DNA of 64,000 bases, taken from Halichondria panicea (lineage: Eukaryota > Porifera > Demospongiae > Suberitida > Halichondriidae). The notes below the pieces were generated by a model that worked only from the letters and a program-made list of their open reading frames with translations, was not told the origin of the DNA and did not search any database. Location of the stretch: positions 1,798,001-1,862,000 of the forward strand of contig NC_087382.1 in NCBI RefSeq assembly GCF_963675165.1. The letters are read 5' to 3'. This document shows positions 1 to 64,000 of this stretch, piece after piece (position 1 is the first letter of the stretch; every line of letters starts with the position of its first letter). The translations under genes were made by a program, and so were the position numbers.

Positions 1-147
1 CAATGTCATTTATATTGTTTATGGTTCATGTTCATGTTGGCTTTTCAATGAGAATAATAGAGAATAATGGGTAATTATCTGGGAATAATAGGAAGTAAAA
101 TTAAGAAATTCTAATAGGCAAATTTTTTTGAATAATTGGGACAGCCC
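1..147. mobile_element. Partial TA-flanked MITE (right end only)
   Basis: The sequence is the reverse complement of the MITE at 41402-41710 and ends with the same terminal sequence (GAATAATTGGGACAGCCC) followed by TA. Its left end lies outside the window. The insertion sits at the same place in the flanking DNA as the 41402 copy, so this insertion was copied together with the flank. Confidence 0.75.
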
Positions 148-151
148 TAGT

Positions 152-856
152 ATACGGATTCAAGTATATCAAACTGCAAGAAATACTATGATCCACTTTT
201 AATTCGTGTATAGCAACAACATCCAAACACACATGCATAAATCCAATTTTTCATTGCACGTTAGCCTAATATGAATTAACTCCATTCACAGCCGAAATAG
301 TGAGATGTATTATAGTATAAAGTTTTTAACTGTGAGCTGGCCCAATAAAAGGTTGACACATTATAGAGTAACCTTGTATTGGGCCAGCTCACAGTTAATA
401 CTAATGTTTACATGAATTAATTAACCTCGAACAGTAAGAGTTCATTCTACAAAATAGACACTACCCAGGGTTCATCACACCATGCTACCATGTGCAAGGA
501 TTCACAGGAGGTCCATTCACAGAACTGAGATCTAATTTAATTGTTAGCTGAAGCGACCATGCTCTTACAACCTCCAGTATATGATTCCAGGTAGTATAGT
601 ACTGTAGATTCCACACTGCAGCACGTAGAACATAATCCCATGCAGGTACTAACCACAGTCAGGATTGCATGGATTCACCACTACATCCTGAGACTGTGAT
701 CAAATTTCATCAGTCTATTAATTAGCAGACTGCTTCCAGGTATATACTATAGTAACAACATATACATTGCAATGGATTCACTAGCTGTAATATGAATGTG
801 ATTTAGACTGCCATGTCAATCTCATTATCAATGAAAACATTATTATGAAGAAGCTA
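152..856. repeat. Inverted copy of the A-module 5' flank
   Basis: This stretch is the reverse complement of about 7310-8035 (and of the matching parts of 14460-15180 and 41120-41395). It includes the 73-bp TTAA palindrome and the 'aatccatgcaatcctgactgtgg' type motifs. It holds no gene. The join to the beta-helix pseudogene is near 856. It shows that the module has also been copied in the opposite orientation. Confidence 0.8.
326..398. repeat. 73-bp palindrome flanked by TTAA (copy 1)
   Basis: Arms of about 28 bp (TTAACTGTGAGCTGGCCCAA...) with one mismatch surround a 15-bp loop, and TTAA stands at both outer ends. This resembles a tiny piggyBac-type MITE, because TTAA is the target duplicated by that superfamily. 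Other copies are at 7767, 14917 and 41166, all in the same flanking context, so they spread by segmental duplication rather than by separate insertions. Confidence 0.7.
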
Positions 857-2086
857 CATAAATGATATTTTTACTCTCGAAATTATCAAATATGCTTGTA
901 TTAGTTAATGTTAAAGTTGAGATAGCAACCGCAACACTCCATCTTGTTGGGTGGCTCTATTGTTTGTGAGCACAAAGTTGGAACACAGTGCCATCAGCAA
1001 CAAAAAACACTCCACCAAAATCAGCACTGTTATTTTTAAACATGGCTTTAGAGACAGATATAGTTCCAGTATATGCTAAAATCCCTCCTCCAATACTGTT
1101 ACTTGTGGTACTTCCTCCATTACCAACTACAACTTCATTGTTCATTATATTTCAGCTCAAGATAGATGCATTAACTATAAAAATTCCAATCGCTCCACCA
1201 AAGGCAGCGTTGTTGTTTGTTAGCTTGCTATCAGATATCAATAACTCTCCATTGAAAACCAAAATTGCTCCACCTGATCTTTCAGCACTGTTGTACGCTA
1301 GCTTACTGTCGGAGATGGAGACACTCCCATCCTGGCTATTAATTGCTCCACTGTCAGAGTTAGCACTATTGTTTAGTAGCGCACAGTGTGATATGGACAA
1401 ATTACTGCTGGGCAAGGGGGCAACAATTGCATCACCAGCTTCAGTGCTATTGTTTGAAAAATTGCACAAAACTAATAGTCACATTTTTAGAGAACACCGC
1501 CACTGCTCCACCACGTCCAAATATAGCAGTATTAATTGGAATTGAACTTTAAATTGTTAATAACAGCTTTAATATGAGATTGAATGTTAACTGCACCACC
1601 ATTGTTACTGAAGAAGTCGCTCTTTTCAATGTACACATTTTTTGAGAACACATGCAATGCTCCACCACGTTCACATGAAGCAGTGTTGGAATTGAACCTT
1701 GAACCATTAATAACAGTTTGATTTGCTTTAATATTCACTGCACCACCATCGTTACTGAAGAAATCACTCTTTTCAATGCACACAGTATCAGCTTCAACAG
1801 TCAATGCTCTGTCAGTGCTAGTGTTGTTTACAAAGAGAACTTGTTCAATTCTTACAGTTACCGTATGAGTGATCTCGAGTGTACAAGCTTCCAACTTTAG
1901 TAAATTTAAGTCTACCAAATAGCATTGAGGAATGTATACATATAGCCTGAACTACTTTCATCACCTGCTCCAGTGAAATGCAAACCTTCGATACTCGATA
2001 TTATATATATACTTTGATATTAGATAACAGCACTCTACCAGTTTTTTTTAAAATTGATAGTGGCATTTTGGCCAGCAATAATCACC
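857..2086 (-). pseudogene. Beta-helix/membrane protein pseudogene, 5' half, LINE-distal part
   Basis: Read on the minus strand, the fragments at 1532-1918, 1152-1469 and 957-1145 carry repeated GGA(I/L/V) and FxxN motifs (for example FSNNGGAVNI, YNSAERSGGAILVF) with about 20-30 residues per coil. This is the signature of polymorphic-outer-membrane-protein-like right-handed beta-helices. Frames change and stops occur between the fragments, so the copy is dead. It joins the signal-peptide piece at 5977-6172 once the retrotransposon between them is removed, and it is cut at 857 by an inverted duplication junction. About 868-1700 is nearly identical to 13490-14240, so the two are duplicates. The downstream Cys-rich and membrane parts are missing from this copy. 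Confidence 0.75.
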
Positions 2087-2256
2087 TCTCTGAAATTACA
2101 AATGTAAAGCATTTCACTTAATATATAATGCGATGGCTGGATCCACAGATACTGTGCGGGACTGTCTACTACAGCATTTCTTCACTTTCAAGCCTCAAGC
2201 GAGCCCTTTATCTGTCCACACTGTAAGCTTCTCACTCAGGGGGAAAGCTATCAAAC

Positions 2257-2961
2257 ATGATGCAAGTAATAAATGCCTTACAATTGGAAATTGCAGAACT
2301 GAAACTCAACAACACCTCGGCCCCTGCCATAGACATTCCATACACTGAAGTGCTACAAACTCAGGTCTCCACAGAGCCTCCCAGACAGGAAACTAGACCC
2401 ACTACTGTCAAAAGCACAGAGGACCGCAAATTTAATGTTGTGGTCTACGGTCTAAAGGAATGCGAAGAGGGAACAAAAAGACATGAAAGGCTAAACAAGG
2501 ACACTGAGTCAGCAGTCACAGCCCTAAAACCAACAAACCCAAATGTGAGTGATAATTCTATCAAAGACTGCATAAGGTTGGGAAAGTACGACACAAAAAG
2601 AACCAGACCTAGACCCTTATTAGTAAAACTGTCGAATGCTAGAGACCCACTACTGATCTTGACAAACAGGTTCAAGCTCGCAGCAACACCAGACATATCA
2701 GTAAAACCTGATATGACCAAGGAGGAGAGATCAATAGAATCAATTCTACTTAAAGAACGCAGAAGGTTGATAAACCTTGGTACAGATAGCAAAACAATCA
2801 AGATCCGTGGCAAAAGTCTACTCATCAGTAACAAAAGACAGGGTTACGTAGAAAACATGGAATTCCACAACATAGAACCCTTACTTGAAAACAATCAGCC
2901 CATACAGCCCATACAATCTGACTCAGGGGACGACCAACCCTCCGAGCCAGACTCAAACTGA
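2257..2961 (+). CDS. Retrotransposon ORF1 protein
   Basis: The product is 234 residues. It starts with a Leu-rich, probably coiled-coil stretch (MMQVINALQLEIAELK). From about residue 57 it has an RRM-like segment (KFNVVVYGLKEC) followed by a basic region, which is the usual build of ORF1 nucleic-acid-binding chaperones in CR1/L2-like elements. It would coat the element RNA. The reading frame may have begun upstream: positions 2185-2250 in another frame read as a short Cys/His segment, suggesting loss of the 5' part by a frameshift. It ends with TGA at 2959-2961, directly followed in the same frame by ORF2. Confidence 0.75.
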   Translation: MMQVINALQLEIAELKLNNTSAPAIDIPYTEVLQTQVSTEPPRQETRPTTVKSTEDRKFNVVVYGLKECEEGTKRHERLNKDTESAVTALKPTNPNVSDNSIKDCIRLGKYDTKRTRPRPLLVKLSNARDPLLILTNRFKLAATPDISVKPDMTKEERSIESILLKERRRLINLGTDSKTIKIRGKSLLISNKRQGYVENMEFHNIEPLLENNQPIQPIQSDSGDDQPSEPDSN

Positions 2962-5807
2962 CTAGCCTTAGACCAAAGGCACATCTCAATTGGCGTTTGG
3001 AACTCTAGAAGTATTGCAAATAAAATTAATTTTGTCCACTCAATGATAGCGAGCCTATCTCTGGATGTGATATGTATAACTGAGTCTTGGCTCACTGATT
3101 TGATATATGATAATGAAATTTCTCCCGTTGGCTACAAAATTTACCGCAGAGACAGAAGTGCGAGAGGAGGTGGTGTAGCCATTCTGATATCCGAAGATAT
3201 ACCCTCTCAACTAATCTGCAGGCACGAATCTCTGGAACTAATTGTAATTGAACTGCTTGTTTCTCCCAAAACAACCCTGGCATGTATCTACATACCAGCA
3301 CATTTTTCTTTAGAAGTGGCAAACGCCATATCGTCTCTTCCAAACCACAACACCATCTTGGTGGGCGACCTAAACTGCCCAGATGTAGATTGGTCATCTT
3401 TGTCTGGAAAAACTCCACTCTCGGTTTCTATTTGTAACTCACTTTTCGCTCAGAACTTTCTCCAACTGATTGCATCTCCAACACACACAAAAGGAAACAT
3501 ACTGGACGTAGTATGCACGAATTCACCAGACAGGATACTCAACCTGCACATTGACTCGTCTAATTGTTCACCTATGTCTGATCACTTCTTATCACGTTCT
3601 CACTAGATGGCTTAAAAACACCAAAACTACTCTCTAAAGACAAACCGGCCAGCAACTACAACTTTAAAAAAGCAAATTTTAATTCCATGTCTGAGTTTTT
3701 TATCTGCCAACCCAAGCCTGCCTGTTCAGTCCATCTAGAAAAAATCATCTCAAGAGCACAGGAAATATTTGTGCCCAAATTTAACTCTCAGAAGTCAAAA
3801 AGCCCAAAATGGTATACCACAGAAATGAGACATACTATCAATCGCTGCAAAACGCTTACACGCAGAAACAAATCCAAACCCACTGAGAGTACATCCCTAA
3901 GGCTATCTAACTTGTCTACTCATCTCCAGGAACTAATGACAACTGCCAAATCTGAGTACGAAAAATCGTTGGCAGTATGCTTTAAGTTCAACCCAAGTAA
4001 ACTATTCCGTCATCTGCGCGACCTAAGTAAGAAAAGTCCACAAACTAGAACAATAATCCACAACGGCTCCATCATCACAGAGACTGGACAGATTGCTGAA
4101 ATTTTCAACAAATACTTTAACTCGACATTCACAAGAAGTGACTATACACTTCCTCCATGGGACAAAATACCCTCCCCCACTTATCAACTGAGCTCTATCT
4201 CTATAGAAGAGTCTGAGGTGTACGAAACCCTCACCTCACTAGACACAACAAAGTCACCAGGCCACGATAATATAAATGCGTCAACCCTCAAATGCTGTGC
4301 TACCGCTCTCACAAGATCAGTCACACACATTTTCAATTCTAGCCTATCTTCACATACTTTCCCACCCCACTGGAAGGTCCACAAAATCTGCCCAATCCCA
4401 AAGAAGGGCGACCCCCATCTTGTAGAAAACTTTCGGCCCATCTCTCTTCTCCCAATTATATCCAAAGTCTTTGAAACTATCATCTACAAGAAAATTATTA
4501 CATTCGTGAGACCAAAGATAACATGCCAACAATTCGGGTTCCTAAGAAACCGATCATGTCTTTCTCAATTAATCCTATTCTTTTCCCAAGTTTTTGACAA
4601 CATAGAAAACCGAAAACCTACAGATGTCATCTACCTAGATTTTAAGAAAGCTTTCGATACGGTCCCACACAATGAGCTGTTGCTAAAGCTTTGGAAGACA
4701 GGCATCACAGGCCCTCTTTGGCTGTGGTTTAAATCGTACCTACATGACAGGATACACTTCACAAGTGTTATTAATACTCCATCCAACTACTTACCAGTTA
4801 TGTCAGGAGTTCCGCAAGGAAGCATCCTAGGCCCACTGTTATTTATTATTTTTATCAATGACCTACCGGAGTGCATCTCATCTGCCAATCCATTTCTATT
4901 TGCGGACGACACAAAGCTAGTAAAGTGCATCACTTCTACGGAAGACCAATTGGAATTACAAACAGACATCAACCAGTTGTCATCCTGGTGCACTACTTGG
5001 AACATGCAACTCAATGAAGGAAAATGTAATGTGCTGCGCATAACTCATCCTAGCTGGCACGAAGAAAACCCTAATACACTCTACTCAATCCACAATTCTC
5101 ACCTTAACTTTGCTACAAAAGAAAAAGACCTAGGCTTGTGCATAGCCAACAACCTCTCCTGGTCACTGCATTATAACCTCATATCGTCTAAGGCCTACCG
5201 AGCTCTTAACCTCATCCGACGGACGATTTCAATGAAATCAGAAACCAGCACAAAAAAATCGTTATATATAACCCTAGTTAGATCCCAGGTCACCTACTGC
5301 TCCCAAGTCTGGAGACCAAATTTGATCAAGGACATTCAAAAACTAGAAAGAATCCAGAGGAGAGCCACCAAATTCATACTCAATGATTACTCAAGCTCAT
5401 ACAGATCAAGGCTGTCCGATTTGAAGCTACTACCTCTAATGTACTGGTTTGAAATACAGGACATAATGTTTCTAGTAAAGTCACTAAAGGAACCCTCGGA
5501 CAACTTCAACATAAGAGATCACATCAAATTCGTTACTGGTCGCACCCGCTTCAGTTGCAACAACAAACTCACTGTACAAGCCAATCACTACAGCGCAAGC
5601 AGACACTTCTACCTCAATCGTATCACAAGGTTATGGAACTTGATGCCCACTATGCTGATGGATATCAGCGCACCACTAACTTCAACAAAGAATACACTCC
5701 ACCATTACTTCTGGGAGCACTTCAAACAAAACTTTGTCTCTGACATCCCATGTACCTACCACTTAATGTGCCCATGCAACAGATGCTACACACGTAATTA
5801 TAGCTAG
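2962..5807 (+). pseudogene. Retrotransposon ORF2: endonuclease and reverse transcriptase (frameshifted)
   Basis: The apurinic-type endonuclease domain runs from about 2990 to 3595, with motifs WNSRSIANK, ITESWL, RRDRSARGGGVAI, GDLNCPDVDW and SDHF. The reverse transcriptase follows at about 4000-5100 with FRPISLLP, DFKKAFD, GVPQGSILGP and the catalytic FADD. The C-terminus is ordinary for the group. A single-base loss near 3588 moves the frame after SDHF, so the two halves (3043-3606 and 3687-5807) are open but no longer joined. No ATG lies between the ORF1 stop and the first endonuclease motif; the first ATG (3043) falls inside the domain. The element would nick target DNA and reverse-transcribe its RNA there. 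Confidence 0.88.
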
Positions 5808-5928
5808 CTTCACATGTAATCATTAAATTATCCAGCTGTGTCGCTCAATGCGGCACAGTCTGTCAGCTATAGTCTTTGCTACAACAATCACTTGTTTTTA
5901 TATCATTCACGTTACAGGCTGTAAAGTC

Positions 5929-5932
<4 letters not shown>

Positions 5933-5972
<40 letters not shown>

Positions 5973-5976
5973 CACC
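5933..5976 (+). repeat. (AAT)n tail of the retrotransposon plus target duplication
   Basis: About twelve AAT units end the retrotransposon, a tail type seen in several non-LTR clades. The last ten bases (AATAATCACC, 5967-5976) repeat the sequence before the 5' end. Confidence 0.85.
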
Positions 5977-6172
5977 AGACAGAAAGCTCAAGGTGAGATT
6001 GTCTCCACCAGACAACAGGTCTATTTGAACAAGCTGCTCGAGAGTGAAACAAGTTCCATTTTGATAGTCATGCCACGAAGTTGAATCCACTGGCACAATG
6101 TGATAGCTAGTGCTCACTCCTGGTAACAGTAGCTAGGGTCAGGAGCAAGAGCAGCACCAGCCAGGTGTGCAT
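5977..6172 (-). pseudogene. Signal-peptide start of the beta-helix/membrane pseudogene
   Basis: The minus-strand ATG is at 6172-6170. The first residues are MHTWLVLLLLLTLATVTRS, a good signal peptide. A frameshift follows, and then the other frame continues with YHIVPVDSTSWHDYQNGTCFTLEQLVQIDLL as two adjoining pieces up to LSFLSG. The pattern of a short extracellular 'P-D-S-T..C.TL' block after the signal peptide is what I recall at the N-terminus of sponge beta-helix proteins of this kind. The retrotransposon sits right after this segment, separating it from the repeats at 857-2086. Confidence 0.65.
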
Positions 6173-7082
6173 GTTCTAACGATATAACTATACGAGTTAG
6201 AATAGAGTCAATAGAAATGCTGTTTCGACTTTGACACCAAAAATCTTAAAACGCGTACTGTCTAAATCATCTAGTGGTAGAACATATGGAATAATTATAA
6301 GCTTAATGATCACCGTGCAGGGTACGTTTATGCAATTGAGAGGCTCACAGATTCATTACATCACTTTCATTACACGAGACAATCTAAGTGTTGACTTACC
6401 TAATGAATAATTTCTTTCTCCACAAACACAGCTATAGCACATGCACACATGCATGTATTCAGCAATGGAGTATCAAGTTATATATAGGAGTTATATCTGA
6501 CTATACCATGCACTTCAATAGCAATGTTATGCGCATTGATATCCATATCATGTGTAAAGTGGAACTGATCATATTAAACTAAAGAAAAAATTAAAGGACT
6601 GACTTGCTATGGCATGGATTTAAGTACACAAAAAGCAACGTCCCACGATCGGACCTTAATTCTTGATTTGGGACAGCGAACAGGCCTCTTTCAACTGGCT
6701 AACTCTGTGCAAAACTTAATTCAATAGGGGCAGAGGCAGATAGATGTGCTAATGGCCAATTTGTATATCAAGCATTTTTATTATTATATATACCCGCTAA
6801 AAAGTGGAACCATGCATGCACACGTTAATTCATGTGCAAAATGTAGCGAATCCCCAAGCCATTTATTAACCACTAATAAGTACAGGGAACCCATGCACGC
6901 ACATTAACCCACATGTCTGCATGTGTATACAATGATCCCATGCAGCAGTCAATGTTGTTGTTACTGAATCACATGCACACAGTAAAAATACTTTCGTTAT
7001 ATAATTATACAGTAACATATTTTAACTATAAAACACGATGATGCATCTCATAATTATAATAAATTATGTGTTTTTGCTGTGC
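6173..7082. other. Intergenic stretch, no gene seen
   Basis: This holds only AT-rich DNA with many TGCATG runs and weak copies of the 'gaatccatgca...gttgttactga' repeat near 6930-6970. The upstream promoter of the beta-helix pseudogene would lie here (its start codon is at 6172, minus strand), but no element could be pinned down. Confidence 0.5.
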
Positions 7083-7766
7083 AGGTCATGCATTTATGTG
7101 TAAAATCTGATGAATCCAAGCATGCATGTTATCCCACTATAAATAATAAAAGTGCAAAATCTTGGCCTGCATGTATGGGGCCGAGACTAATACATGCATG
7201 TGTGAGTCCTCATAGGGTTATGGCGAAGGGTCACGTTAAAAGTATGAACAGACAAATATAAAGTGTGCCGGAGAGCTTGCTAGGTAACAGAGTACTCATG
7301 CAAAAACTGGCTTCTTCATAATAAAGATAATGAGATTGACCTGCATGGCAGTCTAAATCACATTCATATTGCAGCTAGTGAATCCATGCATGCAATGTAT
7401 ATGTTGTTACTATAGTATATACCTGGAAGCAGTCTGTGCTAATTAATGGAATTTAATCACAGTCTCATGCAGGATGTATCTTATAGTGGTGAATCCATGC
7501 AATCCTGACTGTGGTTAGTACCTGCATGGGATTATGTTCTACGTGCTGCAGTGTGGAATCTACAGTACTATACTACCTGGAATCATAAATACTGAAGGCT
7601 GTAAGAACATGGTCGCTTCAGCTAACAATTAAATTAGATCTCAGTTCTGTGAATGGGCCTCCTGTGATTCAGAATCCTTGCATGCATGATAGCATGGTGT
7701 GATGAACCCTGGGTAGTGTCTATTTTGTAGAATGAACTCTTACTGTTCTGTGAATCCATATTAGTA

Positions 7767-7839
7767 TTAACTGTGAGCTGGCCCAATACAAGGTTACTCT
7801 ATAATGTGTCAACCTTTTATTGGGCCAGCTCACAGTTAA
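7767..7839. repeat. 73-bp palindrome flanked by TTAA (copy 2)
   Basis: Same palindrome as at 326-398, in opposite orientation. Arms start TTAACTGTGAGCTGGCCCAA and differ by a single base. Confidence 0.7.
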
Positions 7840-9143
7840 AAACTTTATACTATAATACATCTCACTATTTCGGCTGTGAATGGAGTTAATTCATATGAGG
7901 CTAACGTGCAATGAAATTGGATTTATGCATGTGTGCATGTATGTACTTTGGGAAGTCCATGTATGGATGTTGTTGCTATACACGAATTAAAAGTGGATAT
8001 TTCATACAGTTTGATATACTTGAATCCGTACGGGCATGATGCACTCTATAATTGTAACGAGAAGTGTGGATAGAACACTGATTTTGTAGAACACGTACGT
8101 TATGAAGACACTTACTACATGCAAAAAATGCAAATGAGTGCCTGAGTGCTTGTTTCATACTGTATGCATGCATGTACATTCTACGGCTCTTTTGGAAAAA
8201 CGTTTATGTGCAAGTCACTGATGGGCCATGTCAGAAGGAAGTAAACTGTAGTCAGGGCAACAGTTGTTAAGGTGGAGAAACAGCATTGTACAACGTAGCA
8301 ACCCTGCAGGTCCAGGTCATGGCTCCTCATTTGTAACTATACAGCTTGTATGCATAATTAGTCTATAATTATATATATATATAGTTGTGCCGCTCAAATT
8401 GTGTTGCACATACGCAAATATACCATGCATGCGCATGCAGACTGGAGTATATAGGAGGAGAGTCAGGTCTTTAATGAACGTTAATTACATTATGATCGTC
8501 TAGTTTTCCTTTTTTACCTCCAATCCTTCATCGGGTTTAGAGGTAATAGAGATGGTAATTATTAAAATGCAATTAAAGTGCACCGAGACAGATTTAAATT
8601 AATTGACCCTGACTATAATTATCATACTCCCTAAATCCTATAGCGCCATGGACTGTTGACAGCTGAAGGCAAGGGATAGGGTTAGAGTTAGGGTTATATA
8701 GGCCAATAGGGTTAGGCATCTGTGTTACTATTCACTTTCACACTTCCCATGCATATAATTATATAGCACAACAAATAACACATACAATAAACACAGGCTT
8801 TATCAACAATACCAGCTGTATAGCTACTACGTAATTAGTGGCAAAGAGCGATATAGTACTACCAGATACATTCATCTTATTTTTCTTGTGGGCCGATAAC
8901 ACCTGGAATTATAGTGCTTCTGCTAGATCCAGTGTGATGAATCCGTGCAGTCCATGTGGTTATGAGCTGGAATTATACTTCTGCTAATGGCTAAGAAATT
9001 AGATTGCTGCAGTACTGCATGTACAGTCAGTCCATGAATGCATGTGGTTTTTATCTGGAAATATGTTTCTTCTAAATGAAAATAGAATCCATTCAGTCCA
9101 TGTGGCACCACATCAGTGCACACATAACACATGAATCCATGAG

Positions 9144-9150
9144 TATATAA
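9144..9150 (+). promoter_or_regulatory. TATA box of gene A1
   Basis: TATATAA stands 80 bases before the start codon in a block (about 9130-9230) that is almost unchanged in all six family genes. The conserved 5' leader 'ctcattgaca.tcactgcaattgttcatca' follows it. Transcription probably begins near 9172-9180. Confidence 0.7.
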
Positions 9151-9229
9151 GTGGGTCCAATTTTCTCATTGACAATCACTGCAATTGTTCATCATTTCAA
9201 GTTGTGAAGGATTTTCTCTGGATATCATC

Positions 9230-10811
9230 ATGAAGATTTCAATGATTGCCACTGTGGCTCTGCTATCTCTCGTGGCCCTGGCCTCTTCTGCTCCTCTTCG
9301 CTCTTATTATCAGGAGAAAGATGCTCAGCAACAACACGACTATAAATATTACGATCAGCTGAAGGATGCCCTGGAGCAAAGCAATGGTAATTTCACCAAT
9401 ACCATGCACTAGAAAGTGACACCATTATTAGAATAATTATGTTGTTTCGTATTCACTAATTACTTATGAATTTACTACAGTTGAGGAGGCTCGTCAGCAA
9501 CGCGGTAACTACAACTACAAGACACAGATGCAGCAGGACGGTGGCCCAAGCAACTATTACTATAAGACACAGATGCAGCAGGACGGTGGCCCAAGCAACT
9601 ATTATAAGACACAGATGCAGCAGGACGGTGGCCCAAGCAACTATTACTATAAGACACAGATGCAGCAGGACGGTGGCCCAAGCAACTATTATAAGACACA
9701 GATGCAGCAGGACGGTGGCCCAAGCAACTATTACTATAAGACACAGATGCAGCAGGACGGTGGCCCAAGCAACTATTATAAGACACAGATGCAGCAGGAC
9801 GGTGGCCCAAGCAACTATTACTATAAGACACAGATGCAGCAGGACGGTGGCCCAAGCAGCTATTACTATAAGACACAGATGCAGCAGGACGGTCGCCCAA
9901 GCAACTATTATAAGACACAGATGCAGCAGGACGATGGCCCAAGCAACTATTACTATATAAGGCACAGATGCAGCAAGACGGTGGCCCAAGCAACTATTAC
10001 TATAAGGCACAGATGCAGCAGGACGGTGGCCCAAGCAACTATTACTATAAAGCCCAGATGCAGCAGGACGGTGGCCCAAGCAACTATTACTATAAGGCAC
10101 AGATGCAGCAAAATGGCCCATGTAAGTACCTTTCACCCAAATTCATAGTGAGACCATTAATTTAATATTTTTTGTATTGCCATCACATGAGAATATTCAC
10201 TATACAGCGGAGGAGGCTCGTCAGCAACACGGCAACTATTACTATAAGGCACAGATGCAGCAAGATGAGCCATGTAAGTACCTTCTACAACTCGACCATG
10301 CAGAATTCATAAGAATGTGACACTATGCATTAAGTTTTATAGTAATATAGCCCATCACATAAGAATAATTTACTACAGCTGATTGGACACCAGAGACACC
10401 AGCTGAGGTAGATGCTATGCAAGAAGAGCGCCCATGTAAGCACATTTTCCACTAACTAATGAGTGCTACTAATCATGAACGCGACGCTATTCATTTTAGT
10501 CTAATTGCAGTTTAACGCCTTCGTAGTTTCTCAACACCAACCACCTAAATATAGAATCAATTTCAGCTGCAGTATAATAGTAATGTATAATTATGGTTAT
10601 CAACAATAATTTACTGTTACATGAATGACCACTTTCTGCAGCTGACAGTCTACTGCTAGCAGTGTTGCAGTCCCTGTTGGACAAGTGAGTGCATGAGACT
10701 TCTCTGCATGGTTGCGTGATATGCTATTATCGTTGCATGAAGAGATAATTAATTAAATCATAATGCATTGTTTTTATCCAAGCTTTTTATTTGTGCAGAC
10801 AAGAAGAGTGA
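9230..10811 (+). pseudogene. Secreted KTQMQQDGGPSNYYY-repeat protein, copy A1 (frameshifted)
   Basis: Exons are 9230-9386, 9481-10121, 10208-10273, 10379-10435, 10642-10684 and 10799-10811. Exon 1 gives the signal peptide MKISMIATVALLSLVALASS and a mature start rich in Tyr, Gln and Lys. Exon 2 is a 45/42-bp minisatellite of about 14 units; here 15- and 14-residue units alternate (YYYK / YYK), an 87-bp higher-order period. Two extra bases at about 9955-9958 (TACTATATAAGG instead of TACTATAAGG) shift the frame after ten units. The shifted frame stays open to the end of exon 2 but then hits TAG in exon 4. Either the copy is dead, or this is an assembly indel in a repeat. Start chosen at 9230 because it opens the signal peptide; an upstream non-ATG extension is not supported. 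A likely poly(A) signal ATTAAA is at 10857. Confidence 0.8.
9523..10117 (+). repeat. 45-bp coding minisatellite in A1 exon 2
   Basis: The unit is 45 bp (K-T/A-Q-M-Q-Q-D-G-G-P-S-N-Y-Y-Y), with 42-bp variants lacking one Tyr. Two frames on the plus strand and two on the minus strand are open across the array because the unit length is a multiple of three and has few stops. Only the frame continuing the signal peptide exon is taken as real. Confidence 0.9.
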
Positions 10812-11172
10812 ACCAGCTGAACATGAGAAGCGCGGATACCCGAAATAGTAGAACACATTAAAAATAGCAGTGTGAAAATTTCTAGTTATAATTATGATAA
10901 TGAGATCAATAGAAATGAGTGAAATTCAACTTCAGACCAGGCTGCATGTTGTAATCATTATTAATTAATCACAATCATCATGAAGTTGCAGTGACCCAGC
11001 CAGAGGGCATGCATATGCACAGTTCTAATAATAATATAGGCTAATTGTGGTGTACATGCTCATTGAGCATTGAGTCTCATGTGCAAGGACCTATACAGTG
11101 CATGCATGCATGCCACACACATAGGCCTGTGCCAAATGTTCCTATATCAAAACTAAAAAACCTTTGTCATTG

Positions 11173-14100
11173 TTAGCTTGTAGGAATCTCATATCTGCAG
11201 CAATCAGCTCTTAAGTTCCTTATAGTGTCCTCTATCTTCAGCCATGTATTACTCTTTTTGAGTATGAATTGGTAAAAGTGGTAGCAGAGTGATATTACAA
11301 AGATGATAAATGATAAAGCCATCGAAGTAATAGATAGTGCTGACTGACTGCTCTTGGTGTCTTTGACATAGAAGGTGCCAAATGCTAGACGAGTAGATAG
11401 AGAGCTTCAAGAGAATCACACAATTTGTTTTTGTACAAAGGATTGTTCAGCAATTTCCAGCTGATCAGTCCAACTGATAGAATCCCACATGATAGAATAG
11501 AGAGAGAAGTGTCCAACGCCATGGCAGCTACTAGAATATGAGCAGTCAGAGCCAAAAGGAGCAGTCCCACCCAATAGCGATGTTTGGGAGTGAATGGAGC
11601 ATGGTACGCATCCATGAAACCAATGTACTTTGCATTGTAGTCCATTTCATGAGTTTCCATTTTGAACAGTGAGAAAACCATTGTCCAAAGAAGAGCACCA
11701 CAGTGAACAATACACCACCGGTTAGGATTATGGCGGCAAAAACAAATCGAGGGATGTGATCGGAAGTGAAATATTGCACATTGCCGTCATACAGCCAAAG
11801 TATATCACTTGACTTGTTAGGAAAATCCAATTCATTGGTTGAACCATCAGGATAATCCAAGACCCTGTATTGCAATGCAGCAATGATAAACCGTAAGAGT
11901 TTTGAATAAGAGAGTAGGACGAGTGTGCCTAGGGCAGCAACTGGGTTCCTGTTGGAGAGGAGCTTTGAAAATGAGTCAGAGTACTTGCTTAAAATGATAG
12001 CTGCATGGATGAGTTATGGAGCAAAATCATCTTATACAGTAGCACTAAATTAGAAAGGTGATAATTAAGAACATCAGAAGAAACAAATAAGCGGGAAAGA
12101 CAAGTTGAAGAAGCACACTTATTTGAGAGGTCATTCCATCATAAAAGCATGTCTCAATACCCAAGTCAAGATATGAAAACCGTTAAAGCGTTATGAAAAG
12201 GTATGAAAATTGACTCATTTGCTGCTAGGATATTGGTGTTACAGTTAGAAGATCAGCTGATGGATAGTGCCTGTTGCTACGGTAATGTTGAAAAGGAGAA
12301 TGAATGCAACTAGTACTATATGCCTGCCAGGGCAAACGGAAGTAGCAGGAGAAGGTAAGAGTTTGAGCATATCGTGAAGTACCTAACACAAGACTCGATA
12401 CCTGGTTCACATTCTCCACACAAGACACAACTTCGATTGTAGGCACATTGTTCGTCAGGGTTGCTTAGACTGATGTTGACTGGCTTTAGTACACAATAGT
12501 CAAAATAATGTACAGTTACTAATTTATAACCTGTTCCGCTGGTGGTATTAGTTACTCCTATCCATATGTTGTTATTGCTTTTCAATTTTATGGACAGGTC
12601 TCATTTTCCTCAGAACAGTTTGTTATCTGATATTCTTGTTGCAGGACTGGATCACAGTCACACTTGCACTCAATTGAGGACATGATTGGTTGGAGTCCAA
12701 TTCACACTTTTGAAAAGATATGTTTAGAATTTGTCTAAAAATTCCCAAATTGTTGCATGGACCATCAGCATAATTATAGAGTTCCACTCCAAATATGAAT
12801 GAAGCATTTTGTTTGTGTCAGATCTCGTGCAGTAGTTACATCCTCTCCTCTACACACACCACTCTCAGTACTGTCTGCCACAAATATCCCCCCTCCATAT
12901 ATTGAGCCGTGTTATTGTGGATTTCTATAGCTTCACGTCTTGTTTCAGAATATATATCTTGGAACTTTGTTGTAGATACATTCCACCTCCACTGTTGTTT
13001 GCTGAGTTTGACTTGATTTGGACGTGAGCGCGAGAAAAAGCCTTAATGTTTGAAGCGACTGCATAAATACCTCCTCCATTTTGAGCATCATTTCAATCTA
13101 TAATACTCACAAACATTACACTTTCTATGTCACTACATGTACACAGGACATATAAATATACAACCAGTAGTGACCTTCAAATCAAATGCATAAATCCCAC
13201 CACCATTTTATGCTGTGTTATGAGAAATCTCTATGGGATAGTGAACAAAGAGTATGCTCTCTCTCAGAAACACACCTCCTACAGTAGCTATATTGTTAGA
13301 AATGACCACTCCTTCTGCATTGATATAGATTTGACTCTGAACTGCTCTGATGGCTCCACCCTGCACACCACGATTGTTACTGAGAGTTGTGGGTCCATTG
13401 AACTCCACTCGACTGCTTAGAGAATACACAGGGTTTACATTATTGCTAACGTTGTTAACTCCCGTCAATGACAAATTAAAATGCACATAAATGATATTTT
13501 ACTCTCGAAATTGTCAAATATGCTTAAGTTGAGATAGCAACCGCAATCACTCCATGCATCTTGTTTGGTGGCTCTGTTGTTGGTGAGCAGAGAGTCGGAA
13601 ATGATCACAGTGCCATCAGCAACAAAAAACACTCCACCAAAATCAGCACTGTTATTTTTAAACACGGCTTTAGAGACAGATATAGTTCCAGTATATGCCA
13701 AAATCCCTCCTCCAATACTGTTACTTGTGGTACTTCCTCCATTACCAACTACAGCTTCATTGTTCGTTATATATATTACAGCTCAAGATAGATGCTATAT
13801 AAAAATTCCAATCGCTCCACCAAAGGCAGCGTTGTTGTTTGTTAGCTTGCTATCAGATATCAATAACTCTCCATTGAAAACCAAAATCGCTCCACCTGAT
13901 CTTTCAGCACTGTTGTACGCTAGCTTACTGTCGGAGATGGAGACACTCCCATCCTGGCTATTAATTGCTTCACTGTCAGAGTTAGCACTATTGTTCAGTA
14001 GCGCACAGTGTGATATGGACAAATTACTGCTGGGCAAGGGGGCAACAATTGCATCACCAGCTTCAGTGCTATTGTTTGAAAAATTGCACAAAACTAATAG

Positions 14101-14243
14101 TCACATTTTTAGAGAACACCGCCACTGCTCCACCACGTCCAAGTATAGCAGTATTGGAATTGAACCTTGAACTGTTAATAACTTTATGAGATTAAATGTT
14201 AACTGCTGCGCACCACCAACGTTACTGAAGAAGTCGCTCTTTT
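11173..14243 (-). pseudogene. Beta-helix / Cys-rich / multi-pass membrane protein, 3' part
   Basis: Minus-strand pieces in order: beta-helix repeats with GGA and NNSA motifs (14091-13208); a Cys-rich linker with NPDEQCAYNRS, LCGECEPG and NSYLLLLLPFALAGI (12585-12316), continuing in other frames as a membrane helix with ILLFNITVATGTI; a membrane segment RFVFAAIILTGGVLFTVVLFF (about 11770-11670); FMDAYHAPFTPKHRYWVGLLLLAL (split by me here: FMDAYHAPF, then KHRYW.GLLL; 11620-11560); and a last helix SLSITSMALSFIIFVISL ending at TAA 11175-11173. I recall this domain order from sponge membrane proteins of unknown function. Frames shift near 11390, 11640, 12230-12310 and in the repeats, so it is a pseudogene. 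The 5' part is missing: module A2 begins at 14243 inside the repeats. Confidence 0.75.
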
Positions 14244-14916
14244 CATGCATTTATGTGTAAAATCTGATGAATCCAAGCATGTATGTTATCCCACTATAAA
14301 TAATAAAAGTGCAAAATCTTGGCCTGCATGTATGGGGCCAAGACTAATGCATGTGTGAGTCCTCATAGGATTATGGTGAAGGGTCACATTAAAAGTATGA
14401 ACAGACAAATATAAAGTGTGCCGGAGAGCTTGCTGGGTAACAGAGTACTCATGCAAAAACTGGCTTCTTCATAATAAAGATAATGAGATTGACCTGCATG
14501 GCAGTCTAAATCACATTCATATTACAGCTAGTGAATCCATGCATGCAATGTATATGTTGTTACTATAGTGTATACCTGGAAGCAGTCTGTGCTAATTAAT
14601 GGAATTTAATCACAGTCTCATGCAGGATGTATCTTATAGTGGTGAATCCATGCAATCCTGACTGTGGTTAGTACCTGCATGGGATTATGTTCTACGTGCT
14701 GCAGTGTGGAATCTACAGTACTATACTACCTGGAATCATAAATACTGAAGGCTGTAAGAACATGGTCGCTTCAGCTAACAATTAAATTAGATTTCAGTTC
14801 TGTGAATGGACCTCCTGTGATTCAGAATCCTTGCATGCATGATAGCATGGTGTGATGAACCCTGGGTAGTGTCTATTTTGTAGAAACTCTTACTGTTCTG
14901 TGAATCCATATTAGTA

Positions 14917-14989
14917 TTAACTGTGAGCTGGCCCAATACAAGGTTACTCTATAATGTGTCAACCTTTTATTGGGCCAGCTCACAGTTAA
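14917..14989. repeat. 73-bp palindrome flanked by TTAA (copy 3)
   Basis: Same palindrome as at 7767-7839, within module A2. Confidence 0.7.
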
Positions 14990-16278
14990 AAACTTTATAC
15001 TATAATACATCTCACTATTTCGGCTGTGAATGGAGTTAATTCATATTAGGCTAACGTGCAATGAAATTGGATTTATGCATGTGTGCATGTATGTACTTTG
15101 GGAAGTCCATGCATGGATGTTGTTGCTATACACGAATTAAAAGTGGATATTTCATACAGTTTGATATACTTGAATCCGTACGGGCATGATGCACTCTATA
15201 AACTGATTTTGTAGAACACGTACGTTATGAAGACACTTACTACATGCAAAAAATGCAAATGAGTGCCTGAGTGCTTGTTTCATACTGTATGCATGCATGT
15301 ACATTCTATACGGCTCTTTTGGAAAAACGTTTATGTGCAAGTCACTGATGGGCCATGTCAGAAGGAAGTAAACTGTAGTCAGGACAACAGTTGTTAAGGT
15401 GGAGGAAGTAAACTGTAGTCAGGACAACAGTTGTTAAGGTGGAGAAACAGCATTGTACAACGTAGCAACCCTGCAGGTCCAGGTCATGGCTCCTCATTTG
15501 TAACTATACAGCTTGTATGCATAATTAATTTATTGTCTATAATTATAGTTGTGCCGCTCAAATTGTGTTGCACATACACAAATATACCATGCATGCGCAG
15601 GCAGACTGGAGTATAGGAGGAGAGTCAGGTCTTTAATGAACGTTAATTACATTATGATCGTCTAGTTTTTCTTTTTTACCTCCAATCCTTCATCGGGTTT
15701 AGAGGTAATAGAGATGGTAATTATTAAAATGCAATTAAAGTGCACCGAAACAGATTTAAATTAATTGACCCTGACTATAATTATCATACAGCGCCATGAT
15801 AGTTGACAGCTGAAGGCAAGGGATAGGGTTAGAGTTAGGGTTATATAGGCCAATAGGGTTAGGCATCTGTGTTACTATTCACTTTCACACTTCCCATGCA
15901 TATAATTATAGCACAACAAATAACACATACAATAAACACAGGCTTTATCAACAATACCTGCTGTATAGCTACTACGTAATTAGTGGCAAAGAGCGGTATA
16001 GTACTACCAGATACATTCATCTTGTGGGCCGATAACACCTGGGATTATAGTGCTTCTGCTAGATCCAATGTGATGAAGCCGTGCAGTCCATGTGGTTATG
16101 AGCTGGAATTATGCTTCTGCTAATAGTAGGAAATTAGATTGCTGCAGTACTGCATGTACAGTCAGTTCATGAATGCATGTGGTTTTTATCTGGAAATATG
16201 TTTCTGCTAAATGAAAATAGAATCCATTCAGTCCATGTGGCACCACATCAGTGCACACATAACACATGAATCCATGAC

Positions 16279-16285
16279 TATATAA
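16279..16285 (+). promoter_or_regulatory. TATA box of gene A2
   Basis: TATATAA, 80 bases before the start codon, in the same conserved leader as in the other family members. Confidence 0.7.
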
Positions 16286-16364
16286 GTGAGTTCAATTTTC
16301 TCATTGACATTCACTGCAATTGTTCATCATTTCAAGTTGTAAAGGATTTTCTCTGGATATCATC

Positions 16365-17947
16365 ATGAAGATTTCAATGATTGCCACTGTGGCTCTGCTA
16401 TCTCTCGTGGCTCTGGCCTCTTCTGCTCCTCATCGCTCTTATTATCAGGAGAAAGATGCTCAGCAACAGCACGACTATAAATATTACGATCAGCTGAAGG
16501 ATGCCCTGGAGCAAAGCAATGGTAATTTCACCAATACCATGCACTAGAAAGTGACACCATTATTAGAATAATTATGTTGTTTCGTATTCACTAATTACTT
16601 ATGAATTTACTACAGTTGAGGAGGCTCGTCAGCAACGCGGTAACTACAACTACAAGACACAGATGCAGCAGGACGGTGGCCCAAGCAACTATTACTATAA
16701 GACACAGATGCAGCAGGACGGTGGCCCAAGCAACTATTACTATAAGACACAGATGCAGCAGGACGATCGCCCAAGCAACTATTACTATAAGGCACAGATG
16801 CAGCAGGACGGTGGCCCAAGCAACTATTACTATAAGGCACAGATGCAGCAGGACGGTGGCCCAAGCAACTATTACTATAAGACACAGATGCAGCAGGCTG
16901 ATCGCCCAAGCAACTATTACTATAAGGCACAGATGCAGCAGGACGGTGGTCCAAGCAACTATTACTATAAGACACAGATGCAGCAGGACGGTGGCCCAAG
17001 CAGCTATTACTACAAGGCACAGATGCAGCAGGACGGTGGCCCAAGCAACTATTACTATAAGGCACAGATGCAGCAGGACGGTGGCCCAAGCTATAAGACA
17101 CAGATGCAGCAGAACGATGGCCCAAGTAACTATTACTATAAGACACAGATGCAGCAGAACGATCGCCCAAGCAACTATTACTATAAGGCACAGATGCAGC
17201 AGGACGGTGGCCCAAGCAACTATTACTATAAGGCGCAGATGCAGCAAAATGGCCCATGTAAGTACCTTTCACCAAAACTCATAGTGAAACCATTAATTTG
17301 ATATTTTTTGTATTGGCATCACATGAGAATATTTCACTATACAGCGGAGGAGGCTCGTCAGCAACACGGCAACTATTACTATAAGGCACAGATGCAACAA
17401 GATGAGCCATGTAAGTACTTTCAACAACTCGACCATGCAGAATTCATAAGAATGTGACGCTATGCATTAAGTTTAAATGTTTTATAGTAATATCACATAA
17501 GAATAATTTACTACAGCTGATGATTGGACACCAGAGACACCAGCTGAGGTAGATGCTATGCAAGAAGAGCGCCCATGTAAGTACACTTTCCACCAACTAA
17601 TGAGTACTACTAATCATGAACGCGGCACTATTCATTTTAGTCTAATTGCAGTTTAATGCCTTCGTAGTTTCTCAACACCAACCACCTAAATATAGAACCG
17701 ATTTCAGCTGCAGTATAATAGTAATGTATATGGTTATCAACAATAATTTGCTGTTACATTAATGATCACTTTCTTCAGCTGACAGTCTACTGCTAGCAGC
17801 ACTGCAGTCCCTGTTGGACAAGTGAGTGTATGAGACTTCTCTGCATGGTTGCGTAATATGCTATTATCGTTGCATGAAGAGATAATTAATTAAATCATAA
17901 TGCATTGTTTTATCCAAGCTCTTTATTTGTGCAGACAAGAAGAGTAA
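16365..17947 (+). CDS. Secreted KTQMQQDGGPSNYYY-repeat protein, copy A2 (intact)
   Basis: Six exons: 16365-16521, 16616-17257, 17345-17410, 17517-17576, 17779-17821 and 17935-17947, stop TAA 17945. The spliced frame is open for 326 residues; the first four introns are phase 1 and the last is phase 2, all GT-AG. Residues 1-20 are a signal peptide (MKISMIATVALLSLVALASS), cleaved probably before PHR. Exon 1 then carries YYDQLKDALEQSN, which resembles the repeated exon of gene C. Exon 2 holds 14 units, mostly 15 residues (variants DDRP, QADRP, QNDRP, one short unit). Exon 3 is a single variant unit ending QQDEP. Exon 4 is acidic (DDWTPETPAEVDAMQEERP). Exons 5-6 give the family C-terminus SDSLLLAALQSLLDKQEE. 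I recognise no known domain. A Tyr/Gln/Lys-rich secreted repeat protein could be structural or cross-linked, but that is inference. It is the best candidate for a working A gene. Confidence 0.82.
16658..17253 (+). repeat. 45-bp coding minisatellite in A2 exon 2
   Basis: Fourteen units, mostly 45 bp, with one shortened unit near 17090 (PSYKTQ). Unit-to-unit differences fall at a few fixed positions (T/A, GG/DR/DG, N/S). Confidence 0.9.
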
Positions 17948-18278
17948 ACCAGCCGAATATGAGAAGCACGGATACTGAAATAGTAGAACACATTAAAAAT
18001 TGCAGTGTGAAAATTTCTAGTTATAATTATGATAATGAGATCAATAGAAATGAGTGAAATTCAACTTCAGACCAGGCTGCATGTTGTAATCATTATTAAT
18101 TAATCACAATCATCATGAAGTTGCAGTGACCCAGTCAGAGGGCATGCATATGCCAGTTCGAATAATAATATAGGCTAATTGTGTTGTACATGCTCATTGA
18201 GCATTGAGTCTTATGTGCAAGGACCTAATACAGTGCATGCATGCCACACACATAGGCCTGTGCCAAATGTTCCTATAA

Positions 18279-18855
18279 TAGCTTATATAGGTTATGCAGT
18301 ACTCATTGCATCACACATACATACCTCCCAGACAACATTTAACACTAGACGTTTAGTTTAGTTCAGTGAGATTTTTACTTCCTTTACCATTGAGCTTATT
18401 AATTTTGATACCAGTCTTACCATGATAAACTATTTTCGTACTTTTCACAGTATATAGCCAGCAGATAACATAATTGTAAACACATGAATTGGCTTTTATA
18501 AAAGACGCTTTATTATCTATACCAACTTAAACTCTTTTACTATACAATAGTGACAAAGATTGTATTACTGAATGCAAAATCATTACCTATAATAATTATA
18601 GCATCTTGCAGGAGCTGCTGCAGTACATTATTATGCCTCGGTATGCGCATAACAATTTCCCCATCATTCTATCTTAATATTCCTATTATTCTCATTCTGA
18701 TCATTCGAAGAGATGGCATACAAAATTAAGAGCACAGCACACAACTGACACAAGAGATAAAAAAATATCTCAGTGCTCTCTACAAGAATGTCCTTATGCA
18801 AAACTTAATGAAATGATCTTTACCAAAAATAATTATAATTTGTCTAGGTCGGTAG
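18279..18855. other. Intergenic, no gene; shared with 44837-45423
   Basis: This AT-rich stretch matches the second copy almost base for base. No open frame with support was seen. Confidence 0.5.
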
Positions 18856-20077
18856 TAGCCTCGATCCCAGGCCGATCCGTCTCTAATTGAACGCTAGGTC
18901 GCCTCCTCGGCCTGGTATTGATTGTATCTGGGCGTGACCGGAAACTGGTAAGTATCAGCTATGTCTGTAAAATCTTCAGTTCATCACAGTTGGCTAAAAA
19001 TACAGCGATATAATGATATAATGACACTAGAAATTAATACTGTGCACAGCAGTACTGCGTCCATAATAAATGCAGATGTTTAGAAGCGAAGATCTCAAAC
19101 GAGAGCTTCCAGAAAGACTTAATAAATACTGCGTTGGATGGCACTGGGGCATCATCTTTCAATGAGTTCACACCCATCAGCTAGGAGGAGTACGACGGGG
19201 GTTGGAGGGGAAGGTTCCATTTTGCTCCTGTATACAAATTAGTATGAACTTAAATTCACCATTCCACTATACATTTTGTAACTCACAGTGATGGTCCACA
19301 TAAAACTAGCCACGATCCCAGGCCGCACTTCCTTGAAGGCCGGTGAAGGAGGCTAACACAACCAACACCAGTGCCAGTGCCGTAATGTCATATCTTGATC
19401 CAGATACCAAGGATTGGACTATAGGCTATAGTGTACAATTTCCAATGATGAAAGGTATTATTGATTTATATCGCTCACCTTGACAATACATCCCAGGCCC
19501 AGCCACTTGTGGACACCCCTGAGCATAGTATACAAGAGATCGATGGCCAGAGTCTGAGGATAGACTCTACCAAGTGTATCTGGCAATCAATGGTATAATC
19601 AAGCGCTTGTATTAAATTGTGTAGTCAATCAAAGGTAGCCACTGATAGCAGAAACTTGAGAACCTAGGTCTGTTCTTTCACAAGAGTGATGCTCCTTCTT
19701 CCTTCGCACAAGACAGCTCCTCACACTCTAGCTAGCTAAGCCTATATCTATGACAAACTAAACTTGCAAAGAATAGACCTATGACACGGAGTTCTTTGTG
19801 ATTTAACGGTGATTTTACGGAGTAAGTATGCTTACATACACTATTAGTGTTTCTATTCGCTCCACCTTGCTCAGGTATAGTCTCATGAATCAGCCGCCGA
19901 AGAACGGCGGCTGATTCATGAGACTAGCTCAGGTATTCGCTCTTTTTTAGCGAATACCTGAGCAACCACAGCAACCACAGCACACATGCCCAGATACACG
20001 CCCAGATACAATCAATACCAGGCCGAGGAGGCGACCTAGCGTTCAATTAGAGACGGATCGGCCTGGGATCGAGGCTA
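18856..20077. mobile_element. MULE-like non-autonomous element, 1,222 bp, with 9-bp target duplication
   Basis: The ends are inverted repeats of about 85 bp beginning TAGCCTCGATCCCAGGCCG. The direct repeat GGTCGGTAG flanks it at 18847-18855 and 20078-20086. A 9-bp target duplication with long terminal repeats points to the Mutator-like (MULE) group. No transposase is present. An internal copy of the terminal motif lies at about 19308-19353, and a second small MITE is nested at 19878-19926. The same insertion, deleted to 711 bp, is at 45424-46134 in the duplicated block. Confidence 0.82.
19878..19926. mobile_element. 49-bp nested palindromic MITE with 9-bp target duplication
   Basis: The perfect arms TAGTCTCATGAATCAGCCGC... 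surround a loop of a few bases. GCTCAGGTA is duplicated at 19869-19877 and 19927-19935. The second copy of the host element (45424-46134) has the empty site, which proves it inserted after, or was absent from, that copy. Confidence 0.75.
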
Positions 20078-20262
20078 GGTCGGTAGTAATGTTGTGTTGT
20101 GCATACTCATCGCCGTGTATATTATACATGTACTCTCTGACTTCGTTCACTTTCACACCACCATAGCACTATAGCAACATACAACATAAACACTTGCAAT
20201 TAATCAACAACTACCAACGAGAGGTTTGACCATAGATACTATCTAATGGTTTGACTGCCTAG

Positions 20263-20274
20263 TATATTTATAAG
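20263..20274 (+). promoter_or_regulatory. Likely TATA box of SAXO copy 1
   Basis: TATATTTATAAG stands about 75-85 bases before the start codon; the same sequence is found before copy 2 (46341) and, with small changes, before the pseudogene fragment at 59090. Confidence 0.5.
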
Positions 20275-20346
20275 CAACTCTTGTGGTCCCCATAAAACTG
20301 CAAGAAGTTGGAGAATTAAGTTGCTGCAGCTAGCTAGCTAGGACTA

Positions 20347-22124
20347 ATGGCCCCTAAGAAAAGAAATCGTGGCTTTGTGAGTAAGAGAGAGAGCAATGAA
20401 CCCATCCTTCTGGAGGAGCCCTATAATGGAGGAACCGGGAAGACATTAGTGTGCCTCTGTGGAAAATGCATCTGCAAGTAAATAATTATAGTCTAGCCCT
20501 ACCATACCATTGTAAAGGAGCTGCTTGTTCACATACCTGGCTGCATTGTTCGTTTGTCAAGCGTAACCATTATACCACATGCTGCCAACTATTAGCATTC
20601 AATTGCACTGCGTTAATTATTATCGTCCATTAATCGCGATATTGAGCAAACAAATTAATCCCCACCCCCTCTTAATAATTATATAGGAAGCACCACTGTC
20701 CAGTTCACCTCAGTACTACAGGAGCCCTAATAACAGACCAAGGACTGAAGGCGTCTTACTTCCCGAAATCAGACTATCAGGAGACCTTTCGTCATATTTA
20801 CCCCCAGGGATGTCGACCCTCGCTCAAAATACCCCCCACAGTCCGACACATACCCCTCACATCTTGTCAGCACGATCTAGTCACTGTAAATCGTCAGGAG
20901 TACACTCAACACCCATTGCAACCGAAAACAGTCTCCTTTAAACCGCAAGCAACCGTACACACCGCTAATACGCAGGTTCAGAGCAGTACTTCATACAAAG
21001 AGGATTTTCCACCTCGAAAACCTGTGAAGATTAGTCGACACCCGAACAGAGCACTTCAATCAACACTAAGGCGCAGCTGTCATGATGACTCATTTGCAGA
21101 TAGCTACGTGACAATGAATCAGAAAATGCTCAAGGAATGGCCAGATTATCACTGCCCACAATCTTATGGAGAGCCTATAACAGCACCATTTTTTCAAGGG
21201 GAATTTGACGGAAAGACTGTGTTTCAGAATGATTTCAAAAAAGATGTTATATTATTTGGCCGCCCTAGCACCAGCTTTAAGAAATCTGAAACGACACATG
21301 TTAAAAATGCAGCGTTCCACAGTGAGACAACCAACAAATCAGATTACAAGCTGCCACAGATATTTACTAGAGAGCAAGTTCATTTGAGACAAGATGCCAA
21401 GAAAAACAAGGAAACAATGGACACTAGTAACGAAAAAATGGACGCTCTCACACAATACCAACGAGACAACCCGGGATTTCGCCACCTTCCAGTCAAGCAA
21501 TGCTTACTTGCACCTCAACCAGACAATCTCAAGCTTTTTGCAGGCCCACAACAAACTATTACAGAGAACCAAGCTAATTATAAGTACTTCCAGAATGCAC
21601 CCAGACCGAGAACAACTTGCAAGAAAAAACAACAGCACCATGCAAATAGTGGACAGTTTGACGATCGTACCTCATTCAAAACTGATTTTCAACCAATTCC
21701 ACTGGAAGAGATGATGGCACAAGCACAAATTGACAAGCAGGCTGCAGCTATTGGCGCCACATACAAGATGGGAGCTCAAGCAAAGCAGGCGCAAGATTAT
21801 GGCCATAGATTTACTGGAAAAACGACCAATAGCGTCCATTTCCAGCAGTGGAATGTGAGTCCCCGAATTCGCCATGGAGATCGATCCGAGATAACATACC
21901 GTCCGTCCAATCATCCATTCAACGTCAAGTCCGAGACGAGTACAAATTTTGTTCCCATGACAGTGAGGCCCTCTAAGAGTTGCAAGCCTTTGGACGTTCA
22001 TTTTGGACAGCAGAGCTCTCTCTGTCAAGCAATGGCCAGTACAACATCCTATGGAGATCACTTCCTGCCCAAGCCGCTGCCACCCAAGGAACAGTGCCCA
22101 GCAGAACTCCTACTAGGTTTATAG
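20347..22124 (+). CDS. SAXO: SAXO/FAM154-like stabiliser of axonemal microtubules, copy 1
   Basis: Exon 1 is 20347-20477 and exon 2 is 20687-22124, joined by a GT-AG intron; the product is 522 residues. The N-terminus carries the family Cys motif CLCGKCICKKHHCP (residues 36-49), as in SAXO1/SAXO2. After it come repeated short Mn-type modules with an S/T-x-Y/F-x-x-D/x core: TSYKEDF, KSDYKLPQ, QYQRDNPG, TSFKTDF, TNFVPM, TTSYGDHF. These modules bind and stabilise ciliary and centriolar microtubules in known SAXO proteins. Length and composition (basic, no membrane segment) fit. The ATG at 20347 is chosen because it opens the Cys motif; an open frame starting at 20916 is only the downstream part. 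Differs from copy 2 by one residue seen (Ile versus Val). Confidence 0.9.
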
Positions 22125-22252
22125 GTAGCTATAGATAGTGCATTGAACAGTCCATGTAGTTTTAGTTTCATTCATGCGTGCATTTACCCCCTTTACTGTG
22201 CATAAAATTATGCTTTGGATATTTCGGCAATGACAGACTGACTGTATAAAGA

Positions 22253-22298
22253 TAGCCTCGATTCCAGGCCGATTTTAATTGGCCTTGAATCGAGGCTA
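22253..22298. mobile_element. 46-bp palindromic remnant of the TAGCCTCGA element family
   Basis: TAGCCTCGATTCCAGGCCG and its inverted copy with almost no interior. No clear target duplication. Copy at 48331-48376. Confidence 0.6.
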
Positions 22299-22337
22299 CT
22301 CTGTTGGCTGACTCCGGGATCCTACTCCAGGAGTAAT

Positions 22338-22410
22338 ACTTCTCTCGAGGCTACGTGTGTTTACTGTCTCTAATGTCTTTTAACAGTAAACACACATAGC
22401 CTCGAGACCA
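22338..22410. repeat. Inverted repeat TCTCGAGGCTACGTGTGTTTACTG
   Basis: Two arms (about 22342-22367 and 22383-22408) form a hairpin around 'tctaatgtctttta'. The arm sequence, ending CCTCGAGACCAGG, is found singly at 34544, 35980, 49085 and 63942. It is a relative of, but distinct from, the TAGCCTCGATCCC family. (Only the first bases of the arm are given.). Confidence 0.55.
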
Positions 22411-23060
22411 GGACTGAAGCTGTCGACTGAGAAAGTAGTTTACAACAGAATTCACCATGCACGCATTTTATACACAAGCTGTCATCTAATTCACCAGGGC
22501 TCTATTTTAGTGAAGCTATTATATCCTAAAAAGTTACACACATTTTTTTTAATCATAAACGGAAGTGTTAGTTCAGAACGTGTTTGGAGTTACCTCCAAC
22601 TAGATGCGACCCTCTAAATATCCCATGCAGGACTTCAATATAATTAACCTCCAAAAGAAGCGACCTCTGGAATCGTATAAATTATTAAAATGTCACCCTT
22701 AAAAACTGAGGTCTTACGGTAGTAAGGAGATAAAAGATATCAAACTTTCCGCAGCATAATTTCATAAATTTTTGTGCTGATAGTGGAAGGTGCTTACTTG
22801 GGCCACATTGTTGCATCTGCATGCATGAGCATCTATACCAGCTGCTGATAATTATAGCCGTAGTTAGGTCGCTTATGAATTTAATACTAAAGAGCCTCCT
22901 CCTCAACTTGATACTATAGGTGAATCCATGCATGTATAGTCTGTGTTGTTACTATACTTGTGGGGGAAAGCTGTAAAGTGAACACTTCAGCTAATCCGGA
23001 CAGGAAATTAGATCTCAGTTCTGTGAATGCATGTATGGTGGTAGACTCTATATAGTGAAT
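22411..23060. other. Non-coding stretch of dispersed repeats
   Basis: 22411-22520 is the reverse complement of about 34395-34510. 22914-23060 carries the 'gaatccatgca..gttgttactat...aattagatctcagttctgtgaat' unit. No gene was seen. Confidence 0.5.
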
Positions 23061-23480
23061 GAATCCTTGCATGCATGGTGGTAGCATGGTGGGGTCATGG
23101 AGGTGAATCCTTGTATGCATGGTGGTAGCATGGTGGGGTCATGGAGGTGAATCCTTGCATGCATGGTGGTAGCATGGTGGGGTCATCCATGGAGGTGAAT
23201 CCTTGTATGCATGGTGGTAGCATGGTGGGGTCATGGAGGTGAATCCTTGTATGCATGGTGGTAGCATGGTGCATGGGGTCATGGAGGTGAATCCTTGTAT
23301 GCATGGTGGTAGCATGGTGGGGTCATGGAGGTGAATCCTTGTATGCATGGTGGTAGCATGGTGGGGTCATCCATGGAGGTGAATCCTTGTATGCATGGTG
23401 GTAGCATGGTGGGGTCATGGAGGTGAATCCTTGCATGCATGGTGGTAGCATGGCGCATGGGGTCATGGAGGTGAATCCTT
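23061..23480. repeat. 44-bp minisatellite, 9 units
   Basis: Units start GAATCCTTG(T/C)ATGCATGG and are 44 bp, with several 48-bp variants carrying an extra CCAT or GCAT. Unit starts are at 23061, 23105, 23149, 23197, 23241, 23289, 23333, 23381, 23425 and 23473. The homologous array at 49750-50925 has 26 units. Confidence 0.9.
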
Positions 23481-24695
23481 GATAGTGCCTATTTTGTAGA
23501 ATGAAATTGGATATCACTGTTCTGTGAATGAGGTTAATCCATGTAAACATGCAGTCTATGTTATTAGGCTTTAATAGTTAAAGACCTAGCTGTTTACTTT
23601 GAGGAGGTCCATGTTAATTGTTACTATAATTTAATAGCTATATGTACGTGATATTTTAATATTGCGGTGTAATATCATGTTGAATCTCATGAGTATAGTT
23701 GTGATTCCAATTTGGGCAAGCATCATGGGTCTTTCATTTCCATGTCGGCATAATTATACTCTTAGTATAATAGCATATACTTTTAGTATAATAAACAATC
23801 ATCATAACGGCATAGTAACTTATATCGTATTTTTCTTTCCTATATATATACAGCATGCCCGAGTGAGGTTCGCATGATGCACCGCTATAATTATTATGAT
23901 ATTAAATTATCATGCATGTGGAACTTTGACCTTTGGACCCGCAGGGTTGCTACGTTGTACACTCCACCTTAACAACTGGCACTCATGTATATGCATGTAT
24001 ATATAGGTAACGTGTTCTACAAGACTACAACTAATGTGTTTTGGAATATATCCACACTTCTCATAATAAGCTGCATGGGATCATGCTTTTGTGTTGTAAT
24101 GATGTGGTGAATCCATGCATTCTATGTTGCAACTACCCTAAATTGTAACAAAGCGTGGAGGCTCTATAGCTAGGATAGCAATATACAATTTAGTGATTTG
24201 GTGCATGAAACCTCGAAATTTAGCTGCCGCTCAAATCGTATTTCAAAAGCGCAAATACTCCATTCATGCATGCATGCGTATACTCCTGACTTTCATACAC
24301 ACCTCCCATATATAGACATAAACACTTGCAACGGCTTTATCAACTGTAGTTCTATTGTGCATGGCAAAGAGCTAGTACTACCATGCATGCACATTATTAT
24401 TGCATTTCTTGGGCCGATAACACCTGGAATTACATGCTTTTGCTAATGAAATTAGATCCAATTAATGTGATGAATCCGTGCAGTCCATGTGGTTATAACC
24501 TGGAATTATGCTTCTGCTAATGGCTAGGAAACTAACAGTGGGAGCAAACCGTTGTCAAAGGCATAGTCAGTAGTCTGTGAGATAAGGACAGAATTCAATC
24601 ACAGAAAATAGTATCTATAATAAGCAGTCTAAAAAGAATTTAAGCACAGAGTTCAATCACAGAAAGTAGTATCTAGTATAACTATAGAGCACTAA
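23481..24695. other. Intergenic, no gene; shared with 50926-52370
   Basis: The stretch contains copies of the 'gaatccgtgcagtccatgtggttat' unit (24473) and is colinear with the second block. No supported coding sequence. Confidence 0.5.
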
Positions 24696-25125
24696 AGTGC
24701 AAACCCTCGGCTGGTGACATGATTATAAAGAAACCAAAAGAGTGATATAATGCAGTGCCTTCCTCATACGTGACATATACTAGTCGGTTAAACGCAGAGA
24801 ATTGAATCATTTCAACTACAGTAAAATTATAGTAATGTGGTGATCCCAAGATAGATTTTCTGTCACATGTGTATACTTGTGCATGTACTTATAATTAACT
24901 CTCAGTTGATGAGCTATACTGCAAGCAGCCTGCAGTCCCTGACGGATGAGCGAGTTAGATTCCTCTTTATATATACTTGTATATAGGTTATACAATTATA
25001 TGTATCGTTGCACTAAGATGATTAAATGGACTGTTTCATCCAAGCTTTTTATTTGTGCAGACAAGAGTAAACCAGCCGAACATGAGAAGTGTGGATACGC
25101 CAAAAAGCAAAAATAGTAGAACACA
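24696..25125 (+). pseudogene. Orphan 3' exons of a secreted repeat-protein gene
   Basis: The sequence after the splice acceptor at 24905 (24906-24949) is the family's penultimate exon, damaged by small deletions (TTGATGAGCTATACTGCAAG), and its donor is GC instead of GT. The terminal exon begins at 25061 (A-CAA-GAG-TAA). The preceding intron resembles the last introns of gene C. No signal-peptide exon lies upstream, so only the tail of a lost gene remains, directly before gene B1. Confidence 0.65.
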
Positions 25126-25339
25126 TTAAAAATATTGTGTGAGAACTTGCATGTAATTATGATTACATTATTATGAGAAATTAATTAAATGAACATGTGG
25201 TTTTTATCTGGAAATATGTTTTAGCAAAGAATTAGATCGCAGTGTACATATAGAACCCATGCCATGCAGTTAATGTGGTTGATTAATGGCATCACATCAG
25301 TCTATGCACAGCCCCTTGTACTGCACATGAATCCATGAG

Positions 25340-25346
25340 TATATAA
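25340..25346 (+). promoter_or_regulatory. TATA box of gene B1
   Basis: TATATAA at the conserved distance from the start codon; the leader matches the A genes. Confidence 0.65.
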
Positions 25347-26447
25347 GTGGGTCCAATTTTCTCATTGACAGTCACTGCAATTGTTCATCACTTCAAGTTG
25401 TGAAGGATTTCTCAGGATATCATCATGAAAACTTTAATGATTGCCACTGTGGCTCTGCTATCTCTCATGGCCCTGGCCTCTTCTGCTCCTCATCGCTCTT
25501 ATTATCAGGTGCTCAGAAGTAGTAACAGCATGACTATATATAAATATTACGATCAGCTAAATGATGCCCTGGAGCAAAGCAATGGTAAATATTTTTTACC
25601 AACACCATGCACTAGAAAGTGACACCATTATTTTTGTATTTAGCATAATTTTATGTTGTTTCGTTCGTATTCACTAATTACTTACAAATTTACTACAGTT
25701 GCGGAGGCTCGTCAGCAACGCGGTAATTATTACTATATAAGACACAGATGCAGCAGAACGATGGCCCAAGCAACTACGTACATGTATTACTATTAGGGAC
25801 AAATGCAGCAGAACGATCGCCCAAGCAACTATTACTATAAGACACAGATGCAGCAGGACGGTGGCCCAAGCAACTATTACTATATAAGGCGCAGATGCAG
25901 CAGGATGGTGGCCCAAGCAACTATTACTATAAGGCACAGATGCAGCAGGACGATCGCCCAAGCAACTATTACTATAAGACACAGATGCAGCAAGACGGTG
26001 GCCCAAGCAACTATTACTATAAGGCACAAATGCAGCAGGATGATGGCCCAAGCTATAAGACACAGGTGCAGCAGGACGATCGCCTATTGCAAGCACTATT
26101 ACTATAAGGCACAGATGCAGCAGGACGGTGGCCCAATTAAGCTATAAGACACAGATACAGCAGGACGATCGCCCAAGCACTATTACTATAAGGCACAGAT
26201 GCAGCAGAACGATCGCCCATGCAAGCAACTATTACTATATAAGGCACAGATGCAACAAGATGAGCCAGGTAAGTACTTTCAACAACTCGACCATGCAGAA
26301 TTCATAAGAATGTGACACTATGCATTATGTTAAGTTTAAATTTATTATAGCCCATCACATAAGAATAATTTACTACAGCTGATTGGACACCAGCTGAGGT
26401 GCCCATGTAAGTACACCTTCCACCAACTAATGCATGAGTGCTGCTAA

Positions 26448-26798
26448 GGCCACTGTTAGTTGCATGCTTGTTTCAGATCAACCTCCCTCCTCGTTTTGCT
26501 CACCTCCTCAATTAAGTCATTATTGCTGATGTCAGCCATTATTTGAGGTCAAAGTCCTTTTTTTTGCTGACATTGCATTATTTTACCATGTGCCATGTGC
26601 AATTGTGCACCAAAAAGCCAGTGCATAAAAAAAAAATTAAACTATTGTTCAGACTCCGTCCTTTTGTGTATTACTGTCAGTTAAAAAACAGGATATGACG
26701 TCATCAAATAATGAGATAATAGGTAATGAAGACCTCCCTCCCTCATCGGGGTCGAGCTAGTATTCTCATCTGAAACAAGTATGCAACTAACAGTGGCA
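26448..26798. mobile_element. PIF/Harbinger-type MITE with TAA target duplication
   Basis: Terminal inverted repeats of about 30 bp begin GGCCACTGTTAGTTGCAT. TAA is duplicated at 26445-26447 and 26799-26801, a 3-bp target typical of the PIF/Harbinger group. The homologous insertion at 54394-54742 has perfect GGCC ends. No transposase. Confidence 0.75.
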
Positions 26799-27115
26799 TA
26801 ATACATGAACGTGACACTATTCAAATTGCATTTAACGCCTTCGTAGTTTCTCAACACCAACCACCTAAATATAGAATAAATTTCAGCTGCAGTATAATAG
26901 TAATGTCAGAGCCTCCAAGTAGAGACTTTTCTTTTCAGTATTAATCAGCTCATTTTTCCGTATTTAATTAATGATGATTTTCAGTACAAAACATGGAAAT
27001 GAGATGAAATGCTGTTTAGTGGCCTTGTAATTGCCCCGCCCCTTCAATAAAGGGGCGTGGCAAGCGAGACTTGGCTTTACAAATTATAGCTGTCTTTCAG
27101 TATCAGACTCACTAC

Positions 27116-29466
27116 TAGCCTCGATCTCCCAGGCCGATCCGTCTCTAATTAAACGCTAGGTCGCCTCCTCGGCCTGGTATTGATTGTATCTGGGCGTGTA
27201 TCTGGGCATGTGCTGTGGTTGCTGTGGTTGCTCAGGTATTCGCTAAAAAAGAGCGAATACCTGAGCAAGGTGGAGCGAATAGAAACACTAATAGTGTATG
27301 TAAGCATACTTACTCCGTAAAATCACCGTTAAATCACAAAGAACTCCGTGTCATAGGTCTATTCTTTGCAAGTTTAGTTTGTCATAGACATATTATATGT
27401 AGATATAGGCTTAGCTAGCTAGAGTGTGAGGAGCTGTCTTGTGCGAAGGAAGAAGGAGCATCACTCTTGTGAAAGAACAGACCTAGGTTCTCAAGTTTCT
27501 GCTATCAGTGGCTACTTTTGATTGACTACACAATTTAATACAAGCGCTTGATTAGACCATTGATTGCCAGATACACTTGGTAGAGTCTATCCTCAGACTC
27601 TGGCCATCGATCTCTTGTATACTATGCTCAGGGGTGTCCACAAGTGGCTGGGCCTGGGATGTATTGTCAAGGTGAGCGATATAAGGCCACAACAAGAGGT
27701 AGTTCTGTTTCTGGTCAGGTTGCTTGCCTGATTACGTGAGGCCAAGAGGGACAACAGCAACTGAGCCACATATATTTGCATGCAGTGTCATCACTTTTTT
27801 ATTTTTCACAGTTTGTCTTTAAAAACAGTTTACAACACAATAATAACATCTAAATAACATACAGGAAGAGGTATTTTAGGCTTTGGCAACCAGAACATAT
27901 ATTGAACTGAGAATTGTCTCTATATCTAACACCTATATAATTATGTCATTGCACTAGCTTGAGCCATTGTACGTGCTCGCTCTGTATCAAAGCAAAAAAG
28001 CAAAATGAGACCACATAATTATTGTGTTAGCATAATAACATCTTTCATTGCAAAATACAAGATAGTATATATATTAATACAAGATACAAGCACTAGCTTA
28101 CTGAATATTGAAGTGTTGTAGGTGCTGTACATGTAATTATTGCAACACCCACTCAACCTAAAGTGAGTGGGTGTGGTTTGCGCATGCGCATTAGGTGTGT
28201 TGCTGAAAAAACAGCACAGTGAAATATTGAGCGGCAGATGGACCAGAAACAGAACTACCTCTTGTTGTGGCCTAAATCAATAATACCCTTTCATCATTGG
28301 AAATTGTACACTATAGCCTATAGCCCAATCCTTGGTATCTGGATCAAGATATGACATTACGGCACTGGCATTGGTGTTGTGTTAGCCTCCTTCACCGACC
28401 TTCAAGGAAGTGCGGCCTGGGATCGTGGCTAGTTTTGTGTGGACCATCACTGTGAGTTACAAAATGTGTAGTGGAATGGTGAATTTAAGTTCATACTAAT
28501 TTGTATACAGGAGCAAAATGGAACCTTCCCCTCCAACCCCCGTCGTACTCCTCCTAGCTGATGGGTGTGAACTCATTGAAAGAGGATGCCCCAGTGCCAC
28601 TCGTGTCCTTCCCAAGGGTCCGATCTTATAGAACTACCTGCACTAAAACTACTGACGTGGAATGGCTCTTTCAACACTTGTGGTTGCTATCCTGACCAGT
28701 GACGTCAGGATTCTACTGTCTCTTGATGCACTGTGAACACACAATCTTTGTTATGCCACCTGAAGGCGCAGTAATTATTAAGTCTTTCTGGAAGCTCTTG
28801 TTTGAGATCTTCACTTCTAAACATCTGCATTTATTATGGACGCAGTACTGCTGTGCACAGTATTAATTTCTAGTGTCATTATATCATTATATGTGATGCA
28901 ATTTGAGAAAACAGACCACTTGGCTTGGTCTAAAAAAGTTGAGATCCTATGCATACTGATAGAGCAGAGAAATACCTACACAATGCTATGCTTAGTCTGT
29001 ACATACCTCATTCTATGACTAAGTTATAATCGTTTGAAGTTGGTTGCTATGAAATTGCATTATTGAAAAAACGCCATTCAAAGATGCCCTACTCCATTAG
29101 TAAGCCTATGTTTTGTGTTTTTTGACGAAGCACTGAGGTGAACATATTTGGATTTAGAGCACCAGCCTTCACATAGAGATAGTAGAAAGGCTATAGATAC
29201 TTGTAAGCTTATAAACTAAATTCATCACTTTGCACTCAAGGTCACAAATTTGCCTCTAGCTCAAATTGAAAATCTAAGCCAAGTGGTCTGTTTTCTCAGA
29301 TTGCATCACATATCGCTGTATTTTTAGCCAACTGTGATGAACTGAAAATGTTACAGTACATAGCTGATACTTACCAGTTTCCGGTCACGCCCAGATACAA
29401 TCAATACCAGGCCGAGGAGGCGACCTAGCGTTCAATTAGAGACGGATAGGCCTGGGATCGAGGCTA
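27116..29466. mobile_element. MULE-like element, 2,351 bp, with 9-bp target duplication
   Basis: The ends carry the same inverted repeats (TAGCCTCGAT..CCCAGGCCG) as the 18856 element. ACTCACTAC is duplicated at 27107-27115 and 29467-29475. The interior is the reverse complement of the 18856 element with about 1.1 kb more, so it is a longer, perhaps less deleted family member. The extra part holds a TGCGCATGCGCA site at 28179-28190. No open frame long enough for a transposase was seen. It is absent from the homologous place in gene B2. Confidence 0.82.
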
Positions 29467-30059
29467 ACTCACTACTAGTATAGAGCATAGAGCTACTACA
29501 GCTGTAGGGATGCTACTAGATCCTTCACTGTGTCACCTATAAGGCCAGTTAACTTATTCTGTAAGCTGACAAAAGGTCACTTCTAGTCTTCTAGATCTAC
29601 ATGTATATATCCGTATTTTTGCAGTTAATTCCGTATAACCGTATTAGAAGACAGAAATCCGTATAAATACGGAAAAAACCGTATACTTGGAGGCTCTGTA
29701 ATGTACGGTGATCAACAATAATTTGCTGTTACATGAATGATCACTTTCTGCAGCTGACAGTCTACTGCTAGCAGCGCTGCAGTCCCTGATGGACAAGTGA
29801 GTGCATGAGACTTCTCTAGTTGCGTGATATGCTATTTAGGCCAGGCAAAGTAGATTAGTAGTTTATCATCACCGCCCCGCTTCACTTTTAACCTTCTTCC
29901 TCAAAAAGTTCACTATTCATTATTTTTTAGGCGTGGCCTAAATTAATGAGCCAACCCATTATATTCCAGGGCAGAGTCGAGTTACACCCAGCCAAAATTA
30001 ATGGCAATTTCTGGTTTGTGTAATGAATATCATTATAATGTTGCAATGAATAATGACCG

Positions 30060-30270
30060 GATGTTATGCCTCGGTGCGCATGCGCAAGCGAGGTAACGGT
30101 AGTGTGTTTGTGTGTGTGTGTGTGTATCTGTGTGTGTAGACTAGCTGCTACAGCTGCTCAAGGATGAATCAAGTGCAAGTAAGAGTTTCTATAGGCTTCT
30201 AGTCATGTTTTCTTGGATTTTAATTCGTGGATTTGCAAAATAATGCTTCGTTCTCGAGTTATGGCTAGTT
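30060..30270. repeat. Dispersed repeat with NRF1-type palindrome
   Basis: 'CCTCGGTGCGCATGCGCAAG' starts a unit with (GT)n and 'gatgaatcaagtgcaagtaagag...ttgcaaaataatgcttcgttctc'. Related copies are at 40010-40275 (two in tandem), 56760-56810 and 58370-58515. It holds the perfect 12-mer TGCGCATGCGCA (30075-30086), the consensus binding site of NRF1-class factors. Confidence 0.65.
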
Positions 30271-30649
30271 TTGCTTACTTGGAATGCCATTGCAGCCTTT
30301 TCGGAAGAGCACGTAGTCAAACACTTGTTTACCGAGTGTTGCTACTCTACTTAGTAGTTAGCTCTGCACTAGAACGCTAGCTGCAAGAGTGAGAAGAGAG
30401 CTGCAAGGCTCTGCTGATGGCATGCAGCCATTAATTTTAGACTTGAACTTTGGCATCACCGTTTTTAACAACAATCATGGTCGATCATTACCCACTCTTT
30501 AAGCTTGCATGCAGCATGCAAAAAAAGTTCATATGTGTATAAAATTCAGCTATTATATAGTATGTAGTTTTGGCATCTCCACCGAGGCATCAGCACCTGT
30601 GGTGCTTTCATTTTATCCAGGTTTTATTTGTGCAGACACGATTAATTTA

Positions 30650-30674
30650 CCTAACCCTAACCCTAACCCTAACC
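30650..30674. repeat. Interstitial telomere-type repeat (CCCTAA)4
   Basis: Four CCCTAA units lie just after the terminal exon of B1. The homologous place in copy 2 (58993) is degenerate. Telomere-like GGGTTAG runs also occur at 8687, 15822 and 42203. Confidence 0.8.
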
Positions 30675-33483
30675 AGGGCCTAATGCGCACCAGTGCATTG
30701 ACATATCACGCTCCCTCCCTAGCTTTTTGTTGTACAATTTACAACAACTTGACCTGTAAAGGGGTAACCATGCACATGCATGCATTATAGCATGACCATT
30801 ATTAGCAAAAACAGAATTCCAAGTAAAAACAGGCCACATGCACATGCATGCAGACTCCATGGATCCATGATAGTATACAATTGCATGCATTTGAATTTTA
30901 TCCGCTTACTATAATAGTGTGTCTATAACAGTGAAATGGTTCACACTTATATGATTGAGTTACTTTACTGCGCACTTGCATGTATACCATTTTGAACAAC
31001 TCTGGTATACAGTTTGATTTGCGATTTTGATCTGCATTTTGCAGAAACAGTTGATAATTAGATCACTATAAATACGTACGTCCGCCTTTAATAATAAAAA
31101 TATAGTATTAGGAGAATCCCACAACAATTAAGTTCAGCTTATGGAGGATTTACTCATGCAGCATGCAGTGATTCACAGAAAGGATGAGATCCAATTTTAT
31201 TGTCCATTAGCCAAGCCTCCACTTTGCAGCTGTATGGTAACAACATTGCATGCATGCATTGAATTACACTCCACAGGCTCATTGCATATAGTACATGGTT
31301 GTAGATTCACTCCCCCCATATATACATACAACATTCACAGAAAGATTAAATCCAAGACATTTCTAGAGTGCATGCATGCATTGCTCATAAAAAATCCGAC
31401 TGATTTTTCCTATTCTATTGACATGTTTTGTGCTATTGTCATATTGAACTGAGCTAGCTAGCAGTCTAAGCTACTTATTTCATCATACAAAAGAATAGGC
31501 TTTTTAGAAACTACGTAGCTGCATGTGCAGTCAGTTTTCAGATGTGAACGAGGCAACAATGCAGTCCAATTCTTGCTCTGTGTTTCTATATAGTCTTATT
31601 AAGGCTGTGGCTCAGAGCTAGAGGTATAGAGGTGTACAAATAGTGCATGCATGTTGGTGACTTGTGCAATGCAAAACGGTAGTCGGGCGCCGCCGGTTTA
31701 GCTGTGAGTAACTAATTGTGAGAAGTCAACTACATGCATGCATGTTAGATACATGTTTGTGGGTGTTCCTATAGAAGTAGCTTCCTATCAGCCAATTCAA
31801 TGTTTGCACAAATGCAATTAGTGGTGTTCGCGTATTGCAAATGCAATTAGTGTGCCCACTACTCAGAAAAATCTGGATTCGATCCGGATATAGGTGTCAG
31901 GCTAATAGCCCCATTTACACGACACCTGGCACTTAATCTGGGCCAGAACACGCACATGCATGCATGTGTATTGGGGACTATGTAAGTAGGAACATGCACA
32001 CACATTTCAGTGTTATATGTCAGACGAACTTAAAGTACTATTTATGGATGATTCTAAAGAACCTGAGGATACACCTATATATTACTGTTACGGCTAACAC
32101 TCACAATCCCCTGTTGAAGGGCAGGAGGCTGTGAGAGTTGTCAGGGAAAGGTCAATTTACAGTTTTGTCCGATACTGCTAATTCTTGATGAACAAAATAA
32201 ATTAAAGATTGTAATTAATTATTGGACGTACACTGTACAAAATAGCTATAATAAATCTAGTGTGCAAATTAAGTGAAAATTGAAGTATATTGTTCCATTT
32301 CTCCTTGGTTTGGTCATTGTGTAGCCCCGTAGTATAGGATACGGATAAATTTTACTGACTACTATATACACGTGTGCATGCACAGGAGTAATTCTTAAAT
32401 TAGGAGCTTCTTAGAATAAGATCGGTGCACAGCTACAAGCATGCAAATTGTGCACCTCTACAAGCCACAACATTGAATGGTGAATTAACAGAGAACTAGT
32501 GACAAGTTAAAGTTGCTTATAAGGACTGCTATAGTGACCTTCACCATGGAGGATAAAATTAAGGTAATGATCACCATTGCAGTTACAAATCAACAATAGT
32601 ACATAGTCAGTATAATTATTACACTGCATGGACGTGGTGAAGTGGAAAATTGGTGAAGATGGACTGTTTTTACGATGTGCAGACTGGATCACTCATGTAT
32701 AGTGATTCCTCCACTTTGTAGCTATTAACAGCATTGCATCCCATCTCATCCATGCACAGGCCTTAATTGGATCATATTTCATGCCTAGTAAAAGCACAGA
32801 CGGATTCACACTCCCCAGAAGGAATTACAGCATTTTTAACACCTTTGCAACACACACACACACAAATGGGTAAACCACAATGAAACCCACAATGTAAACA
32901 TGGACTACATGCAGGCTATCCTTGAGTGGTTTCTTTACTAATTTGCAGTATCAAATCAAAATTGGCCAGTGTACTAATACAACAACTATAGGTATACATG
33001 GTTGCAGTAATAAGACCTACTCCACAGATGTGAGATGGAGAATGGTGTACCAGAGCTGAGGTGTGTACTTGGTCTATCTCATATCACACAGAAAAAATAA
33101 CTAGCAATTTGAGAAATGTGAACATGATTATTGTGACAGTATAGTGACAGCAGTTGCGTAGGAAGAGAGTTATCACTTAGAGAGCATGGAAAAAGTTTAG
33201 AAGGGGAGCTGATACGCATGTGCACACATAATAAAGTGCACCTGCAAGGGGGTCTTAGGGTAGTCCCCTAAAAAATATATTAATTTTGCATGCTCTAGGA
33301 TTGATTGGTGTATTTGCGTACAATTAAAAGCTTGATTCTTTGATTCAATTGAGCTTGGGTAAAAAGCAAGCATGCAGTGTTAGGGGCCTGGTTCCTACTT
33401 TTAGTACACCACAGTACATGCACTGCAGATGGTCTCCCATTTGAGTAACCACATGCAATTTACTACATTACATTGTGGTTTTA
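30675..33483. other. Non-coding block, colinear with about 60385-63240
   Basis: No gene was seen in 2.8 kb. It contains many TGCATGCATG runs, copies of the degenerate 'ttctgtgaat' unit in reverse orientation (31140-31350) and a (CA)n near 32850. Its close match to the second block shows a shared origin rather than function. Confidence 0.55.
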
Positions 33484-34270
33484 TGCTAGGGTTTACACTA
33501 CCACTTTAGAGTGCATGGCTGAGAAAACAATTCATGCATGGATTCATCCCATTCACCTCATCCTAGATCATATTTCATGGGTAGTAAAACCACAGAATTT
33601 ATGGATTCACCACACCACACATTCTCAGATTTATTGGACACTTCCACTTTAGAGTGCATGGCTGAGAACAACAATTCATGCATGGGTATTCATCTCATCC
33701 ACAGGCCTTGGATCATATTTCATGGGTAGCCTCGATCCCAGGCCGAGTTTTCGCTTTTATAACGGTTACCTTGTTGTTCAGTCTTCAGAATAATGTTTTC
33801 TAAGCTTCAGAGAAGAGAGAAGCTTCAGCTAAGAGCCATTCCAATAATGATAAAACGGGAACTGACTTCTAGTACACGATAGTACACGAATATAAATGTC
33901 ACGAAAGTGAACGAGAATATCCATTCGTCAGAATCTGACGAACGATTGACGCATGCGCAGACAACTAGTACCAGGCCTAGTTGTTCGCCTAACCGTTATA
34001 AAAGCGAAAACTCGGCCTGGGATCGAGGCTAATTTCATGGGTAGTAAAAACACAGACTTTATGGATTCGCACTCTAATACATTAATTCTCAGATTTATTG
34101 GACACTTCCACTTTAGAGTGCATGGCTGAGAACAAAAATTCATGCATAGGTATTCATCTCATCCACAGGCCTTGGATCATATTTCATGGGTAGTAAAAAC
34201 ACAGACTTTATGGATTTCCAGATTTATTGGACACTTCTACTTTAGAGTGTATGGCTGAGAACGGATTCCC
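33484..34270. repeat. Tandem 130-170-bp non-coding units
   Basis: Units such as 'ccactttagagtgcatggctgagaac...ttcatgcatgg...ttggatcatatttcatgggtagtaaaa.cacagactttatggattc' recur about four times and again at 63240-63660. A MITE (33727-34031) interrupts one unit. Confidence 0.7.
33727..34031. mobile_element. 305-bp MULE-like MITE with 10-bp target duplication
   Basis: Inverted ends of about 42 bp begin TAGCCTCGATCCCAGGCCG. ATTTCATGGG is duplicated at 33717-33726 and 34032-34041. The second block (about 63575) has the empty site. Confidence 0.82.
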
Positions 34271-34533
34271 TCCATTGACAGGTCTTGGATGTATGATTGC
34301 ATTGTATATGTACATGAACTGAATTAACGCCTGGATCTGCCACTACATACAGTGTCCATTAAAACAGTCTGTGAGGTAGTATTCCTATCTCATTATTATA
34401 AGGACATGGTTAGCTTCACTAAATAGAGCCCTGGTGAATTAGATCACAGCTTGTGTATAATTGTGCATGGTGAATCCTGTTGTAAACTAGTTTCTCAGTC
34501 CATAGCTTCCTTCAGTTTGTCTTTTAGAGTACA

Positions 34534-35254
34534 GTAAACACACGTAGCCTCGAGACCAGGGCGTTCGTTGTCTGAAAGAACGCCTCAAGTTCCAATGTAC
34601 AACTCATCTAGCTGAGTCAGCAAGTGGTTATGCTCTAGTAGTTGTGAACATGATTGCGGTAACCCCAAACACAACAATACTACAGGGGTGTGCATGCGTT
34701 TGCAAAACCACAATCAGATAAATTATTATGAATATCATTATTAAATTTTTCCAAGAGTTCTTTATTACAGGTAGAAAGCATAGAGCCAACTGAAATAACA
34801 ACCAATTTTTCTCTAGGAGGCATGCTCCCTCCCCCCCAAAGAACGTAATTTACATGCATGACATTTGTACACTGTATATACAGTCAGTCAAGCATTATCT
34901 TGAATGTATTTCTCTATGTTCATAGACTACTATAGAATTTTCAAGAAATGCTATCATAAAGTATCTATTCTGTATGAGTGAGACTAATAGGAGTGCCCTG
35001 AGAATATCTATATAATCGCATGGAGATGTGTGACTGAGCACCTTTTTGGGCTTTAATTCCCCCCATCAGCTTGCTCGTACCTATATATACGTTTAGGAAT
35101 AAGTATAGATGTTCAATGAGATTCTGCTAAAAAAATCGTAGTAATAAAAGTGCAAGCTGAGCTTAGGATTATTATTGGTAATGAAATTCATATCTGGTGG
35201 TTTTGCTGTTTGGAAATTTCCTGTTGCAAGTGCACTGCAATTAATCCACCTTTG

Positions 35255-35293
<39 letters not shown>

Positions 35294-35999
35294 TGGTAAA
35301 AAACCACAATTAATTATGTTAACCCACAATGTAAACATGGACTACTTGAGTGGTTTCTTTACTAGCTGTTAAGTTTTGCAGTATCAAATCAAAAATTGGC
35401 CTATATAGTGTTGACTGTGCACTATAAATCTAGCAGCTATATATAGGGCTGCAGTAAATCCTACTCCTATAGCACTTTGAAATGTGAACATGTTGATAGC
35501 AGTGGTGTAGGAAGAGGGCTAATCACTTAGAGCATGGATAGTAAAAAAGCTTAGAGGAGAAGTTGATACGCATGTGCGCACATATTAAGTGTGCCCCCAA
35601 AAAGTGCTCTGGGATTGGTTCTAGGCATGTGTATTTGCGTACAATTGAAAGCTTGATTCTTTGATTCCATTGAGCTTGGGCAGAAATAGACTAAAACAAC
35701 AGCAAGCATGCATGCAGTGTTATATATAAAGGAAGGCCCTGCAGCCCCTGCATTGTTCCTACACCACTGGATCGATAGGCCGGACAGTTAGAAAGATACT
35801 GACTGGTACTGTAATTTACTACAATAGTACATTGCAGTGGTTTCATTTTTGTGTTCATGTGTTGCAAAGGTGCTTAAAACTGCTGTATTCACGGGTATAA
35901 GTACATGGACCAATTAGACGAGCTGTACATTGGAACTTGAGCAGGCGTTTTTTCAAACAGCGAACGGCCTGGTCTCGAGGCTAAGACACACGTGTTTAC
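34534..35999. repeat. Inverted repeat arms around a copy of nearby DNA
   Basis: Arms of about 70-80 bp (34534-34602 and 35920-35999) contain GTAGCCTCGAGACCAGG and 'caagttccaatgtac'. The interior (for example 35240-35800) is a diverged copy of about 32840-33440, including a (CA)n run at 35258-35290. It could be a composite transposon or two separate MITEs. No gene was seen. Confidence 0.45.
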
Positions 36000-36251
36000 A
36001 AAAATTACAGACTAAAAATACATGCATGGAAAGTTCTAGAACAATTAATCTAAGTAATTACGGTAACTTAATCAGTTAGTCTCGCAATCTATCACAGTCT
36101 GTGTGGTTATCGTATAGAATTTGATTAAGTGGCGACAAATTACTGTGTAGGAGTTAAATTACATCTGTGGTGGTTCCATGAATCCATGCAGTTAATTCCT
36201 GGTAAGAATGTATAATTATTGCTTACAGGCACATGCATGCATGATCATGAG

Positions 36252-36258
36252 TATATAA
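36252..36258 (+). promoter_or_regulatory. TATA box of gene C
   Basis: TATATAA 77 bases before the start codon, in the leader shared with the A and B genes. Confidence 0.7.
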
Positions 36259-36334
36259 GTGGGTCACATTTTCTCATTGACATTGACTGCAATTGTTCAT
36301 CATTTCAAGTTGTTTTCTGGATATAATTATCATC

Positions 36335-39300
36335 ATGAAGGTTTCAGTGATTGCCACTGTGGCTCTGCTATCTCTCCTGGCTGTGGCCTCTTCTGCTCCT
36401 CATCGTCTGCAAAAAGATAACAACATAGGCAAGTATAATTATATACCCTAGGCACTAATTACACCACTGAATTCATAAGGAACTATAGTAACATTGTTAA
36501 TTTTAGTTGGTTCACATGTTCTGGCCTTATGTGAGAATAAATTGACTATAGTTGGCAACCGAAAGGTCGAGAAACAGGGATACTACAAGAATGCTGAACA
36601 GGCCGACGAGCAGGGATACTACCAGAATGCCGACGAGCAGGGATACTACCAGAATGCCGACGAGCAGGGATACTACCAGAATGCCGATGAGCAGGGATAC
36701 TACAAGAATGCTATGACTGAACAAAACGGTGGCCCCTGTAAGTACCTCCCCTCTACCAATACCACCACTAGAATTCGTGAGAAAGTGACACCATTCATTT
36801 ATACATACTCGATAGTTGTCATAATTATGAAAACAAATTTACTATACAGCCGTTCGTGAGCAAGGCTATTATAAGCAGCTGATGGATGCCCTCAAGCAAC
36901 AAGATGGCGGCCCATGTAAGTCCTTCCACCAACAACACGACTATAATGCACAAGAAAGTGACACCATTCATTTTATAGTTTGTTTACATACTCGATAGTT
37001 GTCATATAATTATGAGAACAAATTTACTATACAGCTGTTCGTGAGCAGGGCTATTATAAGCAGCTGATGGATGCCCTCAAGCAACAAGATGGCGGCCCAT
37101 GTAAGTCCTTCCACCAACAACACGACTATAATGCACAAGAAAGTGACACCATTCATTTTATAGTTTGTTTATATACTCGATAGTTGTCATAATTATGAGA
37201 ACAAATTTACTATACAGCTGTTCGTGAGCAAGGCTATTATAAGCAGCTGATAGATGCCCTGCAGCAAGGATACTATCAAGCTGATGAGCAGGGATACTAC
37301 AAGAATGCTATGACTGAACAAAAAGGTCCCGGTAAGTACCTCCCCTCTACCAATACCACCACTAGAATTCGTGAGAAAGTGACACTATTAATTTATAGTT
37401 TGTTTACATACTCGATAGTTGTCATAATTATGAGAACAAATTTACTATACAGGCGTTCGTGAGCAAGGCTATTATAAGCAGCTGATGGATGTCCTCAAGC
37501 AACAAGATGGCGGCCCATGTAAGTCCTTCTACCAACAATTGCAACACGACTATAATGCACAAGAAAGTGACACCATTCATTTTATAGTTTGTTTACATAC
37601 TCGATAGTTGTCATATAATTATGAGAACAAATTTACTATACAGCTGTTCGTGAGCAAGGCTATTATAAGCAGCTGATGGATGCCCTCAAGCAACAAGATG
37701 GCGGCCCATGTAAGTCCTTCCACCAACAACACGACTATAATGCACAAGAAAGTGACACCATTCATTTTATAGTTTGTTTACATACTCGATAGTTGTCATA
37801 ATTATGAGAACAAATTTACTATACAGCTGTTCGTGAGCAAGGCTATTATAAGCAGCTGATAGATGCCCTGCAGCAAGGATACTATCAAGCTGATGAGCAG
37901 GGATACTACAAGAATGCTATGACTGAACAAAAAGGTCCCGGTAAGTACCTCCCCTCTACCAACATGCACCACCACTAGAATTCGTGAGAAAGTGACACCA
38001 TTCATTTTATAGTTTGTTTACATACTCAATAGTTGTCATAATTATGAGAACAAATTTACTATACAGGCGTTCGTGAGCAAGGCTATTATAAGCAGCTGAT
38101 GGATGCCCTCAAGCAACAAGATGGCGGCCCATGTAAGTCCTTCCACCAACAACACGACTATAATGCACAAGAAAGTGACACTATTCATTTTATAGTTTGT
38201 TTACATACTCGATAGTTGTCATAATTATGATTATGAAAGCAAATTTACTATACAGCTGTTCGTGAGCAAGGCTATTATAAGCAGCTGGATGCCCTCAAGC
38301 AACAAGATGGCGGCCCATGTAAGTCCTTCCACCAACAACACGACTATAATGCACAAGAAAGTGACACCATTCATTTTATAGACATACTCGATAGTTGTCA
38401 TAATTATGAGAACAAATTTACTATACAGCTGTTCGTGAGCAAGGCTATTATAAGCAGCTGATGGATGCCCTCAAGCAACAAGATGGCGGCCCATGTAAGT
38501 CCTTCCACCAACAACACGACTATAATTCACAAGAAAGTGACACCATTCATTTTATAGTTTGTTTACATACTCGATAGTTGTCATATAATTATGAGAACAA
38601 ATTACTATACAGCTGTTCGTGAGCAAGGCTATTATAAGCAGCTAATGGATGCCCTCAAGCAACAAGATGGCGGCCCATGTAAGTTCTTCCACCAACAACA
38701 CGACTATAATGCACAAGAAAGTGACACCATTCATTTTATAGTTTGTTTACATACTCGATAGTTGTCATAATTATGAAAGCAAATTTACTATACAGCTGTT
38801 CGTGAGCAAGGCTATTATAAGCAGCTGATGGACGCCCTGAAGCAACAAGATGGCCCAGGTAAGTCATTCCACTAATATCACGACTATAATGCATGAGAAA
38901 GTGACACCATTGATTTGAGTTGGTTCCCATGCATGTTTGATAGTTGTCATACGTTATTTACTACAGTTCGTGAGCAACACTATTATCAGCAGAAGGATGC
39001 TCAGATGCAACAAGATATCCCAAGTAAGTATATCCCACCAACACCATGCACTGCTAGAATTCATGATAAAGTGACACCATTAATTTTAGTTAGTTCACAT
39101 GTTTCGTATAGCCATCACATGAGAATAATTTACTACAGCTGAGAAGACACCAGGAACAGATGCTCCGATGCAAAAAGATGGCTCAGGTAAGTATATATAC
39201 CTTCCATCAACACCATGCACTATAGAATTAATATAGTTAGCTAAATGTATATATTAGAGAATCAATTTTTGCTGTCACGTGTGAATAATCACTTTTTATA

Positions 39301-39472
39301 TATACTTGCAGTTGATGAGCTACTGCTAGCAGTTGTGCAGTCCATGCTGGATGAGTGAGTGAGATTTCTCTTTGCTGCATGATATACTGGTTACAATTAT
39401 TGTTACATGCATGCATGATTGAATCCACTATAGCTATTTCATCAAAACTTTTATTTGTGCAGGCAAAAGTAA
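36335..39472 (+). CDS. Secreted repeat protein C, 17 exons, array of duplicated phase-1 exons
   Basis: Exons: 36335-36428, 36552-36737, 36850-36915, 37035-37100, 37218-37331, 37453-37518, 37644-37709, 37827-37940, 38067-38132, 38256-38318, 38429-38494, 38613-38678, 38796-38858, 38967-39023, 39139-39186, 39312-39354, 39463-39472. The spliced frame is open for 417 residues. A signal peptide (MKVSVIATVALLSLLAVASS) comes first. Exon 2 holds five tandem 9-residue units (ADEQGYYQN). Nine exons of 63-66 bp each encode one unit such as GYYKQLMDALKQQDGGP, and two 114-bp exons encode a fused longer unit. The family C-terminus VDELLLAVVQSMLDEQK follows. All introns but the last are phase 1, so any exon can be gained or lost without breaking the frame. 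Intron 1 seems to use a GC donor (G|GCAAGT). No known domain; function unknown. Confidence 0.85.
36850..38858 (+). repeat. Tandem exon-plus-intron duplication array in gene C
   Basis: Eleven exons each with about 100-125 bp of nearly identical intron ('gtaagtccttccacc...gaaagtgacaccattcatttta...aaatttactatacag'). A three-exon block (36850-37331) is repeated as 37453-37940, about 600 bp later, so duplication has occurred at both one-exon and three-exon scale. Confidence 0.92.
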
Positions 39473-39643
39473 ACCAGCCGAATACGATAAACCAACAAGA
39501 ACACATAATAGTAGAACACGTTAGAAATTGTAGAACACCTTAGAGCAATGCAATATATCACCTAATTATTGTTAGAAACAATTGACAATGTAGAAGAACA
39601 TGCACTGTAGAAATATAATGTAATACAGTAGCTAGCAAGAGAC

Positions 39644-39719
39644 TAGCCTCGACCCCAGGCCGATTCGTCTCCAATTGAACGCTAGTTCGCCTTTAACAAT
39701 CGGCCTGGGACCGAGGCTA
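39644..39719. mobile_element. 76-bp MULE-like MITE with 9-bp target duplication
   Basis: Ends TAGCCTCGACCCCAGGCCG / inverted. GCAAGAGAC duplicated at 39635-39643 and 39720-39728. Unique to the C region. Confidence 0.8.
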
Positions 39720-39728
39720 GCAAGAGAC

Positions 39729-41094
39729 ATGAAATACTTTATAGCTTATGAGTTACGAAACTTCAATCGAGGCCAGGCTGCATGCATATATTAATGTAGC
39801 CTGCATGAAGATAGCAGATGATCATGTTAAATCATTTTCTCATATAATTAGAATACTGTGTTTCATAATATACTCCGACTGTGTTTACTGCAGACTCAGA
39901 GACTTAGTTAAGCATGTATGCATGCATGGGGTTCTGTTTATACTGCATGTGGGTTTTGGATCTACACACAATGCAAAATAGAATCTTAACATGCGCTTCT
40001 TTTTAATTATATGCTTCGGTGGCACCGGTGCGCATGCGCAAGCGTAGACTGTTACAGCTGCTTTAAGATCAATGAAGTGCAAGTATAAGAGTAGGCTTCT
40101 AGTTACGTTTTCTTGGATTTTAATTCGTTGATTTGCAAAATAAATGCTTCGGTGGCATCGGTGCGCATGCGCAAACGTAGACTGTTATTAAGATCAATAA
40201 AGTGCAAGTAAGAGTAGGCTTCTAGTCACGTTTTCTTGAATTTTAATTCGTTGATTTGCAAAATAATGCTTCGTTCTCGACCAGCTTCTTTTTTCTGGAA
40301 AGAGTGTACGTGGAGAACTTCACTATTGTAACACGGTTCTCAATAATAATTGTATCACATCTCGTGTACACACACATACGTCACATTACATCACGTAAAG
40401 TAAAGCATGTATATATATCTAAACAACGAATCTAAACTTATATACAGGGTTCTGGTTCAATGAGTTCTGTTTTACACTATCAAGACTTATGTCAGGCAAC
40501 TTGGCTCTGAGTTACAATAACTTTTAACGCGAGGCGCGTAAGCGGCGACATCGTTTGGTTTGTAAACATGTCCCTATTCTCCACTACCAGGTAACTTAAT
40601 GTTACTATTATAGACTGGGTAGCCTTAATAGTTCTAATCCTTGCTCTCTAGATTTTGCCCTCGAGCTATATTAGGTCTGGCCCTGTGGTTTCGTGGTTGA
40701 AGGTCTGACCACGAATATTTCCCCACAAAACCACGAAAATTACCCTCTATATATACGGTATACACGCATAACTTGTATATATGTTGCCATGGTTGCATTG
40801 GTCATGGTTACATGACTTTAGGCCCTGATTATGCTCAGAATAATTTTAGCGTTACATATATAGGTGTAAAAATAATAATTGGCATCATCCATTTTTGGTA
40901 AAGATCATTGCATTAAGTTTTGCATAACGACGTTTTCATGGCAAAAAATGCTGAAAGTGAATATTGTGGATCAGCAACATAACAATTTTTTATGAGAATA
41001 GTAATCGGATTTTTTATAAGGAATAAAATAATGCGTGAAAAAAGCTGCTATATATTAGCCTATAATTATTACCTGGAAACACACACAATAATGG
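39729..41094. other. Intergenic, no gene; contains two tandem NRF1-type repeats
   Basis: At about 40010-40275 a 130-bp unit with TGCGCATGCGCA (40029-40040 and 40162-40173) stands twice in tandem. The rest (40280-41094) shows nothing I can name. Confidence 0.55.
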
Positions 41095-41165
41095 CCCATT
41101 TGTATATAATAAATTATGTGTTTTTGTAGAATGAACTCTTACTGTTCTGTGAATCCATATTAGTA

Positions 41166-41239
41166 TTAACTGTGAGCTGGCCCAATATATAGGTTACTCT
41201 ATAATGTGTCAACCTTTTATTGGGCCAGCTCACAGTTAA
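41166..41239. repeat. TTAA-flanked palindrome (copy 4)
   Basis: As at 7767-7839, with one extra base and small changes in the loop side. Confidence 0.7.
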
Positions 41240-41401
41240 AAACTTTATACTATAATACATCTCACTATTTCGGCTGTGAATGGAGTTAATTCATATTAGG
41301 CTAACGTGCAATGAAATTGGATTTATGCATGTGTGTTTGGATGTTGTTGCTATACACGAACTAAAAGTGGATAAAAGTTTGATATACTTGAATCCGTACT
41401 A

Positions 41402-41710
41402 GGGCTGTCCCAATTATTCAAAAAAATTTGCCTATTATATATCCTTATTAGAATTTCTCAATTTTACTTCCTATTATTCCCAGATAATTACCCATTATTC
41501 TCTATTATTCTCATTGAAAAGCCAACATGAACATGAACCATAAACAATATAAATGACATTGCAGCCATAACAATTGACAGTGTACTGCACTTACATTAGA
41601 ATAATGTAAATAACTGACCTCTATGACCTTTTAAACCTCTGACTCTACCCTAAATTTTTTTAGCCTCACCTATTATTCTCAAAACTATTCTAGAATAATT
41701 GGGACAGCCC
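41402..41710. mobile_element. 309-bp MITE with TA target duplication
   Basis: Terminal repeats GGGCTGTCCCAATTATTC are inverted at the two ends and TA flanks both sides (41400-41401, 41711-41712). TA duplication fits the Tc1/mariner group. Modules A1 and A2 lack it at the matching place (8030, 15180). Confidence 0.75.
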
Positions 41711-42669
41711 TAATCCTATGGGCATTATTCTCTATAAAAAAACGTTTGTGTGCAAGTCACTGATGGGCCATGTCAGAAGGAAGTAAACTGTAGTCAGGAC
41801 AATAGTTGTTAAGGTGGAGAAACAGCATTGTACAACGTAGCAACCCTGCAGGTCCAGGTCATGGCTCCTCATTTGTAACTATACAGCTTGTATGCATAAT
41901 TAATTTATTGTCTATAATTATAGTTGTGCCGCTCAAATTGTGTTGCACATACACAAATATACCATGCATGCGCAGGCAGACTGGAGTATATAGGAGGAGA
42001 GTCAGGTCTTTAATGAACGTTAATTACATTATGATCGTCTAGTTTTTCTTTTTTACCTCCAATCCTTCATCGGGATTAGAGGTAATAGAGATGGTAATTA
42101 TTAAAATGCAATTAAAGTGCACCGAGACAGATTTAAATTAATTGACCCTGACTATAATTATCATACAGCGCCATGATAGTTGACAGCTGAAGGCAAGGGA
42201 TAGGGTTAGAGTTAGGGTTATATAGGCCAATAGGGTTAGGCATCTGTGTTACTATTCACTTTCACACTTCCCATGCATATAATTATAATTATAGCACAAC
42301 AAACAACACATACAATAAACACAGGCTTTATCAACAATACCAGCTGTATAGCTACTATACGTAATAATTATTAGTGGAAAAGAGTGGTATAGTACTACCA
42401 GATACATTCATCTTGTGGGCCGATAACACCTGGGATTATAGTGCTTCTGATAGATCCAATGTGATGAATCCGTGCAGTCCATGTGGTTATGAGCTGGAAT
42501 TATGCTTCTGCTAATAGGAGGAAATTAGATTGCTGCAGTACTGCATGTACAGTCAGTCCATGAATGCATGTGGTTTTTATCTGGAAATATGTTTCTGCTA
42601 AATGAAAATAGAATCCATTCAGTCCATGTGGTACCACATCAGTGCACACATAACACATGAATCCATGAC

Positions 42670-42676
42670 TATATAA
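42670..42676 (+). promoter_or_regulatory. TATA box of gene A3
   Basis: TATATAA 80 bases before the start codon in the conserved leader. Confidence 0.65.
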
Positions 42677-42755
42677 GTGAGTTCAATTTTCTCATTGACA
42701 TTCACTGCAATTGTTCATCATTTCAAGTTGTAAAGGATTTTCTCTGGATATCATC

Positions 42756-44511
42756 ATGAAGATTTCAATGATTGCCACTGTGGCTCTGCTATCTCTTGTG
42801 GCCCTGGCCTCTTCTGCTCCTCATCGCTCTTATTATCAGGAGAAAGATGCTCAGCAACAGCACGACTATAAATATTACGATCAGCTGAAGGATGCCCTGG
42901 AGCAAAGCAATGGTAATTTCACCAACACCATGCACTAGAAAGTAACACCATTATTCCATAATTTGTTGTTTCGTATTCACTAATTACTTATGAATTTATA
43001 ACAGTTGAGGAGGCTCGTCAGCAACGCGGTAACTACAACTACAAGACACAGATGCAGCAGGACGGTGGCCCAAGCAACTATTACTATAAGACACAGATGC
43101 AGCGGCCCAAGCAACTATTACTATAAGGCACAGATGCAGCAGGACGGTGGCCCAAGCAACTATTACTATAAGGCACAGATGCAGCAGGACGGTGGCCCAA
43201 GCAACTATTACTATAAGACACAGATGCAGCAGGACGATCGCCCAAGCAACTATTACTATAAGGCACAGATGCAGCAGGACGGTGGCCCAAGCAACTATTA
43301 CTATAAGGCACAGATGCAGCAGGACGGTGGCCCAATTAAGCAACTATTACTATAAGGCGCAGATGCAGCAGGACGGTGGCCCAAGCAACTATTACTATAA
43401 GGCACAGATGCAGCAGGCTGATCGCCCAAGCAACTATTACTATAAGGCACAGATGCAGCAGGACGGTGGCCCAAGCAACTATTACTATAAGACACAAATG
43501 CAGCAGGACGGTGGCCCAAGCAGCTATTACTACAAGGCACAGATGCAGCAGGACGGTGGCCCAAGCAACTATTACTATAAGGCACAGATGCAGCAGGACG
43601 GTGGCCCAAGCTATAAGACACAGATGCAGCAGAACGATGGCCCAAGTAACTATTACTATAAGACACAGATGCAGCAGAACGATCGCCCAAGCAACTATTA
43701 CTATAAGGCACAGATGCAGCAGGACGGTGGCCCAAGCAACTATTACTATAAAGCCCAGATGCAGCAGGACGGTGGCCCAAGCAACTATTACTATAAGGAG
43801 CAGATGCAGCAAAATGGCCCATGTAAGTACCTTTCACCAAAACTCATAGTGAAACCATTAATTTGATATTTTTTGTATTGCCATCACATGAGAATATTTC
43901 ACTATACAGCGGAGGAGGCCCGTCAGCAACACGCAACTATTACTATAAGGCACAGATGCAACAAGATGAGCCATGTAAGTACTTTCAACAACTCGACCAT
44001 GCAGAATTCATAAGAATGTGACGCTATGCATTAAGTTTAAATGTTTTATAGTAATATCACATAAGAATAATTTACTACAGCTGATGATTGGACACCAGAG
44101 ACACCAGCTGAGGTAGATGCTATGCAAGAAGAGCGCCCATGTAAGTACACTTTCCACCAACTAATGAGTGCTACTAATCATGAACGCGGCACTATTCATT
44201 TTAGTCTAATTGCAGTTTAATGCCTTCGTAGTTTCTCAACACCAATCACCTAAATATAGAACCGATTTCAGCTGCAGTATAATAGTAATGTATATGGTTA
44301 TCAACAATAATTTGCTGTTACATTAATGATCACTTTCTTCAGCTGACAGTCTACTGCTAGCAGCACTGCAGTCCCTGTTGGACAAGTGAGTGTATGAGAC
44401 TTCTCTGCATGGTTGCGTAATATGCTATTATCGTTGCATGAAGAGATAATTAATTAAATCATAATGCATTGTTTTATCCAAGCTCTTTATTTGTGCAGAC
44501 AAGAAGAGTAA
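42756..44511 (+). pseudogene. Secreted KTQMQQDGGPSNYYY-repeat protein, copy A3 (broken)
   Basis: Exons by homology: 42756-42912, 43005-43822, 43910-43974, 44081-44140, 44343-44385, 44499-44511. The signal peptide and exon 1 are intact and match A2. In exon 2 an 8-bp loss near 43103 (CAGCGGCCC) shifts the frame, giving TAA at 43124. A later 4-bp gain near 43335 (CCCAATTAAGC) changes frame again but does not restore it. Exon 3 has lost one base. The minisatellite has about 18 units, more than A1 or A2. As it stands it would encode only a secreted peptide of about 90 residues. Confidence 0.8.
43047..43818 (+). repeat. 45-bp coding minisatellite in A3 exon 2
   Basis: About 18 units; four extra units relative to A2 lie in the first half. 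Later units match A2 one by one, including the short PSYKTQ unit. Confidence 0.85.
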
Positions 44512-45423
44512 ACCAGCCGAACATGAGAAGCACGGATACTGAAATAGTAGAACACATTAAAAATTGCAGTGTGAAAATTTCTAGTTATAATTATGATAAT
44601 GAGATCAATAGAAATGAGTGAAATTCAACTTCAGACCAGGCTGCATGTTGTAATCATTATTAATTAATCACAATCATCATGAAGTTGCAGTGACCCAGTC
44701 AGAGGGCATGCATATGCACAGTTCTAATAATAATATAGGCTAATTGTGGTGTACATGCTCATTGAGCATTGAGTTTTATGTGCAAGGACCTATACAGTGC
44801 ATGCATGCCACACACATAGGCCTGTGCCAAATGTTCCTATAATAGCTTATATAGGTTATGCAGTACTCATTGCATCACACATACATACCTCCCAGACAAC
44901 ATTTAACACTAGACGTTTAGTTTAGTTCAGTGAGATTTTTACTTCCTTTACCATCGAGCTTATTAATTTTGATACCAGTCTTACCATGATAAACTATTTT
45001 CGTACTTTTCACAGTATATAGCCAGCAGATAACATAATTGTAAACACATGAATTGGCTTTTATAAAAGACGCTTTATTATCTATACCAACTTAAACTCTT
45101 TTACTATACAATAGTGACAAAGATTGTATTACTGAATGCAAAATCATTACCTATAATAATTATAGCATCTTGCAGGAGCTGCTGCAGTACATTATTATGC
45201 CTCGGTATGCGCATAACAATTTCCCCATCATTCTATCTTAATATTCCTATTATTCTCATTCTGATCATTCGAAGAGATGGCATACAAAATTAAGAGCACA
45301 GCACACAACTGACACAAGAGATAAAAAAATATCTCAGTGCTGCTCTCTACGAGAATGTCCTTATGCAAAACTTAATGAAATGATCTTTACCAAAAATAAT
45401 TATAATTTTGTCTAGGTCGGTAG

Positions 45424-46134
45424 TAGCCTCGATCCCAGGCCGCACTTCCTTGAAGGCCGGTGAAGGAGGCTAACACAACCAACACCAGTGCCAGTGCCGT
45501 AATGTCATATCTTGATCCAGATACCAAGGATTGGACTATAGGCTATAGTGTACAATTTCCAATGATGAAAGGTATTATTGATTTATATCGCTCACCTTGA
45601 CAATACATCCCAGGCCCAGCCACTTGTGGACACCCCTGAGCATAGTATACAAGAGATCGATGGCCAGAGTCTGAGGATAGACTCTACCAAGTGTATCTGG
45701 CAATCAATGGTATAATCAAGCGCTTGTATTAAATTGTGTAGTCAATCAAAGGTAGCCACTGATAGCAGAAACTTGAGAACCTAGGTCTGTTCTTTCACAA
45801 GAGTGATGCTCCTTCTTCCTTCGCACAAGACAGCTCCTCACACTCTAGCTAGCTAAGCCTATATCTATGACAAACTAAACTTGCAAAGAATAGACCTATG
45901 ACACGGAGTTCTTTGTGATTTTACGGTGATTTTACGGAGTAAGTATGCTTACATACACTATTAGTGTTTCTATTCGCTCCACCTTGCTCAGGTATTCGCT
46001 TTTTTTTAGCGAATACCTGAGCAACCACAGCAACCACAGCACATGCCCAGATACACGCCCAGATACAATCAATACCAGGCCGAGGAGGCGACCTAGCGTT
46101 CAATTAGAGACGGATCGGCCTGGGATCGAGGCTA
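45424..46134. mobile_element. MULE-like element, 711-bp deletion form
   Basis: Same insertion as 18856-20077 (same GGTCGGTAG flanks, 45415-45423 and 46135-46143). The left end now joins the internal terminal-like motif, consistent with recombination between the two copies of TAGCC..CGATCCCAGGCCG. The nested 49-bp MITE is absent. Confidence 0.8.
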
Positions 46135-46424
46135 GGTCGGTAGTAATGTTGTGTTGTGCATACTCATCGCCGTGTATATTATACATGTACTCTCTGACTT
46201 CGTTCACTTTCACACCACCATAGCACTATAGCAACATACAACATAAACACTTGCAATTAATCAACAACTACCAACGTAGCTCCTTTTACAAGGAGAGGTT
46301 TGACCATAGATACTACTGATCTAATGGTTTGACTGCCTAGTATATTTATAAGCAACTCTTGTGGTCCCCATAAAACTGCAAGAAGTTGGAGAATTAAGTT
46401 GCTGCAGCTAGCTAGCTAGGACTA

Positions 46425-48202
46425 ATGGCCCCTAAGAAAAGAAATCGTGGCTTTGTGAGTAAGAGAGAGAGCAATGAACCCATCCTTCTGGAGGAGCCCT
46501 ATAATGGAGGAACCGGGAAGACATTAGTGTGCCTCTGTGGAAAATGCATCTGCAAGTAAATAATTATAGTCTAGCCCTACCATACCATTGTAAAAGAGCT
46601 GCTTGTTCACATACCTGGCTGCATTGTTCGTTTGTCAAGCGTAACCATTATACCACATGCTGCCAACTATTAGCATTCAATTGCACTGCGTTAATTATTA
46701 TCGTCCATTAATCGCGATATTGAGCAAACAAATTAATCCCCACCCCCTCTTAATAATTATATAGGAAGCACCACTGTCCAGTTCACCTCAGTACTACAGG
46801 AGCCCTAATAACAGACCAAGGACTGAAGGCGTCTTACTTCCCGAAATCAGACTATCAGGAGACCTTTCGTCATATTTACCCCCAGGGATGTCGACCCTCG
46901 CTCAAAATACCCCCCACAGTCCGACACATACCCCTCACATCTTGTCAGCACGATCTAGTCACTGTAAATCGTCAGGAGTACACTCAACACCCATTGCAAC
47001 CGAAAACAGTCTCCTTTAAACCGCAAGCAACCGTACACACCGCTAATACGCAGGTTCAGAGCAGTACTTCATACAAAGAGGATTTTCCACCTCGAAAACC
47101 TGTGAAGATTAGTCGACACCCGAACAGAGCACTTCAATCAACACTAAGGCGCAGCTGTCATGATGACTCATTTGCAGATAGCTACGTGACAATGAATCAG
47201 AAAATGCTCAAGGAATGGCCAGATTATCACTGCCCACAATCTTATGGAGAGCCTATAACAGCACCATTTTTTCAAGGGGAATTTGACGGAAAGACTGTGT
47301 TTCAGAATGATTTCAAAAAAGATGTTGTATTATTTGGCCGCCCTAGCACCAGCTTTAAGAAATCTGAAACGACACATGTTAAAAATGCAGCGTTCCACAG
47401 TGAGACAACCAACAAATCAGATTACAAGCTGCCACAGATATTTACTAGAGAGCAAGTTCATTTGAGACAAGATGCCAAGAAAAACAAGGAAACAATGGAC
47501 ACTAGTAACGAAAAAATGGACGCTCTCACACAATACCAACGAGACAACCCGGGATTTCGCCACCTTCCAGTCAAGCAATGCTTACTTGCACCTCAACCAG
47601 ACAATCTCAAGCTTTTTGCAGGCCCACAACAAACTATTACAGAGAACCAAGCTAATTATAAGTACTTCCAGAATGCACCCAGACCGAGAACAACTTGCAA
47701 GAAAAAACAACAGCACCATGCAAATAGTGGACAGTTTGACGATCGTACCTCATTCAAAACTGATTTTCAACCAATTCCACTGGAAGAGATGATGGCACAA
47801 GCACAAATTGACAAGCAGGCTGCAGCTATTGGCGCCACATACAAGATGGGAGCTCAAGCAAAGCAGGCGCAAGATTATGGCCATAGATTTACTGGAAAAA
47901 CGACCAATAGCGTCCATTTCCAGCAGTGGAATGTGAGTCCCCGAATTCGCCATGGAGATCGATCCGAGATAACATACCGTCCGTCCAATCATCCATTCAA
48001 CGTCAAGTCCGAGACGAGTACAAATTTTGTTCCCATGACAGTGAGGCCCTCTAAGAGTTGCAAGCCTTTGGACGTTCATTTTGGACAGCAGAGCTCTCTC
48101 TGTCAAGCAATGGCCAGTACAACATCCTATGGAGATCACTTCCTGCCCAAGCCGCTGCCACCCAAGGAACAGTGCCCAGCAGAACTCCTACTAGGTTTAT
48201 AG
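46425..48202 (+). CDS. SAXO: SAXO/FAM154-like stabiliser of axonemal microtubules, copy 2
   Basis: Exon 1 is 46425-46555 and exon 2 is 46765-48202; 522 residues. Same Cys motif (CLCGKCICKKHHCP) and Mn-type modules as copy 1. I see one residue changed in exon 2 (FKKDVV for FKKDVI). The promoter side differs by a small insertion at about 46277-46295 ('tagctccttttacaaggag' type). Near identity means a very young duplication, gene conversion, or two haplotypes assembled end to end. Confidence 0.88.
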
Positions 48203-48330
48203 GTAGCTATAGATAGTGCATTGAACAGTCCATGTAGTTTTAGTTTCATTCATGCGTGCATTTACCCCCTTTACTGTGCATAAAATTATGCTTTGGATAT
48301 TTCGGCAATGACAGACTGACTGTATAAAGA

Positions 48331-48376
48331 TAGCCTCGATTCCAGGCCGATTTTAATTGGCCTTGAATCGAGGCTA
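48331..48376. mobile_element. 46-bp palindromic TAGCCTCGA remnant, copy 2
   Basis: Same as 22253-22298. Confidence 0.6.
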
Positions 48377-48448
48377 CTCTGTTGGCTGACTCCGGGATCC
48401 TACTCCAGGAGTAATACTTCTCTCGAGGCTACGTGTGTTTACTGTCTC

Positions 48449-49054
48449 CAGGGGCGTAGCCAGACTTTTGACACAGGGGTTTCCTTCGAAAAACCAGCGG
48501 CGCGGTAGCGCCGGCAAATTTTAGCCACGCCCACTTCCGGTGCCACACCTTCTTGATTGGGGCACACCTACTGGTTACACCTACTGCTCATTGTTTGTAA
48601 TGACTTTTTTTACATGTTTGTGAAGCTAGCTAGACTGTCTAGCTAGTCTAGCTAGCTATAGACATTCTAAAAGGCAGGTGTCAATTGTGTATTGCTAGTC
48701 TAGCTGAGCACCATTACATTTACCTGAGAGGTTTCATGTGGCTGAGATTGTTCTAAACTTGTCCTTCCTGAATATCGAATAAAGTTGTGAGTCTGAGAAT
48801 ACTGGAGCATGCAGGATTGATACTAGAACTTAAGTCTTGGTCTTCTTTGTTTGAGGTAGCTAGCTAGCTAGCTAGCTGAGACAAAGCTAGCCAAAGTGAA
48901 ACGATTCACGGTGCTACATGATTTGCAGCCACGTGCATGAAAAGATGGGCAGGGCTGGCTTGATTTCAATTATTGGGGAGCCCTGCCCAATTTTCTCAGC
49001 AGCTCCTGGGGGGGGTTTCTGGGCAACCAGGAAACAATGGTAGCTACGCCCCTG
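48449..49054. mobile_element. 606-bp hAT-like non-autonomous element
   Basis: Ends CAGGGGCGTAGC / GCTACGCCCCTG are inverted repeats. GTCTC is duplicated at 48444-48448 and 49055-49059. Copy 1 has the single empty site GTCTC at 22366-22370. CAGGGGCGTAGC termini are common in hAT elements; the 5-bp duplication is shorter than the usual 8 but is seen in some hAT lineages. No transposase. Confidence 0.8.
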
Positions 49055-49749
49055 GTCTCTAATGTCTTTTAACAGTAAACACACATAGCCTTGAGACCAG
49101 GACTGAAGCTGTCGACTGAGAAAGTAGTTTACAACAGAATTCACCATGCACGCATTTTATACACAAGCTGTCATCTAATTCACCAGGGCTCTATTTTAGT
49201 GAAGCTATTATATCCTAAAAAGTTACACACATTTTTTTTAATCATAAACGGAAGTGTTAGTTCAGAACGTGTTTGGAGTTACCTCCAACTAGATGCGACC
49301 CTCTAAATATCCCATGCAGGACTTCAACATAATTAACCTCCAAAAGAAGCGATCTCTGGAATCGTATAAATTATTAAAATGTCACCCTTAAAAACTGAGG
49401 TCTTACGGTAGTAAGGAGATAAAAGATATCAAACTTTCCGCAGCATAATTTCATAAATTTTTGTGCTGATAGTGGAAGGTGCTTACTTGGGCCACATTGT
49501 TGCATCTGCATGCATGAGCATCTATACCAGCTGCTGATAATTATAGCCGTAGTTAGGTCGCTTATGAATTTAATACTAAAGAGCCTCCTCCTCAACTTGA
49601 TACTATAGGTGAATCCATGCATGTATAGTCTGTGTTGTTACTATACTTGTGGGGGAAAGCTGTAAAGTGAACACTTCAGCTAATCCGGACAGGAAATTAG
49701 ATCTCAGTTCTGTGAATGCATGTATGGTGGTAGACTCTATATAGTGAAT

Positions 49750-50925
49750 GAATCCTTGTATGCATGGTGGTAGCATGGTGGGGTCATCCATGGAGGTGAA
49801 TCCTTGCATGCATGGTGGTAGCATGGTGGGGTCATCCATGGAGGTGAATCCTTGTATGCATGGTGGTAGCACGGTGGGGTCATGGAGGTGAATCCTTCTA
49901 TGCATGGTGGTAGCATGGTGGGGTCATGGAGGTGAATCCTTGTATGCATGGTGGTAGCATGGTGGGGTCATGGAGGTGAATCCTTGTATGCATGGTGGTA
50001 GCACGGTGGGGTCATGGAGGTGAATCCTTGTATGCATGGTGGTAGCACGGTGGGGTCATGGAGGTGAATCCTTGTATGCATGGTGGTAGCACGGTGGGGT
50101 CATGGAGGTGAATCCTTGTATGCATGGTGGTAGCACGGTGGGGTCATGGAGGTGAATCCTTGTATGCATGGTGGTAGCACGGTGGGGTCATGGAGGTGAA
50201 TCCTTGTATGCATGGTGGTAGCATGGTGGGGTCATGGAGGTGAATCCTTGCATGCATGGTGGTAGCATGGTGCATGGGGTCATGGAGGTGAATCCTTGTA
50301 TGCATGGTGGTAGCATGGTGGGGTCATGGAGGTGAATCCTTGTATGCATGGTGGTAGCATGGTGGGGTCATGGAGGTGAATCCTTGTATGCATGGTGGTA
50401 GCATGGTGGGGTCATGGAGGTGAATCCTTGCATGCATGGTGGTAGCATGGTGCATGGGGTCATGGAGGTGAATCCTTGTATGCATGGTGGTAGCATGGTG
50501 GGGTCATGGAGGTGAATCCTTGTATGCATGGTGGTAGCATGGTGGGGTCATGGAGGTGAATCCTTGTATGCATGGTGGTAGCATGGTGGGGTCATGGAGG
50601 TGAATCCTTGCATGCATGGTGGTAGCATGGTGCATGGGGTCATGGAGGTGAATCCTTGTATGCATGGTGGTAGCACGGTGGGGTCATGGAGGTGAATCCT
50701 TGCATGCATGGTGGTAGCATGGTGGGGTCATGGAGGTGAATCCTTGTATGCATGGTGGTAGCACGGTGGGGTCATGGAGGTGAATCCTTGCATGCATGGT
50801 GGTAGCATGGTGGGGTCATGGAGGTGAATCCTTGCATGCATGGTGGTAGCATGGTGGGGTCATGGAGGTGAATCCTTGCATGCATGGTGGTAGCATGGTG
50901 CATGGGGTCATGGAGGTGAATCCTT
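49750..50925. repeat. 44-bp minisatellite, 26 units, with 180-bp higher-order period
   Basis: Same unit as 23061-23480, but with 26 units (20 of 44 bp, 6 of 48 bp by length). The 48-bp form 'gcatggtgcatggggtc' recurs at about 50272, 50452 and 50632, exactly 180 bp (3 x 44 + 48) apart, showing that four-unit blocks were amplified together. Confidence 0.9.
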
Positions 50926-52370
50926 GATAGTGCCTATTTTGTAGAATGAAATTGGATATCACTGTTCTGTGAATGAGGTTAATCCATGTAAACATGCAGT
51001 CTATGTTATTAGGCTTTAATAGTTAAAGACCTAGCTGTTTACTTTGAGGAGGTCCATGTTAATTGTTACTATAATTTAATAGCTATATGCACGTGATATT
51101 TTAATATTGCAGTGTAATATCATGTTGAATCTCATGAGTATAGTTGTGATCCCAATTTGGGCAAGCATCATGGGTCTTTCATTTCCATGTCGGCATAATT
51201 ATACTCTTAGTATAATAGCATATACTTTTAGTATAATAAACAATCATCATAACGGCATAGTAACTTATATCGTATTTTTCTTTCCTATATATATACAGCA
51301 TGCCCGAGTGAGGTTCGCATGATGCACCGCTATATTATGATATTAAATTATCATGCATGTGGAACCTTGACCTTTGGACCCGCAGGGTTGCTACGTTGTA
51401 CACTCCACCTTAACAACTGGCACTCATGTATATGCATGTATATATAGGTAACGTGTTCTACAAGACTACATGCATGCAACTAATGTGTTTTGGAATATAT
51501 CCACACTTCTCATAATAAGCTGCATGGGATCATGCTTTTGTGTTGTAATTATGTGGTGAATCCATGCATTCTATGTTGCAACTACCCTAAATTGTAATGA
51601 AACGTGGAGGCTCTAGGATAGCAATATAAATTAGTGACTTGTGCATGAAACCTCGAAATTTAGCTGCCGCTCAAATCGTGTTTCAAAAGTGCAAATACTC
51701 CATTCATGCATGCATGCGTATACTCCTGACTTTCATACACACCTCCCATATATAGACATAAACACTTGCAACGGCTTTATCAACTGTAGTTCTATTGTGC
51801 ATGGCAAAGAGCTAGTACTACCATGCATGCACATTATTATTGCATTTCTTGGGCCGATAACACCTGGAATTACATGCTTTTGCTAATGAAATTAGATCCA
51901 ATTAATGTGATGAATCCGTGCAGTCCATGTGGTTATAACCTGGAATTATGCTTCTGCTAATGGCTAGGAAATTAGATTACAGTCCTGCGCATGTACAGTC
52001 CATGAATGCGGTTTTTATCTTCTGCTAAATGAAACAAGCGTGCGCTTGCTAATGCCTCTCGCCATGTTTTTGCTTTCGTATTAGAGTGTTATAGAAGAGG
52101 TAAATAATTTGCAGTGTGCTTTGATTGTTTCACAAGAAAGGGGTGTCCACAGTTAATAGTGCATATACTTATCGTCTTAAATGGCCTGTATAGCCAAACA
52201 GTGGGAGCAAACCGTTGTCAAAGGCATAGTCAGTAGTCTGTGAGATAAGGACAGAATTCAATCACAGAAAATAGTATCTATAATAAGCAGTCTAAAAAGA
52301 ATTTAAGCACAGAATTCAATCACAGAAAGTAGTATCTAGAGCACTAAAGTGCAAACCCTCGGCTGGTGAC
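50926..52370. other. Intergenic, no gene; partly private to copy 2
   Basis: Colinear with 23481-24700 except for about 220 bp at 51975-52195, which copy 1 lacks. Nothing coding was seen. Confidence 0.5.
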
Positions 52371-52800
52371 ATGATTATAAAGAAACCAAAAGAGTGATAT
52401 AATGCAGTGCCTTCCTTATACGTGATATACTAGTCGGTTAAACGCAGAGAATTGAATCATTTCAGCTACAGTAAAATTATAGTAATGTGGTGATCCCAAG
52501 ATAGATTTTCTGTCACATGTGTATACTTGTGCAAGTACTTATAATTAACTCTCAGTTGATGAGCTACTGCAAGCAGCCTGCAGTCCCTGATGGATGAGCG
52601 AGTTAGATTCCTCTTACTTTATATACATGTATACTTGTCTATAGGTTGTACAATTATATGTATCGTTGCACTAAGATGATTAAATGCACTGTTTCATCCA
52701 AGCTTTTTATTTGTGCAGACAAGAGTAAACCAGCCGAACATGAGAAGTGTGGATACGCCAACAAGCAAAAATAGTAGAACACATTAGAAATATTGTGTGA
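52371..52800 (+). pseudogene. Orphan 3' exons, copy 2
   Basis: Penultimate exon 52556-52597 (damaged) with a GC donor, and terminal exon from 52719 (stop TAA 52726). Same remnant as 24696-25125. Confidence 0.65.
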
Positions 52801-53289
52801 GAACTTGTAATTATGATTACATTATTATGAGAATAATAGAAATGAGTTATTAATTAAATGAACTTCAACCTCAGACCAGCCTGCATGTCGTAATCACAAT
52901 CATCATAATTGTGCATGCATGCGTGCATATATGCACAAGCCAATATTATTATATTGTACATGTCATTATAATTATTGCCTCGAGCATTGACAATTTGGGA
53001 AACTAGTTTAATATAATTATGCTCTCCCTACATATTTGAGATACATGCATGCACCCCAGTCAAGAAACAAATTCTCACAAAACAATCAATCAATCAATCA
53101 ATCAATAAGATTTATCCAACACACAGGAAAGGGAAGCACAGTAGGCATGTGGTTTTTATCTGGAAATGTTTCAGCAAAGAATTAGATCGCAGTGTACATA
53201 TAGAACCCATGCCATGCAGTTAATGTGGTTGATTAATGGCATCACATCAGTCTATGCACAGCCCCTTGTACTGCACATGAATTCATGAG
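52801..53289. other. Intergenic with (CAAT)n microsatellite
   Basis: A short CAAT repeat is at 53083-53107. The rest resembles B1 upstream DNA with an extra 250 bp. No gene. Confidence 0.5.
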
Positions 53290-53296
53290 TATATAA
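53290..53296 (+). promoter_or_regulatory. TATA box of gene B2
   Basis: TATATAA at the conserved place. Confidence 0.6.
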
Positions 53297-54393
53297 GTGG
53301 GTCCAATTTTCTCATTGACATTCACTGCAATTGTTTATCACTTCAAGTTGTGAAGGATTTTCTCAGGATATCATCATGAAAACTTTAATGATTGCCACTG
53401 TGGCTCTGCTATCTCTCGTGGCCCTGGCCTCTTCTGCTCCTTATCGCTCTTATTATCAGGAGAAAGATGCTCAGAAGTAGTAACAGCATGACTATATATA
53501 AATATTACGATCAGCTGAAGGATGCCCTGGAGCAAAGCAATGGTAATTTCACCAATACCATGCACTAGAAAGTGACACCATTATTAGAATAATTATGTTG
53601 TTTCGTATTCACTAATTACTTACGAATTTACTACAGTTGAGGAGGCTTGTCAGCAACGCGGTAATTATTACTATATATAAGACACAGATGCAGCAGAACG
53701 ATGGCCCAAGCAACTACGTACATGTATTACTATAAGGCACAAATGCAGCAGAATGATCGCCCAAGCAACTATTACTATAAGACATAGATGCAGCAGGACG
53801 ATCACCGCCCAAGCAACTATTACTATAAGACACAGATGCAGCAGGACGGTGGCCTAATTAAGCAACTATTACTATATAAGGCGCAGATGCAGCAGGACGG
53901 TGGCCCAAGCAACTATTACTATAAGACACAGATGCAGCAGGACGATCGCCCAAGCAACTATTACTATAAGACACAGATGCAGCAAGACGGTGGCCCAAGC
54001 AACTATTACTATAAGGCACAAATGCAGCAGGATGGTGGCCCAAGCTATAAGACACAGGTGCAGCAGGACGATCGCCCATTGCAAGCACTATTACTATAAG
54101 GCACAGATGCAGCAGGACGGTGGCCCAATTAAGCTATAAGACACAGATGCAGCAGAACGATCGCCCATGCAAGCAACTATTACTATAAGGCACAGATGCA
54201 ACAAGATGAGCCAGGTAAGTACCTTCAACAACTCGACCATGCAGAATTCATAAGAATGTGACACTATGCATTAAGTTAAGTTTAAATTTATTATAGCCCA
54301 TCACATAAGAATAATTTACTACAGCTGATTGGACACCAGCTGAGGTGCCCATGTAAGTACACCTTCCACCAACTAATGCATGAGTGCTGCTAA

Positions 54394-54742
54394 GGCCACT
54401 GTTAGTTGCATACTTGTTTCAGATCAACCTCCCTCCTCGGTTTTGCTCACCTCCTCAATTAAGTCATTATTGCTGATGTCAGCCATTATTTGAGGTCAAA
54501 GTCCTTTTTTTTGCTGACATTGCATTATTTTACCATGTGCCATGTGCAATTGTGCACCAAAAGCCAGTGCATAAAAAAAATTAAACTATCGTTCAGACTC
54601 TGTCCTTTTGTGTATTTTTGTCAGTTAAAAAAACAGGATATAACATCATCAAATAATGGGATAATGGGTAATGAAGACCTCCCTCCCCGCATCGGGGTCG
54701 AGCTAGATTCTCATCTGAAACTATATGCAACTAACAGTGGCC
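54394..54742. mobile_element. PIF/Harbinger-type MITE, copy 2
   Basis: Perfect ends GGCCACTGTTAG / CTAACAGTGGCC with TAA at 54391-54393 and 54743-54745. Same insertion as 26448-26798. Confidence 0.8.
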
Positions 54743-55019
54743 TAATATACATGAACATGACACTATTTAAATTGCATTTAAAAAAAACGCCTTCGTAGTT
54801 TCTCAACACCAACCACCTAAGTATATAGAATCAATTTCAGCTGCAGTATAATAGTAATGTACGGTGATCAACAATAATTTGCTGTTACATGAATGATCAC
54901 TTTCTGCAGCTGACAGTCTACTGCTAGCAGCGCTGCAGTCCCTGATGGACAAGTGAGTAGACTTCTCTAGTTGCGTGATATGCTATTAGGCCAGGCAAAG
55001 TAGATTAGCCCTTTACTGG

Positions 55020-55770
55020 TAGTTGGGCAGAGTCCAACCAACGCTTCGCTCATGGTTGGGTATCAGTACATGTAGCAGTTTTGTTCCCACTGCAAGAAAT
55101 TTGCAGCCCAATCAGATTGCTGCGTTCAAGTGGGAAACCTTACAGCTCAATTTAGCTGACAAGGCGAGCTGGGACACTGTATTTCTCTAGAGAATGCAGA
55201 AACAGCTCCTGCTAGATATCTAGGCTACTAGAAAAGAAGCATAGTCTATCTTAGCATCTATGAATGAAGCTTAAACAGTATGTATTAATTAATTAAAAGG
55301 ACTTGTCTTTGTTTTAAGTTTTGTTGTGCTACCAATAAGATTAGATCATTAGTTTGGACAAAACCTGTGTTATGTATGCCTTCTTTGGTCTTCGAAAAGC
55401 TTCTCAGAAGCCTTGGGGTTGTCTTATAGCTGGCTGTACCTCTCCTTGTGCTAGATGTCTAACTATTATGAAAAAGTTTATTTCTGCCTGTACTAAATCT
55501 TATATTACAGGCTACAGTATTCTTCTACTTTCTCTAAGAGTCTGAGGTCTTTCTTGAATTCCAAAACAACTATAGCTAGATCCAGTCAGCTAGAATAGCC
55601 ATCCAAATAGTTAATTGATTTCTTTATATCGCACCCCTGAGCCATGCGGTTGTCAGCCACTTAAAGATTAAACAATATTCATACTCTGTCTCAAGTACCG
55701 GTGGAACAAAACTGTTACGTGTACTGATACCCAACCCAGAGCGCAGCGTTGGTTGGACTCCGCCCAACTA
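55020..55770. mobile_element. 751-bp MULE-type element with 9-bp target duplication
   Basis: Inverted ends of about 68 bp begin TAGTTGGGC(A/G)GAGTCCAACC. CTTTACTGG is duplicated at 55011-55019 and 55771-55779. The long ends and 9-bp duplication indicate a Mutator-like element. The interior has a 63-residue open frame (55354-55545) of unknown nature and no transposase. Its right-hand part is duplicated again at 56063-56416. Absent from copy 1. Confidence 0.82.
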
Positions 55771-55989
55771 CTTTACTGGTCGAATTGTTGTAAGTTTTAC
55801 AACAACAATCTGGGAGGGAACGTGTTATCAACTTGTGAATGTTGCATGATATTGGATTCTGTGGCAGATTGGATAGTATCATGAATCCGATTATCCTTTG
55901 AAGTTCTGCTGAGCTGTTCAATTAGGACACTTAAAACAAAAAAAAGGTTTAAAACAAGCTATACAGGATGTAGGACTGAGTAGTATCCA

Positions 55990-56472
55990 TTGGTAGACCC
56001 TCTGGACTATCTTGGTAGCCATAGAATGTTTTCGAAGAGGAAGCAGCAAGCCATTTGTGTTACACAGGCACTTCACAAGTGTAAAGGCCACACATACTTC
56101 CATCGAGGCAGCAGCAAGGCATATGCGGTTGTCAGCCACTTAAAGATTAAACAATATTCATACTCTGTCTCAAGTACCGGTGGAACAAAACTGCTACGTG
56201 TACTGATACCCAACCCAGAGCGCAGCGTTGGTTGGACTACACAGGCACTTCACAAGTGTAAAGGCCACACATACTTCCATCGAGGCAGCAGCAAGGCATA
56301 TGCGGTTGTCAGCCACTTAAAGATTAAACAATATTCATACTCTGTCTCAAGTACCGGTGGAACAAAACTGCTACGTGTACTGATACCCAACCCAGAGCGC
56401 AGCGTTGGTTGGACTCCTCGATGGTTAGTTTGTGCACAGCCATTGACCCACGCCCATCTCTACAAGCCATAG
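55990..56472 (+). other. Open frame made of a tandemly duplicated MULE end
   Basis: A 160-residue open frame contains two 59-residue direct repeats (TQALHKCKGHTYFHRGSS... to NPERSVGWT; 177-bp units at about 56063-56239 and 56240-56416). The second half of each unit is the right end of the 55020-55770 element. It may be a fossil of the element's own protein or a chance open frame; no domain recognised. Confidence 0.4.
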
Positions 56473-56817
56473 CCACTTCATTGGGGGCGGCGATAACATC
56501 AAGCTAATTTGGTGGGTTGGGCTCAGATTCAAACTAAAGTGATGGAACTGTTCCAGGTTCCTGCGATTGACCTGGAGGGTTAGTAGTTTCTCATCACCGC
56601 CCGCTTTACTTTTAACTTTCCGCCTCAAAAAGTTCACTATTATTATTTTTTAGGCCACAATTAATGAGCCACACCCATTATATTCCAGGGCGTGGTATAA
56701 ATTAATGAGTTACACCCAGCCAAAATTAATTTCTGGTTTGTGTAATGAATATCATTATAATGTTGCAATTGCGCATGCGCAAGCGAGGTAACGATAGTGT
56801 GTTTGTGCATAGATAGA

Positions 56818-58362
56818 AGAGGGAGGGATTGGAAACGAACGACAATTTCAATGATATCCGTTGAAACACTCCTTGTCTTGTTACGTAATCACGTTCTGGC
56901 GGGATTGTAACAAAGATTTTCTCTGACTCAGTTCTTGCAGACGTTGTTAGAGTCTAACTTAGACTTCTGGGTTAGGCCAGATGTCCGTGGCTTAACTGTA
57001 TTCATACCTGGTAAGTTAGAAACTTACTTCAGTAGAGTTGAAGCAGAATAATAGGCCAGTTTTGTAGGGTAAGGTGATAGTCAAAATTATGTCTCCCTCT
57101 AGCACATATGTAAAGCTGATTTGCAGTTTGTACCTGTGTCAAACTGTATACTTGGGTCCTAGTGCTTTGCGTAAGTATTACTTTTTGAATGATACAAGTG
57201 AAACTTTTGTACTATATCAATAAATAAAGTATTTCAGGAGTGTTTTTTGTCTCCTTTTTTCATCTCTAAAAAGGGCTAGTTGAATATATTCTGCTAATAT
57301 ACTGTTAGAGGAGTATTTGAAGTTTTGCATTGTCTTTGTTTGCACTTACAGAAATGCCGTGAAAATTTTGAATCGTCATTCACAAAAGAATGAATTTAGG
57401 ATTACTGGTAAGCATGCTATACTGATTATTGCCCACACTATACTTTTATAACAATACCTGCAGTGAGGTCATTTGTGGAGATGGTTAGATATCTGTTCAC
57501 AATACCTGGAGTCATCAGCAACAGGTTGTGCCAGGACCCCGTTAAATTGGCCAACAAAGACAGAGGGGTAAATCCAACGAGAACCCGAATGTTAGTGAAT
57601 TTGCTAAGAACACAGGCTCTTCGGGTGATCAACAGCACATGTGCAACAATTAGAGGCAACTGCTGAAAGACAATAGAAGACGACCATTGCAGCTAGGTGA
57701 TGAGAATAACCCCTTCCCAAAAGAAGGCAGCATAATGTATAGAGAAATCAATTGTTCACATGTTAATTCAATCACATTCACATGTTCAATTCTTAACTGT
57801 GATAAATAATTGTTCAATTCTATAAATTTAACTGTGCATGATAATTAAATGATGCTGCAGAGTGTCACGACTTCAATTCTGAGTAGAATTTCAGCCCGAA
57901 CCATCACACTATGTTCAGAACCCTCCAACGAAATTAACTATCAACGCAGAAGCTGTGTTGAGGGCAACTGCTTCCTCTGGTGATGAAGCTTTGAATCTAT
58001 GTACTCTCTGTCAAAACAGTCATAAAAGCTTCCTTAAACCTACCTGCATTTACATGAAAAGGAAAGAAAGTAAATGGAAAGTAATTAATTATTATTTATT
58101 ATTAACAAACAGTTCAACATCACTTACTCTGAAATGGAGCCGGAGCACTACTTTCCATTGTACAGTGCAAATGTAGACCTGAGCTAGAAAGCCATTCTTG
58201 AGAACTAGAAAGCCATATACTCGAAATCAGCTGGCTGGAACACAATTTTTATTTTGAGGAAGTATAAGTAGTGATCACTTCCCTCTTTGATCTATGCTTC
58301 CGGCAGACAAGGAGTGTTCGGCACACGTGATTCGTTTCCAATCCCTCCCTTTTCTATCTATG
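56818..58362 (+). mobile_element. P-element-like DNA transposon relic, 1,545 bp
   Basis: Inverted ends of about 31 bp begin CATAGATAGAAGAGGGAGGG; GTTTGTG is duplicated at 56811-56817 and 58363-58369. Copy 1 has the empty site in its GT-rich repeat. A transposase C-terminal fragment lies inside. The length of the ends (31 bp), the CA start and the near 8-bp duplication fit the P superfamily. Confidence 0.65.
57463..57663 (+). pseudogene. Transposase C-terminal fragment (P/THAP9-like)
   Basis: The fragment follows a good splice acceptor (CCTGCAG at 57461) and contains LCQDPV, then NTxALRVINS-like TQALRVINSTCATIRGNC up to a stop. The block 'QDP(V/L)E.FFG..R.RG...NPT...F......LR' is what I recall from the C-terminus of P-element/THAP9-type transposases; here the FFG part is altered (CQDPVKLANKDRG). 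The catalytic parts upstream are missing, so it is inactive. Confidence 0.55.
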
Positions 58363-58776
58363 GTTTGTGTGTGTGTGTGTCTGTCACTCTGTGTGTGTAG
58401 ACTAGCTGCTACAGCTGCTCAAGGATGAATCAAGTGCAAGTAAGAGTTTCTATAGGCTTCTAGTCATGTTTTCTTGGATTTTAATTCGTGGATTTGCAAA
58501 ATAATGCTTCGTTCTCAAGTTATGGCTAGTTTTGCTTACTTGGAATGCCATTGCAGCCTTTTCGGAAGAGCACGTAGTCAAACACTTGTTTACCGAGTGT
58601 TGCTACTCTACTTAGTAGTTAGCTCTGCACTAGAATGCTAGCTGCAAGAGTGAAAAGAGAGCTGCAAGGCTCTGCTGATGGCAGCCATTAATTTTAGACT
58701 TGAACTTTGGCATCACCGTTTTTAACAACAATCATGGTCGATCATTACCTACTCTTTAAGTTTGCATGCAGCTAGC

Positions 58777-58831
58777 TAGCCTCGATTCCAGGCCGCTCTT
58801 CCTCATTGTTTAGGCCTTGTGAAGGAGGCTA
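58777..58831. mobile_element. 55-bp TAGCCTCGA MITE with 9-bp target duplication
   Basis: GCAGCTAGC stands at 58768-58776 and 58832-58840. A second truncated copy (TAGCCTCGATACCAGGCCG) begins at about 58837. Confidence 0.7.
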
Positions 58832-59089
58832 GCAGCTAGCCTCGATACCAGGCCGAGTTTTGTTCGCCTAACCGTTATAAAATTCAGCTATTAGTAGCTT
58901 ATGTTATGTAGTTTGGCATCTCCACCGAGGCATCAGCACCTGCGGTGCTTTCATTTTATCCAGGTTTTATTTGTGCAGACAAGATTAATTTACCTAACCA
59001 TAACCCTAACCAGGGCCTAATGCGCATCAGTGCGCAACAAGGATTGCGCGTGTTGTGTCTGCGGTTACATGTTGCGCATATAATTATAG

Positions 59090-59690
59090 TATATTTATAA
59101 GTAACTCTTGTGGTGCCCATAAAACTGCAAGAAGTGGGAGAAGTTACTTCAGCTAGCTAGCTAGGACTAATGGCCCCTAAGAAAAGAAATCGTGGGTTTG
59201 TGAGTAAGAGAGAGAGCAATGAACCCATCCTTCTGGAGGAGCCCTAATATTATATAAATGGAGGAACTGGGAAGACATTAGTGTGCCTCTGTGGAAAATG
59301 CACTGGCAAGTAAATTATTCGAATTATTCGTCTAGCCCTGCATGCCATACAATTGTATAATAATAAAAGAGCTGCTTGTTTACATACCTGGCTACATTGT
59401 TCGTTTGTCAAACGTAACCATTACCATATAGCTGCAAACTATTAGCATTCAATTACATTGCGTTAATTAATTAATCACGATAATATTATTGAGCAAACAA
59501 ATTAACCAGATGACAGTGAGGCCCTCTAAGAGTTGCAAGCCTTTGGACGTTCATTTTGAACAGCAGAGCTCTCTCTGTCAAGCAATGGCCAGTACAACAT
59601 CCTATGGAGATCAATTCCTGCCCAAGCCGCTGCCACTCAAAGAACAGCGCCCAGCAGAACTCCTACTAGGTTTATAGGTAGCTATAGTGT
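59090..59690 (+). pseudogene. SAXO pseudogene fragment (copy 3)
   Basis: The promoter-like part and exon 1 start (ATG 59170) are kept, but a small insertion puts TAA after ...LLEEP. The intron is kept as far as 'gagcaaacaaattaa', then the sequence jumps to the last part of exon 2 (from 59510), which reads TVRPSKSCKPLDVHF to the normal stop at 59677. About 1.3 kb of exon 2 is gone. Several base changes show that it is older than the split of copies 1 and 2. It is inserted in the second block only. Confidence 0.85.
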
Positions 59691-60048
59691 ATTGAACAGT
59701 CCATGTAGTTTTAGATTCATTCATGCGTGCATTTACCCCCTTTACTGTGCATAAAATTATGCTTTGGAAATTTCGGCAATGACAGACTGAACTGCATGTA
59801 TAAAGATAAAGCTGGATGTTTTCACTCGATAAGTCATCATCACTACTGCAATGATTCACAGAAAGATTAGATCGAATTTCATGTCAATTAGCCAAGCCTC
59901 TAGTTTGCAGCTGGTAACAACATGATGGCATCATTATTCACCACATTCACAGGTCTTGGATCGGAAGCTATTAGATCGAATTTCATGCCTGACTCAATTA
60001 GCCAAGACTCTAGTTTGCAGCTGGTAACAACATGGCATGTATTATCAC

Positions 60049-60114
60049 TAGCCTCGATCCCAGGCCGAGTTTTCGCTTTTATAAAAGCGAAAACTCGGCC
60101 TGGGATCGAGGCTA
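60049..60114. mobile_element. 66-bp perfect-palindrome MITE with 10-bp target duplication
   Basis: TAGCCTCGATCCCAGGCCG ... inverted, nearly no loop. GTATTATCAC duplicated at 60039-60048 and 60115-60124. A minimal form of the MULE-like family. Confidence 0.82.
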
Positions 60115-60124
60115 GTATTATCAC

Positions 60125-63100
60125 CACATTCATGCACAGGTCTTGGATCATGTTTCATTGGAAGCTTCCAGTTTACAACCATCCCATGCATGAGTAGTAT
60201 ATAATAACCCTTTCCCGGGCTATCGCAAGGAACCTGGAAAAGTTCTGTCACTTTTAGTTTGCATTTGTAAACCTTTTTTCAAGTGCCCTAATTGAACAGT
60301 TCAGCAGAACTTCAAGGATAGGGTAATCGCATTCATGACACCATCCATGCAATCTACCACAGAATCAAATATCATGCAACATGCATTGACTAGTTGATAT
60401 ATCACGCTCCCTTCCCTAGCTTTTTGTTGTACAATTTACAACAACTTGACCTGTAAAGGGGTAACCATGCACATGCATTATAGCATGACCATTATTAGCA
60501 AAAACAGAATTCCAAGTAAAAGCAGGCCACATGCACATGCATGCAGACTGCATGGATCCATGATAGTATACAATTGCATGCATTTGAATTTTATCCGCTT
60601 ACTATAATAGTGTGTCTAACAGTGAAATGGTTCACACTTATGATTGAGTTACTTTACTGCGCACTTGCATGAATACCATTTTGAACAACTCTGGTATACA
60701 GTTTGATTTGCGATTTTGATCTGCATTTTGCAGAAACAATTGATAATTAGATCACTATAAATACGTACGTCCGCCTTTAATAATAAAAATATAGTATTAG
60801 GAGAATCCCACAACAATTAAGTTCAGCTTATATATATACCCATGAAATATAAAAGGATTTACTCGTGCATGCAGTGATTCACAGAAAAGATAAGATCCAA
60901 TTTTATTGTCATTAGCCAAGCCTCCACTTTGCAGCTGTATGGTAACAACATTGCATGCATGATTGAATTACACTCCACAGGCTCATTGCATATAGTACAT
61001 GCTTGTAGATTCACTCCCCCCATATATACATTCACAGAAAGATGAAATCCAAGACATATACCCATGCATGCATTGCTCATAAAAAATCTGACTGTTCTAT
61101 TGACATGTTTTGTGCTATTGTCATATTGAACTGAGCTAGCTAGCAGTCTAAGCTACTTATTTCATCATACAAAAGAATAGGCTTTTTAGAAACTACGTAG
61201 CTGCATGTGCAGTCAGTTTTCAGATGTGAACGAGGCCTGAAACAATGCAATCCAATTCTTGCTCCGTGTTTCTATAGGCTGTGGCTCAGAACTAGAGGTA
61301 TAGAGGTGTACAAGTAGTGCATGCATGTTGGTGACTTGTGCAATGCAAAACGGTAGTCGGGCGCCGCCGGTTTAGCTGTGAGTAACTAATTCTGAGAAGT
61401 CAACTACATGCATGCATGTTAGATACATGTTTGTGGGTGTTCCTATAGAAGTAGCTTCCTATCAGCCAATTCAATGTTTGCACAAATGCAATTAGTGGTG
61501 TTCTCGTATTGCAAATGCAATTAGTGTGCCCATTACTCGAAAAAATCTGGATTCGACCCGGATAGGTGTCGGGCTAATAGCCCCATTTACACGACACCTG
61601 GCACTTAATCTGGGCCAGAGCACGCACATGCATGCATGTGTATTGGGGACTATGTAAGTAGAACATGCACACACATTTCAGTGTTGTATGTCAGACGAAC
61701 TTAAAGTACTATTTATGGATGATTCTAAAGAGCCTGAGGATACACCTATTGCTGTTACGGCTAACACTCACAATCCCCTGTTGAAGGGCAGGAGGCTGTG
61801 AGAGTTGTCAGGGAAAGGTCAATTTACAGTTTTGTCCGATACTGCTAATTGTTGATGAACAAAATAAAAGGTTGTAATTAATTATTGGACGTACACTGTA
61901 CATAAGAGCTATAATAAAAACTAGTGTGCAAATTAAGTGCAAATTTACCATTTCTCCTTGGTTTCGTCATTGTAGCCCTGTAGTAGGATACAGATAAATT
62001 TTACTGACTACTATACACATGCACAGGAGTATAATTCTTAAATTAGGAGCTTCTTAGACGGTGCACAGCTACAAGCATGCAAATCGTGCACCTCTACAAG
62101 CCACAACATTGAATGGTGAATTATAGTTAACTGTGAACTAGTGACAAGTTAAAGTTGCTTATAAGGACTGCTATAGTAACCTTCACCATGGATGATAAAA
62201 TTAAGGTGATGATCACCATTGCAGTTACAAATCAACAATAGTACATAGTCAGTATACTTATTACACTGCATGGACGTGGTGAAGTGGAAAATAGGTGACA
62301 GAAGATGGACTGTTTTTACGATGTGCAGACTGGTGGGAAGCTAAAGTGTTTGAGGGAGAAGCACCCTCTAACCCCCCCCTATCCCCCACACTGGATAGAA
62401 TCCTAGCTGTTAAGATACTGTAGAATTAAAGTAACACCACTGGATCACTCATGTATAGTGATTCCTCCACTTTGTAGCTCTATTAACAACATTGCATGCC
62501 ATCTCATCCATGCACAGGCCTTAATTGGATCATATTTCATGTGTAGTAAAAGCACAGACGGATTCACACTCCCCAGAAGGAATTACAGCATTTTTAACAC
62601 CTTTGCAACACACACACACAAATGGGTAAACCACAATGAAACCCACAATGTAAACATGGACTACATGCAGGCTATCCTTGAGTGGTTTCTTTACTAATTT
62701 GCAGCATCAAATCAAAATTGGCCAGTGTACTAATACAACAACTATAGGTATACATGGTTGCAGTAATAAGACCTACTCCACAGATGTGAGATGGAGAATG
62801 GTGTACCAGAGCTGAGGTGTGTACTTGGTCTATCTCATATCACACAGAAAAAAATAACTAGCAATTTGAGAAATGTGAACATGATTATTGACAGTAGTGA
62901 CAGCAGTTGCGTAAGGAAGAGAGTTATCACTTAGAGAGCATGGAAAAAGTTTAGAAGGGGAGCTGATACGCATGTGCACACATAATAAAGTGCACCTGCA
63001 AGGGGGTCTTAGGGTAGTCCCCTAAAAAATATATTAATTTTACATGCTCTAGGATTGATTGGTGTATTTGTGTACAATAAAAAGCTTGATTCTTTGATTC

Positions 63101-64000
63101 AATTGAGCTTGTGTAAAAAGCAAGCATGCAGTGTTAGGGGCCTGGTTCCTACTTTTAGCACACCACAGTCACTGCAGATGGTCTCCCATTTGAGTAACCA
63201 CATGCAATTTACTACAATAGTACATTGTGGTTTTATGCTAGGTTTTACACTACCACTTTAGAGTGCATGGCTGAGAACATATTCACCTCATCCTTGGATC
63301 ATATTTCATGGATTCACACTCCCATATACATTCCCAGAAGGAATCAATATACTTCCATCCACTTTTAATTTAGAGGTGCATGGTTGAGAAAACAATTCAT
63401 GCATGGATTCACCCCATTTACAGGCCTTTGATCATATTTCATGGGTAATAAAACTACAGAATTTATGGATTCACCACACATTCTCAGATTTATTGGACAC
63501 TTCCACTTTAGAGTGCATGGCTGAGAACAAAAATTCATACATGGGTATTCATCTCCTCCACAGGCCTTGGGATCATATTTCATGGGTAGTAAAAACACAG
63601 ACTTTATGGATTCCCAGATTTATTGGACACTTCTACTTTAGAGTGTATGGCTGAGAACGAATTCCCTCCATTCGCAGGCCTTGTGGATGTATGATTGCAT
63701 TGTATATGTACATGAACTGAATTAACGCCTGGATCTGCCACTACATACAGTGTCCATTAAAACAGTCTGTGAGGTTATTCCTATCTCATTATTATAAGGA
63801 CATGGTTAGCTTCACTAAAATAGAGCCCTGGTGAATTAGATCACAGCTTGTGTATAAATGTGCATTGTGAATCCTGTTGTAAACTAGTTTCTCAGTCCAC
63901 AGCTTCCTTCAGTTTGTCTTTTAGAGTACAGTAAACACACGTAGCCTCGAGACCAGGGCGTTCGTTGTCTGAAAGAACGCCTCAAGTTCCAATGTACAAC
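60125..64000. other. Non-coding end of the second block
   Basis: Colinear with about 30690-34603; no gene seen. 60215-60440 is inverted relative to 55790-56570. Tandem 130-170-bp units lie at 63240-63660. Confidence 0.55.

Follow-up and report, generated by a model that had tools for sequence, protein, structure and literature searches.

The repeat-rich locus considered here, which lies within a 64,000-nucleotide stretch of the genome of the sponge Halichondria panicea (hereafter the window), raises the question of what kind of proteins it encodes and how their repetitive middle parts were built. Animal lineages hold many genes without relatives in other lineages, and to our knowledge few such lineage-specific families have a worked-out exon logic. 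In this family one phase-1 exon can be traced through an in-exon array, a whole-exon array, a broken copy, a copy apparently hit by a transposon, and a placement before a lectin exon. The leader, the homology of the units and the modularity of the family are well supported at the level of sequence, and the best reading is an undescribed, lineage-restricted set of extracellular structural proteins.

Architecture of the family

A preliminary description of the window proposed six genes (A1, A2, A3, B1, B2 and C). Six copies do share a leader exon, a promoter with a TATA-like box 83–86 nt upstream of the ATG, and a tail exon encoding LLLAxxQSxxDK/E-stop. However, four of the six are disrupted (the repeat exon of A1 and that of A3 carry frameshifts, and B1 and B2 are broken), which leaves A2 (323 aa) and C (415 aa) as the only open copies in the window. 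Nor is the family limited to these six: over all fetched stretches, two chromosomes of H. panicea together carry at least 18 leader exons, with 10 loci in the cluster that includes the window. All six window copies have the leader consensus MKxx(M/V)IA(T/S)V(A/T)LLSL, which normally ends in ASSA; the leader at C6:300630 is the one locus without ASSA. The cassette, with the consensus (A/V)R(E/Q)Q-x-YYYQLKxALxQQDGP, occupies one short phase-1 exon, and such exons, of the form YY(Y)Q(L)K.A..QQ(D/N)GP or with a unit derived from it, are present as A2 exons 2–3 and C exons 3–14. Eleven tail exons of the form LLLAxxQSxxxK/E-stop were detected, nine in the C6 cluster (six of them inside the window) and two on C17; the conserved hydrophobic tail is LLLAVLQSLLDK.

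Introns as far as the tail exon are in phase 1 in A2 (4 of 4) and, as the exon lengths indicate, also in C (15 of 15), a later exon-chain run that admitted phase 1 only giving no independent support for the latter. Mature A2 contains 18.9% Gln and 15.6% Tyr, and C 17.5% and 10.7%, respectively. The products of A2, C, a further gene D and a copy on C17 (both described below) are all free of cysteine and acidic (pI 4.9–5.5).

Expansion within one exon: the A and B copies

All window features lie on the forward (+) strand and are given in window coordinates. The A1 promoter and 5' leader (9144–9229) carry TATATAAG 86 nt before the ATG, and exon 1 (9230–9386) encodes the signal peptide and YYDQLKDALEQSN. 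Exon 2 (9481–10121) holds a 45-bp array of 14 units (9507–10110, 13.6 copies) that is frameshifted by a 47-nt spacing at 9918; exons 3 (10208–10273) and 4 (10379–10435) and the tail (10642–10688) are out of frame with it, and a translation carried on beyond the frameshift ends at a stop within exon 4. A2 has the same exon 1 (16365–16521; signal peptide and YYDQLKDALEQSN), followed by an intact array in exon 2 (16616–17257; array 16642–17246, 13.6 copies) with 14 in-frame units NYYYK(T/A)QMQQDGGPS, a single cassette EEARQQHGNYYYKAQMQQDEP in exon 3 (17345–17410), DDWTPETPAEVDAMQEERP in exon 4 (17517–17576) and a tail exon (17779–17825) encoding DSLLLAALQSLLDK-stop, the stop lying within the donor-like string AA|GTGAGT. 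If this stop were spliced out, a possible alternative last exon at 17935–17947 would add QEE-stop. In A3, exon 1 (42756–42912) encodes the signal peptide and exon 2 (43005–43822) holds 18 units (array 43031–43811, 17.6 copies) with frame-breaking spacings of 37 at 43094 and 49 at 43311, and stops; exons 3 (43910–43974) and 4 (44081–44140) and the tail (44343–44389) follow. The range 9230–44511 originally assigned to the six genes needs correction at its right end, since position 44511 presupposes a spliced-out stop codon in A3, for which the LLDK stop at 44389 is the simpler end, and B2 falls outside the range altogether.

The expansion of a 45-bp unit within one exon, claimed for the A genes, was thus found in all three, and it occurs in both B copies as well. 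B1 (25425–26406) consists of the leader exon, an array exon (array 25785–26254, 10.5 copies) and exon 4; it is disrupted by five spacings not divisible by 3 and an in-frame stop, and the tail exon assigned to it (29762–29800) lies ~3.3 kb downstream. B2 (53376–54215) has an in-frame stop in its leader (open over 53376–53480), and its array (53725–54200, 10.5 copies), with four spacings not divisible by 3 and an in-frame stop, is disrupted too; its tail exon is at 54918–54956. Immediately beyond the window, at C6:1796643, another copy is interrupted by an insert that resembles a transposon, having inverted ends (CACTGTTAAAAATG and CATTTTTAACAGTG) and a TA duplication.

Expansion by whole exons: gene C and its relatives

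Exon 1 of C (36335–36428) encodes the signal peptide and is followed by a GC-AG intron. Exon 2 (36552–36737) contains a 27-bp array (36602–36711, 4.1 copies) encoding ADEQGYYQN. Exons 3–13 (36850–38858) carry cassettes of the VREQGYYKQLMDALKQQDGGP type, each in a phase-1 exon of its own, at 36850–36915, 37035–37100 and 37218–37331 (exons 3–5), 37453–37518, 37644–37709 and 37827–37940 (exons 6–8), 38067–38132, 38256–38318 and 38429–38494 (exons 9–11), and 38613–38678 and 38796–38858 (exons 12 and 13). Exon 14 (38967–39023) encodes VREQHYYQQKDAQMQQDIP, a bridge between the A and C units, exon 15 (39139–39186) TEKTPGTDAPMQKDGS, and the tail exon (39312–39358) VDELLLAVVQSMLDE-stop. Arrays of exon plus intron with a 184/185-bp period, at 36802–37267 and 37987–38916, bear out the proposal that C was built by duplication of whole exons together with their introns. 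Both modes of expansion exist as proposed, but they overlap, as C exon 2 has an in-exon array and A exon 3 is a single-cassette exon.

The proposed relationship between the units of the two gene types held up. Alignment of the A unit with the C cassette gave z = 6.5, a score reached in none of 2000 shuffles, and the DNA of A2 exon 3–intron–exon 4 aligns with that of C exon 14–intron–exon 15 (E = 5.4e-12), the intron included. Two relatives of C outside the window, C2 and C3, are open as well; the predicted length of C2 is too short, because the chain procedure (phase 1 only) skips its exons of the 114-nt type.

Constraint on the repeats

Between C1 and C2, the cassettes show dN = 0.0095 and dS = 0.087 (ratio 0.11, 42 pairs), and exons diverge by 0.052 compared with 0.182 for the adjoining introns; the sequences thus indicate exon constraint on the C cassettes between these two genes. 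Comparison of C1 and C3 cassettes gives 0.36. Within C1, exons (0.029) are no better conserved than introns (0.020). The repeat units of A2 have a ratio of 0.48, and those of the broken copies 0.49 (A3) and 0.23–0.24 (A1, B1 and B2); because the A2 value equals or exceeds those of the broken copies, there is no demonstrated constraint on the A repeats in intact A2. Leader and tail exons have ratios of 0.60–0.72.

Searches for known families and folds

The preliminary description regarded the family as unrecognised, and searches of Pfam, PDB and NCBIfam turned up no described family that it clearly matches. Nothing in Pfam matched A2. Residues 1–219 of C have five matches, all sub-threshold, and full-length C eight, two of them above the whole-protein cut-off: PF21491 (Mimivirus sulfhydryl oxidase R596-like, C-terminal; 31.2 bits, cut-off 27) and PF08963 (DUF1878; 25.2 bits, cut-off 23). 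Their best stretches cover 21 of 107 and 33 of 110 positions, respectively; since no single stretch passes alone, the scores are read as weak chance matches summed over near-identical repeats, and membership of C in either family was rejected for want of a domain-length match. A CitG match (4.3e-04, 20.4 bits, cut-off 27) to P0002, the NCBI model of gene D, was likewise read as chance and rejected. In PDB, by sequence, the best E-value for A2 was 0.67 and there was no match for C or alignment A1. No NCBIfam match was obtained with the three queries used (P0002, the C17 protein and A2 exon 2, rather than spliced A2 and C), and no phage record matched P0002. Thus neither Pfam nor PDB offers a convincing relative; no named protein of any other organism matched the family, and its proteins are known by name so far solely from H. 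panicea. Titles and abstracts in the literature gave nothing on this family.

For A2 exon 2, fold prediction from the single sequence produced a sheet of 14 strands (mean pLDDT 76.7; the other four models 70.6 to 41.7), which may be taken as a hint. Foldseek with this model returned ApoB100 as the best match (E = 0.022), with none of 246 at E ≤ 0.001, and AlphaFold 2 is reported to fold perfect repeats confidently into unrealistic solenoids (PMC11795689). The prediction for P0001, the NCBI model that includes the C17 copy, made without an alignment, was too low for use (mean pLDDT 37.8). Hydrophobic moments, calculated for ten sequences in twenty tests, are suggestive of strand in the A arrays (A unit, p = 0.043) and helix in C (cassette, p = 0.117), although not significant given twenty tests; for A exon 1 as helix, p = 0.024.

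Copies elsewhere in the genome

Gene D, with four exons, was predicted before comparison with P0002 (LOC135337269, 'uncharacterized protein'). The NCBI model contains it letter for letter, one junction residue having differed in the prediction, and starts 14 residues further upstream. Like the window genes, LOC135337269 has the leader, cassette-like and tail exons and the same splice phase; unlike the A and C genes it has only four exons and no expanded array, and it contains RR-VLRPLPPW-KK. Residues 1–142 of P0001 ('retinoid-inducible serine carboxypeptidase-like isoform X3') correspond to the C17 copy, with leader, four cassettes and tail, each joint being at AG| and in phase 1. Compared with this model, our automatic exon chain overlooked one of the four cassettes and misplaced the leader donor. 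In P0001 the copy is joined to an S10 carboxypeptidase with its stop codon spliced out, a fusion that may reflect read-through or an error in the gene model. Searches with A2 and C, covering proteins of 0.55–1.75 times the query length, found no matching protein in the collection, and therefore the longest members may be absent from current gene sets.

All five leaders at C6 1.06–1.14 Mb have a SUEL-like lectin exon 363–939 nt downstream on the same strand. The lectin-linked exons match PF02140 (SUEL/rhamnose-binding lectins) below the cut-off (E = 3e-05 and 0.0035; 16.9–24.7 bits for three sequences, cut-off 31.4), and the rhamnose-binding lectin in PDB 5h4s is matched at E = 7.4e-06. No tail exon was found at these five copies. 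Their position ahead of the lectin exons suggests that the leader and cassette exons were transferred. A sixth C6 lectin exon (1053016) has no leader within the 5.5 kb fetched. The window genes, in contrast, have no lectin part, PF02140 being absent from A2 and C in the Pfam search, and the one C5 lectin locus examined upstream has another leader; this C5 copy was at one point considered intronless, which was rejected as its DNA shows its own intron.

In 10 of the 11 tail exons the stop codon lies inside a 5' splice-site string (AA|GTGAGT, GA|GTGAGT or AA|GTAAGT). Given this and the phase-1 joints, such a module could either terminate in the tail it carries or continue into another sequence. 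It is accordingly possible, if doubtful, that the leader and cassette exons form a portable secretion-and-assembly module, used with its own tail or joined to another protein, in which case the SUEL-like lectin on C6 might have been acquired by recombination and the S10 carboxypeptidase of the NCBI model on C17 by stop skipping.

Proposed function and alternatives

We consider it about an even bet (probability roughly 0.48) that the family encodes secreted, Cys-free, Gln/Tyr-rich repeat proteins that are extracellular structural or mucus/matrix components. The leader exon would direct the protein out of the cell, cassettes are multiplied either within exons, giving the 45-bp and 27-bp arrays, or by duplication of entire exons together with introns, the repeats would self-associate, perhaps cross-linked via Tyr or Gln/Lys, and the hydrophobic tail LLLAVLQSLLDK would close the chain and help assembly. 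We infer that the genes are expressed and the products secreted in life, and that they self-associate, are cross-linked and serve in a matrix. The Tyr/Gln-rich composition fits the matrix, fibre or adhesive role originally suggested. Matches to peroxidase (11), tyrosinase (12) and transglutaminase-core (4) domains in the genome say little about this role, because these are broad families widespread in animals. In spidroin-like and shell-matrix repeat proteins, a repeat core that changes fast is flanked by conserved ends without repeats, and the present family is similar in both respects; it has no sequence homology to solved spidroin-type terminal or repeat domains in PDB by sequence comparison. 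If the products are surface or mucus material, they would constitute a new and tractable biomaterial of sponge origin.

It seems unlikely that the family serves in secreted defence or recognition, with leader and cassettes displaying effectors or assembling them into multimers, as in the putative lectin chimeras, and with rapid duplication and loss reflecting microbial conflict. This reading would account for the five lectin-linked leaders, for the many copies, several of them disrupted, and for the identity of leaders between subfamilies, which is 88–97% compared with 66–84% for first introns and 62–70% for shuffled introns (leaving out the six comparisons that involve the mis-set L4 intron, and with an arbitrary end for the C17 intron). 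Conotoxin-type families also have a leader exon better conserved than the remainder, but here repeats replace the single mature peptide and there is no cysteine framework. Most antimicrobial peptides differ from such Cys-free acidic proteins, and neither a lectin part in the A2, C, D and C17 products nor a sign of diversifying selection in the C cassettes was found.

Compared with a structural role, a mostly decaying locus of tandem duplicates, with little present function save in one or two members, is rather improbable: it fits the four disrupted window copies, the insert-split copy and the A units, whose constraint in the open copy does not exceed that in the broken copies, but A2, C1, C2, C3 and D are open, exons are constrained between C1 and C2, and NCBI models exist for D and C17. 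We are more sceptical of a multi-copy peptide precursor from which cassettes or an internal stretch would be cut out and released as signalling peptides. The leader and repeated short units, VLRPLPPW flanked by RR and KK in D, and RK and KK within the C17 cassettes, with two dibasic sites each in D and C17, are what such a precursor might show; yet A2 has no dibasic site and C a single one, which lies ahead of the repeats, and no regular basic motif separates the units. That the genes are a gene-reading artefact of chance open frames in simple repeats, as the 45-bp arrays being open in more than one frame might suggest, is extremely improbable, being contradicted by the excess of synonymous change in the C cassettes and by NCBI models in which D and C17 are spliced the same way, with the consistent phase-1 junctions also against it.

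Window copies and their reading frames

All six copies in the window (A1, A2, A3, B1, B2 and C) possess a leader exon encoding the signal peptide, a TATA-like box 83–86 nt upstream of the ATG, and a tail exon with the reading LLLAxxQSxxDK/E-stop; their existence as given in the preliminary description is thus borne out. The 45-bp arrays (A units) and the 184/185-bp exon-plus-intron arrays (C cassettes, short phase-1 exons repeated with their introns) are strong tandem repeats. Both proposed modes of growth are seen, but they are not mutually exclusive, as exon 2 of C contains a 27-bp in-exon array (36602–36711), and in A1, A2 and A3 the array is followed by an exon carrying one cassette.

While that description was right about the pattern and the relation of the units, it was wrong about the number of working genes, as only two of the six copies, A2 and C, are open. 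The A2 frame is stop-free (323 aa up to the in-frame LLDK stop, or 326 aa with the stop spliced out), and C is open across 16 exons (415 aa, or 417 aa with an alternative end). A1 contains one frame-breaking spacing (47 nt) late in the array, and normal splicing past the frameshift runs into a stop codon in exon 4. A3 combines two irregular spacings (37 and 49 nt) with several stops, and B1 and B2 have five and four spacings not divisible by three, respectively, plus stops. These four disrupted copies may be pseudogenes or null alleles; assembly errors are less likely.

Protein models and family identity

A search of the protein collection with C gave one match, the NCBI model P0001 (E = 1.5e-11; 7998 candidates scored), and none was found with A2 (1036 candidates). 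With an alignment of six family sequences as query and 8000 candidates scored, 17 proteins passed the E ≤ 10 threshold, of which 16 reached E ≤ 3.9e-5 and the last had E = 0.18. The only named proteins among the matches are P0001 and P0002 (LOC135337269), both NCBI models from H. panicea; the other 16 are short unnamed frames, and in most of them an exon of the leader or cassette type continues into its own intron.

P0002 contains gene D, which lies past the window end, letter for letter; our model of D predated this comparison, and one junction residue differed. Residues 1–142 of P0001 correspond to the copy on contig C17 (leader, four cassettes and tail), with every acceptor at AG and every joint in phase 1. 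Our earlier prediction of this chain recovered the tail and all of the four cassettes except the third, whose donor is GGTAAAGT, and placed the leader donor wrongly.

Full-length C exceeded the whole-protein cut-off of two Pfam models with no single stretch above it; membership was rejected, as these passes were read as an effect of the near-identical repeats. Nothing was found for full C among PDB sequences. The family is real and apparently undescribed, its named proteins so far coming only from H. panicea, and its exon history is well supported.

Relation of the repeat units

The claimed relatedness of the units was borne out: the C cassette aligns both to the A unit (z = 6.5) and to A exon 1 (z = 7.1), with 0 of 2000 shuffles equally good in either case. 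Weaker scores were obtained for A exon 3 with C exon 14 (z = 4.4), for the lectin-linked cassette on contig C6 with A exon 3 (z = 4.3), and for A exon 3 with the C17 cassette (z only 2.7). The comparison at the DNA level is decisive: in A2, a stretch running from the last part of exon 3 through the intron into the first part of exon 4 matches the equivalent stretch of C between exons 14 and 15, intron included (72% identity, E = 5.4e-12), and therefore the A arrays most likely arose within a cassette exon sharing its origin with C exon 14.

Selection

Across 42 cassette pairs between C and its neighbour C2, dN is 0.0095 and dS 0.087 (ratio 0.11), although this and the following ratios are only rough because the pairs are non-independent and gene conversion is likely. 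Divergence between the two copies is 0.052 in exons versus 0.182 in adjoining introns, and seventeen 66-nt cassettes comprise eight DNA versions encoding three peptide versions. Weighing against constraint, the ratio between C and the copy C3 is 0.36, and within C exons are no more conserved than introns. The ratio for A2 units (0.48) is not below those of the broken copies (0.49 for A3; 0.23–0.24 for A1, B1 and B2). Exon 1 across four A copies gives 0.09 with few changes, and leader and tail exons give 0.60–0.72.

Stop codon within a donor-like string

In 10 of the 11 tail exons, D being the exception, the stop codon lies inside a donor-like string (AAGTGAGT, GAGTGAGT or AAGTAAGT). In P0001, an isoform X3 model, the family leader, cassettes and tail are predicted to continue from the C17 tail donor, leaving out the stop, into a serine carboxypeptidase (PF00450, S10, E = 8.6e-92) at the acceptor TTTGCAG (C17:1147.5–1145.6 kb). 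Judged from the sequence, an equivalent splice in A2 or C would extend the protein by QEE or QK only.

Leaders ahead of lectin exons

All five leaders at C6 1.06–1.14 Mb are followed on the same strand, 363–939 nt downstream, by a SUEL-lectin-like exon of ~90 residues, which matches PF02140 at E = 3e-05 and 0.0035, each under the curated cut-off, and PDB 5h4s at E = 7.4e-06. Three of the five loci have a distinct cassette exon (ARQQHYYQLKN..) between leader and lectin exon. No leader was found near a sixth C6 lectin exon. Related lectin exons occur on contigs C5 (three matches) and C11 (two), and at the single C5 locus for which upstream sequence was read, the leader is a different one and a cassette is absent. 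Since the linker AAHVN and the intron start are common to the C5 and C6 loci, the comparison, covering few loci, suggests that a lectin gene acquired the leader and cassettes through a junction inside an exon. Among named proteins, none bears out the splicing of these putative chimeras.

Protein character and possible role

The mature A2, C, D and C17 proteins are acidic (pI 4.9–5.5), cysteine-free and Gln-rich, and A2, C and C17 are also Tyr-rich. We hypothesize, with moderate confidence, that they function as extracellular structural or mucus proteins whose repeats would self-associate. The A2 array is predicted, with a caveat attached, to form a sheet with one strand per unit. The genome encodes domains of enzymes that could cross-link Tyr or Gln/Lys, which lends weak support to this role. 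Six tyrosinase-domain matches, three with identical scores, lie within 1.9 Mb (contig C1:11.67–13.56 Mb).

A peptide-precursor function is disfavoured for A2 and C, where dibasic sites between units are absent, but may apply to D and C17; D (C6:1876969–1877731) contains a possible precursor motif, VLRPLPPW between RR and KK, that A2, C and C17 lack.

Genomic distribution and cluster duplication

DNA searches of the genome (131.5 Mb, 39 contigs; Demospongiae, Suberitida, Halichondriidae) gave at least 24 and at least 58 matches among the best candidates, all on C6 and C17. The window itself covers C6:1798001–1862000. Of the 18 leader exons in the DNA stretches examined, 10 belong to the window cluster, five lie at C6 1.06–1.14 Mb, two on C17 and a degenerate one at C6 0.30 Mb; of the 11 tail exons, nine are in the window cluster and two on C17. 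Further leader matches, at the DNA level only, are at C6:1150426 and C6:1178519. Directly past the window end, the exon chains of C2 and C3 are open. Just before the window, the array of a further A copy on the minus strand (C6:1796643) is interrupted, at 1792.6–1796.2 kb, by an insert of ~3.6 kb; its inverted ends (CACTGTTAAAAATG / CATTTTTAACAGTG) together with a TA duplication are features typical of a DNA transposon.

The A1, A2 and A3 blocks are 93–96.5% alike across 1.7–2.9 kb, and blocks 19924–22370 and 45983–48448 are 98.9% alike; a large share of the window cluster is segmental duplication. Both duplicates carry a 44-bp minisatellite (23060–23481, 9 copies; 49749–50926, 26 copies), the second array being almost three times as long. 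Nearly identical 402-aa open frames are also duplicated (20916–22124 and 46994–48202, plus strand); they have no Pfam match at E ≤ 0.01, and we take them to be reminiscent of axonemal microtubule-stabiliser (SAXO-type) proteins. Three frames in line (234, 187 and 706 aa; 2257–5807, plus strand) resemble a non-LTR-type retroelement, the last of them encoding a reverse transcriptase domain (PF00078, E = 4.9e-31). A 177-bp unit is present in two perfect copies at 56061–56415 (100% matches).
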